Assembly: GCF_016865525.2 (NCBI RefSeq)
Contig: NZ_CP075169.1
Location: 2,356,337-2,420,336 of the forward strand
Origin: Sodalis ligni
GTDB lineage: Bacteria > Pseudomonadota > Gammaproteobacteria > Enterobacterales > Enterobacteriaceae
Direction: 5' to 3'
Length of the DNA stretch: 64,000 nt
The notes under the pieces: generated by a model
What the model saw: the letters and a program-made list of their open reading frames with translations, nothing else
Told to the model about the DNA's origin: nothing
Databases searched by the model: none
Made by a program: the position numbers and the translations under genes
In this document: one piece after another, positions 1-64,000 of the stretch
Layout: each line of letters opens with the position of its first letter
Position numbering within the stretch: position 1 is the first letter of the stretch

Positions 1-142
1 GGGCAACCTGACCCAGCTGTATAAAAAACAGCGTATAGACTACCAGCAATACCGAGGTTAGTACGCCGCAGACCATCAGCGTTAAGGAGGTGCTTAGCCT
101 GAACGGTTTTCCGGACCGGAGCAGGGGGTTGACATATGACAT
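1..142 (-). CDS. DcuS/CitA-type sensor histidine kinase, N-terminal fragment (runs off window)
   Basis: Only the first 47 or so codons are in the window. The translation begins MSYVNPLLRSGKPFRLSTS and runs into a hydrophobic first membrane helix (LTLMVCGVLTSVLLVVYTLFF). A short basic N-terminus followed by RLSTSLTLMV and the first TM helix is typical of DcuS/CitA-family kinases, which sense C4-dicarboxylates or citrate through a periplasmic PAS domain. The start is supported by GGAGAA five bases upstream. It lies just downstream of the NAD-malic enzyme gene on the same strand, behind a hairpin, so it probably takes part in malate or fumarate sensing for this locus. The PAS, HisKA and ATPase parts cannot be seen here. 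Family call is fairly firm, ligand is inferred. Confidence 0.7.
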   Translation of the reverse strand, partial: MSYVNPLLRSGKPFRLSTSLTLMVCGVLTSVLLVVYTLFFIQLGQVA

Positions 143-230
143 CTTTTCTCCGGGAAAGGGACTCAGGCCGGGGGCATAAGACACTCTACTCAATTCTTGG
201 CGGCATCGCTTTTGCCGGCTGGCGAATAAG

Positions 231-262
231 GAAACAGCCGGTACTATTGTACCGGCTGGGAG
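231..262 (-). terminator. Hairpin after malic enzyme
   Basis: A perfect 10-bp stem, CAGCCGGTAC (235-244) with GTACCGGCTG (249-258), and a 4-base loop lie directly after the malic enzyme stop. Read on the minus strand the stem is followed by GTTTCCTTATT, a weak T tract. This is probably a rho-independent or partial terminator separating malic enzyme from the kinase gene. Confidence 0.6.
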
Positions 263-267
263 AAATA

Positions 268-1953
268 TTAAAACGAGGAACGTTTATATAACAGGTAGTC
301 GGCCTGCCAGAATTCGGCCTCCAGCCTGTTTTGCAATACCTCTTCCGACACCGCCGGCGCAACGCCTTCGCGCTGTGCCGCACGGGCCACTTCAGCGGCT
401 ATGGTTTTCGATACCCGCTGTATATCGGCAATGGCCGGTAAGAGTGGGCCCTGCCCCGTGGTCGACAGCGGTGAAAGGCCGGCCAGCGCCTGACTGGCCG
501 CCAGCAGCATGCCGTCGGTCACCCGGCGGGCTTTCGCCGCCAGAATGCCTAGACCCAGGCCGGGGAAAATATAGGCATTATTACACTGCGGGATCTCATA
601 GCAGCGATCCTGGTAATAAACCGGCGCAAACGGGCTGCCGGTGGCCATAAGCGCCGCGCCTTCGGTCCAGGCTATCACATCCTGCGGCCGGGCTTCCGCG
701 CGGGAGGTGGGATTGGACAGCGGCATGATAATCGGATGATGACAATGGTGGTGCATCTCGCGGACGATCTCTTCGCTAAACAGCCCCGGTTGCCCGGAAA
801 CGCCAATCAGAATAGTCGGTTTAGCGTGGCGGACCACGTCCTGCAGAGAAATATGCTGAGCATCCACCGCCCAGTGGCCGATATTTTTCTTATGGGCGGC
901 CAGCTTGCGCTGGAAATCCAGTAGATTAGGCATGTCATCCGTCAGCAAGCCGAAGCGGTCCACCATAAAGACCCGGCTTCGCGCGTCTTCCTCCGTTGCC
1001 CCTTCGGCGATCATCTGTACGATGATTTGTTCGGCAATGCCGCAACCGGCGGAGCCGGCGCCAAGGAAGGCAACGCGCTGCTCGCGTAATGCTGTCCCCG
1101 CCGCGTGGCTGGCGGCAATCAGGCAGCCCAGCGTGACCGCCGCCGTACCCTGGACGTCATCGTTAAAGCAGCACAGCTCATCGCGGTAACGTTTCAGTAG
1201 CGGCATCGCATTGGTTTGGGCGAAATCCTCGAACTGCAGCAGCACATCCGGCCAGCGCGCTTTTACCCCCTGGATAAAGAGATCGATAAAGTCGTAGTAC
1301 TCGTCGCCGATGATCCTCGGATGGCGCCAGCCCATGTAAAGCGGGTCATCCAGACGCTGCGTATTGTTGGTGCCCACATCAAGCATGATCGGCAGGATAT
1401 TGGCGGGGTGACTCCCGCCGCAGGCGGTGTAGAGGGAAAGCTTGCCGATGGGGATCCCCATGCCGCCAATCCCCTGATCCCCCAGCCCCAGGATACGTTC
1501 GCCGTCGGTGACCACGATCACCCGAATATCGTTCTTGGCGAAGTTTTGCAGCATGTCATCGATACGGTCGCGATCCGGATAGGAAATAAACAAACCCCGC
1601 GCACGGCGATAAATAGCGGAAAAGTGCTCGCAGGCTTCACCCACCGTAGGGGTATAAATGATCGGCAGCATCTCTTCCAAATGGGCATTTACCAGGCTAT
1701 AGAACAGCGTCTCATTGGTATCCTGAATATTTCGCAGATAAACATGCTTGGATATATCGCTTTTGAAATCACAATATTGCGAATAAGCGCGATCGGTTTG
1801 TTCACTGATGGTTTCAACCTGGTTGGGTAACAAACCGTTCAGATTAAACGCCAGACGTTCCTCGCGGGTGAACGCAGAGCCTTTGTTCAACAACGGATTT
1901 TCCAGCAACAGCGAACCCGTGTAATGCGTGTAAAGTGGGCGTGTTTTTAACAT
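268..1953 (-). CDS. maeA: NAD-dependent malic enzyme (malate dehydrogenase, oxaloacetate-decarboxylating)
   Basis: Converts L-malate and NAD+ to pyruvate, CO2 and NADH in the cytoplasm. The 561-residue protein is close to the E. coli MaeA length (565) and matches it throughout, including LNKGSAF near the N-terminus, [25 protein letters not shown] with the catalytic tyrosine, [27 protein letters not shown] with metal ligands, the Rossmann GAGSAGCG and the C-terminal [15 protein letters not shown] chose the ATG at 1953 over an upstream start at 1983 because GAGGT lies eight bases before it and the homology begins there. It is divergent from the AEC permease, sharing the 1954-2341 promoter region, and is followed by a sensor kinase gene. 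Together they suggest anaplerotic or malate-growth metabolism. No damage seen. Confidence 0.95.
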
Positions 1954-2341
1954 CAGGTAAACCTCAATAAATGTGGACAGCAAAAAACACCAATTGTCTG
2001 TTGAATGGGATTAAACAGGGCCGTTGGTCCATAGCGGGCTGGGTTTAATAAAATTTCTGGTTTGCGTTTTTATAGCATGGGAGTCAAGTGATTTCTGATT
2101 ACTTAAATTACAAAATTATTTTTATACTTACTTAGTAATAAAATTATTCAATCGCCTTTAATATCTGGCAACTCTACGAATTATGTTGGGTATATGTTAT
2201 TTATGGGCGGGAATTCATTCCGGCGACTTTAGTAACTATTGTTATTGCTATATAAAGAACGGCTGTGATGATTATCACAATCACTCTTTATTTAAAATAA
2301 TATAACCTTTTCCCATTCTATCAAATATAAAAGGTCAGGTT
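1954..2341. promoter_or_regulatory. Divergent promoter region, malic enzyme / AEC permease
   Basis: A 388-bp AT-rich intergenic stretch with no convincing ORF separates the two divergent genes. It contains a run of AATTA/TTAAT-rich sequence around 2095-2160 that could hold response-regulator sites, and a perfect CRP-type box annotated separately. Confidence 0.6.
2264..2279. promoter_or_regulatory. CRP binding site
   Basis: TGTGA-TGATTA-TCACA is an exact match to the CRP half-site consensus with the correct 6-base spacer. It lies 63 bases before the AEC permease start, a position suited to class I or II activation. Catabolite control of dicarboxylate uptake is the inference. Confidence 0.75.
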
Positions 2342-3286
2342 ATGCCAATATTACTCTTATCCTCATTATTTCCCTTGGTGTTTGTCATGGCGTTGGGTTG
2401 GCTGAGTGGAAAACTCAGTTATATGAAACGTGATGATGCCACGGTCTTGGCCACCGTAGTGATTCGTTTTGCTTTGCCGCTGAGCCTGTTTCTCGGCGCA
2501 TTGCATACCGATCCTGCTAAAATACAGAATCTGTCGTTTATGGCCGTCCTGGTGATAGGACTGATGGGGTCTTATCTCCTTACGCTGTGCATTGCCCGCT
2601 TTGTCTTTCGTCACGACATCAAAACCAGTGCTATTCAGTCCCTGATCTGCGCATTCCCCGATATGGCTTATTTTGGCGCGCCGGTGCTGGCCGTGCTTAT
2701 CGGTCCGGAAGGCTTTCTGGGCGTGCTGATCGGCAATCTCATCACCAGCGTGCTGATGATCCCTCTCACCATCGTATTGATCCGCATGGGGGACAATAAC
2801 AACGGATCGGCGGAGCAGGGGAGCCTTCGCGGCATGATCCTGCAAAATCTGCTCAAAGCGGTGCGCAACCCTATCGTCTGGATCCCGATACTCGGCGTGG
2901 TAATGAGCCTGGCAGGCATCAAGCTGCCGGAACTGCTCTCTTCCTCCGTAGAAATGATGGGGAAAACCGCCGGCGGAATCTCTTTGTTCGCACTGGGCCT
3001 GCTGTTCTTTGGTGAAAGCCCGACGCTGAATGTGCATACGTTTACCAATATCAGCCTGAAGAACGTCATACAGCCCGCCATTATGGCCGCGGCGGGGCTG
3101 GCTTTTGGACTGAGCCATACGCTGATGCAGCAGGTGGTGATTATCGGCGCCACCCCTTCGGCCATCGCGGCGGGAATGTTCGCGGTTCGCAGCGATACCT
3201 ACGTGGAATCGGCCTCTTCATCCATCCTGCTGGGCACGGCGGTGGGGATTGTAACCGAAGGGGTGATTATATTTATGCTGTCATAA
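2342..3286 (+). CDS. AEC-family permease, likely malate/dicarboxylate
   Basis: A 314-residue integral membrane protein of the auxin efflux carrier (AEC) family, with about ten hydrophobic segments in two blocks of five around a short hydrophilic centre (RMGDNNNGSAEQG, near residues 150-162). Family marks include FPLVFVMALGWLSGKL at the start, the NPIVWIPILG segment after the loop and ATPSAIAAGMFAVR near the end. AEC members include the malate permease MleP and malonate carrier MdcF. The divergent malic enzyme and nearby DcuS-type kinase make malate or a related dicarboxylate the likely substrate, but this is context, not sequence proof. A CRP box lies just upstream. Confidence 0.85.
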   Translation: MPILLLSSLFPLVFVMALGWLSGKLSYMKRDDATVLATVVIRFALPLSLFLGALHTDPAKIQNLSFMAVLVIGLMGSYLLTLCIARFVFRHDIKTSAIQSLICAFPDMAYFGAPVLAVLIGPEGFLGVLIGNLITSVLMIPLTIVLIRMGDNNNGSAEQGSLRGMILQNLLKAVRNPIVWIPILGVVMSLAGIKLPELLSSSVEMMGKTAGGISLFALGLLFFGESPTLNVHTFTNISLKNVIQPAIMAAAGLAFGLSHTLMQQVVIIGATPSAIAAGMFAVRSDTYVESASSSILLGTAVGIVTEGVIIFMLS

Positions 3287-3419
3287 AAAGGCTTGCCCTT
3301 GGCAAAAATATTCGTCAGGAACGCATCTTTGAGACAATTAGCTATAGGGGGTTGGCGGAGAGTAGGCGATATTAAGGAAAACGGACTTGCTTACGCCGTT
3401 ATCCATTAAGGAAGGCATG

Positions 3420-3830
3420 ATGAAAAAGACAACGTTGATGCTGGTGCTCACCCTCTTTGCATCCGGCAGCGTGTTTTCAACCGGGTCCTACGCCGACGGA
3501 CGTCGGGATCACGATGGTCACGGACCGCGATGGGACCGGGGCCATGGCGGGCCAGGCTGGCACCACGATCGCGGCGATTTCAGAGGCCACGGCTATCGGG
3601 ACGGCTATCATGACAGGTTTGCCTGGCGCGGGCGTGAGTTCAGAAGAGGTTATCCGCTGCCGCCGCCTTATCGGGGAGATTATTACCGCGTGCACGACTG
3701 GCGCCACCGCGGTCTTCAGTCGCCGCCGCGCGGGCATTACTGGGCTTATATTGATGGACGCTATGTCATGGTCGCCGCCGCCACCGGCGTGATCACCGCG
3801 ATTATCATGGGCAATGCACTTGGCTATTGA
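3420..3830 (+). CDS. RcnB-family periplasmic protein
   Basis: A 136-residue secreted protein. A classic signal peptide (MKKTTLMLVLTLFASGSVFS, likely cut near residue 27, SYA-DG) precedes a middle rich in H, D, R and G (DGRRDHDGHGPRWDRGHGG). The C-terminal domain contains YRVHDWRHRGLQSPPRGHYW and a final GVITAII segment. This layout is that of the RcnB family, whose E. coli member modulates nickel/cobalt export. The His/Asp-rich stretch fits metal binding. ATG codons at 3417 and 3420 compete; I prefer 3420 because it is four bases from AAGGAAGG. It stands alone and is followed by a terminator. Metal specificity is not shown. Confidence 0.8.
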   Translation: MKKTTLMLVLTLFASGSVFSTGSYADGRRDHDGHGPRWDRGHGGPGWHHDRGDFRGHGYRDGYHDRFAWRGREFRRGYPLPPPYRGDYYRVHDWRHRGLQSPPRGHYWAYIDGRYVMVAAATGVITAIIMGNALGY

Positions 3831-3838
3831 GGGAATAC

Positions 3839-3864
3839 AGGCCGGATTGCCGCCGGCCTTTAAC
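3839..3864 (+). terminator. Rho-independent terminator after RcnB-like gene
   Basis: Stem GGCCGG (3840-3845) with CCGGCC (3853-3858) is followed by TTTAACTT, nine bases after the stop codon. Confidence 0.65.
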
Positions 3865-4016
3865 TTACCATCAGATTTTATCCGCTATGTTTATGGATAA
3901 AATGCCCTGATAAAGCAATTTGTGACGACATTCAAATATTCGTTTGGGTAACACATCTTCAATTAATAGATATGGATAAATTGTTTCTTTGAATCGGTGC
4001 GGGAGCAATTCACACC

Positions 4017-4292
4017 ATGTCAGAAATGCAAAATGAAAGCCTGTTGCCAAGATACTCGTTTAACGCCCGCCTGGTGGCCGGGCTGACCCCCATCGATGAG
4101 CAGGGGCTGCGGGATTATTTCATCGATCGCCCGGCAGGTATGAAAGGGTATGTGCTTAATTTCACCCTGCGCGGCGAAGGAGTTGTCTTGGCCGCCGTAC
4201 GATCCGGCGGAAAACCCCAGGGCGTACAGCGAGGAAATCATGCCCCGGTGTACACCAGTCCCCATGCCTTGTTCAGGTTTTCAACAGAGTGA
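4017..4292 (+). pseudogene. araC: AraC arabinose regulator, N-terminal remnant
   Basis: The first 57 or so residues ([20 protein letters not shown], then [20 protein letters not shown] and EGVV) align closely with the N-terminal arm and start of the cupin-like arabinose-binding domain of E. coli AraC. From about 4190 the similarity stops and the frame reads unrelated sequence to a stop at 4292. The rest of the binding domain and both helix-turn-helix motifs are missing, so the protein cannot bind DNA. The 3' end overlaps the truncated GH42 gene on the other strand, which points to one deletion that joined the two remnants. Confidence 0.8.
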
Positions 4293-4813
4293 TATTTGTG
4301 GCGCAGACGGTCTTTAAAGCCTTCGAATAAATCATCGGAGTAATTAAACACTAATCCCGGTTCGTTATAAACCTGCCAACCGATGACGGCGGGATGGTCA
4401 CGATACCGTTCCGTGATTTTTCTCATTACCCGGCTGGCGAAATAGCGGAACACCGGGTGCGAGTAATTATGTTCTTCACGAAAGCCAAAATTTGTTTTGT
4501 GCCCGCTGGCGTCGGTGATACTGACTTTCGGGTATTTACGCGCCAGCCATCGAGGTACGGAAAACGTCGGCATGCCGATTACAACCGCGATATGATGCCG
4601 ATGGGCTTCATCGAGAACGGGCTCCAGCCAATCCAGACGAAAATGCTCCTCTTCAGGTTCCCATTGACTCCAAGAACCCTCTCCAACGCGCACGACGTTA
4701 AAACCGGCTTTCTCCATCAGGTCGAAATCATATTCGAGGTGTGAGGAGGGTTGGTATTCATCGTAATAAGCGGCCCCAAACAGTATCTGGTTTCTAGGCT
4801 TTATTTCTGCCAT
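4238..4813 (-). pseudogene. GH42 beta-galactosidase, N-terminal remnant
   Basis: The 191 residues from ATG 4813 (GGAG eight bases upstream) match the start of the GH42 (beta/alpha)8 domain: LFGAAYYDEYQP, GFNVVRVGEGSWSQWEPEE, then GWQVYNEPG, where the glutamate of NEP is the acid/base catalyst. Similarity ends at [10 protein letters not shown] and a stop follows. Family members are normally about 650-700 residues, so the nucleophile glutamate, trimerisation domain and C-terminal domain are gone. An earlier in-frame TTG at 4831 has no better ribosome site. A perfect CRP box lies about 190 bases upstream, suggesting a formerly catabolite-regulated plant-galactan gene. Confidence 0.85.
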
Positions 4814-5573
4814 GCGAACGACTCCAATCAATTTAATTTATTGCGCTGCGATTTTTGACAAAAATAGACTTTATATAAAGGCAAGGACACCCTGTAATAT
4901 CTTCATAAAATAACGAATGGATGTGATTGAAAGATAGGTCATGGAATAAAGTAAAGTAATTAAGGATAGGGTGTAGTTATGGATGATAGTGCTAATGGCG
5001 ATTTTGTGTGAATTGGTTCACATATTGTGGCACGTCTGACATGATCCACCGCACGCGTGCGAATGATTATGTCAGCCTAATGAATATAGGGTTGCATCGG
5101 CTAAAATTATTTTTTCTTGATATTCACTTTTATTTTCCCATCGAACCAGCTTCATTTTTATTATTCAGGATGTGAGTGACAGCCGATGCGCGACACCTTG
5201 CTAACCGGTTATGCCACGGATGTGATGGCGGCCGGTGTCGCCAGGATGAACAGGCCACAGGCTTCGGATATGCCGGCCTTTTTGCCTGCGGCGCCAGGTT
5301 TCAGTGATATGGAAAGATGATCGCTATCCTGACTCATCTTGGTCCGCGGTCGACCAGGGGATCCCCACTTGTCGGCTGTGTCAGCCAGATCCTCCGGCCG
5401 GCGGCCGAGCCGGGCGCGCAATGCTAGCCCTATGACAAGATGGGGATGGCGGCAGCAATGCCAGTGAACCAGGTATCTGTGTCGCCATGGGCGGTAGTGA
5501 CAAAACAGGTAGAGATTCGTTTTCAGATATAGTTTAATGGGCACAAACCGGCCTTTAACGATTCCGAATCCAG
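4814..5573. other. Non-coding / degraded region
   Basis: The first part is AT-rich promoter sequence for the GH42 remnant. From about 5180 to 5545 GC rises and short open frames appear on both strands, but none has a ribosome site or a fold I recognise. Two minus-strand frames show transporter-like hydrophobic runs (FVTTAHGDTDTWFTGIAAAI and GLFILATPAAITSVA) broken by stops, so this may be a heavily decayed membrane-protein gene. Confidence 0.35.
5007..5022. promoter_or_regulatory. CRP binding site
   Basis: TGTGA-ATTGGT-TCACA matches the CRP consensus half-sites exactly with a 6-base spacer. It lies about 194 bases upstream of the GH42 remnant start on the minus strand, with no intact gene nearby on the plus strand. 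Confidence 0.65.
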
Positions 5574-5597
5574 TTGTCCCTAAAAATTGAGACAGAA

Positions 5598-6361
5598 ATG
5601 AAGACCTTACATAAGCCTACCGAGCGTGTTTTGCTTATTTTGGAAACCTTATCGAACGATGATGGCATGACGCTTTCCGGCCTGTCATTAAAAACAGAGA
5701 TTTCTAAAAGCACGATTTTCCCTATTTTAAAATCTTTATTACATCGCAAATACATCAGCTATGATGAAAAAAGCGGCAAATATACGCTTGGTATATCGTG
5801 TGCCGTTTTGGCCAGCTCGACATTTGAGAAAGAATACTGGCTTAAAATGATAAACGCTGAAATGAGGAAGATTGTTGCTGATTGCAATGAAGTTTGCCAG
5901 ATGGGGTGTTGGATGACTCCACGTTCTTTATATTGATAAAGTACAATCTGACCAAACGGTTCAACTTATGTCAAAATAGGCACTCGCCTGCCCGCTATCC
6001 ATTCCGCGCTGGGAAAGGCATTACTTTATCAGTATAGCGATAAGCAAATAATGGAACTTTATCCTGATGGCTTCAAGCCGTTAACCGCCCATAGCGTTGG
6101 CCAACTGGACTATTTGCGTCGCCAGTTAAATGATGTCGCGTTGAAAGGGTACGCGGTTGATGACAGGAAATCAATGAAGACACTGTCTGTTTCGCCGTCC
6201 CGCTAAAGCAAAGAGATAAAATACTGGCGGCCATCAGCGTTTCTATGCCCTATTTCCGCGCGACCGAAGAAAAGAGTAAACATATCATCGAATTACTTAT
6301 CAACGCCCGTGCGAAAATAGAACATAATCTCAATAACCTACATGATATAAACAATTACTAA
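5598..6361 (+). pseudogene. IclR-family transcriptional regulator, frameshifted
   Basis: The N-terminal winged helix is intact (TERVLLILETL, then LSGLSLKTEISKSTIFPILK), followed by GKYTLGISC. Near 5900 the frame breaks, yet the remaining frames still spell a normal IclR effector domain in order: VLDD then LYIDKVQSDQTVQLM, LPAIHSALGKALLYQYSDKQ, LRRQLNDVALKGYAVDD, INEDTVCFAVPLKQRDKILA and a final HIIELLINARAKIEHNLNN to the stop at 6361. At least three indels (near 5905, 5970 and 6170) are needed to join them, so it is a pseudogene. It probably regulated the aldolase, MFS and dehydratase genes downstream. No strong ribosome site precedes ATG 5598; an alternative begins at 5574. Confidence 0.85.
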
Positions 6362-6597
6362 TAAACGTACACTATAAATACAAACTTGTAACAAGATGTC
6401 CTGCAAAATTTGTGATATGCCCCACGGTATAGAAATTTAATTGCCGCGGGTTGTTCCTCCCGCCATCATGATCTCTACTAATTCATTGATTAATCGCCTT
6501 AAAATTCCTAAATCCGCATATTTGACTTTAAAACATGGAGTGATTACCTTGTGTTGTTCGTAAAAAATACTGTTCGTATATACGAAAGGAAAAATCA
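6362..6597. promoter_or_regulatory. Intergenic region before aldolase remnant
   Basis: A 236-base AT-rich stretch with no ORF. GTTCGTATATACGAA near 6560-6580 contains an inverted repeat (TTCGTATATACGAA), a plausible operator for the IclR regulator, just before an AAGGAAA ribosome site at the aldolase start. Confidence 0.45.
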
Positions 6598-7483
6598 TGA
6601 AAAGTCGTTATATCACCCCTGTGTGACCGTATTTGACAAAAGGCCGGCTTGATCCAGAGCAGATGTTGCAATTATTTAATTTTATTAAATATTCTGTCTC
6701 AGGATTCGTTGTGATGGGAAGCACCGGGGAGTTTTTCCCTGGATATGAAAACCTCCAGACAGCTTATACAGCTGACCTCTGAGTTTCCGAAAGACAGCAT
6801 GAAGGTCTATGCCGGCGCAAGCCGTATGGATATCCAGGAGTCCGTGGAGCTGGCTAACTATGCCTATGAATGCGGCCTGGATGGCGTCATGATCATCAGT
6901 CCCTATTATTTCCGGCTGACAGATGAGAGCATCTATTATTTTACAGTGAAATTGCCCGGCAAACCAACGCGAAAATATTTATCTACAACTTTCCCGAAAG
7001 AACAGGATATTCGGTATCTCCCGAAGTCTGCCTAAAACTTGCAGAGAATTTTCCGAATATTATTGGCCTGAAGGATACTATTCCGGATACGATGCATACT
7101 TCTCAAGTGATTAAACTGGTTAAGCAAGAAATCCCTCACTTTGAAGTTTACGCTGGTTATGATAACAATTTTTCCCATAATATTCTTTCGGGCGGCAATG
7201 GCTGTATCGGTGGATTGTCAAATATTGTCCCTGAGTTTTCAAATCCTGGATGGACGCTTTCGCAGAGGATAATTTAGCCGCGGTTACAGCGCATCAACAA
7301 ACAGTTGACCGGCTAATGGATATTTATAACGTTAACGATCTCTTTATACCTGCTTTTAAGAAGGCGCTTCAGCTGCGCGGCGTGATCAACTCCGATCAAT
7401 GTACCGGTCCCTTTAAAGGCGTCACGGAAAGACAATCAGAAAAAATTAAACAGATACTGATGTCGGCTGGTTTTGCTGGTTAA
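6598..7483 (+). pseudogene. DHDPS/N-acetylneuraminate lyase-type aldolase or dehydratase, broken
   Basis: Pieces of one (beta/alpha)8 class I aldolase lie in order but in different frames: MKSRYITPV, then LDPEQMLQLFNFIKYSVSGF, MGSTGEFF, KVYAGASRMDIQESVELANY with ECGLDGVMIISPYYF, IFIYNFPERTGYSVSPEV with the catalytic tyrosine, IIGLKDT with the Schiff-base lysine, and the tail LFIPAFKKALQLRGV. Frame breaks lie near 6625, 6740, 6945 and 7240. The family includes DapA, NanA and keto-deoxy sugar acid dehydratases or aldolases. Next to a sugar-acid dehydratase and MFS importer it most likely acted on a 2-keto-3-deoxy acid. It is not functional as read. Confidence 0.85.
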
Positions 7484-7507
7484 TAATTATTTCCCTCTGG
7501 AGGAATT

Positions 7508-8821
7508 ATGAAAACCATAACTGTCTTTGATAATCCGGTGTTAAATTCCGCAGTTACCAAAGCATGGAAAAGATTAGTACCACTCATGTTTTCCCTGTAT
7601 TTTATCGCGTTTATCGATCGTGTGAACGTCGGTTTTGCCAAAGAGGCGATGCAGACCGATATAGGCTTATCCAATGCGGCTTTTGCGCTGGGAGCCGGTA
7701 TATTCTTTGCCGCCTACGCGCTTTTTGGCATACCGGCAAATCTGATCCTAAACAAAATCGGGGCGCAAAAATGGCTGAGTTTTACCGCCGCCTTATGGGG
7801 TGTTCTGTCTGCCCTCACCGGTTTGGTACATAATGAAACTCAGTTCGTCATTCTGCGTTTTTTGCTCGGGCTGGGTGAAGCGGGTTTTTATCCGGGAATT
7901 TTGCTGTTGGCTTCCATCTATTTCCCAAACAAAATTAGGGCGTCGGTGGTGGGCATCTTTGTCTTGGGCGTACCGCTGGCCCTGACTCTGGGCTCGCCTA
8001 TTTCCGGCGCATTACTCGAGTTGCATGGATTCCTGGGCAGACCGGGATGGTTCTGGATGTTCCTGCTCGAGGGTATTCCGGCGGCGCTTATGGGCATATT
8101 CGCCTTTTTTTATCTTGATGATAACCCGGCAAAAGCGCGCTTCCTGACGCAGGAAGAAAAAACTGCGTTGATTGCCCAATTAAGCACGGAACAGCAGCAA
8201 ACGGTGACCGGTAGCGCGTTAACCGCGTTGAAGAGCATCAAGGTTTGGCATCTGGCGCTCATTTACGGCACCATTCAAATCAGCGTGTACGGCCTGATGT
8301 TTTTCCTGCCGTCGCAGGTTGCCAGCCTCATGGGTTCAACCATCGGTTTCAAGGTGTCGCTGGTGGCGGCCATTCCCTGGGCCTGCTCTGCATTCGGCGT
8401 GTACTTTATTCCACGAATCGCGGATAAATATCCGGCGCAGCGCGTAAGTATTTCTGTGCTATGCATGCTGGCCGCGGCCCTTGGCCTGGCCCTTTCGGCG
8501 TTCAGCGGGCCGGTTATGGCAATGGCGGCGCTGTCGCTTTCCGCCATCGGCTTCCTTTCCGTTCAGCCTATTTTCTGGACTTTCCCTCCCCAGATTGTAT
8601 CCGGCTCCGCATTAGCCGCGGCGATAGGCTTTTGTACCACTATGGGAGCCTTCTGCAGTTTCCTTGCACCGATGATTCGCGTTGAAGTCGAGCAGTGGTT
8701 TAACAGCAATACCGCCGGACTTATGGCTTTGGCGTTCATCACGGTATTTTGCGCGCTGCTCATCGCCTGTCTCAGTAAAAAGAAGGCCGCGGGAAAAGTG
8801 GCTCAGCCACATCATTCCTAA
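7508..8821 (+). CDS. MFS transporter, anion:cation symporter (ACS) family
   Basis: A 437-residue protein with about 12 transmembrane segments. The family marks are RLVPLMFSLYFIAFIDRVNVGFAK at the start and the loop LGAGIFFAAYALFGIPANLIL, followed by LRFLLGLGEAGFYPG, as in tartrate, galactarate and phthalate carriers. GGAGG lies before ATG 7508. It starts 25 bases after the aldolase remnant stop and 53 bases before the UxaA/GarD-type dehydratase, so the three formed one operon. The substrate is probably a sugar acid such as a hexarate or hexonate, inferred from the neighbours. The frame is intact although two upstream genes are broken. Confidence 0.85.
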   Translation: MKTITVFDNPVLNSAVTKAWKRLVPLMFSLYFIAFIDRVNVGFAKEAMQTDIGLSNAAFALGAGIFFAAYALFGIPANLILNKIGAQKWLSFTAALWGVLSALTGLVHNETQFVILRFLLGLGEAGFYPGILLLASIYFPNKIRASVVGIFVLGVPLALTLGSPISGALLELHGFLGRPGWFWMFLLEGIPAALMGIFAFFYLDDNPAKARFLTQEEKTALIAQLSTEQQQTVTGSALTALKSIKVWHLALIYGTIQISVYGLMFFLPSQVASLMGSTIGFKVSLVAAIPWACSAFGVYFIPRIADKYPAQRVSISVLCMLAAALGLALSAFSGPVMAMAALSLSAIGFLSVQPIFWTFPPQIVSGSALAAAIGFCTTMGAFCSFLAPMIRVEVEQWFNSNTAGLMALAFITVFCALLIACLSKKKAAGKVAQPHHS

Positions 8822-8874
8822 ATGCAATTGAAAAACCTTGCGTTCAGTTGCCTGAAAACCCAGAGGAAAATATC

Positions 8875-10470
8875 ATGCAAAACATATTAAAAATCGACTC
8901 AACTGATACCCTCATTGTTGCCCTGAAGGATTTAAAAAAAGGTGAGAAAGTCAGCTGGGATGATGAAGAATATGTCCTGAAAACGGATGTAAAAGCCAAG
9001 CACAAATTCGCCACTCGGGAGATCCCGGTCGGCGGCGTCGTTTCTTTATACGGGGTGCCGGTTGGCAAAGCAATAAAAGCCATTGCCCAGGGCGCGGCCG
9101 TTACCGTTGATAATATAAAACATTTCGCGGCTCCTGTTAGCCTGGATGATAGCGAATCCTATCAATGGGACGTTCCCGATGTGTCGGAATGGAAAGATGC
9201 CACTTTTAAAGGCATTATTCGTGGCGATGGCCGGGTAGGGACGGCGAATTACTGGCTGGTCTTCCCGCTGGTTTTTTGTGAAAACCGGAATGTGCAAAAA
9301 GTCACCGATGCGTTGAATGAGGCGTTGGGCTATGCCGATAATGGATTGAAGGATTTCGCGCATCAGTTGGCTGCAAGCAGCGGCGAGCGGCAAGCTTCCG
9401 TACGCCCCTTTCCCCATCTGGACGGCGTTCGCTGTTTTACCGTAACGTCGGGGTGCGGCGGCGCGACCTCAGACAGCATGACCATGTGTGACGTTCTGGC
9501 CGCATATGCGGACCACCCCAATGTCGCGGGGGTAACGGTTTTCGCACTGGGCTGCGAAAAGGCGCGTATCGTTGATTTCAAGGCTGCGCTCAAAAAGCGC
9601 AACCCGGACTTTAGCAAGGAAATCATCTATTTCCGGCAACAAGACTGGGATAGTGAAGAAAAAATGATGCGGGATGCCCTTAAGGCGACCTACGGGGCCA
9701 TTCAAAAAACGCCGGTGGCGGAACGCGTTGATGTCCCGCTTTCCCATTTGAAGCTCGGGGTAAAATGCGGCGCTTCAGATGGTTTTTCCGGTATCAGCGC
9801 CAACCCGGCGATGGGGCTGGTTTCCGACTGGCTGGTGGCCCTGGGCGGCGCCTCGGGCTTAGCCGAATTTCCGGAACTCTGCGGGGCGGAAGGGGATATT
9901 GTCAAACGCTGTATGACCCGTGAATTGAAAGAGAAATTTTTGAGCCTGATGAAACATTATGAACATGTGGCCAATTTCTTTGATACGTCCATTTCCGATA
10001 ATCCAAGCCCGGGAAATATCGCTGACGGCCTGATTACCGATGCCATCAAATCGGCCGGCGCAGCCAAGAAGGGCGGCCGGGCGCCTGTCAGTGCCGTTTG
10101 CGATTATGCGGAGCCCATGGCGGAGTCAGGATTGTCCCTGGTGTGCACGCCGGGTAATGACGTACTTGCGGTGACGGGTTTGGTTGCGGCCGGATGCAAT
10201 GCGGTTATCTTTTCAACCGGGCTGGGAACGCCGACGGGAAACCCCATTGTTCCGGTGTTGAAAATTTCAACAAACTCGGCGATCGCAAAACGGCTGGTGG
10301 ATATGATTGATTATGATTGCGGCCCCATTATTGATGGCACACCGCTGCCGATAATCAGCCGCGGACTGTTCAAGACATTAATCGAAGCCGCCAGTGGTTC
10401 CTATAAAGTGAAAGCGGATCGGCTGGAGCAATCCGATTTTATGCTGTGGAAGCGCTCCCTCGATTTGTAG
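8875..10470 (+). CDS. UxaA/GarD-family sugar-acid dehydratase
   Basis: A 531-residue enzyme with the two-part layout of altronate and galactarate dehydratases: an N-terminal SAF-like domain (residues 1-85; IPVGGVVSLYGVPVGKAI) and a large C-terminal domain. Family motifs include GRVGTANYWLV, SGCGGATSDS, FALGCEKARI, KCGASDGFSGISANPAMG and FSTGLGTPTGNPIVPVLKIS. These Fe2+-dependent enzymes remove water from altronate or galactarate to give 2-keto-3-deoxy acids. The length is nearer GarD (523) than UxaA (495). I chose ATG 8875 with GAGGAA just before it over a TTG at 8848. Its natural partner aldolase upstream is broken, so the pathway as encoded here may be incomplete. Confidence 0.85.
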   Translation: MQNILKIDSTDTLIVALKDLKKGEKVSWDDEEYVLKTDVKAKHKFATREIPVGGVVSLYGVPVGKAIKAIAQGAAVTVDNIKHFAAPVSLDDSESYQWDVPDVSEWKDATFKGIIRGDGRVGTANYWLVFPLVFCENRNVQKVTDALNEALGYADNGLKDFAHQLAASSGERQASVRPFPHLDGVRCFTVTSGCGGATSDSMTMCDVLAAYADHPNVAGVTVFALGCEKARIVDFKAALKKRNPDFSKEIIYFRQQDWDSEEKMMRDALKATYGAIQKTPVAERVDVPLSHLKLGVKCGASDGFSGISANPAMGLVSDWLVALGGASGLAEFPELCGAEGDIVKRCMTRELKEKFLSLMKHYEHVANFFDTSISDNPSPGNIADGLITDAIKSAGAAKKGGRAPVSAVCDYAEPMAESGLSLVCTPGNDVLAVTGLVAAGCNAVIFSTGLGTPTGNPIVPVLKISTNSAIAKRLVDMIDYDCGPIIDGTPLPIISRGLFKTLIEAASGSYKVKADRLEQSDFMLWKRSLDL

Positions 10471-10526
10471 CCTGCGCACCCGCTCCGCTTGCAACAATAA
10501 CCGTAATGCTGCAAGTCGATTATGTT

Positions 10527-10553
10527 GGCAACAGGGTATTTTACCTTGTTGCC
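10527..10553. terminator. Hairpin after sugar-acid operon
   Basis: Inverted repeat GGCAACAGGGTA with TACCTTGTTGCC (one mismatch), starting 57 bases after the dehydratase stop. A T-rich run (TTCTTTTTCTT) follows about ten bases later, so terminator function is plausible but not classic. Confidence 0.45.
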
Positions 10554-10692
10554 TGTCATGATGGATTCTTTTTCTTCCATAGGAAGGGGCTTGCCATGAT
10601 TTGGCCATCGCGCGCTATGAGTACAGTTTCATTCGTCGGTAGCATTTTTTGATCCTGTGATTTATGGCGCATAATTTTTTTGAGCAATAGTT

Positions 10693-10720
10693 CAATATTT
10701 GTTCATATGAACAAGTATTG
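10693..10720. promoter_or_regulatory. 28-bp operator palindrome before TIM paralogue
   Basis: The left arm CAATATTTGTTCAT and right arm ATGAACAAGTATTG are inverted copies with one mismatch in 14. The palindrome ends ten bases before the start codon at 10731 and shares TTGTTCAT with the promoters at 14821 and 18526. It is a likely operator for the island regulator. Confidence 0.65.
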
Positions 10721-10730
10721 AAGAGCGAAC

Positions 10731-11504
10731 ATGGCGGCAAAATTAATCGGTACCAGTTGGAAAATGAACAAAACGCTTCCTGAAGCGTTGGATTACTGTG
10801 CTGCTCTGGCGCAGGGTGCGCCGCTGCCCCATCAGTTGCAGCCGTTTGTTATTCCCCCTTTTACCCTGGTGCGAGAGGTGACCCAGGCGTTCAAAAAGGC
10901 GGGCATCAATTGTCTAACAGGTGTGCAGAATATGCACTTTGCCGATCAAGGGGCTTTTACCGGTGAGATCTCACCCCTGATGGTGAAAGACACCGGCGCT
11001 ACCCTTGTGGAGATAGGTCACTCCGAGCGACGGGAATTTTTCGGCGAAACCGACGAAACGGTGCAGCTTAAGGCCGCCGCCGCGCTGCGCCACGGTTTGA
11101 CGCCGCTTATTTGTATCGGCGACAGCCTGCGCGAGAAACAGTGGGGCGTTTCCGAAGAGACGGTCGTCCGCCAGATGAAAGCCGCGCTGGCGGGATTGGC
11201 GCCCGAAAGCGTGGCGCGGGTGATAATCGCTTACGAACCCATTTGGGCCATCGGGGAGCATGGCGTGCCGGCGACAAACGACGAGGCGCGGACAATGCAT
11301 CAGCGCCTGTATCGCGCCCTGGAGGAGAGCTACGGCGGGAAGATTGCCCATCGGGTACCGCTGCTCTATGGCGGCAGCGTTAACCATGACAATGCGCTGG
11401 CGCTGCTGTCTTTGCCGCACGTGGACGGCCTGTTTATCGGCCGGGCCGCGTGGGACGGGGCGTCTTATCTGCAACTGCTGAAAACTATCGCAACGCGTTG
11501 TTAG
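10731..11504 (+). CDS. Triosephosphate-isomerase paralogue, likely tetrulose-phosphate isomerase
   Basis: A 257-residue TIM-fold isomerase. All three catalytic elements are present: the lysine in TSWKMNK (residue 11), histidine in IGHSERREFFG and glutamate in AYEPIWAIG; the phosphate loop YGGSVN is near the end. The genomic setting is not glycolytic: it converges on TIM-barrel isomerase, dhaL, dhaK and rpiB-like genes. Known TIM paralogues of this kind are EryH (erythritol route) and LerI (L-erythrulose 1-phosphate to D-erythrulose 4-phosphate), so a C4 ketose phosphate is a better guess than dihydroxyacetone phosphate. A 28-bp palindrome covers its promoter; the GAAGAGCG ribosome site is weak. 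Confidence 0.8.
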   Translation: MAAKLIGTSWKMNKTLPEALDYCAALAQGAPLPHQLQPFVIPPFTLVREVTQAFKKAGINCLTGVQNMHFADQGAFTGEISPLMVKDTGATLVEIGHSERREFFGETDETVQLKAAAALRHGLTPLICIGDSLREKQWGVSEETVVRQMKAALAGLAPESVARVIIAYEPIWAIGEHGVPATNDEARTMHQRLYRALEESYGGKIAHRVPLLYGGSVNHDNALALLSLPHVDGLFIGRAAWDGASYLQLLKTIATRC

Positions 11505-11532
11505 ATTGCCCCCCACGGTGCCCGGCGCCGCC

Positions 11533-11562
11533 GTGCCGCCCTCCCATCGGAGGGGCGGGGCA
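11533..11562. terminator. Hairpin between convergent genes
   Basis: GTGCC-GCCCTCC (from 11533) pairs with GGAGGGGC-GGGGCAC around a CATC loop, in the 66 bases between the convergent TIM paralogue and TIM-barrel isomerase. There is no T tract, so this is a structural guess for a bidirectional terminator. Confidence 0.4.
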
Positions 11563-11570
11563 CAGACGAA

Positions 11571-12422
11571 TCATCCGAGCGCCCGGCCCAGCATGGTTTC
11601 CAGCGCCTGGCGCGATTGCAGCAAGACTTCGCGGCTTTGTTCCACCGGAACAGGGTTGGCGCCGCGCAGCGGCATGGTGTTGGCCTGGCGGTGCATACGC
11701 AGCGGGATCTCCAGGCTGCATGGGATATTGTGCTGCTCCAGCGCCGGCAGCAGCGGCCGGTAGTCCAGCTGTCCCCGGCCGATAGCCGTGAAGAAGAACT
11801 CGCCGTTTTGGGTCCGTATATCTTTGATATGGCAATGGCGCATGCTTCCCAGCATCTCAAATCCGTGCTCAATGGGCGCCACGTCCGGCCGCAGCGAGAC
11901 CATATTGCCGGCGTCGAAGTTAAAGGCGACGGCGTCGTGCCCCACATCTTCCAGCAGTTGCCGCCCTTCCTGGGCGACTGAAAACGCATCGTAATCGGGA
12001 TCGCCGCCGTTCTCCACGCATATCACGCAGCCGTGATCGGCGGCTTCGGGGGCCAGGGCCCGTAAATTATGCACCAGCCGGTCATAATCCCCTCGTTTGG
12101 CGGTGCAGGTATTCAAATAGGTCGCGCCGATTTTAGAAGCGAAGCTAATACGTTTGCTAAATTGCGCCACCGCATCCTCTCCCGCCAGGTTGATGGTGCA
12201 GCCCAGCGCCACGGAGCGTAGCCGATATTTATCAAACAGCGCCTTGACCCTGGCGGCGTTCTCGTCGCCGAACAGCGCCGGGTCGAGATCGCCGACATAA
12301 CCTTGGTTATAGGCCAGTTCAATGATGTTAAAGCCTGTTTCATGCACGATTCGAAAGGTGGTTTCCTGGTCGATACCGTCGAACATGGCGGTATTTACGC
12401 CGACGATTAACGGGTATGTCAT
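11571..12422 (-). CDS. Sugar phosphate isomerase/epimerase (xylose-isomerase-like TIM barrel)
   Basis: A 283-residue AP-endonuclease-2-type TIM barrel. The four metal ligands of this superfamily appear in order: glutamate in ICVENGG, aspartate in NFDAGN, histidine in HCHIKD and glutamate in SLEIPLR. Start ATG 12422 has GAGGA eight bases upstream. It is the last gene of a minus-strand operon, after RpiB-like, DhaK and DhaL. Members of this family interconvert ketoses or epimerise sugar phosphates, including the tetrulose-phosphate racemase EryC, so it could bring another C4 stereoisomer into the same pathway. The exact reaction cannot be read from sequence. Confidence 0.75.
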   Translation of the reverse strand: MTYPLIVGVNTAMFDGIDQETTFRIVHETGFNIIELAYNQGYVGDLDPALFGDENAARVKALFDKYRLRSVALGCTINLAGEDAVAQFSKRISFASKIGATYLNTCTAKRGDYDRLVHNLRALAPEAADHGCVICVENGGDPDYDAFSVAQEGRQLLEDVGHDAVAFNFDAGNMVSLRPDVAPIEHGFEMLGSMRHCHIKDIRTQNGEFFFTAIGRGQLDYRPLLPALEQHNIPCSLEIPLRMHRQANTMPLRGANPVPVEQSREVLLQSRQALETMLGRALG

Positions 12423-12482
12423 AGATAAGTCCTCATGATCCGGCGGTGGCTGGCCAATGCATTGGGGATCGCCACGACGTTG

Positions 12483-13127
12483 TTACAGGGCGACCGGTTC
12501 ATGTCGTTTGATGCCTTCCGCCATGAAAGAGAGGATAAGCGACATGGAAACGGCGCCGGGATCGGGATGGCCGATGGAGCGTTCGCCGAGGGCTTTCGCG
12601 CGGCCGAATGCCGCCACCATCTGTTTGGTCCCTTCGGCGCCCTGGCCGGCCGCCCGGGCGATTTTCGGCAGTGCGGCATACAGCGGTTCGGATCCCAGCG
12701 ACTGCGAAACCGCCGCCGCCGCCGCCAGCGCGTCAACCATGGTTTTATCACCGGGTTTGGCGCCGCCGCGTTTGCATACCGCGTCCAATCCGCTGCTCAG
12801 AAAACGGCTCAAGAGCGGCGTGGTCAGGACGGTTTCTCCGGTCAGGCTTTTGCCGCCGGCGCGGAACAGGGTGCCGAAAATAGCCCCCGATGCGCCGCCC
12901 ATGCTGGACATCAGTTCGGTGCCCACGCGGGTCAACAGCACACCGATATCCTCGGCCTGCCCCGGCGCCTGGGACAGTAGCTTTTCCACCGCGGTAAAAC
13001 CGCGCTGCATGCCGACACCATGGTCGCCGTCGCCCACCGCCATATCCAGGCGGGTGAGTTCCGGTTCGCTGGCAATCATTTTATTGGCGACAAACCGAAG
13101 TAAGGATGACATTTCAGTGGCGTTCAT
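12483..13127 (-). CDS. dhaL: DhaL-type kinase subunit (ADP/ATP-binding)
   Basis: A 214-residue all-helical nucleotide-binding subunit of dihydroxyacetone kinase type. The Mg-nucleotide motif VGDGDHGVGMQRG is at residues 30-42, followed by GGASGAIFGTLFR and GDKTMVDAL. E. coli DhaL is 210 residues. It starts two bases after the dhaK stop, so the two are co-translated. No DhaM (the PTS phosphate donor) gene is near, so either the pair uses ATP directly, as tetrulose kinases do, or a DhaM is elsewhere. With TIM- and RpiB-like isomerases next to it, an erythrulose-type ketose is a likely substrate. Confidence 0.85.
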   Translation of the reverse strand: MNATEMSSLLRFVANKMIASEPELTRLDMAVGDGDHGVGMQRGFTAVEKLLSQAPGQAEDIGVLLTRVGTELMSSMGGASGAIFGTLFRAGGKSLTGETVLTTPLLSRFLSSGLDAVCKRGGAKPGDKTMVDALAAAAAVSQSLGSEPLYAALPKIARAAGQGAEGTKQMVAAFGRAKALGERSIGHPDPGAVSMSLILSFMAEGIKRHEPVAL

Positions 13128-13129
13128 GC

Positions 13130-14131
13130 TTATTTCCTCCAGGCAAAACTATGGCAAGGTGCGTCATAGAGTGATTTCAGTTCGTCATCCAGCTTGAAAA
13201 ACGTAATGGAGTAGCCGGACATTTCTTGCGAGGTACAATAGCTGCCTATCAAAGTATCGTGGATACGGATACCGCGCTCCGCCAGCAGTTGATGGACCTT
13301 GCGGTTGGCGATAAGCAGTTCGCTGTAGGTTGACGCCCCCAGATTGTTTACCAACAGGCAGATTTCATCACCGGTGGCCAGGGCCAGATCCCCGTAAAGA
13401 CTGTCCACCAGTTCGGTCACCAGTTGGTCGGCGGGAACCATTTTCTGGCGGCGTACGCCGGGCTCGCCGTGAATGCCCATGCCCAGCTCAAACTCATCTT
13501 CCGGGATGTCGAAGTTAAACTCCCCGGTTTGCGGCAGCGAACAGGGGGATAACGCCACGCCGATGGTGCGGGTATTATCATTGGCCTTTGCCGCCAGCCG
13601 GCAGACTTCATCCAGCTCGCGGCTATGGCGACCGGCGGCGCCGGCGATTTTCAGCACCATCATGTCCCCGGCCACGCCGCGCCTGTCCTGCATGCGATGG
13701 GCGGGAGCCGAGGCCATATCGTCATTGACCCGCACCGTGCGTGTTGGAATGCCTTCTTCTTCCAGCAATTCGGCGGCAATATCGAAGTTCATGTTATCGC
13801 CCGCGTAGTTGCCGTAGATAAAAAGCGCCCCTTTGCCGCGATTGGCGCTCTTTACCGTGTCCATGATGACGTTAGGGGCCGGGGAGGTGAATATGTCTCC
13901 CAGGGCGGCGGCGTCCGCCAGCCCGTCGCCCACATAGCCGGCGAACATCGGTTCATGCCCGCTGCCGCCGCCGGTCAACACCAGCACCTGTTCATCGCGT
14001 AATCCCGCGCGCACCACGGCGCTGATCCCATCAATTTTTTGCAGACTGCCGCCGCAGGCGGCGATCAGCCCTTCCAACTGCTCCCGGCAAACATCAATGG
14101 GGTTATTCAGTAATTTTTTGGGTTTTCTCAT
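13130..14131 (-). CDS. dhaK: DhaK-type kinase subunit (ketose-binding)
   Basis: A 333-residue substrate-binding subunit of the dihydroxyacetone kinase family. Diagnostic motifs are VLTGGGSGHEPMFAGYVGDG near residue 50, IYGNYAGDNMNF, and GMGIHGEPG, whose histidine forms the hemiaminal with the ketose carbonyl. I prefer ATG 14131, preceded by TGGAG, over an upstream GTG at 14143 that overlaps that ribosome site. It is followed two bases later by dhaL. The family includes D- and L-erythrulose kinases (DerK, LerK); the flanking TIM- and RpiB-like isomerases match the partner enzymes of those pathways. Triose use cannot be excluded. Confidence 0.85.
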   Translation of the reverse strand: MRKPKKLLNNPIDVCREQLEGLIAACGGSLQKIDGISAVVRAGLRDEQVLVLTGGGSGHEPMFAGYVGDGLADAAALGDIFTSPAPNVIMDTVKSANRGKGALFIYGNYAGDNMNFDIAAELLEEEGIPTRTVRVNDDMASAPAHRMQDRRGVAGDMMVLKIAGAAGRHSRELDEVCRLAAKANDNTRTIGVALSPCSLPQTGEFNFDIPEDEFELGMGIHGEPGVRRQKMVPADQLVTELVDSLYGDLALATGDEICLLVNNLGASTYSELLIANRKVHQLLAERGIRIHDTLIGSYCTSQEMSGYSITFFKLDDELKSLYDAPCHSFAWRK

Positions 14132-14174
14132 AACCAACTCCACAGAGGTCCAAAGATATTCGCGTCAGGTTTAT

Positions 14175-14191
14175 CGTTAATGACATTAACG
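14175..14191. repeat. Short palindrome between rpiB-like and dhaK
   Basis: CGTTAAT-GAC-ATTAACG is a perfect 7-bp inverted repeat in the 129-base gap before dhaK. It may be a processing or regulatory site; nothing more can be said. Confidence 0.4.
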
Positions 14192-14260
14192 AGGTTTTAA
14201 TAATGAAAACCCGACGATCTTAAATATGCGGCCAATTAACCTGTCCCTGTATTCAATGAC

Positions 14261-14722
14261 TTAATTACCGGTAGCGGTGTGTTTATGAAATTTTTTGTCG
14301 TAATACTGGATGCGTTCCACCTTCGGCGCCGAGCCGCCGGCTTCGAATTCCGAGGCCAGCCAGGACGTTAAGATGCTTTTTGCCAGTTCGGGGCCGATCA
14401 CCCGGGCCCCCAGGGTGATGATTTGCGCATTGTTGCTTTTGCGCGCGCGTTCCGCGGAATAATTATCGTGGCAAAGGGCGGCACGGATACCCGGCACTTT
14501 ATTTGCGGAAATAGACATGCCGATACCGGTACCGCACAAGAGAATACCTCGCTCATGCGTGCCGTTAACGATCTGTTCCGCCAGGTAAACCGCAATATCC
14601 GGATATATATTACCCGTATCGCTATAGTCTTTTACCTCCAGTCCTTTATTACGCAGGAATTCCACCAGGGTATCTTTTAATCCCGTAGCGGCATCATCGC
14701 CGCCGATAGCAATAGGTAGCAT
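14261..14722 (-). CDS. RpiB/LacAB-family isomerase, likely tetrose-phosphate (EryI/DerI type)
   Basis: A 153-residue RpiB-fold isomerase. ATG 14722 has GGAGA five bases upstream and gives the normal family start MLPIAIGGDDAA. The catalytic cysteine and phosphate loop are in GILLCGTGIGMSISANKVPG, followed by RAALCHDNYSAERARKSNN and ITLGARVIG. Ribose-5-phosphate isomerase B, EryI and DerI all share these marks; DerI and EryI convert D-erythrulose 4-phosphate to D-erythrose 4-phosphate. It is first in an operon with dhaK, dhaL and a TIM-barrel isomerase, and its promoter faces another TIM-barrel gene, so the C4 role is preferred over ribose. Confidence 0.8.
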   Translation of the reverse strand: MLPIAIGGDDAATGLKDTLVEFLRNKGLEVKDYSDTGNIYPDIAVYLAEQIVNGTHERGILLCGTGIGMSISANKVPGIRAALCHDNYSAERARKSNNAQIITLGARVIGPELAKSILTSWLASEFEAGGSAPKVERIQYYDKKFHKHTATGN

Positions 14723-15212
14723 GGCTTCTCCAGAAGGCTGAGCTGCTCCGGTATATCGCAGCCCTGATTGATGAATAACACGCCGATACTCGGCCAAACA
14801 AAAGAACATATGTGATACTTTTGTTCATTTTATAGTTAATTTTATTATTAAAAATTGAGATAAGTCGCAAAACCGGCTGTGGAGGGCGTGGAAGCTACGT
14901 AATTGTTAACTGAAACGTATCAATAGGCTTATTAAAAATATCAATCATTGAACAAAAGTTCTTACTGGACGCTATCTCCGGACAAATGCTCTTTTTTACA
15001 GAGCGGCTTCGCCGCGGCTGCCTTCACCGCAAAAATCAAAACGAGATGTGCCTCAAGTTTATTTTTTACGTTCCATGCCATTTTTATACACATGTTCATA
15101 CATGTAACATATGTATATGTACTTCAATCATTCGAGTTACGGGAAAGCCAACGCACCTGCAACTTGAAGTATGACGAATATAGCCGCGTGTTTTACCTTA
15201 TAGGGGGGCGCC
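14723..15212. promoter_or_regulatory. Divergent promoter region with repeated TTTTGTTCA elements
   Basis: A 490-base gap between divergent isomerase genes, with no convincing ORF. ACTTTTGTTCA at 14817-14827 recurs inverted as TGAACAAAAGT at 14949-14959, and TGTTCATA is found at 15093-15100 within a run of ATG/CAT-rich repeats. These match the TTGTTCAT core seen at the TIM-paralogue and MFS/SIS promoters. The 3' part also holds a dispersed 36-bp repeat. Confidence 0.55.
15147..15182 (+). repeat. Dispersed 36-bp intergenic repeat, copy 1
   Basis: The segment starting GCCAACGCACCTGCAACTTG and ending near TGACGAATATA is 31/36 identical to 32749-32784. Both copies are intergenic and end in TATA. 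Confidence 0.6.
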
Positions 15213-16127
15213 ATGACCAAAACCCACAGGCTGTATCCTTCCGCGCATATCGCCGAGCTTTTTTTCCCCTTAACCCGGGATGAAAACGCCGTGGCGCAGG
15301 TGGTTCGGCGCATCGCCGACGGGGGGTATTATCGTGGATTTGAAACCGGCATCATCCATCAGCCGCCTGTTGCCGAAACGATCCGCGCCATCGCCGGGCA
15401 ACATGGGTTAAACGTAACGCAATGGCTGACGTTTGAGCTGCTGAAAGACCGGCTTAACCTTAGCAGCCTCGATACCGCCCTGCGGGAAAAATCCATTAAG
15501 CGGGCCTGCGAACTGGTGCATCTGGCGGCGGCCTGCGGCACCAGTAAGCTGTCGCTGGTGAGCGGCGACGATCCGGGAGATGAGCGACGGGAAGAGGCCA
15601 AAAAGGGATTTGCCGAAGCGCTGGTGCGGGTAGGCGAGACCGCCCGGCAATACCCGGACATGCTGGTTCAGGTGGAGCCGCTGGATCGCTTCGCCCACAA
15701 GCGCCAGCTGATAGGGCCCACCGGCGAGACGGTGGAATGGATGATGCGCCTGCGCCCCGATTGTCCGCGTCTTTATCTGGCGTGGGACAGTGCCCATGTC
15801 GCGCTGAACCAGGAGGACCTGGCGGACTCCCTGAAGCTTGCCGCCCCTATCATGTCGCAGATGCATTTGGCCAATGCCATCCTCGACCCGCAGGCGCAGG
15901 GATACGGGGATTATCATATGAAGTTCGGTGAACCGGGATTTTTAACCGCCGGAGTGGCGGCGCGCATCATCCGGACTGCTCTGGCGCTCCCGCTGTCGCC
16001 GGAACTAAAGGCAATTTCCATCGCCGTTGAGATGCGAACGGGTGAAGGGGATGATTTATGGGATAACGAACGGCAATGCCGCGCATTTCTGCAGAGGGCG
16101 TTGGCCGCCGCGGAAAACCCCGGCTGA
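15213..16127 (+). CDS. Sugar phosphate isomerase/epimerase (TIM barrel), second copy type
   Basis: A 304-residue TIM-barrel protein of the xylose-isomerase-like superfamily, distant from the one at 11571. Likely metal ligands are glutamate in LVQVEPLDRF, aspartate and histidine in YLAWDSAHVAL, histidine in SQMHLANA and glutamate in IAVEMRTGEG. GGGGGGC lies five bases before the ATG. It is transcribed away from the rpiB-like operon and followed, on the opposite strand, by a 2-hydroxyacid dehydrogenase. Probably isomerises or epimerises an intermediate of the island's substrate; I cannot name the reaction. Confidence 0.7.
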   Translation: MTKTHRLYPSAHIAELFFPLTRDENAVAQVVRRIADGGYYRGFETGIIHQPPVAETIRAIAGQHGLNVTQWLTFELLKDRLNLSSLDTALREKSIKRACELVHLAAACGTSKLSLVSGDDPGDERREEAKKGFAEALVRVGETARQYPDMLVQVEPLDRFAHKRQLIGPTGETVEWMMRLRPDCPRLYLAWDSAHVALNQEDLADSLKLAAPIMSQMHLANAILDPQAQGYGDYHMKFGEPGFLTAGVAARIIRTALALPLSPELKAISIAVEMRTGEGDDLWDNERQCRAFLQRALAAAENPG

Positions 16128-16140
16128 TCCCGAAGCCGGG
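16118..16140. terminator. Hairpin at convergent gene ends
   Basis: CCCGGC (16118-16123) with GCCGGG (16135-16140) overlaps the stop of the plus-strand gene and lies ten bases before the end of the minus-strand gene. There is no T tract. Confidence 0.35.
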
Positions 16141-16149
16141 CCGCTGCGG

Positions 16150-17085
16150 TTATTTGCCGATGGGGGTCAGCAGGGGCTCGCCGGCGTAAAAAGCCGTTAT
16201 ATTGCCTAAGACCAGTTCGGCCATCGCCCTGCGCGTATGCTGTGTTGCGCTGCCGATATGCGGCGTCAGCACTACATCGTCCCGTTTTAATAATGCCTGC
16301 GGTACGTCGGGTTCACTGGCAAATACGTCCAATCCGGCCCCGGCGATGGTCCCGTTCTCAATCGCGGCAACCAGCGCGGGTTCATCGATAATGCTCCCGC
16401 GGGCAATATTGATGAGAATGCCGTTTTTACCCAGCGCGGCTAATACCTCGTGATTGATTAATTTCAGGCTATCCGGCCCGCCGCTGGCACAGATCATTAA
16501 AAAATCACTATTATCCGCTAATTCCATAATAGAGGGGAAAAACGTACATTCCGGATCGTCAGCGGGATATTTGTCGTAATAACCCACAGGCATATCAAAC
16601 CCTTTTGCCCGTTTGGCAACCGCATGGCCCACCCGGCCGAATCCCACAATACCCAAGCGGCGTCCGCTGACTTTGGCCGTCAATTTATAGGGTTTGCCGT
16701 GCCATTCGCCGTTTTCAATAAACCGCTGCGCGCCGAAGATTTGTCTGGACGCCGCAAGCATTAACGCCATTCCTAAATCGGCAACATCATCAGTCAATAC
16801 ATTCGGCGTGTTGGTCACTTGTACCTGTTGTTGGAATGCGGCATGTGTATCCACGCCGTCATAACCGACGCCAAAAACAGCGATGAGTCGCAAATTGGGT
16901 AATTGGTTAATCAGCACAGCGTCAACCGTTGATTCCCCGCTGGCCAATATGACCTCAATATCATTGGCGATCGCGTTGAATTCTTCCGCGCCCATTTTAA
17001 TATACTCATAGAGATCGTAATGCGATGACACGAGATCCGCTAACGCATCAGGCACTTTGTTTACTCGTAAAATGGCGTTCGGCAT
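16150..17085 (-). CDS. D-isomer-specific 2-hydroxyacid dehydrogenase (GhrB-like)
   Basis: A 311-residue NAD(P)H-dependent dehydrogenase. The nucleotide fold motif is LGIVGFGRVGHAVAKRAKGF followed by YYDKYP; the catalytic triad is arginine in INIARGSIIDE, glutamate in ASEPDVP and histidine in LTPHIGSATQHT. Relatives reduce hydroxypyruvate, glyoxylate or 2-keto-sugar acids. It lies 67 bases after the minus-strand MFS gene, so the two are probably co-transcribed from the 18.5-kb promoter. It may recycle a keto acid formed during breakdown of the island's sugar. Confidence 0.85.
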   Translation of the reverse strand: MPNAILRVNKVPDALADLVSSHYDLYEYIKMGAEEFNAIANDIEVILASGESTVDAVLINQLPNLRLIAVFGVGYDGVDTHAAFQQQVQVTNTPNVLTDDVADLGMALMLAASRQIFGAQRFIENGEWHGKPYKLTAKVSGRRLGIVGFGRVGHAVAKRAKGFDMPVGYYDKYPADDPECTFFPSIMELADNSDFLMICASGGPDSLKLINHEVLAALGKNGILINIARGSIIDEPALVAAIENGTIAGAGLDVFASEPDVPQALLKRDDVVLTPHIGSATQHTRRAMAELVLGNITAFYAGEPLLTPIGK

Positions 17086-17152
17086 AGTGATATCCCGCTG
17101 TGTTGTTTATAAAAAATCAACGTAATATTGAAAAGTCGTTGTGACTCCTTGG

Positions 17153-18474
17153 CTATTTCTGATAAAGTAATTGGCCCTTTTTCGTCGGCAGCCGGTTAAA
17201 GTTGATGCATAACGTTCCTAACGTATAACACCCGGCACAAACCGCGAAGTAGACGAGCACGCTCTCATAACTGCCCGTGGCCTGCAGAATGACCCCGACC
17301 AAAATAGGGACCAGTATGCCGGCGCAGCTGTTAGCCATATTCATTATTCCGCCGATCAACCCAACGCGGTCCTTGGGGGCCAGAATGGCGGGGAAACTCC
17401 AATACAGGCTACCGAACATCATAAAGAAGGCGGCGACTGATAATAAACCGACGGCGAGCACCGGATCTTTGATGGTGGACAAGGCAAATAACACACCCAA
17501 ACCCACAATACCGGATAGAGACAACAGGCTCTTTAACGCCACGTTATGGCTTACGCCCCGTTTAACCAGATAGTCAACAAAGAAGCCACTGAATAAACAC
17601 CCTAATGCCCCAGAATAAAAATGAGGAAAGTCGAGTTTCCGATAGACGCCAGATTCAAACCTTGCGCCTGTGCCAAATAACTTGGTCCCCAGGTGAGCAA
17701 TCCCCAATAAACCATACCCCATGATGCGCGGCCCACCATAATGGCGATCATGGTAAACCAGCTGATACCCAACCCTTTTGTCGGTGTCGTATCATTCGGG
17801 TCATCACCGGCGACAATATTCCCCGCTGTAATATAAGCCAATTCTTCCTTATCGACTTTTGCATGCTGTGACGGGCGGTCCCTTAGAATTCTCCAGGCGA
17901 CGGCGCCTAATAACATGGTAAAAAGGCCGACAATAACAAACGTGATACGCCAGGAGTCGAATAATACAATGAGGTGCGCGACCACTATACCGCCCACCGC
18001 CACGCCCAACGGGCTGCCCGCATCCATGATAACGGCGCCTCGTCCTCTTTCCGATTGAGTTAACCAGGTCGAGCTGAGTTTAGCGCCGCTCGGCGAGACG
18101 GGGGTTTCCATTGCGCCTAAGCCGAGCCGGGCAATTATCAGGGATATTCCGCCGGTGGCCAAACCGATTACTGCCTGAAAAAATCCCCAGCCTATAAGCG
18201 CGCCGGTAATAACTTTCCGGGGTCCAAAGCGATCCAGCATCCATCCGCCGGGAACCTGCAATAATGCATATGTCCAAAAAAAGCTACTGAGGATAAGACC
18301 TTGCATGGTAGGAGAAAGGCTAAATTCCTCTTTTATATAAGGCATTCCTATTGATAGCGTAATACGGTCCATTAAATTAACCGCTAACAGGAAAAACATT
18401 GTTGTAAATATAACCCAGCGAAAATGGGTTGGTTTTTGTGGCGGTGTTGACGGGCTTATTATGGAATGAGTCAT
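17153..18474 (-). pseudogene. MFS transporter (ACS family) with single frameshift
   Basis: Two overlapping frames form one 440-residue transporter. The first reads MTHSIISPSTPPQ through WVIFTTMFFLLAVNLMDRIT, TYALLQVPGGWMLDRFG and ARLGLGAMETPVSPSGAK, then ends at FLIFILGH. The second resumes exactly at GALGCLFSGFFVDYLVKRG and ends GQLLYQK. Restoring one base in the CCCC run at 17608-17611 joins them without loss. The composite length and ACS marks match GudP/GarP-type sugar-acid carriers. It is upstream of the 2-hydroxyacid dehydrogenase. Either a true loss of function or a consensus error; as read, the protein stops after about eight membrane segments. Confidence 0.85.
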
Positions 18475-18530
18475 GGTCCACCCTCGATTTAATTCGAAAT
18501 CTATGGTAGTTATTTCATCGTTAAGTTGTT

Positions 18531-18555
18531 CATAAGTTCAATGCGTGAACTTATG
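18531..18555. promoter_or_regulatory. Operator palindrome at MFS/SIS divergent promoter
   Basis: A perfect 10-bp inverted repeat, CATAAGTTCA and TGAACTTATG, surrounds a 5-base spacer, 57 bases upstream of the MFS start. The preceding TTGTTCAT (18526-18533) is shared with the promoters of the TIM paralogue and rpiB-like gene. Confidence 0.65.
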
Positions 18556-18834
18556 TTTGGTTACTAAAACACATATAATGAAATAAGAATGCGGTATTTA
18601 TCACATATCATCGATAACCAAGGACCGAAGAAAAGAGTGCTGTCGCCGCGCCAGCAATCCTGATAAAGATCACGTTTGTCTAAAAAAGCCCGCCAAAACA
18701 ATTGTAAAAAAAATTATCCATATGTATTATCAGCTCCAGCCTCCGCCGCCGGCAGGCAAGCGCCCACCTCACAGACAGCGATAAACAGCACCGCGGGCGA
18801 TATCATTTTCGGAAGATTTCAGAAGAGGCAAGCC

Positions 18835-19386
18835 ATGACGTCATTTTATGAACGGGCGCTGCGGGAACTGGCAATCGTCTTTGAAAATTTAAATGGAAAC
18901 TCGGTGCAGCAGGGGCTGGATCTTATCCAACAGGCGCGGCGTATTGCCGTCTACGGCGTCGGTCGCGAGGGACTCCAGATAAAGGGATTTGCCATGCGTC
19001 TTTATCATCTTGGACTCCACGCCGCGGTGGTGGGGGATATGACCACGCCCCCTATTGGCCAAGGCGATTTGCTGATAGTTTCGGCCGGGCCGGGCTGGTT
19101 TTCCACCGTTGATGCGCTGCTGACCACCGCCCGTCGGGCGGGCGCGGCGACGCTTTGTATCACCGCCCAGGGCACCGGCGCCTGTGCGGCGAAGGCCGAT
19201 GGGGTGATTACCCTGCCGGCGCAAACCATGGCCGACGGGCAGGGCGCCGCGAACTCGGTATTACCCTTGGGGTCTTTATATGAAGGCGCGTTATACCTGT
19301 TGTTTGAGGGCATGATTGTCCACTTGCAGCAAAAACTGGCCGTTTCCTCTGCCGTGATGTCCGGCAACCATACCAACCTCGAGTGA
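18835..19386 (+). CDS. SIS-domain sugar isomerase, 6-phospho-3-hexuloisomerase-like
   Basis: A 183-residue single SIS-domain protein. Phosphosugar-binding features are IAVYGVGREGLQIKGFAMRLYHLG, GDLLIVSAGPGWFSTV and the LGSLYEGALYLLFEGMIVHL helix with its catalytic-type glutamate, in the order seen in HxlB/PHI proteins of about the same length. ATG 18835 with AGAGG upstream is preferred to a start at 18676 whose extra residues look non-coding. PHI normally works with a hexulose-phosphate synthase, and none is in the window. It could instead act on another ketose phosphate of the island. It precedes the SorC-type regulator by about 100 bases. Confidence 0.75.
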   Translation: MTSFYERALRELAIVFENLNGNSVQQGLDLIQQARRIAVYGVGREGLQIKGFAMRLYHLGLHAAVVGDMTTPPIGQGDLLIVSAGPGWFSTVDALLTTARRAGAATLCITAQGTGACAAKADGVITLPAQTMADGQGAANSVLPLGSLYEGALYLLFEGMIVHLQQKLAVSSAVMSGNHTNLE

Positions 19387-19485
19387 AAGCCGGGTCGTCG
19401 GGGGATTAACCTCCTGGCCTGGCGAGTTTGCCATTCATCAGTGATATAATGTCGCCGTTTGCTATTGCGTTCAAAGGGGGGAAGC

Positions 19486-20445
19486 GTGCAGGGAGAATTC
19501 AGCGGAGAAACGGAAAATGACCATTTGCGGGCGCGTATCGCCTGGTTTTATTTTGTCGGCGGTCTCACGCAGCAGCAAATTGCCGACCGACTGCGTATCA
19601 CGCGCCTGCGGGTAAATAAAACCATTGGGCAAATCCGTGCTGACGGCAGCGTACTGGTGGAACTGCGCATGCCGTTGGTGGACTGTATCGACCTCGAAGA
19701 AAAACTCAAGGCAAAATTCAATCTCGAGGATGTGAGCGTGACGCCCTCCATGCCGGATTATATCGAACAGCAGCGCACCATCGGCGAGGCGGCGGGCATG
19801 ATGCTCGATACGCTGATCCAGGGTTATAAAGGAATCGGCGTCGGCTGGGGCAGGACCCTGAGCTTCAGCGTGCGCCGCATTACCGCCAAACTGCCGGCGG
19901 GGTCCTGGGTGGTGGGGCTGATGGGCGGCGTAACCCGGGGATCCGGCACCAATACCTTCGAGGTTTCCACCGCGCTGGCACGGGCATTGGATGTGGAATG
20001 CCACTATCTCACCGCGCCTATCTACTGCCACTCCATGGAAAGCCGCGCGACGCTGCTGATGCATGAGGAACTGGCCGAGGTGATGCGCCGGGCCGAGGAT
20101 GCGCAGGTGGTGCTGGTTTCCTGCGGCGATTTGTCGGAACGGTCGCCCATTACCCCGATAAACATTGTGCGCGAACATTTGGCCGAATTAATCGAGCTCG
20201 GCAGCATCGGGGAAATCCTGGGGTGTTTCCTGGATAAGGATGGCGGCGTTATTTCCCACCATGTTAATGAATCCATTATGGCGCTTCCGCTGGAGAAATT
20301 GAGGAAAAAACCCGTTTCCATTCTGGCTTCTGGCGGGCGCAATAAAATCAAAATCATTCGCGCTATCCTGCGCGGTAAATATATCAACCGACTGGTGACG
20401 GATGAAGATGTTGCCCGCCAGCTATTAATAGAACGGGATGATTAA
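19486..20445 (+). CDS. SorC/DeoR-family sugar-binding transcriptional regulator (EryD-like)
   Basis: A 319-residue regulator. The N-terminal helix-turn-helix (ARIAWFYFVGGLTQQQIADRLRITRLRVNK, residues 12-41) is followed by the sugar-binding SorC domain with GVGWGRTLSFSVRRI, VVGLMGGVTRGSGTN and GGRNKIKIIRAILRGKYINRLVTDE near the C-terminus. The family binds phosphorylated sugars and includes SorC, CggR and EryD, the erythritol operon repressor. The start is GTG 19486 after AAGGGGGGAA; a TTG at 19459 lacks a ribosome site. It sits between catabolic and transport genes and is the best candidate to read the TTGTTCAT palindromes at 10.7, 14.8 and 18.5 kb. Confidence 0.85.
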   Translation: MQGEFSGETENDHLRARIAWFYFVGGLTQQQIADRLRITRLRVNKTIGQIRADGSVLVELRMPLVDCIDLEEKLKAKFNLEDVSVTPSMPDYIEQQRTIGEAAGMMLDTLIQGYKGIGVGWGRTLSFSVRRITAKLPAGSWVVGLMGGVTRGSGTNTFEVSTALARALDVECHYLTAPIYCHSMESRATLLMHEELAEVMRRAEDAQVVLVSCGDLSERSPITPINIVREHLAELIELGSIGEILGCFLDKDGGVISHHVNESIMALPLEKLRKKPVSILASGGRNKIKIIRAILRGKYINRLVTDEDVARQLLIERDD

Positions 20446-20943
20446 CATTCTATAATGATCGGTGCAATGTAAGCCCACCGGAAGATTATCCTTCGGCGCC
20501 GTTGCCGGCGCTGCCGTTATTAATAGGCAACGCTGAATGGCTTCTTTTTCAAAGGGTAATAGCGCCCCATCTCCCGGTTATCAAGTTATTATTAACCTGC
20601 TAATTAAATTCACCTTTGTCGCGGCTTCTTTCTTTCAGCCGCCGGCGGAATCGATTCACCTCCCAGTATAAATTTCCCTGCATTTTTTTATTTGGCGAAA
20701 GAGTTCAAATCTATTAATCCGAATGCGTTGACAATGCTGTTTATGTGAGCTTGGCCGCAGATTAAGCCTAGATAAAATGAGAAAACGAAGGTAAGAGATA
20801 AATGTATTTTAAATTTTACAAATGTACTATTTTTATCTCCAGGCATCTGAGCAGGGTTTTTTCGGAGAGCTTAAGACGCTCTTTATCGATCATCGGTTGT
20901 TCAACCTCCCCATGCGGATAACGTTTTTTCTATGGAGTGAACT
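20446..20943. promoter_or_regulatory. Promoter/leader region of ABC importer
   Basis: A 498-base gap without a convincing ORF. It contains a GC-rich inverted repeat near 20492-20515 (CGGCGCCG...CCGGCGCTG), which may end regulator transcription, GAGTTCAAAT near 20704, and the palindrome GGTTGTTCAACC (20895-20906) just upstream of the binding-protein gene. TATGGAG gives the ribosome site. Confidence 0.45.
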
Positions 20944-21894
20944 ATGAATAAAATTACTCTGGGTATTATGGCCGCCGCCGCTTTGATGTTACCGTTCGTG
21001 GCTTCATCGCAGGACGATCAGGCCGGCCTTAAAAAGAAAGACAGTTACAGATTTGTTATCATCCCCAAAGTCGTCCACCCTTGGTTCGACAAGGTGAATA
21101 ACGGCGCCAAGCAGGCGGCCGCCGTCATCAAGGCTCAGACCGGTTCCGATGTCCAGATTATCTATAGCGCGCCGCAGCAGGCCGATGTGGTTTTGCAAAA
21201 CCAGATTCTGGAAAGCTCCATTGCTACACGCCCGGACGGTATCGCCATCGATTTACTGGACGAGAAGGGCAATCGGGCTTCACTGGAGGAAGCGGTGGGC
21301 CAGAAGATTCCCGTGACGATATTTGACTCCGTCGCCCCGGCTGATATGAACCTGACCAGCATCGGCAATGATTTTTGCGAACAGGCGCAAATCGCCTCCC
21401 GTCGTTTGGCCGAGCTGCTGAACGGTAAAGGGGAAGTGGCGATTATGATGGGCGTCCCCAGCGCGCCGAACCATGCCATCCGCGCCGACTGCCATCAGAA
21501 AACCTTTGCCACCTATCCCGGCATCAAGGTGGTGGCTACCGGTATCGATAACGACGATATAGAAACGGCGCAAAAACAGGCCGCCGCCATCATGCAGGCA
21601 CATCCGAATCTCAAGGGGTGGGTGGCATCGGATGCGGCGGGTCCCATCGGTATCGGCCAGGCAATCAAAGAAGCCAATAAGGCGCATCAGGTGTTGATGG
21701 TGGGTTTGGATGATTTGACGGAAATGCTGCAATTGATCCGCGACGGCGTCGCCGACAGCACCTCGTCCACCAAGCCGGAAATGCAGGGGTATTGGGCGGT
21801 CATGACCATGTGGCAAAAGGCCATGGGCATTCCCACCCCCAAATATATCGATACCGGTATCGCGATAATCAACAAGGACAACGTAGGGAAATAA
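20944..21894 (+). CDS. ABC transporter sugar-binding protein (periplasmic)
   Basis: A 316-residue periplasmic-binding-protein family 4 member. A signal peptide (MNKITLGIMAAAALMLPFVASS) is followed by YRFVIIPKVVHPWFDKVNNGAK, RPDGIAIDLLD, PVTIFDSVAP and GWVASDAAGPIGIGQAI, the usual two-lobed RbsB-like pattern. It is followed after 63 bases by the ATPase and then the permease, and preceded by the SorC-type regulator. By position it resembles EryG, the binding protein of erythritol importers, but related proteins bind many pentoses and tetroses. The sugar is inferred, not shown. Confidence 0.85.
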   Translation: MNKITLGIMAAAALMLPFVASSQDDQAGLKKKDSYRFVIIPKVVHPWFDKVNNGAKQAAAVIKAQTGSDVQIIYSAPQQADVVLQNQILESSIATRPDGIAIDLLDEKGNRASLEEAVGQKIPVTIFDSVAPADMNLTSIGNDFCEQAQIASRRLAELLNGKGEVAIMMGVPSAPNHAIRADCHQKTFATYPGIKVVATGIDNDDIETAQKQAAAIMQAHPNLKGWVASDAAGPIGIGQAIKEANKAHQVLMVGLDDLTEMLQLIRDGVADSTSSTKPEMQGYWAVMTMWQKAMGIPTPKYIDTGIAIINKDNVGK

Positions 21895-21957
21895 CCCGGC
21901 CGTTGGACGTCATGACAGGATGTCGTTGATTATTCCCTGACCAAGGAACCTTACAGC

Positions 21958-23466
21958 ATGGCTATTCTGGAAGTTGAAAACCTGGGCCGCGACTTTCCGG
22001 GCGTCACGGCATTGAATAATGTCAATCTGGCCTTTGACCTCGGCCGGGTACATATCCTTGCCGGGGAAAACGGCGCGGGTAAATCGACCCTGGTCAAGGT
22101 GCTGACCGGCGCCTATACCCCCAGCCGCGGCACGATCAGGATCGATGGCCGGGATCCGCTGGAAAACAGAGAATTGTTTAACTGTGTCGCCTATGTTCCG
22201 CAGGAGCTCAATCTATTTCCCCATATGAGCGTGGCGGAAAATCTGTTTATCCCCTACGCGCGCTCGGGGTTCGCCGGACGGTATGTGGATTATAAGGCTA
22301 TCAACCTTGCGGCGCAGGGTTACCTGGACACATTCTCCATAGAAGCGCGACCGGATGAGCTGGTGCGCAATATCTCGATATCCGATAGGCAATTACTGCA
22401 AATCGCCCGGGCATCCACCAACAAGCAGATGAAGGTGCTGATTCTTGATGAACCCACCTCCTCGCTGACCAAGACCGAAGTCGAGCGGGTATTCAGGGTT
22501 ATCGCCGACTTGAAGGCGCGTAACCACGCCATCCTGTTTATCTCCCATAAACTGGATGAGCTGTTCGCCATTGGCGACGACTATACCGTTTTGCGCAACG
22601 GCGAAAAAATTGAAAGCGGCAAGATAAAAGACACCACCGAAGCCGGCCTTATCAAAGCAATGTCCGGCGCCGATATGAAAACCAATGAACATTTCCGTCC
22701 ATCATCTGTTGTCGGCCCTGGGGCGGGGGCGACGATTATCGAGGTTGAACATCTTTGCGGACGGCGTTTCAACGACATTTCCTTCCGGCTTAAGCGCGGG
22801 GAAGTCTTGGGGTTTGCCGGACTGGTGGGGGCCGGGCGCAGCGAAGTCATGCAGACCTTATTCGGTTATCTGCCGGCCACCGGGGGGCGCGCTACGGTTA
22901 ACGGCCGTGCATGGAAGCTGGGCAGCCCACCGTTTTCGGTGCGAAACGGCATGCTGTACCTGTCGGAAGAGCGAAAACTGCACGGCATTCTGCCCATGCT
23001 GAGCGTACGGGAAAATATCGGTATTTCCGTCATCAAACAAACGCTCTCATGGCTTGGGATCTCCGCCGGCAAGGAAAAATCGCTGGTGCTGGAGGTGATC
23101 AAGGCCTATGACGTCAAAACCTCAGATATGGAAACCAAAATTGCCTTTCTTTCCGGCGGCAATCAGCAAAAAACCATTATCGGACGCGCAATGGCCACCA
23201 AACCGGACGTTCTTATCTTTGATGAACCCACCAAAGGTATTGACGTCATGACCAAGGCGGAAATTTACAAAATCATGCGGGCGCTGTGTGAAAGCGGCGT
23301 CGGCATTATTCTCGTGTCATCGGAAATGGAGGAGTTATATAAATGCGCGAACCGGATTATCACCATGCATAACGGTGCGATTACCGGCGATTTCCCCACT
23401 GCCACCACCGATAACGAAACGCTTGTCCGGGCGATTTTTGGTACGGAGAACCATTATGCAGCGTAG
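21958..23466 (+). CDS. Sugar ABC transporter ATPase (RbsA-type, two nucleotide domains)
   Basis: A 502-residue cytoplasmic ATPase with two tandem ABC domains. Domain 1 has Walker A GENGAGKSTLVK near residue 37, ISDRQLLQIARA as a divergent signature and ILDEPTSSLTKTE as Walker B. Domain 2 has GLVGAGRSEVMQTLFG, the signature LSGGNQQKTIIGRAMA and LIFDEPTKGIDV. This arrangement is typical of CUT2 sugar importers. Its stop overlaps the permease start by 11 bases, so translation is coupled. It powers the binding protein and permease next to it; the sugar is probably the tetrulose or tetritol handled by the island. Confidence 0.9.
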   Translation: MAILEVENLGRDFPGVTALNNVNLAFDLGRVHILAGENGAGKSTLVKVLTGAYTPSRGTIRIDGRDPLENRELFNCVAYVPQELNLFPHMSVAENLFIPYARSGFAGRYVDYKAINLAAQGYLDTFSIEARPDELVRNISISDRQLLQIARASTNKQMKVLILDEPTSSLTKTEVERVFRVIADLKARNHAILFISHKLDELFAIGDDYTVLRNGEKIESGKIKDTTEAGLIKAMSGADMKTNEHFRPSSVVGPGAGATIIEVEHLCGRRFNDISFRLKRGEVLGFAGLVGAGRSEVMQTLFGYLPATGGRATVNGRAWKLGSPPFSVRNGMLYLSEERKLHGILPMLSVRENIGISVIKQTLSWLGISAGKEKSLVLEVIKAYDVKTSDMETKIAFLSGGNQQKTIIGRAMATKPDVLIFDEPTKGIDVMTKAEIYKIMRALCESGVGIILVSSEMEELYKCANRIITMHNGAITGDFPTATTDNETLVRAIFGTENHYAA

Positions 23467-24421
23467 CCGTTTTTCCATTCTCGCCACCAATCCCCTGGCC
23501 GGGGTAATGGTGGCCCTCGTGATCATTTTTGTGCTGTCGTCGTTAATCTCGCCCTATTTCCTCTCGCCCTACAATATGTCGGTGGTGGCGAGAACCCTGG
23601 CTTTTATCGGACTGATAACCGTCGGGCAGTCAATGCTGCTTATTCTTGGCGAGCTTGATCTGTCGCTTGGTGTGATTGGCGGACTATGCGGGGTTATCGC
23701 CGGCATCTTTATGGTGAACTTCGGCATTGAACCCACCGTCGCCTGCGTCATGGCGCTGGCGCTTGGCGCCGTGCTCGGTTTTCTGAACGGCCTGCTGGTA
23801 ACCAAGCTGCGGCTGCATTCTTTGGTGCTGACCATCGGTACCGCCGGAATTTTCGGCGGCGCGAATCTGGTGCTGACCAAGGGAGTGGCCATCACCGGCA
23901 TTCCGCCCAGTATCCAGTATTTCGGCCGCGGGGATATCCTCGGCTTGCCTTTACCGTTTGTCATTATGCTGGCGGTGGTGGCGGTTGCGACCTTTTTTAC
24001 GCTCAAGACGCCGTTCGGCCGTTATATGTATGCCCCCGGCAATAAACGGGCCCGCAGCCCGGGTGGTGGGGAATCAAAGCGGTCGGGGTGCGTATTTGGG
24101 GTTTTCTCCTTTGCCGGTTTTCTGGCCGCATTGGCGGGTATTTTGATGGTCGCCCGCCTGGGGACCGCACAGCCCTCCATCGGTGAAAGCTGGGTGCTGC
24201 CGCCGATTGCCGCGGCGGTAATCGGCGGTGTCGCCACTACCGGCGGCGTGGGTACTCCCTTTGGCGCCATTATCGGCGCCACCATTATCGGCATTATCGA
24301 AAACATTATCGTGCTTTACGGCGTATCGCCCTATTGGCAAGGCATCGTCAGCGGCGTTCTGGTGGTGGTCGCCATTTCATTTGATGCCGTTTCACGGCGC
24401 TATATCCGTAAAGAAGAGTGA
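23456..24421 (+). CDS. Sugar ABC transporter permease with internal out-of-frame patch
   Basis: A 321-residue CUT2 permease starting MQRSRFSILATNPLAGVM, with about nine membrane segments and the family stretches GQSMLLILGELDLSLG, LGFLNGLLVTKL and VIGGVATTGGVGTPFGAIIG. Residues about 200-220 (ARSPGGGESKRSGCVFGVFS) do not look like the family. The expected loop AARVVG then GIKAVGVRIWGFLL can be read in the +1 and +2 frames of the same bases, so three one-base insertions between about 24050 and 24110 cancel out. The ORF stays open, but the conserved EAA-like coupling loop is corrupted. Activity is doubtful unless the sequence is in error. Confidence 0.8.
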   Translation: MQRSRFSILATNPLAGVMVALVIIFVLSSLISPYFLSPYNMSVVARTLAFIGLITVGQSMLLILGELDLSLGVIGGLCGVIAGIFMVNFGIEPTVACVMALALGAVLGFLNGLLVTKLRLHSLVLTIGTAGIFGGANLVLTKGVAITGIPPSIQYFGRGDILGLPLPFVIMLAVVAVATFFTLKTPFGRYMYAPGNKRARSPGGGESKRSGCVFGVFSFAGFLAALAGILMVARLGTAQPSIGESWVLPPIAAAVIGGVATTGGVGTPFGAIIGATIIGIIENIIVLYGVSPYWQGIVSGVLVVVAISFDAVSRRYIRKEE

Positions 24422-24487
24422 TTCGACCTGGCGACCCGCGCGACAGCGGGTCTGGTCTCAGGCGTTGACGAATACGAGGAGGAATAG

Positions 24488-25372
24488 ATGAAACTCGGAT
24501 TAAACCTCTCTTTTGCCATCAAGCGTTGGCTTGGCGGCGGGCAATTGGCAAACGTGGTGAAGCATGAACTGGGCATGGATCTGGTCCAGTTTACCTGGGA
24601 TTTGGTGGACCCCTGGTGGCCGGCGGCAGCGCGCGACGCAGTTGCGCGAGAGTATGCCGATGCCTTTCGCGCCGCGGGCATTACCATCGAAAGCACCTTC
24701 GGCGGGTTGGCTTCCTATACCTATAACCATTTCCTGGCGCCCACCGAGACCCTTCGCGATTTGGGCAAGGAGCACTTCATGCGCGCTATCGACATGACCG
24801 CTGAAATGGGGGTTCCGGCGGCGGGCATGCCCCTGGGTTCCTATTCGGCGCAGGACGCCCTTGACCCGGGCCGGCGGGAAGACATTTATCAGCGGGCGCT
24901 GCAATCCTTGGTGGATGTATCCCGTCATGCCAAAAGCCGCGGTCTGTCGACGCTGCTGATTGAGCCGGTGCCGCTGACCACCGAGTTCCCGTCATCCGCC
25001 CGGGATGCGCTGCGTTTGATGACCGATCTTGACGGCGCGACGGATATTCCCGTGCGGCTGCTGGTGGACTGGGGCCATGCGCTGTTTAAACCGATCTTCG
25101 GCGAAGACGCCAATATGGAACATTGGATTAAGCAGTGCGGAAACTATATCTCCGCCTACCATATCCAGCAAACGGATGGCCTGCTCGATCGCCACTGGAG
25201 TTTTACCCAACCGGGCATTGTCACGCCGCAGCGCCTCAGCGCATTTTGGCGCGATCAGCGTTTAACCCATCAGACATACCTGCTGGAAATCATCTATCCG
25301 TTTGAGCAAACGGATGAATTTGTGCTGCGCGATATGCAAGAAGGCATCAAACTGCTGCAAAGCGCCGGCTGA
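24488..25372 (+). CDS. Sugar phosphate isomerase/epimerase (TIM barrel, EryC-like candidate)
   Basis: A 294-residue xylose-isomerase-like TIM barrel. Metal ligands fit glutamate in TLLIEPVPLTTE, aspartate and histidine in LLVDWGHAL, histidine in ISAYHIQQTD and glutamate in TYLLEIIYPFEQ. GAGGAGGAA lies six bases before the ATG. It closes the plus-strand ABC operon. In erythritol clusters the equivalent slot holds EryC, a tetrulose-phosphate racemase first described as a dehydrogenase. This is a family-level and positional analogy; other ketose epimerases such as those for D-psicose or L-ribulose share the fold. Confidence 0.75.
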   Translation: MKLGLNLSFAIKRWLGGGQLANVVKHELGMDLVQFTWDLVDPWWPAAARDAVAREYADAFRAAGITIESTFGGLASYTYNHFLAPTETLRDLGKEHFMRAIDMTAEMGVPAAGMPLGSYSAQDALDPGRREDIYQRALQSLVDVSRHAKSRGLSTLLIEPVPLTTEFPSSARDALRLMTDLDGATDIPVRLLVDWGHALFKPIFGEDANMEHWIKQCGNYISAYHIQQTDGLLDRHWSFTQPGIVTPQRLSAFWRDQRLTHQTYLLEIIYPFEQTDEFVLRDMQEGIKLLQSAG

Positions 25373-25487
25373 TGTCCCTCTGCCGTGGGGCCTCCGTGGA
25401 ACATGCCTAATTGCCGTTCGAATTCTGTCAGGGGCGTGCCAGCGGAAATGATAGCCTTTGCATACGCTGGGAACGCCACCGGATGGT

Positions 25488-26514
25488 TCACCGGGTGCGT
25501 TTGATGGAAAACAGCATACCGGCCAGTACTATAAAGGCGCCGATAATGGCCAATTGCCAGGTGCTCGGGATGCCCACCAGGATCAGTACGTTATTCACCA
25601 GCGTGATCAGGATGACGCCGAGCAGGGTGCCTACCACGCTGCCGGAGCCGCCGGTGATGCGGGCGCCGCCGAGAATAACGGCGGCGATAACCTCCAGTTC
25701 GGAACCCGCCAGGTCGAAGGGATTGGCTAGGCGGTTGCTGGCGACATGCATAATACCGGCGATGCCGGCAAGCAGGCCCGCATAGGCGAACACAAACACC
25801 CGCACGTTACGCAGGTTATAGCCAAGCCGTTGGGCAATGTCGGCATTACCCCCACCGCATAGATGGCCCGGCCCATCAGCGTACGCTGCAGCAGGTACCA
25901 GGTGGCGACGGCGGCAACCGCCAGCGCCAGCACGTAGGCGGGAAGAGCCGACGTCCGCCGCCGGCGCTCTGGTGATGGAAAAGCGCATATTTGCCGAACG
26001 CATCCATCGATGCCGGGATGTTCATAAACAGCGCCGTGCCGACAAAGGTCAGCAGGAAGCTGCGGATCACATACTGCGTGCCGATGGTCACAATCAGCGA
26101 CGGCGCCCTGAGGACGCTGACCAGCAGGCCGTTGGCCGCCCCCAGCAGCGCGCCGCCCGCCGCGGCCATCAGCAGGATGGGCGCCATGGACATGCCGGGC
26201 GCCAGGTCCGTCACCAGCTTGGTGATGACGTACATCACCAGGGCGGCGATGGCGGTGAAGGAGACGTCAAGCCCGCCCGCCGCCAGCACCACCAGAACGC
26301 CCAGCGCAAACAGGCCGCTTTCCACGGAGGAGCGCGCCATGTCGAACAGGTTCGACACCTGCCAAAAGGCGGGGTTGAGGGTGCCCACCACCAGGCAGAC
26401 CAGGACTATCAGCAGCAGCGTCACCGCCGGCGGATGATGAATGAACCAGCGGCTGAGGCGTACGCCGTGGCTTGCCGTGCCGTCGCGGCGATGCTGTGTT
26501 GCGATATCGGTCAT
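25488..26514 (-). pseudogene. Second sugar ABC permease, frameshifted twice
   Basis: Three frames make one permease of about 340 residues. It begins MTDIATQHRRDG with WFIHHPPAVTLLLIVLV and GGLDVSFTAIAALVMYV, then breaks near 25950-25970. The next frame reads ALPAYVLALAVAAVATWYLL to AIYAVG and breaks again at the CCCCC run 25849-25853. The third gives GNADIAQRLGYNLRNVRVFV and ends AGMLFSIKRTR. It is the last gene of the minus-strand ABC operon and overlaps the ATPase stop by four bases (ATGA). As read it ends after about five membrane segments and cannot form a complete channel. The other permease of this operon is intact. Confidence 0.85.
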
Positions 26515-28091
26515 TGTTGCGTCTCCGGGCGCTCTTCCGCCGCCATGGCGCGGTACAGCGCCCCTTCCTCAAGGTTATCCGCCGCGAACGTCGCCGCCAC
26601 GGCCCCCCGGCGCATCACCAGGATGCGGTCGCAGTTTTGCAGCAGTTCCGGCAGGTCGTCGCTGATGATGATAACGCCCATGCCGTCGCCGGCGAGCCGC
26701 TGGATGATGCGATAAATGGTGTCCTTCGAGCCCACATCCACCCCCGCCGTGGGCCCGTGCAAAATCAGCAGCCGCGGCTCGATGGTCAGCCAGCGGCCAA
26801 TGAGCACGCGCTGCTGATTGCCGCCGGAGAGCGACATGACGGGGTTGTCGCTGTCGGGGGTGACAATCTGCAGGTCATCGATGGTCCGCTGGGCGGCGGC
26901 GTGATTGCGTTTGCCGTCCAGCAGGCCGAACGAGCCGCGCAGGCGGTCGAGCATCGCCACGATGATATTCTCCTTAATCGATTTCTCCAGGAACAGCCCC
27001 TCGGACAGCCGGTCCTCCGGCACATAACCGATGCCGGCGCCGATGGCCTGCGCCGGGCTGCCGAGGGTGATGGCGGCGCCGTCCAGCGCTATCCGGCCGC
27101 TGTCCGCCGGTAAAATGCCCGCCAGGGACAGGGCCAGTTCATTGCGGCCGGAATCCAGCAGCCCGGTGATGCCGAGGATTTCACCGCGCGCCAGCTGGAA
27201 GGACACGTCCCGGTAGCCGCCGCGCCGGCCGAGGCCGTCGACGCCCAGCAGCGCCTCGCCGCCGTCAAAGGCGGCGCGGTACCGGGTGTCATCCAGCTGC
27301 TTGCCGGTCATCCAGAAGGCGAGCTGCTGCTTTGACTGTCCGGCCACATCGCATTCGGTGACCTTCAGGCCATCGCGCATGATGATGGCCCGGCCCCCGA
27401 TAGCCTTGCACTCGTCGAGCTTGTGCGTGACGAACAGCACCGATACACCCTGCGCCTGCAGTTTGCCCACCACCGCAATCAGGTTGTCCACCTCGCGCCG
27501 GGTGAGGGCGGTGGTGGGCTCGTCCATGATGACCAGGCCGGCGTCCGACGCAATGGCCCGGGCAATGGCAATCAATTGGCGGGTGGCTATCGGCAGTTCT
27601 TCCACCGGCGTGTCGAGAAACGCCGCATCGGCGGGCAGGTTGACCTTGGCCAGCGCGCGCACCGCGGTGTCCTTGAGCATGCGCAGGTCCAGGCGCCGCG
27701 CCAGACTGCCGCCGGCGGCCACCAGTTGGCGGGTCAGCGCGACGTTTTCGGCCACGCTGAGATTGGGCAGCAGCGACAAATCCTGATAGACGGTCTCAAT
27801 GCCGGCGGCCAGCGCGCCCACCGGCGTCAGCTTGTCCACCCGCCGGCCGTTGATCAGCAATTCGCCGCCGTCGGACGGCTGCGCCCCGGAAATGATTTTT
27901 ATCAGCGTGCTTTTGCCGCAGCCGTTTTCCCCCATCAGGTGATAGACGCGGCCGCGTTCGATAACAAAACTGATGCCTTTAAGCGCCTTGACGCCGCCAA
28001 AGTGTTTTTGCAGATCGCGCACCTCGAGAAAAGGCATGGTCTGCGCCGGGTTGCCGGCGGGCGTGGTATCGGCTTGAACGGTCACGGGCAT
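26511..28091 (-). CDS. Sugar ABC transporter ATPase (two nucleotide domains, degenerate second Walker B)
   Basis: A tandem ABC ATPase of about 526 residues. Domain 1 is canonical: GENGCGKSTLIK, VEELPIATRQLIAIARA and VIMDEPTTALTRRE. Domain 2 has GLLDSGRNELALSLAG and the signature LSGGNQQRVLIGRWL, but its Walker B reads LLILHGPTAGVDVGSK, lacking the usual acidic residues (DE replaced by HG). Such second sites occur in one branch of CUT2 ATPases. The start is uncertain: ATG 28091 and 28100 both have only weak GGATG ribosome sites, and the frame stays open to 28232. A 146-bp palindromic element separates it from the upstream binding-protein gene. Confidence 0.85.
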   Translation of the reverse strand: MPVTVQADTTPAGNPAQTMPFLEVRDLQKHFGGVKALKGISFVIERGRVYHLMGENGCGKSTLIKIISGAQPSDGGELLINGRRVDKLTPVGALAAGIETVYQDLSLLPNLSVAENVALTRQLVAAGGSLARRLDLRMLKDTAVRALAKVNLPADAAFLDTPVEELPIATRQLIAIARAIASDAGLVIMDEPTTALTRREVDNLIAVVGKLQAQGVSVLFVTHKLDECKAIGGRAIIMRDGLKVTECDVAGQSKQQLAFWMTGKQLDDTRYRAAFDGGEALLGVDGLGRRGGYRDVSFQLARGEILGITGLLDSGRNELALSLAGILPADSGRIALDGAAITLGSPAQAIGAGIGYVPEDRLSEGLFLEKSIKENIIVAMLDRLRGSFGLLDGKRNHAAAQRTIDDLQIVTPDSDNPVMSLSGGNQQRVLIGRWLTIEPRLLILHGPTAGVDVGSKDTIYRIIQRLAGDGMGVIIISDDLPELLQNCDRILVMRRGAVAATFAADNLEEGALYRAMAAEERPETQQ

Positions 28092-28152
28092 CTGTATCAT
28101 CCGGGTTGGTTTACGGGTGGGGAACGGCGGATGTCCGCCGATCCGAGTTTGT

Positions 28153-28298
28153 TGACAAAGTGCTTGGTCGGGACAGGCTGCCAGATCGTAAACACGCCGT
28201 GAATCCATCCCTGGAGGCTCGATCCGCGCCATCCCTGGCGCGGACGGTTTACTCTTCTGGCAGCCTGTCCCTCCCTATTAATTTTGAGTACTTTGTCA
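28153..28298. repeat. Nested inverted-repeat intergenic element (about 146 bp)
   Basis: The outer arms TGACAAAGT (28153-28161) and ACTTTGTCA (28290-28298) are exact inverted copies. Inside them GGGACAGGCTGCCAGA (28170-28185) pairs with TCTGGCAGCCTGTCCC (28256-28271). Further in, GTAAAC (28188) pairs with GTTTAC (28252) and TCCGCGCC (28223) with GGCGCGGA (28244). The whole can fold as one long imperfect hairpin, like ERIC/RSA-type enterobacterial elements. It sits between the binding-protein stop and the ATPase start, inside the operon. Confidence 0.7.
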
Positions 28299-28356
28299 GC
28301 AGTCTGAGACCGGCGGCCGGCCGCCGATCCGTTGCACTCTCTATGGCCTTAGAGAC

Positions 28357-29358
28357 TCAGAACGGGTATTGCCGGTAGTTGGACTTGTTGACGTCAACCC
28401 AGGCCTGACCGGTGACGATGATGCCCTTGCCGGGACCTTTTTTCACCGACACCTTGTTATAGCCGGGTACGCCCAGGTCCATGCCGTCGGTAACCTGCTT
28501 GCCCTCCAGCAGCATCTGCGCCACCTTGTTCATGATGTAGCCGGCGTCCTTGGGATCCCAGAAGGAGATGCTCTGCACGGTGCCGGATTCCAGATACTTG
28601 CTGGTGTCCTTCGGCAGGCCGAGCCCGATGACGCACACCTTGCCGGAGAGGCCGGCTTCTTCCACGGCGCGGCCGATGCCGATGACATCAATAGCGGAAC
28701 CGCCCTGGAAACCCTTGATATCCGGGTATTTACGCAGGATTTCGCGCGCTTTTTCGTAAGCTCTGTTGGCGTCGTTGAAGGATTCATTCTTGGGGGACAC
28801 CAGCTGCATCTGCGGGTACTTCTTGGCGTTTTCGGCGCCGCCGTCGGCCCACTGCACGTGGGTCAGGCTGCCGAGGGAACCGACGAACGACGTCCATTTC
28901 CCGCTTTTGCCCATGCATTGCGCCAGCTGTTCGTTGAAGTGGGCGCCGAAAGCGGTATTATCGAACGCCTCGATATCCACCAGCGTGTTTTTCAGGCTGT
29001 CCCCCTCATGGGTAACGACCTTGATGCCGCGATCCATGGCGCGTTTGAGCACGCCTTCAATGGCCGAGGGGTCCATCGGCACCACGGCGATGGCGCTGAC
29101 GTTCCTGGCCACCAGATCCTCTATCAGGCGTCCCTGCTGGGCGGCATCGGCCTTGGCCGGGCCGATCTCGCTGGTGGTGACGCCGGGATTGTCCCGGCCG
29201 TAGGCAACGACGCCTTCATTCATGCGGGTGAACCAGTTCTCGCCGGTTATCTTTACCACCGTCACGATGGACGGCGCGTCTTTCGCGAGCAGGGGCGGCG
29301 CCGCGCACAGGGCGCCCAGCGCAACGGCGAGGGCGGTAAGTTTACGTATCATTGGCAT
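28357..29358 (-). CDS. ABC transporter sugar-binding protein (LsrB/RhaS-like)
   Basis: A 333-residue periplasmic protein. ATG 29358, six bases after GAGGAAA, gives a signal peptide (MPMIRKLTALAVALGALCAAPPLLA). The mature part has VVKITGENWFTRMNEGV, VVPMDPSAIEGVLKRAMDRGI with VVTHEGDS, GFQGGSAIDVIGIGRAVEEAG and SFWDPKDAGYIMN, matching the autoinducer-2/rhamnose-binding branch of the RbsB superfamily. It lies between the two halves of an ABC operon: a permease gene upstream, ATPase and second permease downstream. The ligand could be a deoxyhexose or AI-2-like sugar, but nothing else from the lsr or rha pathways is present here. Confidence 0.85.
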   Translation of the reverse strand: MPMIRKLTALAVALGALCAAPPLLAKDAPSIVTVVKITGENWFTRMNEGVVAYGRDNPGVTTSEIGPAKADAAQQGRLIEDLVARNVSAIAVVPMDPSAIEGVLKRAMDRGIKVVTHEGDSLKNTLVDIEAFDNTAFGAHFNEQLAQCMGKSGKWTSFVGSLGSLTHVQWADGGAENAKKYPQMQLVSPKNESFNDANRAYEKAREILRKYPDIKGFQGGSAIDVIGIGRAVEEAGLSGKVCVIGLGLPKDTSKYLESGTVQSISFWDPKDAGYIMNKVAQMLLEGKQVTDGMDLGVPGYNKVSVKKGPGKGIIVTGQAWVDVNKSNYRQYPF

Positions 29359-29443
29359 CAACGTTTCCTCATTATGGTTGTGTTGCACGTAGGGTAAGAG
29401 TTCGCCGCCGGCGCCGATAAGACGCCGGCGGCGATAAAACGCG

Positions 29444-30430
29444 TCACGTTCGTGACGCAAGCCAAGACCGGATATCGACGCGCGACACCGCCAGGAACAG
29501 CAGCAGCAGCAGGCCCCAGGCGCAGTCGCGGAAAAAGTTGGAAATATTCAGGAAATTGAACAGGCTGGCCAGCATCTGCAGCGCGGTGGCCGACAGCACG
29601 ACGCAGACGATGCGCCCGTAGCCCCCGTCCGGCCGCACGCCGGCCATCACCACAATCAGGATGGCGATAAGTACATAGGAGCTGCCATAGTCCCACTTCA
29701 CGCTGGAGGTGCGGGCGGCGATGACGATGCCGGCGATACCGGCCAGAACGCCGCTGGCGGTGTAGGTGAGAAACAGCATCTTTTTCAGCGCGATGCCGGC
29801 GTACCGCGCGGCCTTGGCATTGCTGCCCATCAGATAGAGCCGCAGGCCGAAGGGGCAAAAACGCAATACGATGCCCAGCAGCAGCGCCACCGCCAGAAAC
29901 AGCGAAAAGCACAGCGGCAGGCCCAGCACCGGCGAATTGCCGAAATCGTCCAGCGGTTCGATATAGCCGATGCTGATGGCCGACCCGTTGGTCAGCACCA
30001 CCGCGATGCCGGTGAAGAACATCTGCGTGCCCAGGGTGGCGATAATGGGCGTCAGGCCGGCATAGGCTATCAGGAAGCCGTTAAGCATGCCCCCCGCCAG
30101 CCCCACCAGCAGGGCGACGGCCGCGAAGGCCCAAACGAACAGCAGCGGGGCGTCATCAGCCGACACCCAGTGGCGCACCAGCAGATAGGACAGGACGCCG
30201 GCCAGATTGGCCAGGGCGATGCCGGACAGGTCGATGCCGCCATTGCCCGAAATCATCGCCAGCATGACGCCCAGGGCCAGCAACCCCAGTTCGGGCACCT
30301 GCGCCGACATGGATTGAAAGTTGTACAGGGTGATAAAGTTGGCGCCGGCAAACGCCACGCCGGCCGCTAACACCAGCACGTTGGCCGCGGCCAGAAAATT
30401 GAGCTGACGGTCCGACAGAATGTTACGCAT
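29444..30430 (-). CDS. Sugar ABC transporter permease (first gene of operon)
   Basis: A 328-residue CUT2 permease with about nine hydrophobic segments. Family marks include MLAMISGNGGIDLSGIALANLAG, GMLNGFLIAYAGLTPIIATLGTQMFFTG, GLRLYLMGSNAKAARYAGIALKK and VVMAGVRPDGGYGRI. GGAGGAG lies eight bases before the ATG. It is the first gene after the 30.43-30.65 kb promoter region and is followed by the binding protein, ATPase and a frameshifted second permease. The two-permease layout matches Lsr- and RhaT-type importers. Confidence 0.85.
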   Translation of the reverse strand: MRNILSDRQLNFLAAANVLVLAAGVAFAGANFITLYNFQSMSAQVPELGLLALGVMLAMISGNGGIDLSGIALANLAGVLSYLLVRHWVSADDAPLLFVWAFAAVALLVGLAGGMLNGFLIAYAGLTPIIATLGTQMFFTGIAVVLTNGSAISIGYIEPLDDFGNSPVLGLPLCFSLFLAVALLLGIVLRFCPFGLRLYLMGSNAKAARYAGIALKKMLFLTYTASGVLAGIAGIVIAARTSSVKWDYGSSYVLIAILIVVMAGVRPDGGYGRIVCVVLSATALQMLASLFNFLNISNFFRDCAWGLLLLLFLAVSRVDIRSWLASRT

Positions 30431-30654
30431 CGATCATCTCCTCCTAACGGCGCCCTCTTTACGCTGCGCCGGTCCGGAAATCCACCGCTCAGCACATACA
30501 TAAGTATGCTATATTTTACATTAGTATTTGTCGACCCGTCAGTTGCAAATATATGGCCGCGATCACTGCTGTGATAATCATGGCGTGCAGGAAATATCCG
30601 GAAGCGGGGGGAAAGCGCGGGGCGGTGCATTGAACAAGCTGGCTACGTCTACCA
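30431..30654. promoter_or_regulatory. Promoter region of second ABC operon
   Basis: Contains an AT-rich patch (TATGCTATATTTTACATTAGT, near 30505) suited to a minus-strand promoter and an inverted repeat GATCACTGCTGTGATAATC near 30560. No ORF of note. Confidence 0.4.
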
Positions 30655-30690
30655 ATAAAAAAGGCTTGCTCTTTCAGGCAAGCCTCGGGT
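30655..30690 (-). terminator. Rho-independent terminator of fumarase gene
   Basis: On the minus strand the stem AGGCTTGC/GCAAGCCT (30662-30669 and 30678-30685) is followed by six T residues, 20 bases after the fumarase stop. Confidence 0.85.
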
Positions 30691-30704
30691 CTGCAGTCTG
30701 ACGG

Positions 30705-32351
30705 TTACTTTAGGCAATCCGCACAGGCATTGCGCTGAATTTGCTCGAAGAAATCGTTGCCTTTGTCATCAACCAGAATGAATGCCGGGAAATTTTCCAC
30801 TTCAATTTTCCAGATGGCTTCCATTCCCAGCTCCGGATACTCAATACAATCCAGGCTCTTGATGCTCTGCTGGGCCAGCACGGCCGCCGGGCCGCCGATG
30901 CTGCCCAGGTAGAAGCCGCCGTGTTTATGGCAGGCGTCCGTCACCTGCCGGCTGCGGTTGCCTTTGGCCAGCATGATCATGCTTCCGCCCCGTGATTGCA
31001 GCAAATCCACATAGGAATCCATCCGCCCGGCGGTGGTCGGCCCCAACGAACCGGAAGCATATCCGGTCGGGGTTTTGGCCGGGCCGGCGTAATACACCGG
31101 ATGATCCTTGATGTACTGCGGCAGGTCCTCGCCGTTATCGATACGCTCCTTGAGCTTGGCGTGGGCAATATCCCGCGCCACAATAATGGTACCGCTTAGT
31201 GAAAGGCGGGTGGATACCGGGTATTGGGAAAGCTGGGCGAGAATGTCTTTCATGGGGCGGTTCAGGTCCACCTTCACCGCGTCGCCTTCACCCTGCTGGC
31301 GCAGGGACTGCGGAATGTAGCGGCCCGGATTGTGTTCGAGTTTTTCAATCCAGATCCCGTCACGGTTGATTTTGGCTTTGATATTGCGGTCGGCGGAGCA
31401 GGACACGCCCATGCCCACGGGGCAGGAGGCGCCGTGGCGCGGCAGGCGGACCACGCGGATATCATGGGCAAAGTATTTGCCGCCGAACTGTGCGCCCAGC
31501 CCCAGGTTCTGCGCTTCCGCCAGCAATTCCTGCTCCAACTGCACGTCGCGGAAGGCCTGTCCGTGTTCATTGCCTTCGGTTGGCAGACCGTCATAATAAT
31601 GGGCGGATGCCAGTTTGACGGTTTTCAGCGTGCTCTCCGCTGAAGTGCCCCCAATCACAAACGCGATATGATATGGCGGGCAGGCGGCGGTTCCCAGCGT
31701 GCGCATTTTTTCCACCAGATAGGTTTTCAGCTTCCCGGGGCTTAGCAGCGCCTTGGTTTCCTGGTAGAGATAGGTTTTGTTCGCCGAGCCGCCGCCTTTG
31801 GCGATGCACAGGAACTTATATTCGTCGCCATCCACGCTGTAGAGGTCAATTTGCGCCGGCAGGTTGGTGCCGGTGTTCACTTCTGTATACATATCCAGCG
31901 CGCTGTTTTGTGAGTAGCGCAGGTTATCTTGGATGTAAGTGTTATAGACACCCTGCGCCAGGCGGGCCTCATCGCCGCCGCCGGTCCACACGCGCTGGCC
32001 CTTTTTACCCATGATAATCGCGGTGCCGGTGTCCTGGCAGGTGGGCAGCACGCCTTTCGCGGCGATTTCAGAATTTCTCAGAAATTGCAGCGCAACGTAT
32101 TTGTCGTTTTCGCTCGCCTGCGGGTCATCAAGAATGGACGCCACTTGCTGCTGATGGGCAGGACGCAACATAAACGCGGCATCGTGGAACGCCTGTTGCG
32201 CCAGCAGCGTAAGGGCTTCGGGGGCAACCTTCAGCATTTCCACCCCCTCAAACTCAGTGATGGAAACATGGTCCCGGCTTAACAGATAGTATTCGGTGTC
32301 CTCGTGGGAAGAGGGAAAAGGGTTTTGGTAATGGAACGGTTTATTCGACAT
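30705..32351 (-). CDS. fumA: Class I fumarate hydratase (iron-sulfur)
   Basis: A 548-residue enzyme converting fumarate and malate, with a labile [4Fe-4S] cluster. It is the same length as E. coli FumA/FumB and near-identical over long stretches, from [15 protein letters not shown] through [58 protein letters not shown] and [19 protein letters not shown]. The cluster cysteines in PTCQDTG, GASCPVG and GVSCSA are present. It has its own terminator. FumA and FumB cannot be told apart from sequence alone; with no dcuB nearby, FumA is the default. The enzyme also links to the malate genes at the start of the window. Confidence 0.95.
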
Positions 32352-32788
32352 TTTTCGCTCACTTCATCCGTTATTGTATTGTCGCCATTCATCCAGGGAT
32401 CTTCGGGAAATATCAATGGCGACATCTTGTTCATTTTGCCGCGGCCAAGCCGCCGTTTCGACGGGCCGGCTGCGGTGATGGATAATGACCTATGCCTTCG
32501 TGCTTGCGTATCTGCGGCCCGGCCGTTTATCAGAACGTCATCGCCACCCAAGGATAACCAATAACCACCGGCGCAACCAAGACGACGGCGCCAAAAATGG
32601 TACCCAGTCGCCAATAATCGCCATATTTTATGCTCTGAATAATTGGATTTGCAGGAAGGCGGCGACGCGGCGACAATCCTGCCTGGAGCGGATTTCAACG
32701 CTGCTTGCAGCGGCCCCGTAGGAGCGAGGCCCTGGGGGGGCGAGAATTGCCAACGCACCGGCAACGTGAAGTATGGCGGGTATATACG
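32352..32788. other. Intergenic region between fumarase and Cfa genes
   Basis: A 437-base gap upstream of fumarase and downstream of cfa, both on the minus strand. The fumarase-proximal part is promoter sequence. The other half carries GC-rich imperfect repeats and a 36-bp dispersed repeat. A frame at 32279-32764 overlaps fumarase and shows no known family. Confidence 0.4.
32749..32784 (+). repeat. Dispersed 36-bp intergenic repeat, copy 2
   Basis: Begins GCCAACGCACCGGCAACGTG and ends GGCGGGTATA; 31 of 36 bases match the copy at 15147-15182. It ends four bases before the cfa stop codon. Confidence 0.6.
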
Positions 32789-33937
32789 TTAATGCGGGAC
32801 CCTTAGCCCTGGCTGGAGACCACGGGTAAAGACCACTTGCCATAATTGAATATCCCTGGCCCGAAATGCCCCTGCGCAGGCATTAAGATAATAGATAAAC
32901 ATTCTTTTGAATCGTTCGGAATAATTCACCTTCAACTGAGGCCATTCCGCCAGGAAATGCTCATGCCAAGCCATTAATGTTTTATCGTAATCTGAACCGA
33001 AGTTATGCCAGTCTTCCATGACAAAGCGTTTTTCACTGGCGTTGGCAATTTGTTTTATCGAGGGAAGGCACCCATTAGGGAAGATATATTTATTAATCCA
33101 AGGATCAACATTATGGGTTGTTTGATTGGCGCCGATAGTATGCAGAAGAAAAATACCGTCCGATTTCAGGCAGCGGTCGACAACCTTGAAATAAGCGTCG
33201 TAATTTTTCGGGCCGACGTGTTCAAACATGCCCACGGACACGATGCGGTCATATTGCTGCCGTATATCACGGTAGTCCTGCAATAGAATCCGGATGTCCA
33301 GTCCGCCGTAATGCTTGGCCGCAAAAGCTTGCTGCTCGGCGGAGATGGTTACGCCATGAACGGTGACGCCGAAGTTTTGCGCCGCGTAGGCCGCCAGTCC
33401 GCCCCAGCCGCAGCCGATGTCCAGCAGCGTCATACCCGGCCGGAGCCGGAGCTTGTTACAGATCATATCCAGTTTATCCCGCTGAGCATCATACAGGTTG
33501 TCGGCCCGCTTCCAGTACCCGCAGGAATACTGCATGTAGGGGTCAAGCATCAGGCAGAACAGGTCATTGCCCAGATCATAGTGCTCTTTTCCCACGATCC
33601 AGGCGCGTTTCCTTGACTGGAGGTTGGTTAGCCGGGCAATGGCAATGCGTAGGATATCATGAACGCGAGACGGCATTTTTTTATCGAGACGGGCGCTTAA
33701 TAGTCGTTGAAAGAATATATCCAGCCTGCGGCACTCCCACCAGCCGTCCATATAGCTTTCGCCCAGCCCGACGGATCCCTGTTGTAATACCCGTTTGAAA
33801 AACAGCGAATTGTTGACCTGAATATCCCAGGGCTCTGAGCCATTGATACTAATGCCGGCCTGGTTAAGCATACTGTCCGCAATACGACGCCATTCGTTTT
33901 TATTACCGCGGCTATTGACCACGCTTATATCATTCAT
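32789..33937 (-). CDS. cfa: Cyclopropane-fatty-acyl-phospholipid synthase
   Basis: A 382-residue protein, exactly the E. coli Cfa length. It methylenates unsaturated acyl chains of membrane phospholipids using SAM. Conserved parts include YMDGWWECRRLDIFF, IVGKEHYDLGNDLF, the SAM motif LLDIGCGWGGLA, GVTISAEQQ, VGMFEHVGPKNYD and the C-terminal RFKRMFIYYLNACAGAFRARD. The catalytic cysteine in YYLNACAGAF is present. ATG 33937 with GGTGAC upstream is preferred over the longer frame from 33955. It stands alone, divergent from an AraC-type regulator. Usually sigma-S induced in relatives; no clear promoter was marked. Confidence 0.95.
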   Translation of the reverse strand: MNDISVVNSRGNKNEWRRIADSMLNQAGISINGSEPWDIQVNNSLFFKRVLQQGSVGLGESYMDGWWECRRLDIFFQRLLSARLDKKMPSRVHDILRIAIARLTNLQSRKRAWIVGKEHYDLGNDLFCLMLDPYMQYSCGYWKRADNLYDAQRDKLDMICNKLRLRPGMTLLDIGCGWGGLAAYAAQNFGVTVHGVTISAEQQAFAAKHYGGLDIRILLQDYRDIRQQYDRIVSVGMFEHVGPKNYDAYFKVVDRCLKSDGIFLLHTIGANQTTHNVDPWINKYIFPNGCLPSIKQIANASEKRFVMEDWHNFGSDYDKTLMAWHEHFLAEWPQLKVNYSERFKRMFIYYLNACAGAFRARDIQLWQVVFTRGLQPGLRVPH

Positions 33938-34142
33938 AATGTCACCCTGGTTCAATCCTAAATGACGACGCTAACCGCTCACGGTAACAGGCCATAAATT
34001 AGAGGCTATTTGCAATCGCGGATGCGACGGATTTATTATCGAACAAATCACGCAGGCCCGTGTTATCATAAAAGGACAATCTATGTAGATTAACGGCCAT
34101 TCCATGCCATACCCGTCCCGTTTGCCCCTCCATGAGGACGCG

Positions 34143-34907
34143 ATGATTCAGCTGGTCGCGGTGCCTGACCGACTGACTCTGCCCCGTTCCGTTTTTTTCC
34201 GCACCTGCTTTTTGCCAAAAGGCGTGCTCATCAGCCAGCATCAGCACCCGTTTGTCGAGTTTCTCTACGCCCGCGAAGGCGGGATGCGCGTAGAGATCGA
34301 AGGAAAGGCGCTTATTGTGCCGGGCTTCCACGGCATCTGGATCCCGGCGAATGTACCCCATCGTCTTCTGACCACCAGCGATGTGCTGCTGGAAAGCCTC
34401 TATATCGAACAGGATTCCGTAACGATCAATCACAATAACTGCCGGGTGGTGGTGATCAGCAGCTTCGTCAGGGAATTCATCCATCATGCGACGGAACATG
34501 TGCCAGAACAGTACGACAGCGCCGGGGATGACGGCATGCTGGTCAATGTGCTGAGCGCACAGATCCAGAAACTGCCGGATGCCGGTTTTTCACTAGCGTG
34601 GCCGGTCTCCCAGACATTGATGCGTGTGTGCCGGGAAATCCAGGAAAAGCCGGATGAGGAGCACAGTATTGATAAGTGGGCGGCCAACACCGGCATGTCG
34701 GTACGGACCTTTTCGCGCCGTTTCAAGAAAGAAACCGGCGTCGCCTTCGGCGAATGGAAGAAACGGATGCGGCTTCTGGAGTCCGTGATCATGCTGAAAA
34801 ATAATCGCAGCGTAACCCAAGTGGCTCTGGACCTCGGCTACTCCGGCAGCGCCTCTTTCTCCTATGCTTTCCGGCAGATGTTTGGCGTACCGCCGACCCG
34901 CTATTAG
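34143..34907 (+). CDS. AraC-family transcriptional regulator (cupin sensor)
   Basis: A 254-residue regulator. The N-terminal cupin domain shows SQHQHPFVEFLYAREGGMRVEIEG and PGFHGIWIPANVPHRLL; the C-terminal pair of helix-turn-helix motifs is seen in SIDKWAANTGMSVRTFSRRFKKETG and SVTQVALDLGYSGSASFSYAFRQMFG with the closing PPTRY. ATG 34143 with GAGGA just upstream is preferred over 34104, which lacks a ribosome site. It converges on yohK and is divergent from cfa. The target is unknown; the nearest candidates are yohJK or itself. Effector is unknown. Confidence 0.8.
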   Translation: MIQLVAVPDRLTLPRSVFFRTCFLPKGVLISQHQHPFVEFLYAREGGMRVEIEGKALIVPGFHGIWIPANVPHRLLTTSDVLLESLYIEQDSVTINHNNCRVVVISSFVREFIHHATEHVPEQYDSAGDDGMLVNVLSAQIQKLPDAGFSLAWPVSQTLMRVCREIQEKPDEEHSIDKWAANTGMSVRTFSRRFKKETGVAFGEWKKRMRLLESVIMLKNNRSVTQVALDLGYSGSASFSYAFRQMFGVPPTRY

Positions 34908-34930
34908 AGGTTGACCCGCCGCCTTTGCCA

Positions 34931-35623
34931 TCAGTGCATGGCAATCAGCAGCGGGAACAGGAAGGGCGCCACCAGCGAGGTAATGATCCCGCAAATGACC
35001 AGCGCGAGCGAACTGAACGCCCCTTCTTCATAATCCAGTTCGGCGCAGCGGGCGGTACCCAGCGCGTGGGAGGCCGAGCCCATCGCCAGGCCGCGCGATG
35101 CTTTGGTATGGATATGCATCGCGTTCAGGAGAATATGTCCGAATACCGCTCCCAGTATCCCGACAAAGATCACGCAAACCGCGCTGATGGCGGGAATACC
35201 GCCGATACTGTTGCCCACCGCCATTGCGATGGGCGTAGTGACGGATTTGGGCATGATGGACGCGGCAACGGCGGGTGTGGCGCCCAGCCGCAGCGCAATC
35301 CATGTGCCGGAGATCATCGCCACCAGACTGCCGAGGAAGCAGATGCTGATAAGTGACTTCCACCGCCGCCTGATCTGGTGCAACTGCTCATACAGCGGAT
35401 AGGCCAGCGCCACGACGGCGGGCTGAAGCAGGCTGTTGAGCAGCTCGCTGCCATTGAAATAACGGGTGTAGGGTATTTTTGCCAGTATTAATAAAACTAT
35501 CAGTATGATCATCGAAATCAGCAACGGGTTGAATAACGGATTATTCAGCCGTGCCGCCAGCCGGCGAACCAGGAAAAACACTACCAGCGTCAGCGGTAGC
35601 GACCACCAGATATCATGAAGCAT
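34931..35623 (-). CDS. yohK: LrgB/CidB-family inner membrane protein
   Basis: A 230-residue membrane protein, nearly the length of E. coli YohK (231) and matching it closely: [63 protein letters not shown] and [21 protein letters not shown]. The family was first tied to murein hydrolase control and is now known to export metabolites such as pyruvate or glycolate. Its start overlaps the yohJ stop by 11 bases, so the pair is co-translated and probably forms one transporter. Confidence 0.9.
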
Positions 35624-36029
35624 GGTTTATTCCTTTCTTGCCATCGGCTTTGACCAGCGATGCTTTTTCCCGGTGTATGGCGTGCGAACACCAACTCACC
35701 GTAATAAGTACAATCAGGGTGCTGGCGGAACAGGAAACGACCACCGGGGCGAATTGCGCCCGTAATAAATCAAAATACTGCATGACGCCGACACCAATGG
35801 GCACAAACAGCAGCGACATATGGCGGATCAACAGATGGCATCCTGGTTTTACCCATTGGCTTGGGATGATTTGTAACGACAAGAGCATAAACAGGATAAG
35901 CATGCCGATAATGCTGCCCGGCAGCGTGACGGGTAATACGGCGGCAATAGCGACTCCGGCATATAAACAAGCATAAATCAGTAAAAACGCACGGAGCAGC
36001 TGAGAAAAACGGGTGATGAATAGAGACAT
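35613..36029 (-). CDS. yohJ: LrgA/CidA-family (holin-like) inner membrane protein
   Basis: A 138-residue protein with four predicted membrane segments, matching E. coli Yoh[60 protein letters not shown] and [18 protein letters not shown]. It is upstream of and overlaps yohK. No good ribosome site precedes ATG 36029 (only an A-run), so translation may be weak or start slightly downstream. Probably the partner subunit of YohK. Confidence 0.88.
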
Positions 36030-36344
36030 GACGTTTTTTTTACCAAAAGTAATGGGCCAAAGAATTGAGGCTTATTATCATGCAATTGATCTGTCTTTAT
36101 TTATTAAATGAAGACAATCTCTATCTATTTAAGGACAAAATCGCCGCGATTATCAGGGCGGTTTAGTGCAGTCCCGTTAAATGGAAATGACGTGTATTGA
36201 CCTGCGCTTTAACATAGCAGCCACTGATAAACAGCAATTTTGTTACAAAATTTCGGCGTCGGACCGGCGCAAAAATCACGTTGAAAGGTAATACTGTGAC
36301 TAATGAATAATTTCTGGTGAAAGTGAAGATGCGGTCCTGGCTCA
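36030..36344. promoter_or_regulatory. Divergent promoter region, yohJ / dipeptidase
   Basis: A 315-base gap, AT-rich next to yohJ, with no supported ORF. TTTTGTTACAAAA near 36237 is an inverted repeat that may be an operator. Confidence 0.4.
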
Positions 36345-37387
36345 ATGAATGCTGATAAGCCCCAACGTTTTTTTGACGGTCACAACGATCTGTTGCTGAA
36401 TTTGTGGCTGCATCATGGCGCCAACCCGGCGGAGGCCTTTTTCGCCGGCCTGGCGCCTGGGCATCTCGATTATCCGCGCATGGGCCGCGGCGGTTTTGCC
36501 GGCGGCTTGTTCGCGGTATTTGTACCGCCGGCGGCCTATCTGGCCCAGATGCGCAAACGGGCGTCAGCCGCCGTTGCAACCCAGAGCGATCCATTGGCCA
36601 TTACCACGGCGCAGATAGCGATATTGCATCAACTGGCGCAGGGTTCCGCGGGCCGGGCCCGTCTGTGTGGTTCAACGGATGAAATTGAATATTGCCTGCG
36701 GCATAATGTGCTGGCGATGGTGTTGCATATTGAAGGGGCGCAAGCCCTCGATCCGGATCTGCTGTTGCTGGATCAATTTTACCAGCAGGGCCTGCGCAGC
36801 ATCGGCCCGTTCTGGAATGAACAAAACCAGTTTGGCGCCGGCGTGACGGGAGATTTCCCCGGATCGCCTGATAGCGGTCCCGGCATGACGCCGGCAGGCA
36901 AGGCGCTGATTCATGCCTGTAATCAGAAAAAGATTCTGATCGATCTGTCGCATATGAATGAAAAGGCGTTCTGGCAAACCGCCGAACTGAGCGACGCACC
37001 CTTAGTGGCGACCCATTCCAATGCGCATGCCCTTTGCCCGCAGCCGCGCAATCTCACCGATGGCCAACTGGCGGCCATTGCCGCCAGCGATGGCCTGGTG
37101 GGCGTCAACTTCGGCACGGCATTTGTGCGGGCGGACGGCAAGCGCGAAGGTGATACGCCGATAACCGACATCGTCACGCATCTGTGCTACCTCATGGACA
37201 GGGTGGGTGAAGACAGGGTGGGCTTCGGTTCCGATTTCGACGGCGTTAACGTGCCGAACGCCTTGGGTGATGTGGCGGGCATGCCCTGCTGCTGGGGGCG
37301 ATGGCCCATGCGGGGGTCAATGACGCATTGCGCGAAAAGCTCGCCTGGCGCAACTGGCTCAGGGTGTTGAAGCGCACCTGGTCTTAG
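36345..37387 (+). pseudogene. Membrane dipeptidase-family peptidase (M19), frameshifted near the end
   Basis: A renal-dipeptidase-type metallopeptidase with the metal-site motifs DGHNDLLLNLW (HxD, residues 11-13), IEGAQAL, LIDLSHMNEKAFW, VATHSNAHALC and FGSDFDGVN. After DVAGMP the frame reads CCWGRWPMRGS and stops at 37370. With one base restored near 37284 it reads LLLGAMAHAGVNDALREKLA then WRNWLRVLKRTWS, stopping at 37387 and giving 347 residues. The lesion removes only the last 33 residues. It lies 90 bases before pqqA; M19 peptidases sit at this place in some enterobacterial pqq clusters, where a role in processing the precursor or by-products is conceivable but unproven. Confidence 0.8.
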
Positions 37388-37419
37388 CAGGGAATAGAAT
37401 TTTTGTTGTTCTTCGGATT

Positions 37420-37439
37420 ACCCCCCAGAGTATGGGGGT
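37420..37439 (+). promoter_or_regulatory. Hairpin upstream of pqqA
   Basis: ACCCCC (37420-37425) pairs with GGGGGT (37434-37439). It is in the 90-base leader between the dipeptidase end and pqqA, with no T tract, so it is more likely a leader structure or mRNA stabiliser than a strong terminator. Confidence 0.4.
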
Positions 37440-37477
37440 CAGTGATCCTTCATTTTAACGCTAAGAGGAGAAACATG

Positions 37478-37555
37478 ATGACTGTGTGGACAAAACCGAC
37501 GTTCGTAGACCTGCGTCTGGGTCTGGAAGTGACTCTGTACATTTCCAACCGTTAA
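37478..37555 (+). CDS. pqqA: PQQ precursor peptide
   Basis: A 25-residue peptide, MTVWTKPTFVDLRLGLEVTL then YISNR. The glutamate and tyrosine in LEVTLY (residues 17 and 21), spaced E-x3-Y, are the two that PqqE crosslinks and that become pyrroloquinoline quinone. AAGAGGAG lies seven bases before ATG 37478; an ATG at 37475 is possible but too close. The peptide is too short for normal ORF cutoffs. It is followed after about 54 bases by pqqB, and its core is unchanged, so the substrate of the pathway is intact. Confidence 0.93.
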   Translation: MTVWTKPTFVDLRLGLEVTLYISNR

Positions 37556-37609
37556 TCTCTGATGCCCGCGCTGTTGCGGGCATATTCTTTTTTAATTCCC
37601 GGTCAGCTT

Positions 37610-38524
37610 ATGCAGATAAAAGTGTTAGGCTCCGCCGCGGGCGGAGGATTTCCCCAATGGAACTGCAATTGTGGAAACTGCCGGGGCGTACGCGCCGGCA
37701 CGATAAAAGCCTCCCGGCGGACGCAATCTTCCATTGCCGTAAGCGATAACGGCACGGAATGGGTGCTATGCAATGTATCCCCCGATATTTGCCATCAAAT
37801 CCTGGCGACCCCGGAATTGTCGCCTCCGCCCGGCGTGCTGCGCGGTACCGGCATCGGCGCCATTATCCTTACCGACAGCCAGATCGATCATAGCGCGGGC
37901 TTGCTCAATTTGCGGGAAGGCTGCCCGCACCAGGTATGGTGCACCGCCGAGGTCCATCAGGATCTCACCTCCGGTTTTCCGGTGTTCAATATTCTTTCGC
38001 ACTGGAACGGCGGGCTTGAGCATCACCTTATAGTGCCCGGGCGGCCGTTCAGCGTCGCTGTGAGCCGGACGCTGCAATTTACGCCTATTCCGCTGCTGAG
38101 CAATGCTCCGCCTTATTCCGCGTACCGCGACCGTCCGCTGCCGGGCCATAACATCGCGCTGTTTATTGAAGACGGCCGCAGCGGCAAAACCCTGCTTTAC
38201 GCGCCCGGCCTGGGCGACCCGGACGACGTGTTGATGCCGTGGCTGCGCAAGGCGGACTGTCTGCTGATTGACGGCACGCTGTGGCGTGATAACGAACTCG
38301 CCCTCACCGGCGTGGGCCGGCATACCGGCAAAGACATGGGGCATCTGGCGCTGGGGGAAGAGCAGGGGCTGGCGGCGCTGCTGGCCTCGCTGCCCGCTCA
38401 GCGCAAGATTCTGATTCACATCAATAATACCAATCCCATCCTCGATGAAGACTCCGCTGAACGGCAAAGTCTGACGCGGCAAGGCATCGAAGTGAGCCGG
38501 GATGGGATGCTGATTGAGGTATAG
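37610..38524 (+). CDS. pqqB: PQQ biosynthesis protein B (metallo-hydrolase fold hydroxylase)
   Basis: A 304-residue metallo-beta-lactamase-fold protein. ATG 37610 gives the standard start [20 protein letters not shown] with the zinc-binding cysteines (NCNCGNCRG). Further marks are [18 protein letters not shown], where the usual HxHxDH is replaced by DSQIDHSAG as is typical of PqqB, and [14 protein letters not shown]. PqqB is an iron-dependent hydroxylase of the AHQQ-precursor tyrosine and was earlier thought a carrier. A frame from 37562 overlaps the pqqA trailer and is unlikely. It is followed two bases later by pqqC. Confidence 0.93.
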
Positions 38525-38526
38525 CC

Positions 38527-39285
38527 ATGACACAGACGCAACCGCTGTCTCCCCGGGCCTTTGAACAGGCGCTGCGGGACAAAGGCGCCTACTACCATAT
38601 CCACCATCCCTACCATATCGCCATGCATAACGGCCAGGCGACCCGTGAACAGATCCAGGGCTGGGTGGCGAACCGCTTTTATTATCAGACCAGCATCCCG
38701 CTGAAGGACGCAGCCATCATGGCGAACTGTCCGCATCCGGACGTGCGCCGCAAATGGGTGCAACGCATCCTGGACCATGACGGCCACGGCGGCGGCGGCG
38801 ACGGCGGCATCGAGGCCTGGCTGCGCCTCGGCGAGGCCGTCGGCCTAAAGCGCGAAGCGCTGCTGTCCGATGACATGGTGCTGCCGGGCGTGCGCTTTGC
38901 GGGGGACCCTTATTTCAACTCCGCCCGCCGCGCCAACTGGCAGGAGGCCGCGTGCAGCTCCCTCACCGAGCTGTTTGCGCCGCAGATCCACCAGGCGCGC
39001 CTCGATACCTGGCCCGGCCACTATCAGTGGATCGAAGCGGAAGGCTATGACTACTTCCGCAGCCGGCTGAGCCAGGCGAACCGCGACGTGGAGCATGGGC
39101 TGCAGCTGGCGCTGGAGTATTGCGACAGCGTGGAGAAACAGCAGCGCATGCTGGAAATCCTGCAGTTCAAACTGGACATTCTCTGGAGCATGCTGGATGC
39201 CATGAGCATGGCGTATGAACTGAAACGTCCCCCTTACCATACCGTCACCACCGGGTCGGCCTGGCACAAAACGAGGCTGGTATGA
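38527..39285 (+). CDS. pqqC: Pyrroloquinoline-quinone synthase
   Basis: A 252-residue helical oxidase, the usual length. It closes the second ring and oxidises AHQQ to PQQ using oxygen without a metal. Conserved parts: [60 protein letters not shown] and [16 protein letters not shown]. The active-site histidines and tyrosines of these segments are present. Its stop overlaps the pqqD start (ATGA), so translation is coupled. No damage seen. Confidence 0.95.
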
Positions 39286-39563
39286 TGGAGCCGACGCTAT
39301 CGCAGACGCCGGTGTTCCGGCGCGGTTTTCGCCTGCAGTGGGAAGAGACGCAGCAAAGCCATGTGATCCTCTACCCGGAAGGCATGGCGAAGCTCAATGA
39401 CAGCGCCGCCGCCATTTTGCAACTGGTGGACGGCAAGCGCACCCTTGGCGATATTATCGCCGATCTCTGTGCCCGGTTTCCCGAGGCGCAGGGGCTTGGC
39501 GATGACGTCAGCGAATTTTTCGGCCAGGCCTACCGGCAAAAATGGATTATCTTTCGTGAATGA
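39282..39563 (+). CDS. pqqD: PqqA-binding chaperone (RiPP recognition element)
   Basis: A 93-residue protein with a winged-helix RRE fold that holds PqqA for PqqE. It shows [40 protein letters not shown] and [12 protein letters not shown], all usual for PqqD. ATG 39282 overlaps the pqqC stop; a second ATG is at 39285. The 3' end overlaps the pqqE GTG start by eight bases. Confidence 0.94.
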
Positions 39564-40695
39564 TCAAAAACCGGCGGTTAATCCGCCGCTCTGGCTGCTG
39601 GCGGAACTTACCTACCGCTGCCCGCTGCAGTGTCCGTACTGCTCTAATCCCCTCGATTTCGCGTCGCAGGATAACGAGCTGACCACCGCCCAGTGGATCG
39701 AGGTGTTCAAGCAGGCGCGCGCCATGGGCAGCGTACAGCTCGGTTTTTCCGGCGGCGAGCCGCTGATGCGCAAAGATCTGGCAGAGCTTATCGGCGCCGC
39801 CCGCGGTCTCGGCTTCTATACCAACCTTATTACGTCGGGTATCGGCCTGACGGAGAAAAAGCTGCAGACCTTCGCCGACGCCGGCCTTGATCATATCCAG
39901 ATCAGTTTCCAGGCCAGCGATGAAAGCCTGAACGCCGCGCTGGCGGGGTCGGAAAAAGCCTTCCGGCAGAAGCTGGCGATGGCAAAGGCGGTAAAGGCCC
40001 ATGGCTATCCCATGGTGCTCAATTTCGTGCTGCACCGCCATAACATCGATCAGATTGACCGCATCATTGAGCTCTGTATCCAGCTTGAAGCGGATGATGT
40101 CGAGCTGGCCACCTGCCAGTTCTACGGCTGGGCCCAGCTGAACCGGGAAGGATTGCTGCCGACCCGGGAGCAAATCGAGCGCGCCGAGCAGGTAGTGAAG
40201 CGCTATCGTGAACGCATGGCGCAGAGCGGCAGTTTGACCAATCTGCTGTTCGTTACGCCCGATTACTACGAAGAACGCCCCAAGGGCTGCATGGGCGGCT
40301 GGGGCGCCATCTTCCTCAGCGTCACGCCGGAGGGCACCGCGCTGCCGTGCCACAGCGCACGCCAGCTACCGGTGAAATTCCCTTCGGTGCTGGAGCATGA
40401 CCTGGACCATATCTGGCGCCACTCCTTTGGCTTTAACCGCTATCGCGGTTTCGACTGGATGCCGGAGCCGTGCCGCTCCTGCGATGAAAAGGAGCAGGAT
40501 TTCGGCGGTTGCCGTTGCCAGGCATTTATGCTGACCGGCAGTGCCGACAATGCCGATCCGGTCTGTGCAAAATCATCCCACCACGACAAAATTCTCGCCG
40601 CGCGCGAGGCGGCCAACCGCACGCGGACGCAGATCCATGAGCTGCAGTTCCGCAACCGCGTCAACTCGCAGTTGATCTTCAAAAACAGCCCATGA
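39556..40695 (+). CDS. pqqE: PqqA peptide cyclase, radical SAM enzyme
   Basis: A 379-residue radical SAM protein that forms the Glu-Tyr carbon bond in PqqA. The SAM cluster motif is CPLQCPYC (CxxxCxxC) near residue 23, followed by [12 protein letters not shown]. The C-terminal SPASM cysteines appear in [42 protein letters not shown] and DPVCAKS. The homology starts at [20 protein letters not shown], so GTG 39556, overlapping pqqD, is the start; the frame extends upstream only by chance. It overlaps pqqF by four bases. Confidence 0.94.
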
Positions 40696-43338
40696 ACGTG
40701 AACGGGGACCGGCAGGAAGAGCAGCTTCGGCTGCCAAATGGTTTACGCCTCTGCCTGCGGCATGAGGCGCAGGCGACAGAGGCCGCCGCGCTGCTGCGGG
40801 TGGACGCGGGGGGCGATGACGAACCGCCGGCCTGGCCGGGCCTGGCCCATCTGCTGGAACATCTGCTTTTCGCCGGCAGCGGCGCCTATCAGCAGCAGCA
40901 GCGTCTGTTAGCCTGGATTCCGGCGCAGGGCGGCCGGCTGAACGCCACCACCCGCGGCGACCGGACCGCCTTCTTTTTTGCCGTCGATCCTCCGAAGCTG
41001 GCGCCGGGCCTGGCGCGTCTGGTGGATATGCTGGCCGCGCCGCTGTTTGATCCTGCCGCCCTCGAACAGGAGATAAACGTCATCGAGGCCGAGTATCGGC
41101 TGCTGATGAACGATGCGGATACCCTATGCGACGCGGCGCAGTTGTCCCTGTTCGAGGGGACGCCGGCCCTGGCGCGTTTTCAGGTGGGCAGCCGCGCCGG
41201 GTTCGGCACGGACCTGCCGTCTTTGCTCCGCGGACTGCGGGAGTTTCATCAAAACCATTACCACGCCGGCAGCATGACGCTGTGGCTGCAGGGGCCGCAG
41301 CCGCTGGCTGAGCTGCGCGCCCTGGCCGGCAGCTGCGGCGTCCAACTGCCCGCGGCCCGGACCGCCGCCCGGCGCTGACGGCGCCGGGCGATGACATGCT
41401 GAATACCGGGTCCGGCAGTGGCGGCGTCTGCCCGCCCGACCCCGGCGGCGCTCCGGCTGACGGCGCGGGGCGACGCCATGCTGAATGCAGCGGGTCCCCG
41501 CGGCTGCGGCTGAGTTTTGCCCTGAACGGCTGGCGGGATTGTGATGCCGGCTGGTTTGGCGTTTTGCGCGTGCTGTTGAATGACGAGGCGGACGGCAGCC
41601 TGATGGCCTGGCTGCGAGAGTGCGAGTGGTGCGACGGCGCACGCCTTATCCTCAGTTGGCGCGGTCAGGATGCGGCCATCGCGGCGGTGGAATTTACCTT
41701 AACCCGGGCCGAACCCGCCGTCGGCGCGCAGGTGGAGCGGGGGTTTTTGTCTTGGCTACAACAGTTGTCCGCCCTGTCGGATCAACAGCTGCGCCATTAT
41801 GCCCGGCTGGCGCAGCGGCGCTTGAACAGCCAAACGCCGCTGGATCAGCTGCGGGACCTGGCTTTTGATGCCCCCGCGCTGCACCGCATCGCCCCTCCTG
41901 CCTGGCAGCGCTGGCTATCTCGATTCCGGCCGGAGGGCGTCAGCCGTTTGTGGATAACCGGGCAGGTAAGGGGGGATCCGGTGCGCAGCCGGGGTTTCGA
42001 CCTGCGGCTCGCCCCGTTCATTTTGCCTGCCGTGACGCCCGCTCGGCCGCCGACGCTCCGTTTTTATGCCGGCAACGCCTCCCCCCGGACGCCACCCTTG
42101 CCATGGAGGCCCCCGGTATCGCCGAACGCCCCGCCGGCCGAGTCCGTCCCACTGCGGCACATCGCGGCGAATGAGGCTCCGGTACTGATGCTTTATCCGG
42201 CGCCCGGCAGTGATTTTACCGAGGTGCAGGGGCATATTCTGCAGGCGGCGCTGCGGGCGCTAGGGGGAAATCTGGTGCATATCGGGGGAGAGCTGCGCAT
42301 CGAGCGGCGGCAGGATGTCTGGCTGCTACAGCTTGGTGCCGATGAGATGACAATGCCCGCCGCGCTGGAGGCGATAAGCGCACGGCTGCGGGTTCTGACC
42401 CAGGCGGTCATCCGCCAGGGACGGCGCGCCCGGCAATATGAACTGCGGCGCGAGCAAGAGCAAATCCCGGTGCGCCGGCTGCTGAGCCAACTGCCGCGCT
42501 GGCTGCGGACGGCGGACGGGGCCGGAGCGGAGCAGGGACCGGAGCAAGAGGATGGCGCCTCCCGCCGGCTGACGGAAATCTCCTGGCAGGGGACGCTCTA
42601 CGGCGGGTCCGACGGGCTGCGCCAAACGCTGTCCCGCATGCTGGGCCGTTTTCCCGGCGCCTTTACGGCAGCGTCGTTCCCGGCCGCGGCGGATGCGGCA
42701 TGTTCATCCGCTGCCGCATTTCCTCCCTCGCCGTGCTTGCATCCGGCGATGCGCCGGCTCGCGCATTCCGCGGGCAACCGGCCGCGGCGCGCTATACGCT
42801 GACGCAGGACCTGGGAGATAACGCCATGATACTTTTTTGCCCGCCGCCGGCCGCCGACGTCGACACCCGGCTGGCCTGGCGTCTGCTGGCGCTGATTTAC
42901 CAGCCGCTGTTCTTCCAACAGCTGCGCGTGGAACAGAATATCGGCTATGTGGCCAGCTGCGGCTTTCATAATACGGTCTGGCATGAAGGCGTACTGTTTG
43001 CGCTGCAGTCACCGCATCTTAACGGTGAAGAACTGTTTCAGCGCACGCTATCATTTTTGCGGCAAATGGAACAGCGGCTTGGCGAGATGCCGGCGGATCG
43101 GCTGGCAGAGCGGCGCTCCACGCTTTGGCGGATGCTGGCCCACCGGGATGCAAACCGCTTTATCCGCGCCGGCCAGGAATGCTTCGCCCTTGACCTGGCG
43201 CTCACCACGCCGCAGGCACAAGCGCGCCTGGCACACATGGACCAAAAGAGGCTCAGGGGCTGGCATCGGGTTTTTACCGACTCCGCCACACACAGCGTCG
43301 GCAGCCTGTTGGCCATCACCGTCCCTAAGGCCCCCTAG
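40692..43338 (+). pseudogene. pqqF: PqqF M16 peptidase, disrupted by a duplication and a second frameshift
   Basis: Three frames make up one M16-type zinc peptidase of about 870 residues. The first (40692-41378) carries the inverted zinc motif HLLEHLLFAG near residue 56 and the downstream glutamate in VIEAEYRL. The second (41396-42802) continues with LRLSFALNGWRDCDAGWFGV. The third (to 43338) carries the C-terminal LTQDLGDNAMILFCPPPA and LRVEQNIGYVASC. The first break coincides with an imperfect 80-85-bp tandem duplication (41328-41497); the second lies near 42740. PqqF with PqqG-type partners releases the crosslinked Glu-Tyr from PqqA. Here only an N-terminal half-domain with the metal site can be translated, so another protease would have to supply this step. 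Confidence 0.85.
41328..41497 (+). repeat. Imperfect tandem duplication inside pqqF
   Basis: Two diverged copies of about 82-86 bases follow each other. Matching blocks include CCGGCAGCTGCGGCGTC against CCGGCAGTGGCGGCGTC, GCTGACGGCGC at 41374 and 41456, and CATGCTGAAT at 41395 and 41478. The 82-base offset is not a multiple of three and shifts the pqqF frame. Confidence 0.65.
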
Positions 43339-43618
43339 GCGGTTGAAGTCAGTTAAGTAAAATTTATTGATTAATCGTAATTAAATATGACTGTCACCCC
43401 GTCATCGATTCCCGGCCAGCGGTTTAATTCTATATTTTTATAGCAAGGATTTGTCAGAGAAATGGATTGGAGCATCGCAAGGTTCTCGTGCCTGATTCTC
43501 ATTAATCCTTATATTTTCTGATGTAAATAAAAAGAAAGACAACCGCAAACCGTCGGCCCGGATCACTCTTAAAGGCTGTCTGCTCCTTCATACACATTTT
43601 CAAATACAGGGTTATTCT
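43339..43618 (+). promoter_or_regulatory. Promoter region of glucose dehydrogenase gene
   Basis: A 280-base gap, AT-rich in its first half, with no ORF. It ends with CAGGGTTATTCT before the gcd start. No terminator for pqqF is obvious. Confidence 0.4.
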
Positions 43619-46008
43619 ATGGAGAACACAATACATCCAAAACGCCCCTGGCTCATCGCGTTATTACTGCTGTTAATAGGCTTGGCGATGACGATTGGCG
43701 GTGTCTGGCTGACCGCGCTGGGCGGCTCGCCGTTTTACCTGCTGGCCGGCATCGCACTGCTGATAGACGCGGGATTGGCCTGGCGCAGGCATAGCGCCGC
43801 GCTGTGGGTTATGGCGCTTATTCTGCTGGCCACCATAATCTGGTCTCTCTCTGAGGTGGGCTTCAACTTCTGGCAGCTTGAGCCGCGCCTGGTCATGGTG
43901 ACGGTGCTCGGCATCCTGCTGCTGCTTCCCTGGGTGCGCCGCAAATTATTTCCCGTCGCCCGCGCGGCGGGACTGGCACTGGGGATAGCCGTGGTCGCCG
44001 CCGTACTGGTGATGATCTTTGCCGCAACCCGGCCGGTAGGCGTTTCCGGCACAGCGGACTTCACCGCCCGGACACAGGATGCCCATGATACATCGGTGCC
44101 CGACAGCGACTGGCTCTATTATGGCCGCACGGCGCACGGCGATCGCTTTGCCCCCCTCGATCAAATCAATGCCGGCAATGTGCAAAACCTCAAGCTCGCC
44201 TGGAGCATGCGCACCGGCGATACCATGCAGCCCGGTGAAGATCAGGGCGGTACCGATGCCGGGCATGAATTCAACTTTGAAGACACGCCAATCAAAGTCG
44301 ACAATACCCTCTATGTCTGCACCGGCCACAGCTGGGTTGAAGCCATCGATGCCGCCACCGGCAAAGTTAACTGGAAATTCAATCCTAACGCCGATACCAA
44401 GGCGGATGTCTATCTGGCCTGCCGCGGGGTCAGCTACTACAAGGCTCCCGAAGGGACGGTAACGGATTGTCCGGAGCGTATTATCGCCCCGGTGCTGGAT
44501 GCGCGCATGATGGCGCTGAACGCCAAGACCGGCCGGCTTTGCCAGGATTTCGGCGATCACGGCTATGTTTCGCTGACGCAATATCTCGGCCATGTCCCCG
44601 CCGGCTACCATTTTGTCACGTCGCCGCCGATGGTGGTAAACGATCGGGTCATTCTCGGCGGATGGATATTTGACAATCGGGCGACCAATGAGCCCTCCGG
44701 CGCGGTACGCGCTTTCAATCCCATCAACGGACAGCTGATTTGGGCCTGGGACATCGGTCATAATCCGGAAAACTGGACACCGGGTCCGAATGATGAATTG
44801 ACGCGCGGTACGCCCAACGCCTGGGGCGTATATACGGCAGATCCCAAACTCGGGCTGGTTTATCTGCCCACCGGCAACGCCACGCCTGACTACTACGGCG
44901 GCGAACGCCGTCCGTTTGACGAAAAATACAGCAGCTCCACCGTCGCACTGGACATCAACACCGGCGCCCCTCGCTGGCATTTCCAGAACGTTCACCACGA
45001 CCTGTGGGATTTTGACGTTCCGGTGGGCCCGTCGCTGGTGGATCTGCCCGGTCCGGACGGCAACCCGGTTCCTGCGCTGGTGCAAACCACCAAACGGGGC
45101 GAGTTTTTCATGCTGAACCGCGAGACCGGCCAGCCCATTGCGCCGGTAGAAGAGAAAAAAGTGCCCCAGGGCGCGGTGCCGGGGATCATACCTCGCCGAC
45201 CCAAGCCTTCTCGGTGGGCATGCCTTCTCTGGCGCCAAAGGATCTGACCGAGCGCTCGCTGTGGGGCGCGACCCTCATTGATCAGATGGTATGCCGGATC
45301 CAGTTCCGTAATTCCGTCTATCACGGCCAGTTCACTCCGCCCCAGCTGAAAAATACCATTGTTTATCCCGCCTTCGACGGCGTGATCGACTGGCACGGCG
45401 CAAGCATCGATCCCACGCACAAGATCCTGATTGCCAATGCCAATTACATACCCTTTATGGTAAGCCTGGCGCCCCGCGGTCCCGCGGAACAGCAAGGCCT
45501 GGTACAGAAATGGAATGGCAGCGGCAACGAACCGCCGGTGAAAGGGAATTTCTCCCCCCAGTACGGCACGCCTTATATTGGTAAAGTCCATCCCTGGCTT
45601 GACCCGATAGGCGTCCCCTGCAACCCGCCGCCGTGGGGCACCCTGACCGCCATCGATCTGGTTAAACGCCAAATCATCTGGCAGCATCCCATCGGCACCA
45701 CCCGCGATACCGGTTTGTTCGGTACCCACACCAACGTGCCGTTGCCAACGGGTATCTTCAATATCGGCGGCAATATGGTGACTAAAGGCGGGCTGGTATT
45801 TATCGGCGCCACGGCGGATGATTATCTGCGCGCCGTGGATGAACGCACGGGCAAGGTGGTATGGAAAGCGCGTTTACCCGCCGGCGGACAGGCCACGCCC
45901 ATGTCTTACACCGTGGGGGGTAAACAGTACATCGTGATTGCGGCGGGGGGCCATGCCGGACTGGGCACCCGCTCGGGGGATTACGTTCTGGCTTATGCAT
46001 TGCCTTAA
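43619..46008 (+). pseudogene. gcd: PQQ-dependent membrane glucose dehydrogenase, single frameshift
   Basis: Two frames joined by one missing base give 796 residues, exactly the E. coli Gcd length. The N-terminal 140 residues hold five membrane helices (from PWLIALLLLLIGLAMTIGGV). The periplasmic quinoprotein propeller then shows WLYYGRTAHGDRFAPLDQIN, EDTPIKVDNTLYVCTGHSWV, QNVHHDLWDFDVPVGPSLVD and, after the break, GGQATPMSYTVGGKQYIVIAAGGH. The lesion is at the GGGG run 45181-45184: with a fifth G the frame reads VPGDHTSPTQAFSVG across the join. The enzyme oxidises glucose to gluconolactone in the periplasm and passes electrons to ubiquinone. As read it lacks the last third of the propeller. 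Confidence 0.88.
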
Positions 46009-46059
46009 GCCCGCCCTCGGCACTATCCTGCGCACCTCGCCAGGTTAGGGCTATTCTCT

Positions 46060-46082
46060 CCGGCTCCCGCAACGGGGGCCGG
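46060..46082. terminator. Hairpin between convergent gcd and lipoprotein gene
   Basis: CCGGCTCCCG pairs with CGGGGGCCGG across a CAA loop (one G-T pair), in the 101-base gap between convergent genes. No T tract, so moderate support only. Confidence 0.45.
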
Positions 46083-46109
46083 AAATCGCTTAACCTCCAT
46101 CCGGGCGTT

Positions 46110-46417
46110 TTAGAAAACAGCGCATAGGTATCCTCTCTTGCCCGTGGACTTCCCGTAATAATCTTTCGGATCGGGATGATAACCGATGGCTTTACCGTCG
46201 CCTTGCGCGGCACACTCTTTATTTCCCTCATCCTGATACATCGCGGGGACGGGGCCGAATAATTTTGCGTTATTCCAAAACTGTTTTTGCCCCGGCGGGC
46301 TAACGAGCTTAGGCGAGGTTGCCGAGGGCTTATCGCCAGGGGTGAAATTAAAATAGGCACAGCCGGACAAGAGCATGACATAGACGCCAAAGATAATTGA
46401 AGTCAAAATTTTACCAT
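46110..46417 (-). pseudogene. Small outer-membrane-type lipoprotein, start frameshifted
   Basis: The protein has a lipobox, VMLLSGCAYF, followed by a short mature part of about 80 residues rich in P, G and K (GDKPSATSPKLVSPPGQKQF; then AAQGDGKAIGYHPDP). The readable frame starts only at TTG 46406, with no ribosome site. An ATG at 46417 begins MVK, but the A run that follows has four A's; with five it would read MVKILTSIIFGVYVMLLSGC, a normal lipoprotein signal. So the start codon is cut off by one base, or TTG is used. I do not recognise the mature domain. Confidence 0.65.
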
Positions 46418-47092
46418 AATATGTATACCTAATGATTAGCTGCGTGTGTAATAATCTCGGTATGATAAAACCATCGAGATAAAAGGTTTGATAAAATTAA
46501 AATCATTACATTGTGGTTATTTCATATTCACTGAAAAATGCCGGATTTTTACCTGCCCTCGCTCCAATAAATTATTGTGTTTTATAATTAAGCTTTAAAA
46601 TATATTTACACCCTTTAATCATTACTGGCATCTTTTTAAGCTACATCGCATTATTGAAAGTAGCAATTGCGACTTTTAGAATACATTGCAATAAACCTAA
46701 TTTGAGAAAAAACTTATATGAGAATAATTAAAATTTGATTACTTTCAAGTATTAATGAGGAAATTAACTTATTAACTCAGATGAAAACTTACCGCACATA
46801 TTATTAAGTGCTGATTCCGGCAAATTGCTGTTGCTGGCATTGCCATTGACGTTTATTAATGGCGTCTTGCTCCAAAACTCATGTTCATCGCATTTTTCTA
46901 TTGCGTACGGTTAAACGACCAGGGGGCCGGCCAATTTTCTCTTTGCCGCAGCGTACCGGCTGCGGCGTTGCGCCAACTTGAGCGGGGGAAAATTGCTGCG
47001 ACAGCACTTTTTGGCCTTATCCCGGCCTGTCCGGCGGTTATTTTAGACTTAATAAGGTGGCAAGTTACGCTTTTCGAATAAGGGAGGGGGCA
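46418..47092. other. AT-rich intergenic region
   Basis: About 675 bases, strikingly AT-rich from 46430 to 46800, then returning to average GC. It holds no ORF with a ribosome site or recognisable fold; the 66-codon frame at 46881-47081 looks spurious. It may contain promoters for the lipoprotein and for the downstream oxidoreductase, and its composition fits transferred or eroded DNA. Confidence 0.45.
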
Positions 47093-48199
47093 ATGCATAA
47101 ACATCGGTTGCGGGTCGGTATTATCGGATTACAACCCGGGCAAAGCTGGGCCGCACGGGCCCATATTCCCGCTCTGCGGGCATTGCCGGATCGGTTTGAC
47201 ATCGCGGGCGTGGCCAACAGAAGCCGCTCAAGCGCCGAAGAGGCAGGAAAAGCCTATAATATTAGAGCCTTCGCCAGCGTGGACGAGCTGGTGAATTCCC
47301 CGGATGTGGATATCGTCACGGTGACGGTAAGGGTTCCCAATCATAAAGAGGTGGTCAGAAAAGCGATTGCGGCAGGTAAATCCATTTATTGTGAATGGCC
47401 TCTTGGCCGGGATCTCGGCGAAGCCGAAGCGCTCGCCGCGATGGCGGCGGAACACCGGATTAAAACCGTCATCGGTACCCAGGCGCGGCTGGCGCCCGAA
47501 ATGCTTTACCTGCGCGAGCTTATGGATAAGGAATATCTGGGCGGGATACTTTCGTCTGCTGTTTTAGCCTACGGCAGGGGCTGGGGCGCCACCATCAGCG
47601 ACGAGAAAAGGGAAAGCTATCTACTGGATAAAGCCAACGGCGCCACCATGTTATCCATCCCGGTGGGCCATACGCTGGCGGCGATGCAGGATATCATCGG
47701 CAGTGTCAAAAAGGTTTCATCCAACGTCGGCAACCGGCGCAATTCGGCGCTTTCTTTACAGGATGGGAAATCCATCGCCATGACCGCCCCGGATCAGGTG
47801 CTGGTTAATGGCGTGACCGATAACAATATCCTGTTCTCTCTCCATTATCGCGGCGGGACTGCGCCGGACGGCCATGGCTTGATTTGGGAGCTGAACGGGA
47901 CAAAAGGCGTTATCAGAATTACCGGCCCGTCGGGACATACGCAGATGGTCCCTCTGAAGATTGAATGCTGCCTGTTTGGCGATACCGCCTTCAAACCGGT
48001 GCCGGTGCCGGAAACCTTTTTACAGGGCGGTCCCGCGGATGTGATTCCGGGTAATGTGGCCAGAATGTACAGCAGGCTGGCGTCGGATTTACAGACCGGC
48101 ATGCACACCGCCACCGGTTTTGGTGATGCGGTACGATTGCATCGTTTATTAACAGCTATCGAAAAGTCATCAGAATGCGGAACGCGCATTACAGTCTAA
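47093..48199 (+). CDS. Gfo/Idh/MocA-family oxidoreductase (Gal80-like)
   Basis: A 368-residue NAD(P)-dependent oxidoreductase. The nucleotide fold is VGIIGLQPGQSWAARAHIPA, followed by FDIAGVANRSRSSAE, DVDIVTVTVRVPNHKEVVRKA and YCEWPLGRDLGEAEALAAMA, where EWPLG replaces the more common EKP. This variant, and the SWAARAHIPALRAL start, are typical of the Gal80/D-galactose 1-dehydrogenase-like branch. ATG 47093 follows AAGGGAGGGGG. It is alone between the AT-rich gap and the IS630 element, so its substrate cannot be inferred from neighbours. Confidence 0.82.
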   Translation: MHKHRLRVGIIGLQPGQSWAARAHIPALRALPDRFDIAGVANRSRSSAEEAGKAYNIRAFASVDELVNSPDVDIVTVTVRVPNHKEVVRKAIAAGKSIYCEWPLGRDLGEAEALAAMAAEHRIKTVIGTQARLAPEMLYLRELMDKEYLGGILSSAVLAYGRGWGATISDEKRESYLLDKANGATMLSIPVGHTLAAMQDIIGSVKKVSSNVGNRRNSALSLQDGKSIAMTAPDQVLVNGVTDNNILFSLHYRGGTAPDGHGLIWELNGTKGVIRITGPSGHTQMVPLKIECCLFGDTAFKPVPVPETFLQGGPADVIPGNVARMYSRLASDLQTGMHTATGFGDAVRLHRLLTAIEKSSECGTRITV

Positions 48200-48274
48200 T
48201 AGCCATACGCCCTCCGCCGGGTGAATGGGTATTGCCCCGGCGGAGTCATTCCTGCTGATTGGTTTGCTGTCCCC

Positions 48275-49428
48275 TAAATAACTGCGCCTAATAGTAGATC
48301 ACCGAAGGGAACTCAATCCGGTTTGAGCGATCTGATCAATCGCCAAACATCACAAATCACCAACCGGACTGAGTTATGCCGATCATAGCACCCATACCCA
48401 GAAATGAACGACGCCAGATGCAAAAAATTGTCCAGAAAACGGCAGATAAGAATCATGCCAGACGCCTTATCGCCATGTTGATGTTGCACCGGGGTGAATC
48501 GCTGACTTGCGTTGCTAAAACCCTATGTGCCGCCCGTTCTTCCGTCGGACGCTGGATTAATTGGTTCACGTTATTTGGTATTGAAGGTCTGAAAAGTCTG
48601 CCACCGGGCCGTCAAAAAAAATGGCCTGTCGACGCCATGCTGCGAATGCTCAATTTGCTTGTTCAGCGCTCCCCGCAAGATTTTGGCTATCTGCGCTCAC
48701 GCTGGAGTACCGAGATGTTAACGATTGAAATTAATAAGTTATTTAACTCTACGTTGCATCCTGGCTCACTTCGCCGTTGGTTGCCAGGAGCCGGCATTGT
48801 CTGGCGCAGAGCGGCTCCGACCTTGCATATTCGGGATCCTCACAGGAAGAAAAGCTGGCTGCAATTGATGAGGCATTGGCAAAGAACAGTGCTGAACATC
48901 CCGTGTTTTACGAGGATGAAGTTGATCTCGATCTCAACCCAAAAATCGGCGCGGACTGGCAGAAAAAAGGTCAGCAGAAACGCATCCCTACGCCGGGTAA
49001 AAATGAAAAACATTACCTTGCAGGTGCGCTGCATGCTGGAACGGGCAGAGTGGATTACGTGAGTGGAACACGTAAAAACTCAGGCTTGTTCATCGATATG
49101 CTATGCCAGCTGAGAAGCACGTATCGCAGCGCCAAAACGATCACCCTTATTGTCGATAATTACATCATTCACAAAAGTAAAAAGACATTGAAGTGGTTGA
49201 AGAAGAATCCAAAATTTATTCTTATTTATCAGCCGATTTACTCGCCATGGGTGAACAAAATAGAGCTCTTATGGTTAGCATTACACGAAACGGTGACCCG
49301 CAATCATCACTGTAAAACAATGTGGGAGTTACTAAAAAATGTCAGACAATTTATGAAAACCGCATCACCTTTCCCAGGCAACAAACCTGGACTAACAAAA
49401 GTGGAGCGGTAATAGGCGCAGTTATTTA
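48275..49428 (+). mobile_element. IS630-family insertion sequence in a CTAG target
   Basis: Terminal inverted repeats TAAATAACTGCGCCTA (48275-48290) and TAGGCGCAGTTATTTA (49413-49428) enclose a 1.15-kb element carrying one transposase gene, the size of IS630. The flanks read C-TA at the left and TA-G at the right, so the element entered CTAG and duplicated TA, the known IS630 target choice. Left-end sequence continues AATAGTAGATCACCGAAG. Confidence 0.9.
48376..49412 (+). pseudogene. IS630 transposase, single frameshift
   Basis: Two overlapping frames make a 345-residue DDE transposase close to that of Shigella IS630. The first gives MPIIAPIPRNERRQMQKIVQ, the helix-turn-helix KTLCAARSSVGRWINWF and ends its homology at APTLHIRDPH. 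The second starts at QEEKLAAIDEALAKNSAEHP and carries FYEDEVDLDLNPKIGADW, TLIVDNYIIHKSKK and QPIYSPWVNKIELLWLALHE, which include the catalytic D, D and E. A single base lost in CACAGGAAG near 48842 explains the break; no slippery A-run is present, so programmed frameshifting is unlikely. The copy is probably inactive. Confidence 0.88.
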
Positions 49429-49558
49429 GCGCCTTTTTCATCGTACCCGCACCGATCGGCGGCTTGGCCGGGGCGGTGCCGGCACCGGAGTGCGTTTCTT
49501 TTTCCTTAGGGTAAAATAGCGGTTAAAACTCTTCACGCAATAAACACGCTAATAGGAA
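49429..49558. promoter_or_regulatory. Promoter region of DsbA-fold gene
   Basis: A 130-base gap starting with the second half of the CTAG target of the IS. CACCGATCGGCGGCTTG and GGCGGTGCCGGCACCGGAGTGCG give a GC-rich inverted repeat, perhaps an old terminator. The IS may have separated upstream control from this gene. Confidence 0.35.
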
Positions 49559-50125
49559 ATGACCATGAATAACACAGTAACACTCCATGCTGACCCGCTG
49601 GTCTGGGGACACGGACTGAAGGTTTTCGAAGTTTTCCTTGAGCCTACCTGTCCGTTCTCGGTGAAGGCGTTTAACAAGCTCGATGCTTTGCTGGCGGCAG
49701 TGGGCGAAGACCAGATGACGCTTAAAATCCGCCTTCAATCCCAGCCATGGCATATGTATTCCGGCGTTATCGTTCGTTATATCCTGGCTGCTTCCACGCT
49801 GCCGGCGGGTAAAGCCGATGCCAAAGCGGTACTGAAGGCCGTGGCCTTACACCGGGAAGAGTTCGAGTTCACCGATCATTGCGCCGGCCCCAATATGGAC
49901 GCCACGCCCAATGATATCCTGGCCCGGTTGAAGCGCTACAGCGGCGTGGATGCCTATGCGCCTTTCGCCCGGCCCGAGCTGCAAGCCGAGGTCAAATGGC
50001 ACTGCAAATATGCCCGGCAAAACGGTATCCATGTTTCGCCCACGTTTATGATAAACGGACTTGTGCAGCCGGATATCAGCAGCGGCGATGATATCAGCGA
50101 ATGGGCAAAACGGATCCTGGCGTAG
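49559..50125 (+). CDS. DsbA/thioredoxin-fold protein with CPFS active site
   Basis: A 188-residue cytoplasmic-looking thioredoxin-fold protein without signal peptide. The sheet and active-site start is GLKVFEVFLEPTCPFSVKAF, so the usual CxxC is CPFS with only the first cysteine. The cis-proline loop is HVSPTFMINGLVQPD, followed by a C-terminal helix. Such single-cysteine members are more often linked to glutathione or a hydrolase-like use than to disulfide oxidation. A start at ATG 49565 has better spacing to AGGAA than 49559. It converges on a MarR-type gene. Function not recognised beyond the fold. Confidence 0.75.
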   Translation: MTMNNTVTLHADPLVWGHGLKVFEVFLEPTCPFSVKAFNKLDALLAAVGEDQMTLKIRLQSQPWHMYSGVIVRYILAASTLPAGKADAKAVLKAVALHREEFEFTDHCAGPNMDATPNDILARLKRYSGVDAYAPFARPELQAEVKWHCKYARQNGIHVSPTFMINGLVQPDISSGDDISEWAKRILA

Positions 50126-50135
50126 CGCCAAAGCG

Positions 50136-50561
50136 CTAGGTTGCCTTGGACTCAATGCCTCGCCGCATCTTTGCCATTATTTGAACCAAGGCCTCCCGTT
50201 CTTCGGCGGACAGCGTTTGCAGCAAGCTGTTCGAGACGCGTTCGGCCACCGGCCGGGCTATAGCCAGCATAGCGCGGCCTTCCTGAGTGAGCTGGACGAG
50301 ACGGCGGCGGCTATCGGCGGGATCCGCGCGACGGGCGATGAGCTGCCGTACTTCCATGCGCCCCAGCATTTCCGCCAGGGTCGCCTTGGTGGTGGCGCTC
50401 GCCTGTCCGAGCGTGGCTTGATCGAGTCCGTCCGGCGAGAGGGCCAGCGCCTCCAGCACCGCATATTGCGGTTTGGTGAGATCGGGCATCAGCGAGGTCC
50501 ACCTGGCGGTATGCTCCTGCAGGACGACGCGCATAAGGTGAAATAACGTCTTGTCAAACAT
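50136..50561 (-). CDS. MarR-family transcriptional regulator
   Basis: A 141-residue winged-helix regulator. It has the MarR order: helix MFDKTLFHLMRVVLQEHTAR, LTKPQYAVLEALALSPDGL, recognition helix SATTKATLAEMLGRME and the wing ARRADPADSRRRLVQLTQEG, ending with ALVQIMAKMRR. ATG 50561 is chosen because homology begins there; the ribosome site (AGAGTGG) is weak. It is divergent from the UbiD-type decarboxylase at 50845, a common arrangement for phenolic-acid-responsive repressors. Ligand is probably an aromatic acid, by analogy. Confidence 0.82.
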   Translation of the reverse strand: MFDKTLFHLMRVVLQEHTARWTSLMPDLTKPQYAVLEALALSPDGLDQATLGQASATTKATLAEMLGRMEVRQLIARRADPADSRRRLVQLTQEGRAMLAIARPVAERVSNSLLQTLSAEEREALVQIMAKMRRGIESKAT

Positions 50562-50844
50562 CCACTCTATCCTATCCAGTATGTTTCCGTTTACGCCCGT
50601 GCGGCGGCGGAGGGGTATTATTGCCGCTGCGTGCGGCCGGCACAAGCATATCCCGGGATGACCGCTTGGCCGGCTTGACGTTCGTATGCGAACTAAATAC
50701 ACTGGCCGGGAAGTATCTTTAAGAAAAGTATGCTCGCATATATAGAACGTATACGAACAATAATCTATCTCTTTACTTCGATCGCGCGGCCCTCTTCGTT
50801 ATCTCTGGCGCCGATCGCCTCTTCATAATGAATAGGGATTTAAC
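50562..50844. promoter_or_regulatory. Divergent promoter region, MarR gene / decarboxylase
   Basis: A 283-base gap. ATAGAACGTATACGAACA near 50740 contains the inverted repeat CGTATACG, also resembling TTCGTATGCGAA near 50680, so these may be MarR operators. AGGGA precedes the decarboxylase start. Confidence 0.45.
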
Positions 50845-52272
50845 ATGATATTCGATGACTTGCGCCAATTCCTGAAGGCGCTTGATGAAAACGGCCAACT
50901 GCTGCATGTGAAAGAACAGGTCCAGGCCGAGCCGGACCTGGCGGCGGCGGCCAACGCCGCCGGCCGGATCGGGGATAAGGCGCCGGCGTTGTATTTCGAT
51001 AATATCGAGGGTTTTACCGACGCCAGGGTGGCGCTTAATACCCTGGGTTCGTGGCCTAATCACGCTATTGCCATGGGCATGGATCCCGGCACCTCAACCA
51101 AGGACCAGGTGGCGGAATTCATCCGGCGCTGGGACGAATTCCCCGTGTCCGTGCAGCACCGTGAAAATCCGCCGTGGCAGGAAAATTGCGTCGTAGGCGA
51201 CGATATCAACCTCTTTGAGATATTACCGCTGTTTCGCCTTAATGACGGCGACGGCGGCTTTTATCTGGATAAAGCCGCCGTCGTCTCGCGGGACCCGGCA
51301 GATCCCGGCAATTTCAACAAACAGAACGTCGGCATCTATCGCATTCAGGTCAAGGGCAAGCGCCGCCTCGCCATCCAGCCGGTGCCGGTCCACGATATCG
51401 CTATTCATCTCAAGGCGGCGGAAGAACGGGGCGAGGACCTGCCGGTGGCAATCACGCTGGGTAACGATCCGATTATTACGCTGATGGCGTCGACGCCTTT
51501 GCGCTATGACCAGTCGGAATACGAGATGGCCGGGGCGCTTAGGCAGGCGCCTTATCCAGTAGCGACGGCCCCGCTGACCGGGTTCGACGTGCCGTGGGGC
51601 TCGGAGGTCGTTATCGAGGGCGTGATCGAAGGCCGCAAGCGCGAACTGGAGGGGCCGTTCGGCGAATTCACCGGAAATTATTCGGGCGGACACAGAATGC
51701 CGGTGATAAGGATCGACAGGATTTCTTACCGAACACAGCCGATCTTCGAGTCCCTGTATCTCGGCATGCCCTGGACGGAAGTGGACTACCTGATCGGTCC
51801 GGCGACCTGCGTCCCGATTTACAAGCAGCTCAAGGCTGATTTTCCCGAGGTTCAGGCCGTCAATGCCATGTATACCCACGGCCTGCTGGCGATAATTTCC
51901 ACCAAAAAACGGTATGGCGGATTCGCGAAAGCGGTGGGGCTGCGCGCCATGACGACGCCCCATGGGCTGGGTTATGTGAAAATGGCAATCGTGGTGGATG
52001 AGGACGTGGATCCGTTCAACCTGCCGCAGGTCATGTGGGCCCTGTCCACCAAGGTGAATCCCGCCGGGGACCTGGTACAGCTGCCCAATATGTCGGTCGT
52101 CGCGCTGGACCCCGGATCATCGCCCTCCGGCGTGACCGATAAGCTGGTTATTGATGCGACCACCCCGGTCGCTCCGGACACGCGGGGCAATTACGGATTG
52201 CCGGTACGCGATCTGCCCGAGACCGCTCAATGGATCGGCCGGCTGAATGCGCTGATCGCTAAAAACCATTGA
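50845..52272 (+). CDS. UbiD-family hydroxyarylic acid decarboxylase, subunit C
   Basis: A 475-residue prenylated-FMN-dependent decarboxylase of the BsdC/VdcC/KpdC group. It shows DDLRQFLKALDENGQLLHVK at the start, IYRIQVKGKRRLAIQPVPVHD (the Mn and prFMN phosphate region), EGPFGEFTGNYSGGHRMPVI with the catalytic E-x-R-type acid cluster, and HGLGYVKMAIVVDEDVDPFN. It removes CO2 from 4-hydroxybenzoate, vanillate or related acids to give phenols. Subunit D follows 22 bases later. The third gene of such operons, the flavin prenyltransferase B (UbiX-like), is missing here, so cofactor must come from another UbiX copy. Confidence 0.9.
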   Translation: MIFDDLRQFLKALDENGQLLHVKEQVQAEPDLAAAANAAGRIGDKAPALYFDNIEGFTDARVALNTLGSWPNHAIAMGMDPGTSTKDQVAEFIRRWDEFPVSVQHRENPPWQENCVVGDDINLFEILPLFRLNDGDGGFYLDKAAVVSRDPADPGNFNKQNVGIYRIQVKGKRRLAIQPVPVHDIAIHLKAAEERGEDLPVAITLGNDPIITLMASTPLRYDQSEYEMAGALRQAPYPVATAPLTGFDVPWGSEVVIEGVIEGRKRELEGPFGEFTGNYSGGHRMPVIRIDRISYRTQPIFESLYLGMPWTEVDYLIGPATCVPIYKQLKADFPEVQAVNAMYTHGLLAIISTKKRYGGFAKAVGLRAMTTPHGLGYVKMAIVVDEDVDPFNLPQVMWALSTKVNPAGDLVQLPNMSVVALDPGSSPSGVTDKLVIDATTPVAPDTRGNYGLPVRDLPETAQWIGRLNALIAKNH

Positions 52273-52293
52273 ACCGATACAGATAAGGAAAAC

Positions 52294-52530
52294 ATGATGA
52301 TTTGTCCTCGTTGCAGGCATCCTAAGACGGGCGTGTTGTTTGAAAGCCCGGTCCAGGGGGTATGGACCGTGTTTCAGTGCGAGAGCTGTTTGTACACCTG
52401 GCGCACGACCGAGCCGCCGCGCCGGTCTGATCCTGAGTATTATCCGCCGGCGTTTCGCTTAAACCCCGATAGCCTTGAACACGCCGAGGCGATACCGCCG
52501 GTTCCGGATCTGGCGGCCGGGAACCGGTAG
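52294..52530 (+). CDS. Hydroxyarylic acid decarboxylase, subunit D (zinc-ribbon-like)
   Basis: A 78-residue protein with two CxxC pairs, ICPRCRHPKTGVLFESPVQG and FQCESCLYTWRTTEP, and the ending RSDPEYYPPAF, matching the 75-80-residue D subunits (BsdD/VdcD/EcdD). ATG 52294 follows AAGGAAAA. It is directly behind subunit C and probably stabilises or activates it. Converges on the DHA2 efflux pump gene. Confidence 0.9.
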   Translation: MMICPRCRHPKTGVLFESPVQGVWTVFQCESCLYTWRTTEPPRRSDPEYYPPAFRLNPDSLEHAEAIPPVPDLAAGNR

Positions 52531-52541
52531 GAAACGCGGCG

Positions 52542-54113
52542 CTATTTTTCAGTTGCCTTCGCCGAGGCCGGATACCAAAGCGTCACCAGAATAACGGCAA
52601 CGGCCATCACCAGCATCACCAGCAAAAGGGATTGCGCCGTCGCCGCGACGAATGCCTGCCGCACCGCGGGAATTTGGCTGCTCAATCCGGGTGTTGACCG
52701 GGCGTAGGCTAACGCCGCGCCAATGGATTGTGTTGTCGCACCGGGCGCCTGCGCCAGGGCGGGGGGCAGACGTGAAGGGAAGGTTGTCGCCAGCAGGCTG
52801 CCGAAAAGGGCAATGCCCAACGCGCCGCCGATTTCACGCGTGAAGCTGTTGATGCCGGCACCGACGCCGGCTTGGCGCGGCGGTAGCGAGCCGATGATAG
52901 CACTTGAAAGAAGAGGATTGGATAAACCGGATCCCATGCCGACGACGCCGATGCTCAGTGCGAAAAACCAGTAGGGCGAGTCGGTCCCGCAGTGGCGAAG
53001 CAGGCCCAGCCCGGCAACGAGCGCGACCAGTCCGGCCGCCACCACCGGCCGTGGGCCGATACGCTGGGCAAGCCTGATGCTGCGCGGCGACACCCAGAAC
53101 ACGACCGCCACCAGGGGCAGGATGGCAAGGCCGGCCAGCGCCGGCGGGTAGCCCTTGATGCTCATCAGATATTGGCCGTTGAGATAGAACATCGAATACA
53201 TGCCGATAAAGGAAACCGCCATGCCCAGCATGCCGGCGCACAGGCCGCGGGCGCGGAAGATGCCAGGATCCAGCAGGGGATGCTTTCGCTTCGCCTCCAT
53301 CCAGACAAAGATAGCCAGGAACAGCCCTGACAAGCAAAAGGCGCCGATAACCATTGCTGAAAGCCAGCCAAGCTCCTGGCCTTCAATCAGGCCCGTCAAC
53401 AGGGAGAAGATACCCAGCATGAGGATGGCCGCGCCCATAAGGTCCAAGGGATGTTCATGACCGGCCAGCCTCGGGGCCAGCCATGCCGTAAGGACCAGAC
53501 CGGCCAACGCCAGCGGTACCGCTACCGTGAAAATGGCTTGCCATTGTGCGAACTGCAGCACCAATCCGCCGAGGATATTCCCCAGCGCGCCGCCCAAGCC
53601 GGTCATGGCGGTCCACATGGCGATGGCATGGGATTTTTGGTGCGGCGGATAGACCTGGACCAGAAGCGCGAGGCTGTTAGGCAGAATCAATGCCGCGCCC
53701 GCGCCGGCCGCCGCCCGGCCAACCAGCAGCGCCGGCACGCCGGCGGCCGCGGCCGACAGCAGGGAGCCGAACGCCAATAAGGCCAGGCCCGCCAGCATGG
53801 TCTGCTTGCGGCCATACCGGTCGCCAATGGCGCCGGCGGGGATGAGCAGACAGCCGAAGACCACCAGGTAGGTATCGACGATCCACAGGACCGCCGTGGC
53901 GGAAGGATGGAGCGGGCTGGTGGCGATGCGTCCGATGGCCAGGTTGAGGCTGGCGCCGAGGCCGAAAACCAGGGCGGCGCACCCGACCATGACCGCAAGG
54001 AAAGCCTTGCGCCGGGCGACGGGTTCCGGCGAGGCGGGCGGCGCATCCGCCTCCGTGATGTCGGGCGTCGATGGGTTGCGCATCACGGACGCCCCTCGAT
54101 TAGTTGTATGCAT
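52542..54113 (-). CDS. DHA2-family (EmrB/QacA-type) multidrug efflux transporter
   Basis: A 523-residue MFS protein with 14 predicted membrane segments. Motif A is GAIGDRYGRKQTMLAGLALL, motif B-like ALLVGRAAAGAGAALILPNS, and motif C GLGGALGNILGGLVL, with TREIGGALGIALFGSLLATT near the C-terminus. GGAGATC lies five bases before the ATG. The first 37 residues are a polar, cytoplasmic tail. Repeated ATGCA boxes lie between its start and the adjacent LysR gene. The LysR regulator, about 90 bases upstream on the same strand, probably controls it. A phenolic or other aromatic drug is a plausible substrate. Confidence 0.88.
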   Translation of the reverse strand: MHTTNRGASVMRNPSTPDITEADAPPASPEPVARRKAFLAVMVGCAALVFGLGASLNLAIGRIATSPLHPSATAVLWIVDTYLVVFGCLLIPAGAIGDRYGRKQTMLAGLALLAFGSLLSAAAAGVPALLVGRAAAGAGAALILPNSLALLVQVYPPHQKSHAIAMWTAMTGLGGALGNILGGLVLQFAQWQAIFTVAVPLALAGLVLTAWLAPRLAGHEHPLDLMGAAILMLGIFSLLTGLIEGQELGWLSAMVIGAFCLSGLFLAIFVWMEAKRKHPLLDPGIFRARGLCAGMLGMAVSFIGMYSMFYLNGQYLMSIKGYPPALAGLAILPLVAVVFWVSPRSIRLAQRIGPRPVVAAGLVALVAGLGLLRHCGTDSPYWFFALSIGVVGMGSGLSNPLLSSAIIGSLPPRQAGVGAGINSFTREIGGALGIALFGSLLATTFPSRLPPALAQAPGATTQSIGAALAYARSTPGLSSQIPAVRQAFVAATAQSLLLVMLVMAVAVILVTLWYPASAKATEK

Positions 54114-54152
54114 GATGATCTCCTTTTGGGGGATATCATCTTCTTCCTGATA

Positions 54153-54202
54153 GATGCAATCCAGTGCATATCACGAAGAGTATTAATGCATCATATGCAT
54201 TT
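54153..54202 (-). promoter_or_regulatory. Paired ATGCA operators before efflux pump
   Basis: ATGCA-TCAT-ATGCAT (from 54186) and the looser ATGCA-ATCCA-GTGCAT (from 54154) lie 40-90 bases upstream of the pump start, the first overlapping the LysR stop. The same pattern occurs twice at 55136-55181, upstream of the LysR gene itself. Confidence 0.6.
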
Positions 54203-55115
54203 ATAAGTCCGGGCAAGCGCTTCGCACGCGGGCCCGGAGCCAGCGATGGGCGGCATCTTTCTCGTAGCGCGGGTGCCAGGCGATGGAGATCGGCGGCGGC
54301 GCATCGATCTTCACCGGCAGGTCGAAGGCATGGAAATCCCGGCGATACCAGCCCGAGGAGCGGGCCGGCACCAGTACAATATGATCTGACTTGGCAACGA
54401 TGGCGAGCCCGTCGGCAAAGTTCGCCACGGCGACGGAGATGGTTCTGCGCAGGCCCTGCAACGCCAGGGCCGCATCCACCGGGCCCTCGAAGCGGCCGCG
54501 TCGCGAAATGGACACATGGGGGTAGGCGATAAAGGCTTCAACGGTAACCGCCTGCCGCGCCAGCGGATGATTGGGGCGCACCACGCCGACAAAACGATCG
54601 CGAAAGAGCGTTTGTAAACGGATTTCCGGTCCCATGGCGGCGTCAATAACCCCGATGTCAAGGTCTATGCTCCCATCCCGCAGCGAGTCGACATCCTCGT
54701 TGCCTTCGGCCACGAAACGCAGCCGGGCTTTCGGCGCCTGTTCAATCATGGCCTGAGCGATGGCGGCGCCGAAGGTGCCGACAAAACCGTCGCTGGCCCG
54801 CAGGGTGAAGGTGCGATCGATCTGCGCCGGAACGAGCTCGCCATCGCCGCGCACCAGGTTTTCCGCGTCCTGGATAAGCTGTCGCAACTGTCTGCGGAGG
54901 GCTTCGGCGCGCGGCGTCGGCACCAAGCCTCGACCCGCGCGGACCAGCACCGGATCGTCCAGCAGATGGCGGATACGGGCAAGCTGCCGGCTCATGGCCG
55001 GGGGGCTGAGATTGATTCGGTTCGCCGCGCCGGCAACGCTGCCTTCGGACAGCAGGGCATCCAGGGCGACCAGCAGATTAAGGTCGAGGGCCGGACTGGG
55101 GGAGGGGGATGTCAT
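54201..55115 (-). CDS. LysR-family transcriptional regulator
   Basis: A 304-residue LysR regulator. The N-terminal helix-turn-helix reads LDLNLLVALDALLSEGSVAGA and AANRINLSPPAMSRQLARIR, and the effector domain continues with TPRAEALRRQLRQLIQDAEN, then IDLDIGVIDAAMGPEIRLQT and HPLARQAVTVEAFIAYPHVS. The NodD/NahR-like SPPAMSRQLARIR recognition helix is clear. No strong ribosome site is seen. It sits between the efflux pump and a methyltransferase and both sides carry the same ATGCA boxes, so it probably regulates the pump, the methyltransferase and itself. Confidence 0.88.
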   Translation of the reverse strand: MTSPSPSPALDLNLLVALDALLSEGSVAGAANRINLSPPAMSRQLARIRHLLDDPVLVRAGRGLVPTPRAEALRRQLRQLIQDAENLVRGDGELVPAQIDRTFTLRASDGFVGTFGAAIAQAMIEQAPKARLRFVAEGNEDVDSLRDGSIDLDIGVIDAAMGPEIRLQTLFRDRFVGVVRPNHPLARQAVTVEAFIAYPHVSISRRGRFEGPVDAALALQGLRRTISVAVANFADGLAIVAKSDHIVLVPARSSGWYRRDFHAFDLPVKIDAPPPISIAWHPRYEKDAAHRWLRARVRSACPDL

Positions 55116-55134
55116 GGGTTGCGTCTCGATATGG

Positions 55135-55183
55135 AATGCAGGTTATGCATTTATATAATAATAAAGATGCACTGTATGCAACC
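55135..55183. promoter_or_regulatory. Paired ATGCA operators at LysR/methyltransferase promoter
   Basis: ATGCA-GGTT-ATGCAT (from 55136) and ATGCA-CTGT-ATGCAA (from 55167) lie between divergent LysR and O-methyltransferase genes, 31 bases apart, i.e. about three helical turns. They match the boxes upstream of the efflux pump and are likely sites of the LysR protein. Confidence 0.65.
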
Positions 55184-55250
55184 ATGGTTAGCGGATATCT
55201 TTTTGCCACGACGCGTCGTACCGGCATATCACAACGCTAAAGGCATCCAA

Positions 55251-55907
55251 ATGACAACACTCACGACATCCCCCCTTGCCCCACTGCTGGCCCGTCTTTT
55301 TGACGAAGCCGCCGCCGCGACGAGCCCCGCAATGGTTAGTATCCCGCGTGAGGAGCGGATGTGTCTGATGCGGAGCAAAACGGAGTATCTTGATTTTTAT
55401 GAGAAGATGAAAGACCTTTGGCTTCCTGTCTCCCGCGAAACCGGCGCGCTGCTGTATATGCTCGCACGGGGCGGCGCGGCGCGGACCATTGTTGAATTCG
55501 GTACCTCGTTTGGCATTTCCACCCTGCATCTTGCCGCTGCCCTGCGGGACAACGGCGGCGGTCGTCTTATCACCACCGAGTTTGAGCCGTCGAAAGTCGC
55601 CAGGGCCCGGAAAAATCTCGCCGCCGGCGGCCTTATTGATCTGGTGGAATTCCGCGAAGGCGATGCGCTGCGCACGCTGGCCGCGGATCTGCCTGATTCC
55701 ATCGATTTGCTGCTGCTCGACGGCGCCAAGTCTTTGTATCCGGACATTCTGAATCTGGTGGAAAGCCGCTTACGGCCCGGGGCGTTCATCGTTGCCGACG
55801 ACGCCGACTTCAGCCCCGACTACCTGGCTTACGTGCGTTCGCCGGCGGCGGGTTATCTGTCCGTCCCCTTTGCCGGAGACGTGGAGTCCTCGCTGCGGCT
55901 GAAGTGA
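55251..55907 (+). CDS. Class I SAM-dependent O-methyltransferase
   Basis: A 218-residue methyltransferase. The SAM motif I is IVEFGTSFGISTLHLAAAL, followed by LITTEFEPSKVARARKNLAA (acidic end of strand 2), DLVEFREGDALRTL and DLLLLDGAKSLYPDILNLVE, where the aspartate sits at the usual catechol-OMT metal position. The start at 55251 fits the homology; the open frame to 54966 lies in the promoter. It is divergent from the LysR gene. Relatives methylate catechols and other phenols; a detoxification partner of the efflux pump is a fair inference. Confidence 0.8.
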   Translation: MTTLTTSPLAPLLARLFDEAAAATSPAMVSIPREERMCLMRSKTEYLDFYEKMKDLWLPVSRETGALLYMLARGGAARTIVEFGTSFGISTLHLAAALRDNGGGRLITTEFEPSKVARARKNLAAGGLIDLVEFREGDALRTLAADLPDSIDLLLLDGAKSLYPDILNLVESRLRPGAFIVADDADFSPDYLAYVRSPAAGYLSVPFAGDVESSLRLK

Positions 55908-55943
55908 GCCGACTAAAGGTATTGCGCTGGCTCCCTGACCTTT

Positions 55944-56951
55944 TTATTGAACTTGGCGATCTTTCCCTGGATCTTCACCTGGATAGACAAGCCCGATCTG
56001 CTTTCTTATCGTATCCAGGGTTTCCATGATGAGTACGCTTTCGTCAGGGGGCATAATCGCCGAGGCCGTGCCTGTTCTGACCAGGCGTTCCATTTCAAAT
56101 GCCTGGAACTGCATGCCGCGTTCGGCCACCGTCTCGGCGTAATCTTCGAGTACGTTGCCCTGATAGTCCTCAAGGCGAAATGAGGTGGGCGCGTACCAGA
56201 CCGGTGCGATGACGATGCGCGCCTTGGAACCATAGATGGCGGCGGCATTGGGACCGGCGCAGTCAAGGGCGGACACGCTCGTTGAAATAGCGCCGCCCTG
56301 ATGCTGCATGATGGTGGCGATTTCAGCATCGACACCCGTATCCTTGAATCGGGCCGTCGCCGTTATCGAGGTGGGAGCACCGAGAATATCGAAGGCGAAA
56401 GAGAGGGGATAAATGCCCAGATCAAGGAGAGCCCCGCCGCCAAGTTCCGGCGCATTGAGACGATGCTTTGGGTCCGTCGACAGGAATTGGCGGTGTTCGG
56501 CAGTGACCGACCGCAATTCACCCAAGACACCGGAGTCAATGATTTCATGGATACGCTTCATGTGCGGCAGGAAGCGCGTCCACATGGCCTCCAGTACGAC
56601 AAGGTTCTTTTCGCGCGCGCGCTTGACTATCGTCCTGGCCTCATCGGCATTCAGCGTGAACGGCTTCTCGATAAGAACGTGCTTGCCGGCTTCCAGCGCC
56701 AGCAGGGCGGCTTGGGCATGTTGCGGATGGGGTGTCGCCACGTAGATGATATCAACGTCCGGATCCGTGACAAGCGCCTGGTAACTGCCATGTGCGCGGG
56801 GGATGCCGAACCGCCGGGCGAAAGCATCGGCCGTTTTCCCGGATCGTGATCCTACCGCCGCGACGTTCAGTCCGGACGCAACAAGATCATGGGTAAATAA
56901 TTCAGCAATCCATCCGGTAGCAAGAACGCCCCAGCCAAGTGACTTTTTCAT
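55944..56951 (-). CDS. Gfo/Idh/MocA-family oxidoreductase (dihydrodiol/xylose dehydrogenase-like)
   Basis: A 335-residue NAD(P)-dependent oxidoreductase. The fold shows GWGVLATGWIAELFTHDLVA, VAAVGSRSGKTADAFARRFG, DVDIIYVATPHPQHAQAALL and the catalytic lysine in HVLIEKPFTLNADEARTIV. This EKPFTLN start and the MWTRFLPHMKRIHEIIDSGV stretch are typical of the trans-dihydrobenzenediol/D-xylose dehydrogenase branch. It converges on the methyltransferase gene. ATG 56951 follows GGGAAAACCG. No partner genes fix its substrate. Confidence 0.85.
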   Translation of the reverse strand: MKKSLGWGVLATGWIAELFTHDLVASGLNVAAVGSRSGKTADAFARRFGIPRAHGSYQALVTDPDVDIIYVATPHPQHAQAALLALEAGKHVLIEKPFTLNADEARTIVKRAREKNLVVLEAMWTRFLPHMKRIHEIIDSGVLGELRSVTAEHRQFLSTDPKHRLNAPELGGGALLDLGIYPLSFAFDILGAPTSITATARFKDTGVDAEIATIMQHQGGAISTSVSALDCAGPNAAAIYGSKARIVIAPVWYAPTSFRLEDYQGNVLEDYAETVAERGMQFQAFEMERLVRTGTASAIMPPDESVLIMETLDTIRKQIGLVYPGEDPGKDRQVQ

Positions 56952-57317
56952 CGGTTTTCCCTCAGTTGTTCAAATGCGCCGTTGACGACCGTGAAGATTG
57001 CAAGCCGCCGGCGTTATCCTGACACAGTCGCTTATCATGAAATCACGGCACGTAATAAACTGTGACTAAACACCAACTAGACTTTGTATCTTTTTTACCA
57101 TTACATCATTGCCGCTCCGGCTTGACTCACAAAATCACGCTTTCCCTGCCCAGTAAGCTCAACCAGGTGTTGATCGGGTAAAAATTCCTCTATATCGTCC
57201 GCTGTGACGTTTTAGTGTAACGTTACAGAAAAAACGATTACTAAAAACCCTTGCTCCCGCCATCCCCCTTTTTGACTCGTCGGGAACGATAATTTTGCAT
57301 GCCCACGCTGAAGGATC
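56952..57317. promoter_or_regulatory. Promoter region of TRAP operon
   Basis: A 366-base gap between divergent genes with no supported ORF. It includes a LacI-type palindrome at 57216, annotated separately, and a ribosome site AAGGA before the TRAP gene. Confidence 0.5.
57216..57227. promoter_or_regulatory. LacI-family-type operator
   Basis: TGTAACGTTACA is a perfect 12-bp palindrome with the central CG usual for LacI/GntR-family operators. It is about 90 bases before the TRAP binding-protein start, and the LacI-type regulator is third in the same transcription unit. Confidence 0.65.
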
Positions 57318-58367
57318 ATGATGATGAACACTCAACGGCACCCTATGTTACACCAAGTACTGGTCTGTACCTTTTTAAGCTCGGTTCTGTTCGCCGCGGG
57401 CGGCGCGGCGGCCCAGGCGCAGGCTGCGGTCAATCTGCGCGTCTACTCGTCACTGACGGCGGACGATAACTCGGCGCACTACATTTGGTTTAAGCGTTTT
57501 CAAGCCAATATCGACAACAATGCGAAACTGAAAGACCAGATTAAACTTAGTTATTTTCCAAACGGCATGCTGGGCAAAGAGGCCGATGCCATCCAACAGG
57601 TGCGCATCGGCGCCATCAACGTAATGATCTCCGGAACCTCCATCTGGGCGACGCTGGTGCCGGAAATCAGCGTACTGGACCTGGGGTATTTGTTTAAGAA
57701 CTTCGACCAGGTGGGCAATGCGCTGGACGGGCCGGCGGGCAAAACGCTGTCCGATCTAATGCTTAAAAAATCCAACGTCGTTGTGCTTGGCTACGCATAT
57801 AACCTTGGCGCCAGAAATATCTACACCAAAAAACCCATTGAGAAACCCGAGGATCTTAAAAACCTTAAAATACGCGTGTTGCCGGTGCCCAATTTTATCG
57901 CCACCATCAACCACATGGGAGCGGTCGCCGTACCGATGCCGGGCGGTGAAGTCTATTCCAGCCTGCAAATGGGCGTGATCGACGGCCTGGAACATGATTC
58001 CGCTACCGTGCTGGCCAACAAATATTATGAAATCGCCAAAAACGCCACGCTGACGCAGCACATCTACAACCCCATCATGATCGCCATGAATAACAGCAGC
58101 TTCCAGCAGATCCCGGAACCGCTGCGCCCAGAACTGCTGGCGGCGGCGAAAGAAGCCACCCAGTATGAACGCCGGCAATCCGGCCTGATCGAACAGAAGG
58201 CGGTGGAACAACTGAAAGCGCAAGGCATGGTTTTCCGCGAAATCGACCGGAATTATCTGCGCGGCGAAGTCAAACCGGTCTGGGATGATTTCCTGGCCAA
58301 ATACCCGCAAATGAAGCCCGTGGTCGATGAAATCAATGCTGCCGGATCGTCTGCCAGTGCGCAGTAA
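57318..58367 (+). CDS. TRAP transporter substrate-binding protein (DctP family)
   Basis: A 349-residue periplasmic protein. The signal peptide (HQVLVCTFLSSVLFAAGGAA) is followed by a DctP fold with LRVYSSLTADDNSAHYIWFK, KLSYFPNGMLGKEADAIQQV, FKNFDQVGNALDGPAGKTL and the binding-site part LKNLKIRVLPVPNFIATINH with MGAVAVPMPGGEVYSSLQMG. The conserved arginine in LKIRV should hold the carboxylate. Three ATGs (57318, 57321, 57324) are possible; 57324 has the best spacing to AAGGA. It is followed after 62 bases by the fused membrane protein. Ligand is a sugar acid or similar, judging from neighbours. Confidence 0.88.
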   Translation: MMMNTQRHPMLHQVLVCTFLSSVLFAAGGAAAQAQAAVNLRVYSSLTADDNSAHYIWFKRFQANIDNNAKLKDQIKLSYFPNGMLGKEADAIQQVRIGAINVMISGTSIWATLVPEISVLDLGYLFKNFDQVGNALDGPAGKTLSDLMLKKSNVVVLGYAYNLGARNIYTKKPIEKPEDLKNLKIRVLPVPNFIATINHMGAVAVPMPGGEVYSSLQMGVIDGLEHDSATVLANKYYEIAKNATLTQHIYNPIMIAMNNSSFQQIPEPLRPELLAAAKEATQYERRQSGLIEQKAVEQLKAQGMVFREIDRNYLRGEVKPVWDDFLAKYPQMKPVVDEINAAGSSASAQ

Positions 58368-58429
58368 TGTTCCTGTACCCCGTGCTTTAGGCCGGCCTTC
58401 TTCTGACAGGAACCATTGAGGGGTTCAAC

Positions 58430-60304
58430 ATGGTAGACACATCTATGGCGACAAAAGGGCATACGGGACCGCTGGTTTATCTCAGTCGGCTCAGTAAATT
58501 CCTGACAATGATAACCTCCTGGGCGGGCGCCCTGGTTTTGCTGATTAACGTGCTGGTGGTGTTTCTCTCGGTAATCTGGCGTTATATGTTGCATTCCCCC
58601 ATCGAGTGGGCGGAAGAAGTGGCGCGCGCCATGATGATCGCCCTGGTGTTCTTCGGGGTCGCCACGTCTACCGGCCGCGGCGGGCATATCGGGGTCGACC
58701 TGTTTTTGCGGTTTATCCCTGAACAAATACGCCCTTATATTGTACACGCCAGCCGCTGGGTGCTGTTTCTGGTGGCCGTCGGGCTGGTGATTTCCAGTTA
58801 TGATCTGGGCCAGGCGTCCTGGCTGCAAACCACGGAAACCGGCCTGCCGCAGGTCATCTACGTGATCCCGGTCATCATTGGTTCGGTGGTCATGATGGTG
58901 GCGGCCCTTGAACACGCCCTGCGCGAGCGCGCCAAAGTGGTGCTGGTCAGCGGCGCGGGGATTGTGGTATTAGCACTGCTGGGCTACCTGAAACTTTCCA
59001 TGATGCCCGATCCTTCAAGCGCAGCGGCGGGATTCATGCTGATCTGTTTTGTGCTCGGCATCTTTGCCGGCGTGCCGATCGCCTTTACGCTCGGTATGTC
59101 GGCGATGGTATTTTTTATCTGCGATCCGTCGCTGCCGTTCGTATTCTTTTCCCAGCAGGTTATCTCCGGCGTGGATCACTTTGTCTTGCTGGCGATTCCG
59201 TTTTTTCTGCTGGCCGGCGCCGCAATGGAAATCAACGGCATGTCGACCCGGCTGGTTGAGCTGGTGGTGCGCGGCATGGGCCGCTTTCGCGGCGGGCTGA
59301 ATATGACCACCGTGCTGTCGATGGCGTTCTTCTCCGGGATTTCAGGCTCCAAACTGGCGGATGTCGCCGCCGTGGGCGGGGTATTGATGCCGGCCGTGCG
59401 CCGCGCTAATCAGAACAGTGAAGAGGCCGCCGGGGTATTTGCCGCTTCCGCGGTGATTTCCGAGACCATCCCCCCCTGCGTCAACCTGATTGTCCTTGGG
59501 TTCGTGGCGAATATCTCCATAGGCGCGCTGTTTCTCGCCGGACTGATTCCGGCCGCTTGCCTGCTGGTGCTGATGCTGATAGCGGCTAACCGCTTCGGCG
59601 GCAAAATCAATATCAGGGAAGCCTACCCAAAGATGCGCCCGCTGCTGCAGCTGTGGATTGGCGCCATTGTCGGTTTGGCGATGATTTTCATGATTGGCCG
59701 CGGTGTGATGATGGGCATTGCCACCTCCACCGAAATTTCCGCCTTTGCCGTGGTATACGCCATCGTCGTCGGCCGGCTGGCCTTTGGCGAACTGACCTTC
59801 CGGGCAACGGTGAAGATGTTTGTGGATACGGCCGCCATGTCGGGGGTTCTGCTGTTTATCGTGGCCTGCGCCACCAGTCTCTCCTATGTATTGACCATCC
59901 AGATGATCCCGCAGGAAATCGCGCAATTTCTGGTGGGCATCGGTGTGAAGCAGGGCGCCTGGGTATTCCTGATGCTGACGATTGTCCTGCTGATCGTATT
60001 CGGCGCCGTGCTGGAAGGCGCGCCGGCGCTGATCATCTTCGCGCCTATTCTGGTACCTATCGCCACGCAGCTGGGATTTAACCCGCTGCACTTTGGCATT
60101 GTGATGATTCTCTCCATGGGGTTCGGCCTGTTCTCGCCGCCCATCGGTTTAGGGCTATACACCACCTGCGCAATCTGTGGGGTGGAGATGAAAAATGTTA
60201 TTCCGCCGATGATTAAATACCTGGCTGTCTCGCTGTTCGGGATTATTGTCATCGCCATGGTGCCGACCATCAGCACCTGGCTGCCCCGATTGGCCGGTTA
60301 TTGA
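58430..60304 (+). CDS. TRAP transporter fused small and large permease (DctQ-DctM)
   Basis: A 624-residue membrane protein with about 16 segments. Residues 1-170 are the DctQ half (WAGALVLLINVLVVFLSVIW, EWAEEVARAMMIALVFFGVA). Residues 200-624 are the DctM half (FAGVPIAFTLGMSAMVFFIC, MAFFSGISGSKLADVAAVGG, AVISETIPPCVNLIVLGFVA and SMGFGLFSPPIGLGLYTTCA). The fused layout is known for some TRAP systems. It works with the binding protein upstream and uses a sodium gradient. Regulator gene follows after 54 bases. Confidence 0.9.
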   Translation: MVDTSMATKGHTGPLVYLSRLSKFLTMITSWAGALVLLINVLVVFLSVIWRYMLHSPIEWAEEVARAMMIALVFFGVATSTGRGGHIGVDLFLRFIPEQIRPYIVHASRWVLFLVAVGLVISSYDLGQASWLQTTETGLPQVIYVIPVIIGSVVMMVAALEHALRERAKVVLVSGAGIVVLALLGYLKLSMMPDPSSAAAGFMLICFVLGIFAGVPIAFTLGMSAMVFFICDPSLPFVFFSQQVISGVDHFVLLAIPFFLLAGAAMEINGMSTRLVELVVRGMGRFRGGLNMTTVLSMAFFSGISGSKLADVAAVGGVLMPAVRRANQNSEEAAGVFAASAVISETIPPCVNLIVLGFVANISIGALFLAGLIPAACLLVLMLIAANRFGGKINIREAYPKMRPLLQLWIGAIVGLAMIFMIGRGVMMGIATSTEISAFAVVYAIVVGRLAFGELTFRATVKMFVDTAAMSGVLLFIVACATSLSYVLTIQMIPQEIAQFLVGIGVKQGAWVFLMLTIVLLIVFGAVLEGAPALIIFAPILVPIATQLGFNPLHFGIVMILSMGFGLFSPPIGLGLYTTCAICGVEMKNVIPPMIKYLAVSLFGIIVIAMVPTISTWLPRLAGY

Positions 60305-60358
60305 AGCCGGATTAACCAGGATACGCAGAGAATCAACCGCAAAGTAATGAGGGAAGGT

Positions 60359-61408
60359 ATGGCAAATATTCGGGATGTCGCGCGTCACGCCGGGGTTTCA
60401 GTAAGCAGCGTGTCCAATGTGCTGAACGGCCGCTCCGATCAAATGCGCCTGGCGACCTTGGAACGCATCAGGCAGGCCATGCAGGAGTTAAACTATCATT
60501 CCAACCGGGTGGCGCAGCAGCTTAAAACCGGGCAGGCCAAAATGATTGGTTTACTGGTTCCGTCCATCGTCAACCCAAGCTTTGCGGTTTTGACGCGTGA
60601 AGTGGACCGGGCCGCCAAAGCGCGCCAGTACCGGGTGCTGTTAGGCAATACCTATCGCCAGGAAGACGAAGAACAGGCCTTTTTGGAAGATATGTTCGCG
60701 CACGGCGTGCAGGGAGTGATTGTGGCGGCCAGCGCCATGGAGCGCCCGCACTTCGCCAATGCCGCCAGGCTCGGGCTGGTGATGGTGAACTACGACAGCC
60801 GGATGCCGAGCGACGCGCTGCTCGGGAACCTGCCTTTTGACAGCGTATCGATGGATAACGTTGCGGCCGGCCGGATGGCGGCGGAACACCTGATAGAGCG
60901 AGGATGCCGGCAGTTGGCATTCGTCACGGAAGCTTTCTTGACCATCAGCCGCGCGCATAAAATCGAAGGCTTTTTTTCCGCGGTCAGGGACCACGGTCTG
61001 ACGGACAGCGCCAGGGTGATCGAAGGGAAAGCCCTGGCGGCTTATGGCGATACCGAAATGACCGAGCTAGGGCGCACCCTGGCGGCCAAAGTATTGCAAC
61101 AAGCCCCCCGGCCCGACGGCATTGTGGCGATCAACGATGCGCTGGGTATCGGGCTGATGGCCGGGCTGCGGGACGCCGGCGTCCGTATTCCGCAGGATAT
61201 TTCCGTTATCGGCATCGATAATATTCCCCTGGCGGATCTCGTCCACCCCGCGCTGACGTCCGTCATGCCGCCATTAACGGAAATGGTGGCGGTAATGGTG
61301 GAAAGGCTATTGGCCAGAATAGAAAATCCGTCGATTACGCCGGGAGAGTTTTTATTTCCTCCCCGGTTGATTTCTCGTCATTCGGTAATCGATAGCACTG
61401 AACCTTGA
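60359..61408 (+). CDS. LacI-family transcriptional regulator
   Basis: A 349-residue regulator. The helix-turn-helix and hinge read MANIRDVARHAGVSVSSVSN, VLNGRSDQMRLATLERIRQA and NYHSNRVAQQLKTGQAK. The effector domain follows with IGLLVPSIVNPSFAVLTREV, AAGRMAAEHLIERGCRQLAF and ISVIGIDNIPLADLVHPALT. ATG 60359 after GGGAAGG fits; four codons upstream are excluded by homology. It is the last gene of the TRAP operon and probably binds the palindrome at 57216, giving autoregulation. The inducer is likely the transported compound or a derivative. Confidence 0.9.
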   Translation: MANIRDVARHAGVSVSSVSNVLNGRSDQMRLATLERIRQAMQELNYHSNRVAQQLKTGQAKMIGLLVPSIVNPSFAVLTREVDRAAKARQYRVLLGNTYRQEDEEQAFLEDMFAHGVQGVIVAASAMERPHFANAARLGLVMVNYDSRMPSDALLGNLPFDSVSMDNVAAGRMAAEHLIERGCRQLAFVTEAFLTISRAHKIEGFFSAVRDHGLTDSARVIEGKALAAYGDTEMTELGRTLAAKVLQQAPRPDGIVAINDALGIGLMAGLRDAGVRIPQDISVIGIDNIPLADLVHPALTSVMPPLTEMVAVMVERLLARIENPSITPGEFLFPPRLISRHSVIDSTEP

Positions 61409-61422
61409 TTTTTTAAGCAGGC

Positions 61423-61462
61423 CCCCGGGCTCACAATAATGTCGCCGGCCCGGGGAAATTTA
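61423..61462 (+). terminator. Terminator after LacI-type gene
   Basis: CCCCGGGC (61423-61430) pairs with GCCCGGGG (61448-61455), followed by AAATTTATTTA. It ends the TRAP operon. Confidence 0.55.
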
Positions 61463-61587
61463 TTTAGCCATTTATGGCAGGGTCTCCTATTGCCCGGCGC
61501 AGGAGAACGCACCTGAGACAATAACGGATTCACTCGCAAGCACTACGTCATTCGAACACATTTCACACTGAAAAACAGGAGATCGGT

Positions 61588-62352
61588 ATGGGCAGTTTGT
61601 CAGGAAAAAAAGTATTTATTACCGGCGCCGAGCAAGGCATTGGCAAAGCGACGGCAATAGAGCTGATCAAAGCGGGCTGTGATATTTATATCCATTTTTT
61701 CAGCAATGAAGAGGGCCCCAAAGAACTCGTTAGCCTGGCGACCTCTTTAGGGCAATGGGCCGCTTATGGTTATGCTGATTTAACCAATGAAGACGACACG
61801 AAAAAATGCGTATTGGCGGCGGCGGAGTTTTTAGGCGGCGTCGACATTCTGGTTAATAACGTCGGCGGCATTATCGCCAGGAAATGGCTGGGAGAAATAG
61901 ATAGCCAGTTCTGGAAAACGGTCATTGACGTCAATATGACTACCATGCTGAACGTTACGCAAAGCGCGCTGCCTTATTTAAAACAGGCGCCGGACGGCGC
62001 CAGCGTCGTCAACCTGGCCTCGCTGGCCGGGCGGTCGGGCGGCCACTCGGGCTCGCTGGCATATTCCACGACCAAAGGCGCCGTGCTGGCCTGGACCCGC
62101 TCTCTGGCAGCCGAGCTGGGCCAGTATGGCATCAGGGTTAACGCGGTCGCGCCGGGACTGATTCTGGGCACCCGGTTCCACAATCAGCACACCACCAAAG
62201 AATCCGCCGACGAAACCATCAGCGCGATTCCGCTGGGCCGGGCCGGCACTGCCGAAGATGTTGCGCGGGTGATCAAATTCCTGGCCGCGGAATACGATGG
62301 CTTCGTATCAGGAGCCACGATAGATATTAACGGCGGCATTTACCGTATGTGA
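61588..62352 (+). CDS. Short-chain dehydrogenase/reductase
   Basis: A 254-residue classical SDR. The cofactor motif is KKVFITGAEQGIGKATAIEL (TGxxxGIG), with NNVGG in the NNAG position, the catalytic SLAGRSGG, then YSTTKGAVLAWTRSLAAELG (YxxxK) and the ending FVSGATIDINGGIYRM. CAGGAGATC precedes the ATG. Similar enzymes oxidise sugar alcohols or keto-sugars, e.g. gluconate 5-dehydrogenase. It is followed by a hairpin and an RbsD/FucU-type gene and preceded by the TRAP operon, so it probably acts on a sugar taken up by that importer. Confidence 0.88.
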   Translation: MGSLSGKKVFITGAEQGIGKATAIELIKAGCDIYIHFFSNEEGPKELVSLATSLGQWAAYGYADLTNEDDTKKCVLAAAEFLGGVDILVNNVGGIIARKWLGEIDSQFWKTVIDVNMTTMLNVTQSALPYLKQAPDGASVVNLASLAGRSGGHSGSLAYSTTKGAVLAWTRSLAAELGQYGIRVNAVAPGLILGTRFHNQHTTKESADETISAIPLGRAGTAEDVARVIKFLAAEYDGFVSGATIDINGGIYRM

Positions 62353-62384
62353 TGTATCGCTGGCGGAACGGACAAGACTACCCT

Positions 62385-62413
62385 ATGCCAGACGGTATGA
62401 CGTCTGGCATTTG
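62385..62413 (+). terminator. Perfect hairpin between SDR and mutarotase genes
   Basis: ATGCCAGACG (62385-62394) and CGTCTGGCAT (62401-62410) form a perfect 10-bp stem with a 6-base loop, followed by TTGCCTTAGGA. It lies 32 bases after the SDR stop and ahead of the next ribosome site, so it may reduce rather than stop transcription. Confidence 0.6.
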
Positions 62414-62427
62414 CCTTAGGAAAAATC

Positions 62428-62844
62428 ATGATCAAATCTGAAATATTGCACCCTGAATTATTAAGCTGCCTGGCAAAATGCGGACACAAAACCAATATTG
62501 TCATTGCTGACAGCAATTATTCCTTTGTCACCAATTCGGCGCCTCATGCCACCATTATCTATCTTAATTTTGCGCCCGGAATGATACGAAGCACCGTGAT
62601 CCTGGAGAAAATCCTAAAATATATTAATATCGAAACGGTGACCTTCATGGAATATCCCGCCGATTTTGACAATACCATTGAAGCGGAATATAAAGCCATT
62701 CTGCCGGCGGGTACCGATATTGCCTACGTCGGCAGAAATGAATTTTACGCCGCCGCCAAATCGCCGGACACGCTGCTGGTTATCGCCTCGGGAGAAGCGA
62801 AACGATTCGCCAATCTTATTATTACCGTCGGCGTGGTGTCTTAG
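62428..62844 (+). CDS. RbsD/FucU-family sugar mutarotase/pyranase
   Basis: A 138-residue protein of the RbsD/FucU fold. The start MIKSEILHPELLSCLAKCGH with the conserved histidine in GHKTNIVIADSNYS, the central EKILKYINIETVTFMEYPAD and the ending AKRFANLIITVGVVS match L-fucose mutarotase/ribose pyranase proteins. Usually these speed interconversion of sugar anomers after import. TTAGGAAAAATC gives the ribosome site. It overlaps the convergent AraC-type gene by 23 bases. Together with the SDR it implies the TRAP substrate or a product is a free sugar. Confidence 0.85.
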   Translation: MIKSEILHPELLSCLAKCGHKTNIVIADSNYSFVTNSAPHATIIYLNFAPGMIRSTVILEKILKYINIETVTFMEYPADFDNTIEAEYKAILPAGTDIAYVGRNEFYAAAKSPDTLLVIASGEAKRFANLIITVGVVS

Positions 62845-63745
62845 AAAGAATATATGAGCGCGAATATTGCTTCGGGGCGAGGGCATAAACGCGTTTGAAC
62901 GCGTGCCCGAATGCGCTCTCGGAGGAGTATCCCACCCGGAAGGCCGCCGCGGCAACCGTTGAACCGCGTCGCAACATATCCCGCGCCAGCCGCATTCTCC
63001 AGCGGAGCAGGTAGTCAAGGGGCGACAGGCCGACTATGGATTTGAACCGTTTTGAAAATGCGGAACGCGACATGGCCGCCGCGTTGGCCAATGCCTCTAG
63101 CGTCCAGGGGTAAGCGGCATTACCATGCATTAGTCCGATGGCTTTACCGATCCTGACATCCACCAACGCGCCCAGCCAGCCGAAATCCTCCCCGTTTCCC
63201 TGATCCAGCGCTGCCCGCAGCACCTGAACGAGCAGGACGTCGGCCAGCCGGTCGGTGAGGACGGCGGTGCCTATCTGCGTCCCCCGGATCTCATGGTCGA
63301 GAATCTGCAGCGTGGAGCGAATAACCGATGCCGAAGGGTTGCCGGCCGGTATCAGCAGAAAACGCGGCAGCGAGCCGAGAAGCAATTGTGCATCCGACGC
63401 TTCAAAGCTGAAGCTGCCGGCCAGCAAAACCGTGTCGTCCCCTTCATGATGCGCGATATCCGACTGCGCCCAATCGAACGCCGTGATGCCGTCTTCCGGC
63501 GCCCGGTGTTCGTCATTCGCCAGCACATAGGCCGGCGCGTTGGCGAGCAGAAAACAGTCCCCCGCCGCGAGCTGATGGCGTGGTTGGTCGCTAAAATCGA
63601 TCCAGCAGGCGCCACGGGTCACCGCGCCGAACTTTAATGCGGGTTTCGCCGGAAAGCGATAGGACCAGCCTCCGCTGGCTTCAAATCTTGTGCAACGCGC
63701 GGCGCGAACGTTTAAAAGAGAAAAGACTTCAGAGAGAGGGTCCAC
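62822..63745 (-). CDS. AraC-family transcriptional regulator (Cupin_6 sensor)
   Basis: A 307-residue regulator. The N-terminal sensor carries RFEASGGWSYRFPAKPALKF and LAAGDCFLLANAPAYVLAND, as in the Cupin_6/AraC-type group. The C-terminal DNA-binding region reads WTLEALANAAAMSRSAFSKR, VGLSPLDYLLRWRMRLARDM, VAAAAFRVGYSSESAFGHAF and ends PKQYSRSY. It is divergent from the SDR gene at 63848, a common regulator-target layout, with a 102-base gap between. The ATG at 63745 has only a weak ribosome site. Confidence 0.85.
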   Translation of the reverse strand: MDPLSEVFSLLNVRAARCTRFEASGGWSYRFPAKPALKFGAVTRGACWIDFSDQPRHQLAAGDCFLLANAPAYVLANDEHRAPEDGITAFDWAQSDIAHHEGDDTVLLAGSFSFEASDAQLLLGSLPRFLLIPAGNPSASVIRSTLQILDHEIRGTQIGTAVLTDRLADVLLVQVLRAALDQGNGEDFGWLGALVDVRIGKAIGLMHGNAAYPWTLEALANAAAMSRSAFSKRFKSIVGLSPLDYLLRWRMRLARDMLRRGSTVAAAAFRVGYSSESAFGHAFKRVYALAPKQYSRSYILSKTPRRR

Positions 63746-63847
63746 AGATTGAGCCGATCGCGACGGTTTTAAAGAGTTTCAAGCATAGATCGTCCACTTT
63801 TCCCGTGCAAGAATCATTTTCCAGCCACCTGAAAAGAGACACGATAA

Positions 63848-64000
63848 ATGAGTATTGAAGGTAAGGTCATCGTCATCACCGGCGCCAGCAGCGGGATCGG
63901 CCGGGCCGCCGCGCTGCTGCTTGCAGAACGCGGGGCCAGTATCGTACTCGGCGCAAGGCGGTCCGACAGGCTCGCGGCCCTGTCCGAGGCGATCGTGGCC
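63848..64000 (+). CDS. Short-chain dehydrogenase/reductase, N-terminal fragment (runs off window)
   Basis: The first 51 codons begin [20 protein letters not shown] and continue [20 protein letters not shown], the classical SDR TGxxxGIG Rossmann start and NADP-type arginines. AAAAGAGAC is the weak ribosome site. Divergent from the AraC-type regulator, which may control it. Catalytic residues are outside the window. Confidence 0.8.

Follow-up and report, generated by a model that had tools for sequence, protein, structure and literature searches.

What compound feeds a gene island of Sodalis ligni that sets relatives of triose-phosphate isomerase (TIM) and ribose-5-phosphate isomerase B (RpiB) beside a split dihydroxyacetone-type kinase (DhaK and DhaL)? 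The island lies at positions 10731-25372 of the window, by which we mean the whole 64,000-nucleotide stretch analysed. LerK, LerI and DerI are a Dha-type kinase, a TIM-like isomerase and an RpiB-like isomerase, respectively. As outlined in parts of PMC10733421 and PMC12780249, the LerK-LerI-DerI system serves threitol and erythritol use in Mycobacterium smegmatis. An initial annotation had placed a tetrulose-phosphate trunk within a single pathway that uses erythrulose, threitol or a C4 sugar related to them; support for the trunk comes from the clade of the TIM paralogue and from the linkage of DhaK, TIM and RpiB, but in place of a single pathway two separate modules appear to lie upstream of it. 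All genes named in that annotation were recovered in the families given (open reading frames and Pfam, with NCBIfam for ten proteins), and likely starts were corrected from ribosome-binding sites for RpiB (14722), the SIS-domain isomerase (18835) and the permease (23456). The features are as follows.

10699..10714, no strand: perfect 16-base palindrome TTGTTCATATGAACAA, candidate operator, 16 bases 5' of TIM
10731..11504, plus strand: TIM-family isomerase of the LerI/EryH clade, predicted L-erythrulose-1-phosphate isomerase (PDB, NCBIfam, tree)
11571..12422, minus strand: XIa, xylose-isomerase-like barrel
12483..13127, minus strand: DhaL, predicted tetrulose kinase subunit (TIGR02365, 176.7 bits against a cut-off of 138.3)
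13130..14143, minus strand: DhaK, predicted LerK-like tetrulose kinase subunit (PF02733, synteny)
14261..14722, minus strand: RpiB-type isomerase (NCBIfam, Pfam, tree; start by ribosome-binding site)
15213..16127, plus strand: XIb, ketose-3-epimerase-like barrel (Pfam; kept together with XIa, MFS2 and HADH)
16150..17085, minus strand: HADH, D-2-hydroxyacid dehydrogenase of GyaR/GhrB type (PF00389/PF02826)
17153..18474, minus strand: MFS2 carrier, frame-broken (open reading frames, Pfam)
18526..18555, no strand: compound palindrome in the MFS2-SIS gap, sharing bases with a copy of the site upstream of TIM (3 mismatches)
18835..19386, plus strand: SIS-domain isomerase, HxlB-like, module B (TIGR03127, 144.2 of 160 bits; PF01380)
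19459..20445, plus strand: SorC-family regulator, module B (PF04198; 31% identical to Rhizobium EryD; synteny)
20944..21894, plus strand: sugar-binding protein SBP1 (PF13407)
21958..23466, plus strand: ABC ATPase ABC1 (PF00005, two stretches)
23456..24421, plus strand: ABC permease PERM1 (PF02653)
24488..25372, plus strand: XIc, relative of PDB 3qxb, distantly EryC-like

With up to three mismatches allowed, the palindrome upstream of TIM matches the window twice, the second time at 18526; none of 100 shuffles gave two matches.

The PDB entry nearest to the TIM paralogue, at 254.5 bits, is the L-erythrulose-1-phosphate isomerase 11ef, whereas the best TIM scores 203.9, and the protein carries GTSWK where housekeeping enzymes have GNWK. 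The paralogue passes model NF000722 at 365.8, and EryH from the erythritol locus of Rhizobium passes it at 436; the genome's own TIM, as a 238-residue matched piece, fails it (181.2) and passes TIGR00419 at 315.6. In the tree, the paralogue groups with EryH, apart from 27 housekeeping TIMs including the genome's own (split 100/99). Clustering with housekeeping triose isomerases, the outcome that would have spoken against the initial annotation, was therefore not found by PDB match, NCBIfam or phylogeny, and the paralogue belongs to the L-erythrulose-1-phosphate isomerase clade.

Among 80 named loci retrieved by DhaK alone (1.46 Mb in total), a TIM relative was present in 51, RpiB in 47 and the two together in 41; XIa relatives occurred in 34, of which 22 were at least 40% identical. 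Since whole genomes carry about one TIM each (32 matches in 29 of 30 genomes), fewer than one would be expected in 1.46 Mb, by our estimate, and the linkage of DhaK with TIM and RpiB is above chance. These DhaK-TIM-RpiB relatives come from Vibrio, Pasteurellaceae, Alphaproteobacteria and Chloroflexi, and several of the loci also hold transaldolase and transketolase. DhaK itself scores 361.8 bits against the canonical DhaK model TIGR02363, under the cut-off of 406.25. Its presumed tetrulose substrate is read from the neighbouring genes. For the RpiB paralogue, the top NCBIfam model is NF051858 (D-erythrulose-4-phosphate isomerase), at 181.2 bits against a 240-bit cut-off that EryI passes (257.7); in the tree it falls in a clade of other Enterobacterales RpiBs that excludes EryI. 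Its substrate may be D-erythrulose-4-phosphate.

Very probably, then, the island turns erythrulose into a sugar phosphate of central metabolism. DhaK and DhaL would make L-erythrulose-1-phosphate from L-erythrulose. By moving the keto group, the TIM paralogue would turn this into D-erythrulose-4-phosphate, from which the RpiB paralogue would form D-erythrose-4-phosphate for entry into the pentose phosphate pathway. That the whole island consists of one such tetrulose-phosphate trunk supplied by two feeders, A and B, we consider about an even proposition.

The initial annotation had rightly listed HADH, the MFS carrier and the SIS isomerase as present, but their description as extras needs revision: HADH and MFS2 form, with XIa and XIb, a block conserved in its own right in other Enterobacterales (module A), and SIS is part of module B. 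Both the kinase and the TIM could be read in six Enterobacterales loci. There, identity to the window is 65-79% for XIb, 63-83% for the N-terminal part of MFS2, 54-60% for XIa and 63-68% for RpiB, but only 38-44% for DhaK and only 34-37% for TIM; to judge from these values, the kinase was swapped jointly with TIM, as expected of a substrate-coupled pair. Three types of acid dehydrogenase are found beside XIa or its relatives: HADH (top NCBIfam score 234 of 455 bits), PdxA (in Pasteurellaceae, Vibrio and Budvicia) and an L-threonate-dehydrogenase-like protein (273 of 350 bits, beside an XIa relative that is 30% identical). A lactonase-like amidohydrolase and TRAP importers also accompany XIa relatives; with PdxA, these make a sugar acid the likelier feed, and module A looks like a sugar-acid feeder. 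The imported compound would probably be a five-carbon aldonate or a branched acid, with HADH as the proposed oxidising enzyme, XIb epimerising or isomerising the keto acid, and XIa, proposed to be a keto-acid decarboxylase or isomerase yielding a tetrulose, releasing CO2 to leave L-erythrulose. The folds of XIa and XIb match ketose 3-epimerases and matched no known decarboxylase, so a plain epimerase role is equally compatible. More specifically, and as a tentative proposal, module A may encode an undescribed pathway for a C5 or branched acid. Any one of three dehydrogenase families that can stand in for each other (HADH, PdxA-like, threonate-dehydrogenase-like) would oxidise the acid, and XIa, as a beta-keto-acid decarboxylase of xylose-isomerase fold, would yield L-erythrulose. 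MFS2 is broken into two frames overlapping at 17602-17722 (its Klebsiella relative is a single frame), and this strain may therefore have no working feeder A.

Module B (SIS, SorC, the ABC importer and XIc) forms a second block, inherited separately and in rhizobia usually joined to a DhaK/DhaL of its own. Such a kinase stands beside module B in seven of the ten XIc loci read, one of which also has TIM and EryI; at locus G003, no kinase was found beside module B within the 18 kb read. In the Rhizobiaceae locus L187 (family of L080), ABC importer, XIc, DhaK, DhaL, TIM and EryI follow in one run, and SIS coexists with TIM and EryI there, which argues that SIS is not simply a substitute for these isomerases. 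XIc matches PDB entry 3qxb at 428 bits and EryC (4k3z) at 66.3 bits; among the 120 relatives listed, one (50% identical) bears the JGI name D-erythrulose 1-phosphate 3-epimerase, and we propose this activity, or that of a ketose isomerase, for XIc. SBP1-ABC1-PERM1 would import a sugar, which XIc and SIS would convert toward the same kinase.

Direct use of a tetrulose or tetrose is a possible but doubtful alternative: the importer would take up erythrulose (or threose), DhaK/DhaL would phosphorylate it, XIc or XIb would epimerise the wrong enantiomer, and TIM and RpiB would finish, with HADH and MFS2 as bystanders. This requires no polyol dehydrogenase, and is in keeping with the distant EryC likeness and named relative of XIc, the gene run of L187, and the reach of the XIb profile to TM_0416, for which an L-erythrulose-bound structure exists. 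Against it, the nine further Enterobacterales loci read that carry XIa and XIb (L021, L101, L148, L151, L169-L173) gave no match to SIS, SBP1, PERM1 or XIc in the stretch covered, and their one ABC ATPase match (L101) is far off, which places the ABC importer outside the pathway of those loci; HADH, and the PdxA and lactonase of relatives, are also left without explanation. An unlikely variant makes feeder A a D-apiose or D-apionate pathway with unrecognised enzyme families. The apionate branch reaches L-erythrulose by oxidation and decarboxylation, the same end point, and the plant-material habitat of Sodalis ligni would suit it. PMC11747546 names enzymes of the apionate route, apionate oxidoisomerase and 3-oxoisoapionate decarboxylase. 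The D-apiose cluster of E. coli SE15 resembles the island in its ribose-type ABC importer, sugar-binding regulator and plant-derived sugar (PMC13001218, in part), but its kinase is of FGGY type (AplK) and its transketolase is split (AptAB). Queries with the FGGY kinase EryA, a Klebsiella transketolase and one split-transketolase subunit of Shinella found nothing in the window, and DhaK does not match the SE15 kinase.

Very improbable, in our estimation, is a once-working pathway that is losing function in this lineage. Besides the MFS2 break, the permease of the neighbouring second importer has a frame break, DhaK is split in the threitol-type locus, and two further copies of RpiB contain stops; every other island frame is open, however, and active-site motifs are visible by eye in TIM, DhaK, DhaL, RpiB and HADH. 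Least likely of all is a dihydroxyacetone or glycerol island in which DHAP is the product of DhaK/DhaL and the TIM copy works as a normal triose isomerase. In its favour are the names of the families and the labels in databases (the title of NF000722 is itself triose-phosphate isomerase), but the clade and models of TIM and the sub-threshold DhaK score oppose it, and it gives no role to RpiB or to the transaldolase and transketolase of relatives.

Under the trunk-and-feeders reading, the island shares with LerK-LerI-DerI the kinase, TIM-like and RpiB-like isomerases and the end product erythrose-4-phosphate, but adds two feeder modules and lacks an SDR-type polyol dehydrogenase: GolD/DthD queries and Pfam hits revealed none at 10731-25372, and GolD matches the window at 61594 only. 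A threitol-type set lies elsewhere in the genome, about 177 kb away (GolD/DthD-like SDR, two-piece DhaK, DhaL, RpiB, TAL, TKT). With EryABC-EryHI of Brucella and Rhizobium the island shares TIM (52% identical to EryH), RpiB (50% to EryI), a distantly EryC-like barrel (XIc, 26% to Rhizobium EryC), the EryD-like SorC regulator and a ribose-type ABC importer; as the initial annotation had noted, EryA and EryB are missing, here from the whole window (tblastn, E<=1e-6), and the kinase is instead DhaK/DhaL. Locus L101, on a Klebsiella plasmid, and the Enterobacterales loci L151, L169, L171 and L172 have RpiB, XIa, MFS2, HADH, XIb and SorC, with TAL and mostly TKT; they differ in a DhaKL kinase (38-44%) and a divergent TIM of GxSHKxY type (34-37%), and module B was not found in the stretch read. 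PdxA-DhaK-DhaL operons of Pasteurellaceae, Budvicia and Vibrio have TIM, RpiB, DhaK (62-71% in most) and XIa (37-54% in most), with PdxA replacing HADH and, by group, a lactonase-like amidohydrolase or TRAP importer and RibBA or GlpX. Nothing in the window matches the PdxA, lactonase-like protein, transaldolase or transketolase that relatives carry.

The island thus offers one concrete kinase-isomerase trunk with two separable feeder modules, at a time when tetrose-specific transporters and kinases are said, in a portion of PMC12780249, to be unreported, and when improved LerI and DerI variants are wanted for synthetic formaldehyde assimilation (PMC10733421, in part). It suggests that 'dihydroxyacetone kinase', 'triose-phosphate isomerase' and 'ribose-5-phosphate isomerase B' are mislabels in such operons, and the trunk may account for a co-induced gene set of Pasteurella multocida (PMC9650167). 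If the proposal for module A is true, diverse proteobacteria would get from aldonates to erythrose-4-phosphate by way of a tetrulose.

The island at 10731-25372 quite probably encodes a tetrulose-phosphate trunk, formed by the kinase subunits DhaK and DhaL, a TIM-family paralogue and an RpiB-type isomerase, to which two proposed feeder modules are joined: module A (the carrier MFS2, the 2-hydroxyacid dehydrogenase HADH, and the xylose-isomerase-like barrels XIb and XIa) and module B (SIS, SorC, the importer SBP1-ABC1-PERM1, and a third barrel, XIc). No known pathway is completely filled by the island: the threitol route would be without its dehydrogenase, the erythritol route without EryA and EryB, and the apiose route without its kinase and transketolase.

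The query genome, from Enterobacterales, is a single contig of 6.44 Mb, of which the window covers positions 2356337-2420336. Open reading frames, Pfam and NCBIfam bore out the gene list of the initial annotation, with every gene in its place and of the family named; start codons probably lie at 14722 (RpiB), 18835 (SIS) and 23456 (PERM1). RpiB, DhaK, DhaL and XIa occupy the minus strand, with intergenic gaps of 117, 2 and 60 bases (starts as first listed), SIS through XIc lie on the plus strand, and TIM and XIa are convergent. MFS2, a single 440-residue frame in its Klebsiella relative, is split into two frames that overlap at 17602-17722; this broken gene is the sole transporter seen in module A. 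Immediately before TIM, at 7508-10470, lie MFS1 and the altronate/galactarate-dehydratase-like UxaA, spaced by 26 bases; UxaA has a counterpart in none of 80 DhaK loci. A 197-residue frame at 4238-4831, which aligns with the GH42 beta-galactosidase profile over the profile's first half only, is probably a remnant.

The initial annotation had named clustering with housekeeping isomerases as the outcome that would speak against its reading, and the TIM paralogue does not cluster in this way. From 99 rows, 29 near-duplicate or partial sequences were removed by hand, and in the tree of the 70 remaining TIM-family proteins one branch with support 100/99 separates 43 cluster-linked or LerI rows from 27 housekeeping rows (26 of the same order and one solved TIM); Rhizobium EryH and 11ef fall on the side of the window TIM, and the genome's own TIM on the opposite side. 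The closest solved structure is 11ef, named L-erythrulose-1-phosphate isomerase (254.5 bits, 50 bits over any triose-phosphate isomerase structure). Against NF000722 (cut-off 293), the window TIM scores 365.8 and EryH 436, both above the threshold, and a 238-residue piece of the genome's own TIM reaches only 181.2. With TIGR00419, it is the genome's own TIM that clears the cut-off (315.6), and the window TIM falls just short (127.8 vs 130.6). At the active-site lysine, the window TIM, 11ef and EryH share GTSWK; the 48 readable TIM relatives from the DhaK loci carry GTSWK (17), GTGWK (17), GTNLK (10), GSSWK (3) or GTNTK (1), and NWK is found in 26 of 29 housekeeping rows, the remaining three being without that end. 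The Asn of housekeeping TIM contacts substrate.

The best NCBIfam model for RpiB is D-erythrulose-4-phosphate isomerase, at 181.2 bits, below its cut-off of 240 (general RpiB model, 178.2); among seven other RpiBs scanned, the general model scores higher in six, and only EryI passes the DerI cut-off. The RpiB tree (49 rows) places the window protein within a 15-row Enterobacterales clade, separate from EryI. DhaK lies under the canonical DhaK cut-off and scores higher on a general kinase-family model, also under that model's cut-off.

A DhaK scan of named genomes yielded 88 relatives, from which 80 loci were kept. TIM relatives occur in 51 of these and RpiB in 47, both together in 41; XIa relatives occur in 34 (22 at >=40% identity), and 30 loci hold all three. 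Recurrent neighbours, assigned by Pfam and NCBIfam from one representative each, include PdxA, a lactonase-like amidohydrolase, TRAP importers, a SorC regulator, transaldolase, class II fructose-bisphosphatase and RibBA, the last two lying within the DhaK-TIM-RpiB neighbourhood in L041, L043 and other Vibrio loci. An annotated Pasteurella multocida plasmid (L109) carries consecutively PdxA, DhaK, DhaL, XIa, SorC, RpiB, TRAP, cyclase, TIM, tal and tkt. Of 11 genes that PMC9650167 lists as strongly increased in the P. multocida isolate PM2, six are annotated like genes of such a PdxA-DhaK-DhaL operon, and its authors assign dhaKL to glycerolipid and rpiB to pentose metabolism; we infer that the increased genes are the operon of this plasmid.

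Elsewhere in the query genome, L144 (2180000-2199000, ∼177 kb from the island) holds TKT, TAL, RpiB, a GolD/DthD-like SDR, DhaL, SorC and a DhaK in two frames, and is likely a D-threitol-type set. A second ABC importer adjoins the island at 25492-30460; its 97.4% identical copy at 5336343-5341313 of the contig adjoins DhaK and DhaL and keeps open a permease frame that is broken in the window. Importers of this type are likewise paired with DhaK in Chloroflexota (L099, L100).

Module A recurs on a Klebsiella plasmid (L101) as SorC, TIM, DhaKL, RpiB, tal, tkt, XIa, MFS2, HADH and XIb; its DhaKL (6345-8096) is in pieces in different frames and missing from the gene table. XIb was found in eight of 295 sampled family genomes, the query counted (E<=1e-60); in the seven others, XIa and MFS2 are nearby in six and HADH in five; in one, XIb stands by itself across the stretch read, and one contig starts within tkt. 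The same-genus locus L151 has the module A set, with XIb cut off at the edge of the stretch read, and in two Pasteurellaceae genomes MFS2-XIb-HADH directly follows a PdxA-type operon. PdxA, lactonase, tal and tkt of these relatives have no match within the window.

Identities to the window, over six Enterobacterales loci with readable kinase and TIM (L101, L148, L151, L169, L171, L172), are as follows:
XIb, 65-79%
HADH, 65-68% (absent from L148)
MFS2, N-terminal part, 63-83%
RpiB, 63-68%
XIa, 54-60%
DhaK, 38-44%
TIM, 34-37%

In the same-genus L021, the window kinase and TIM are both retained (87% and 80% identity, respectively), and XIb is 71% identical. Module A identity is high where DhaK and TIM identity is low, and L021 keeps both; it follows that the kinase and TIM were exchanged together.

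An acid dehydrogenase, one of three kinds, adjoins XIa and a predicted tetrulose kinase, which leads us to propose, with somewhat less than even confidence, that module A is a sugar-acid feeder. In Rhizobium etli, an XIa relative (30%) adjoins DhaK/DhaL near a threonate-dehydrogenase-like protein. Structure models of XIa and XIb (pLDDT 95.0 and 96.4) both match the ketose-3-epimerase/xylose-isomerase superfamily, and a search with an XIb profile extends to D-tagatose 3-epimerase (56 bits) and TM_0416 (46.5 bits). The acidic and histidine residues that are invariant fit a metal site; two invariant arginines that follow the last of these in XIa might, we would guess, bind a carboxylate.

A perfect palindrome lies 16 bases upstream of TIM, with a three-mismatch copy between MFS2 and SIS; none of 100 shuffles gave two matches. 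Copies also precede XIb on the Klebsiella plasmid (one mismatch) and in L172 (two), and 29 of 40 upstream regions were no better than shuffles at 5%. This candidate site hints faintly that TIM is linked both to MFS2 and to the beginning of module B.

Module B occurs as a unit, SIS-SorC-SBP1-ABC1-PERM1-XIc, in a same-genus genome (L168; SIS 69%, the remaining five 76-91%), where XIb and LerI-type TIM were sought and neither was found. XIc is close to PDB 3qxb and a distant relative of EryC, whose reaction is given in PMC10733421; among 120 XIc matches listed, one (50% identical) is labelled D-erythrulose 1-phosphate 3-epimerase in its source annotation. Across the ten XIc loci read outside the window (L168, L102, L097, L187-L192, L145), SIS and SorC are present in eight, LerI-type TIM in two and EryI in one; one locus ends at a contig end, and L145 (XIc 38%) instead carries dehydrogenases plus an FGGY kinase. 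DhaK and DhaL adjoin XIc in seven of the ten; in the window, module B has no adjoining kinase and would draw on the DhaK/DhaL of module A.
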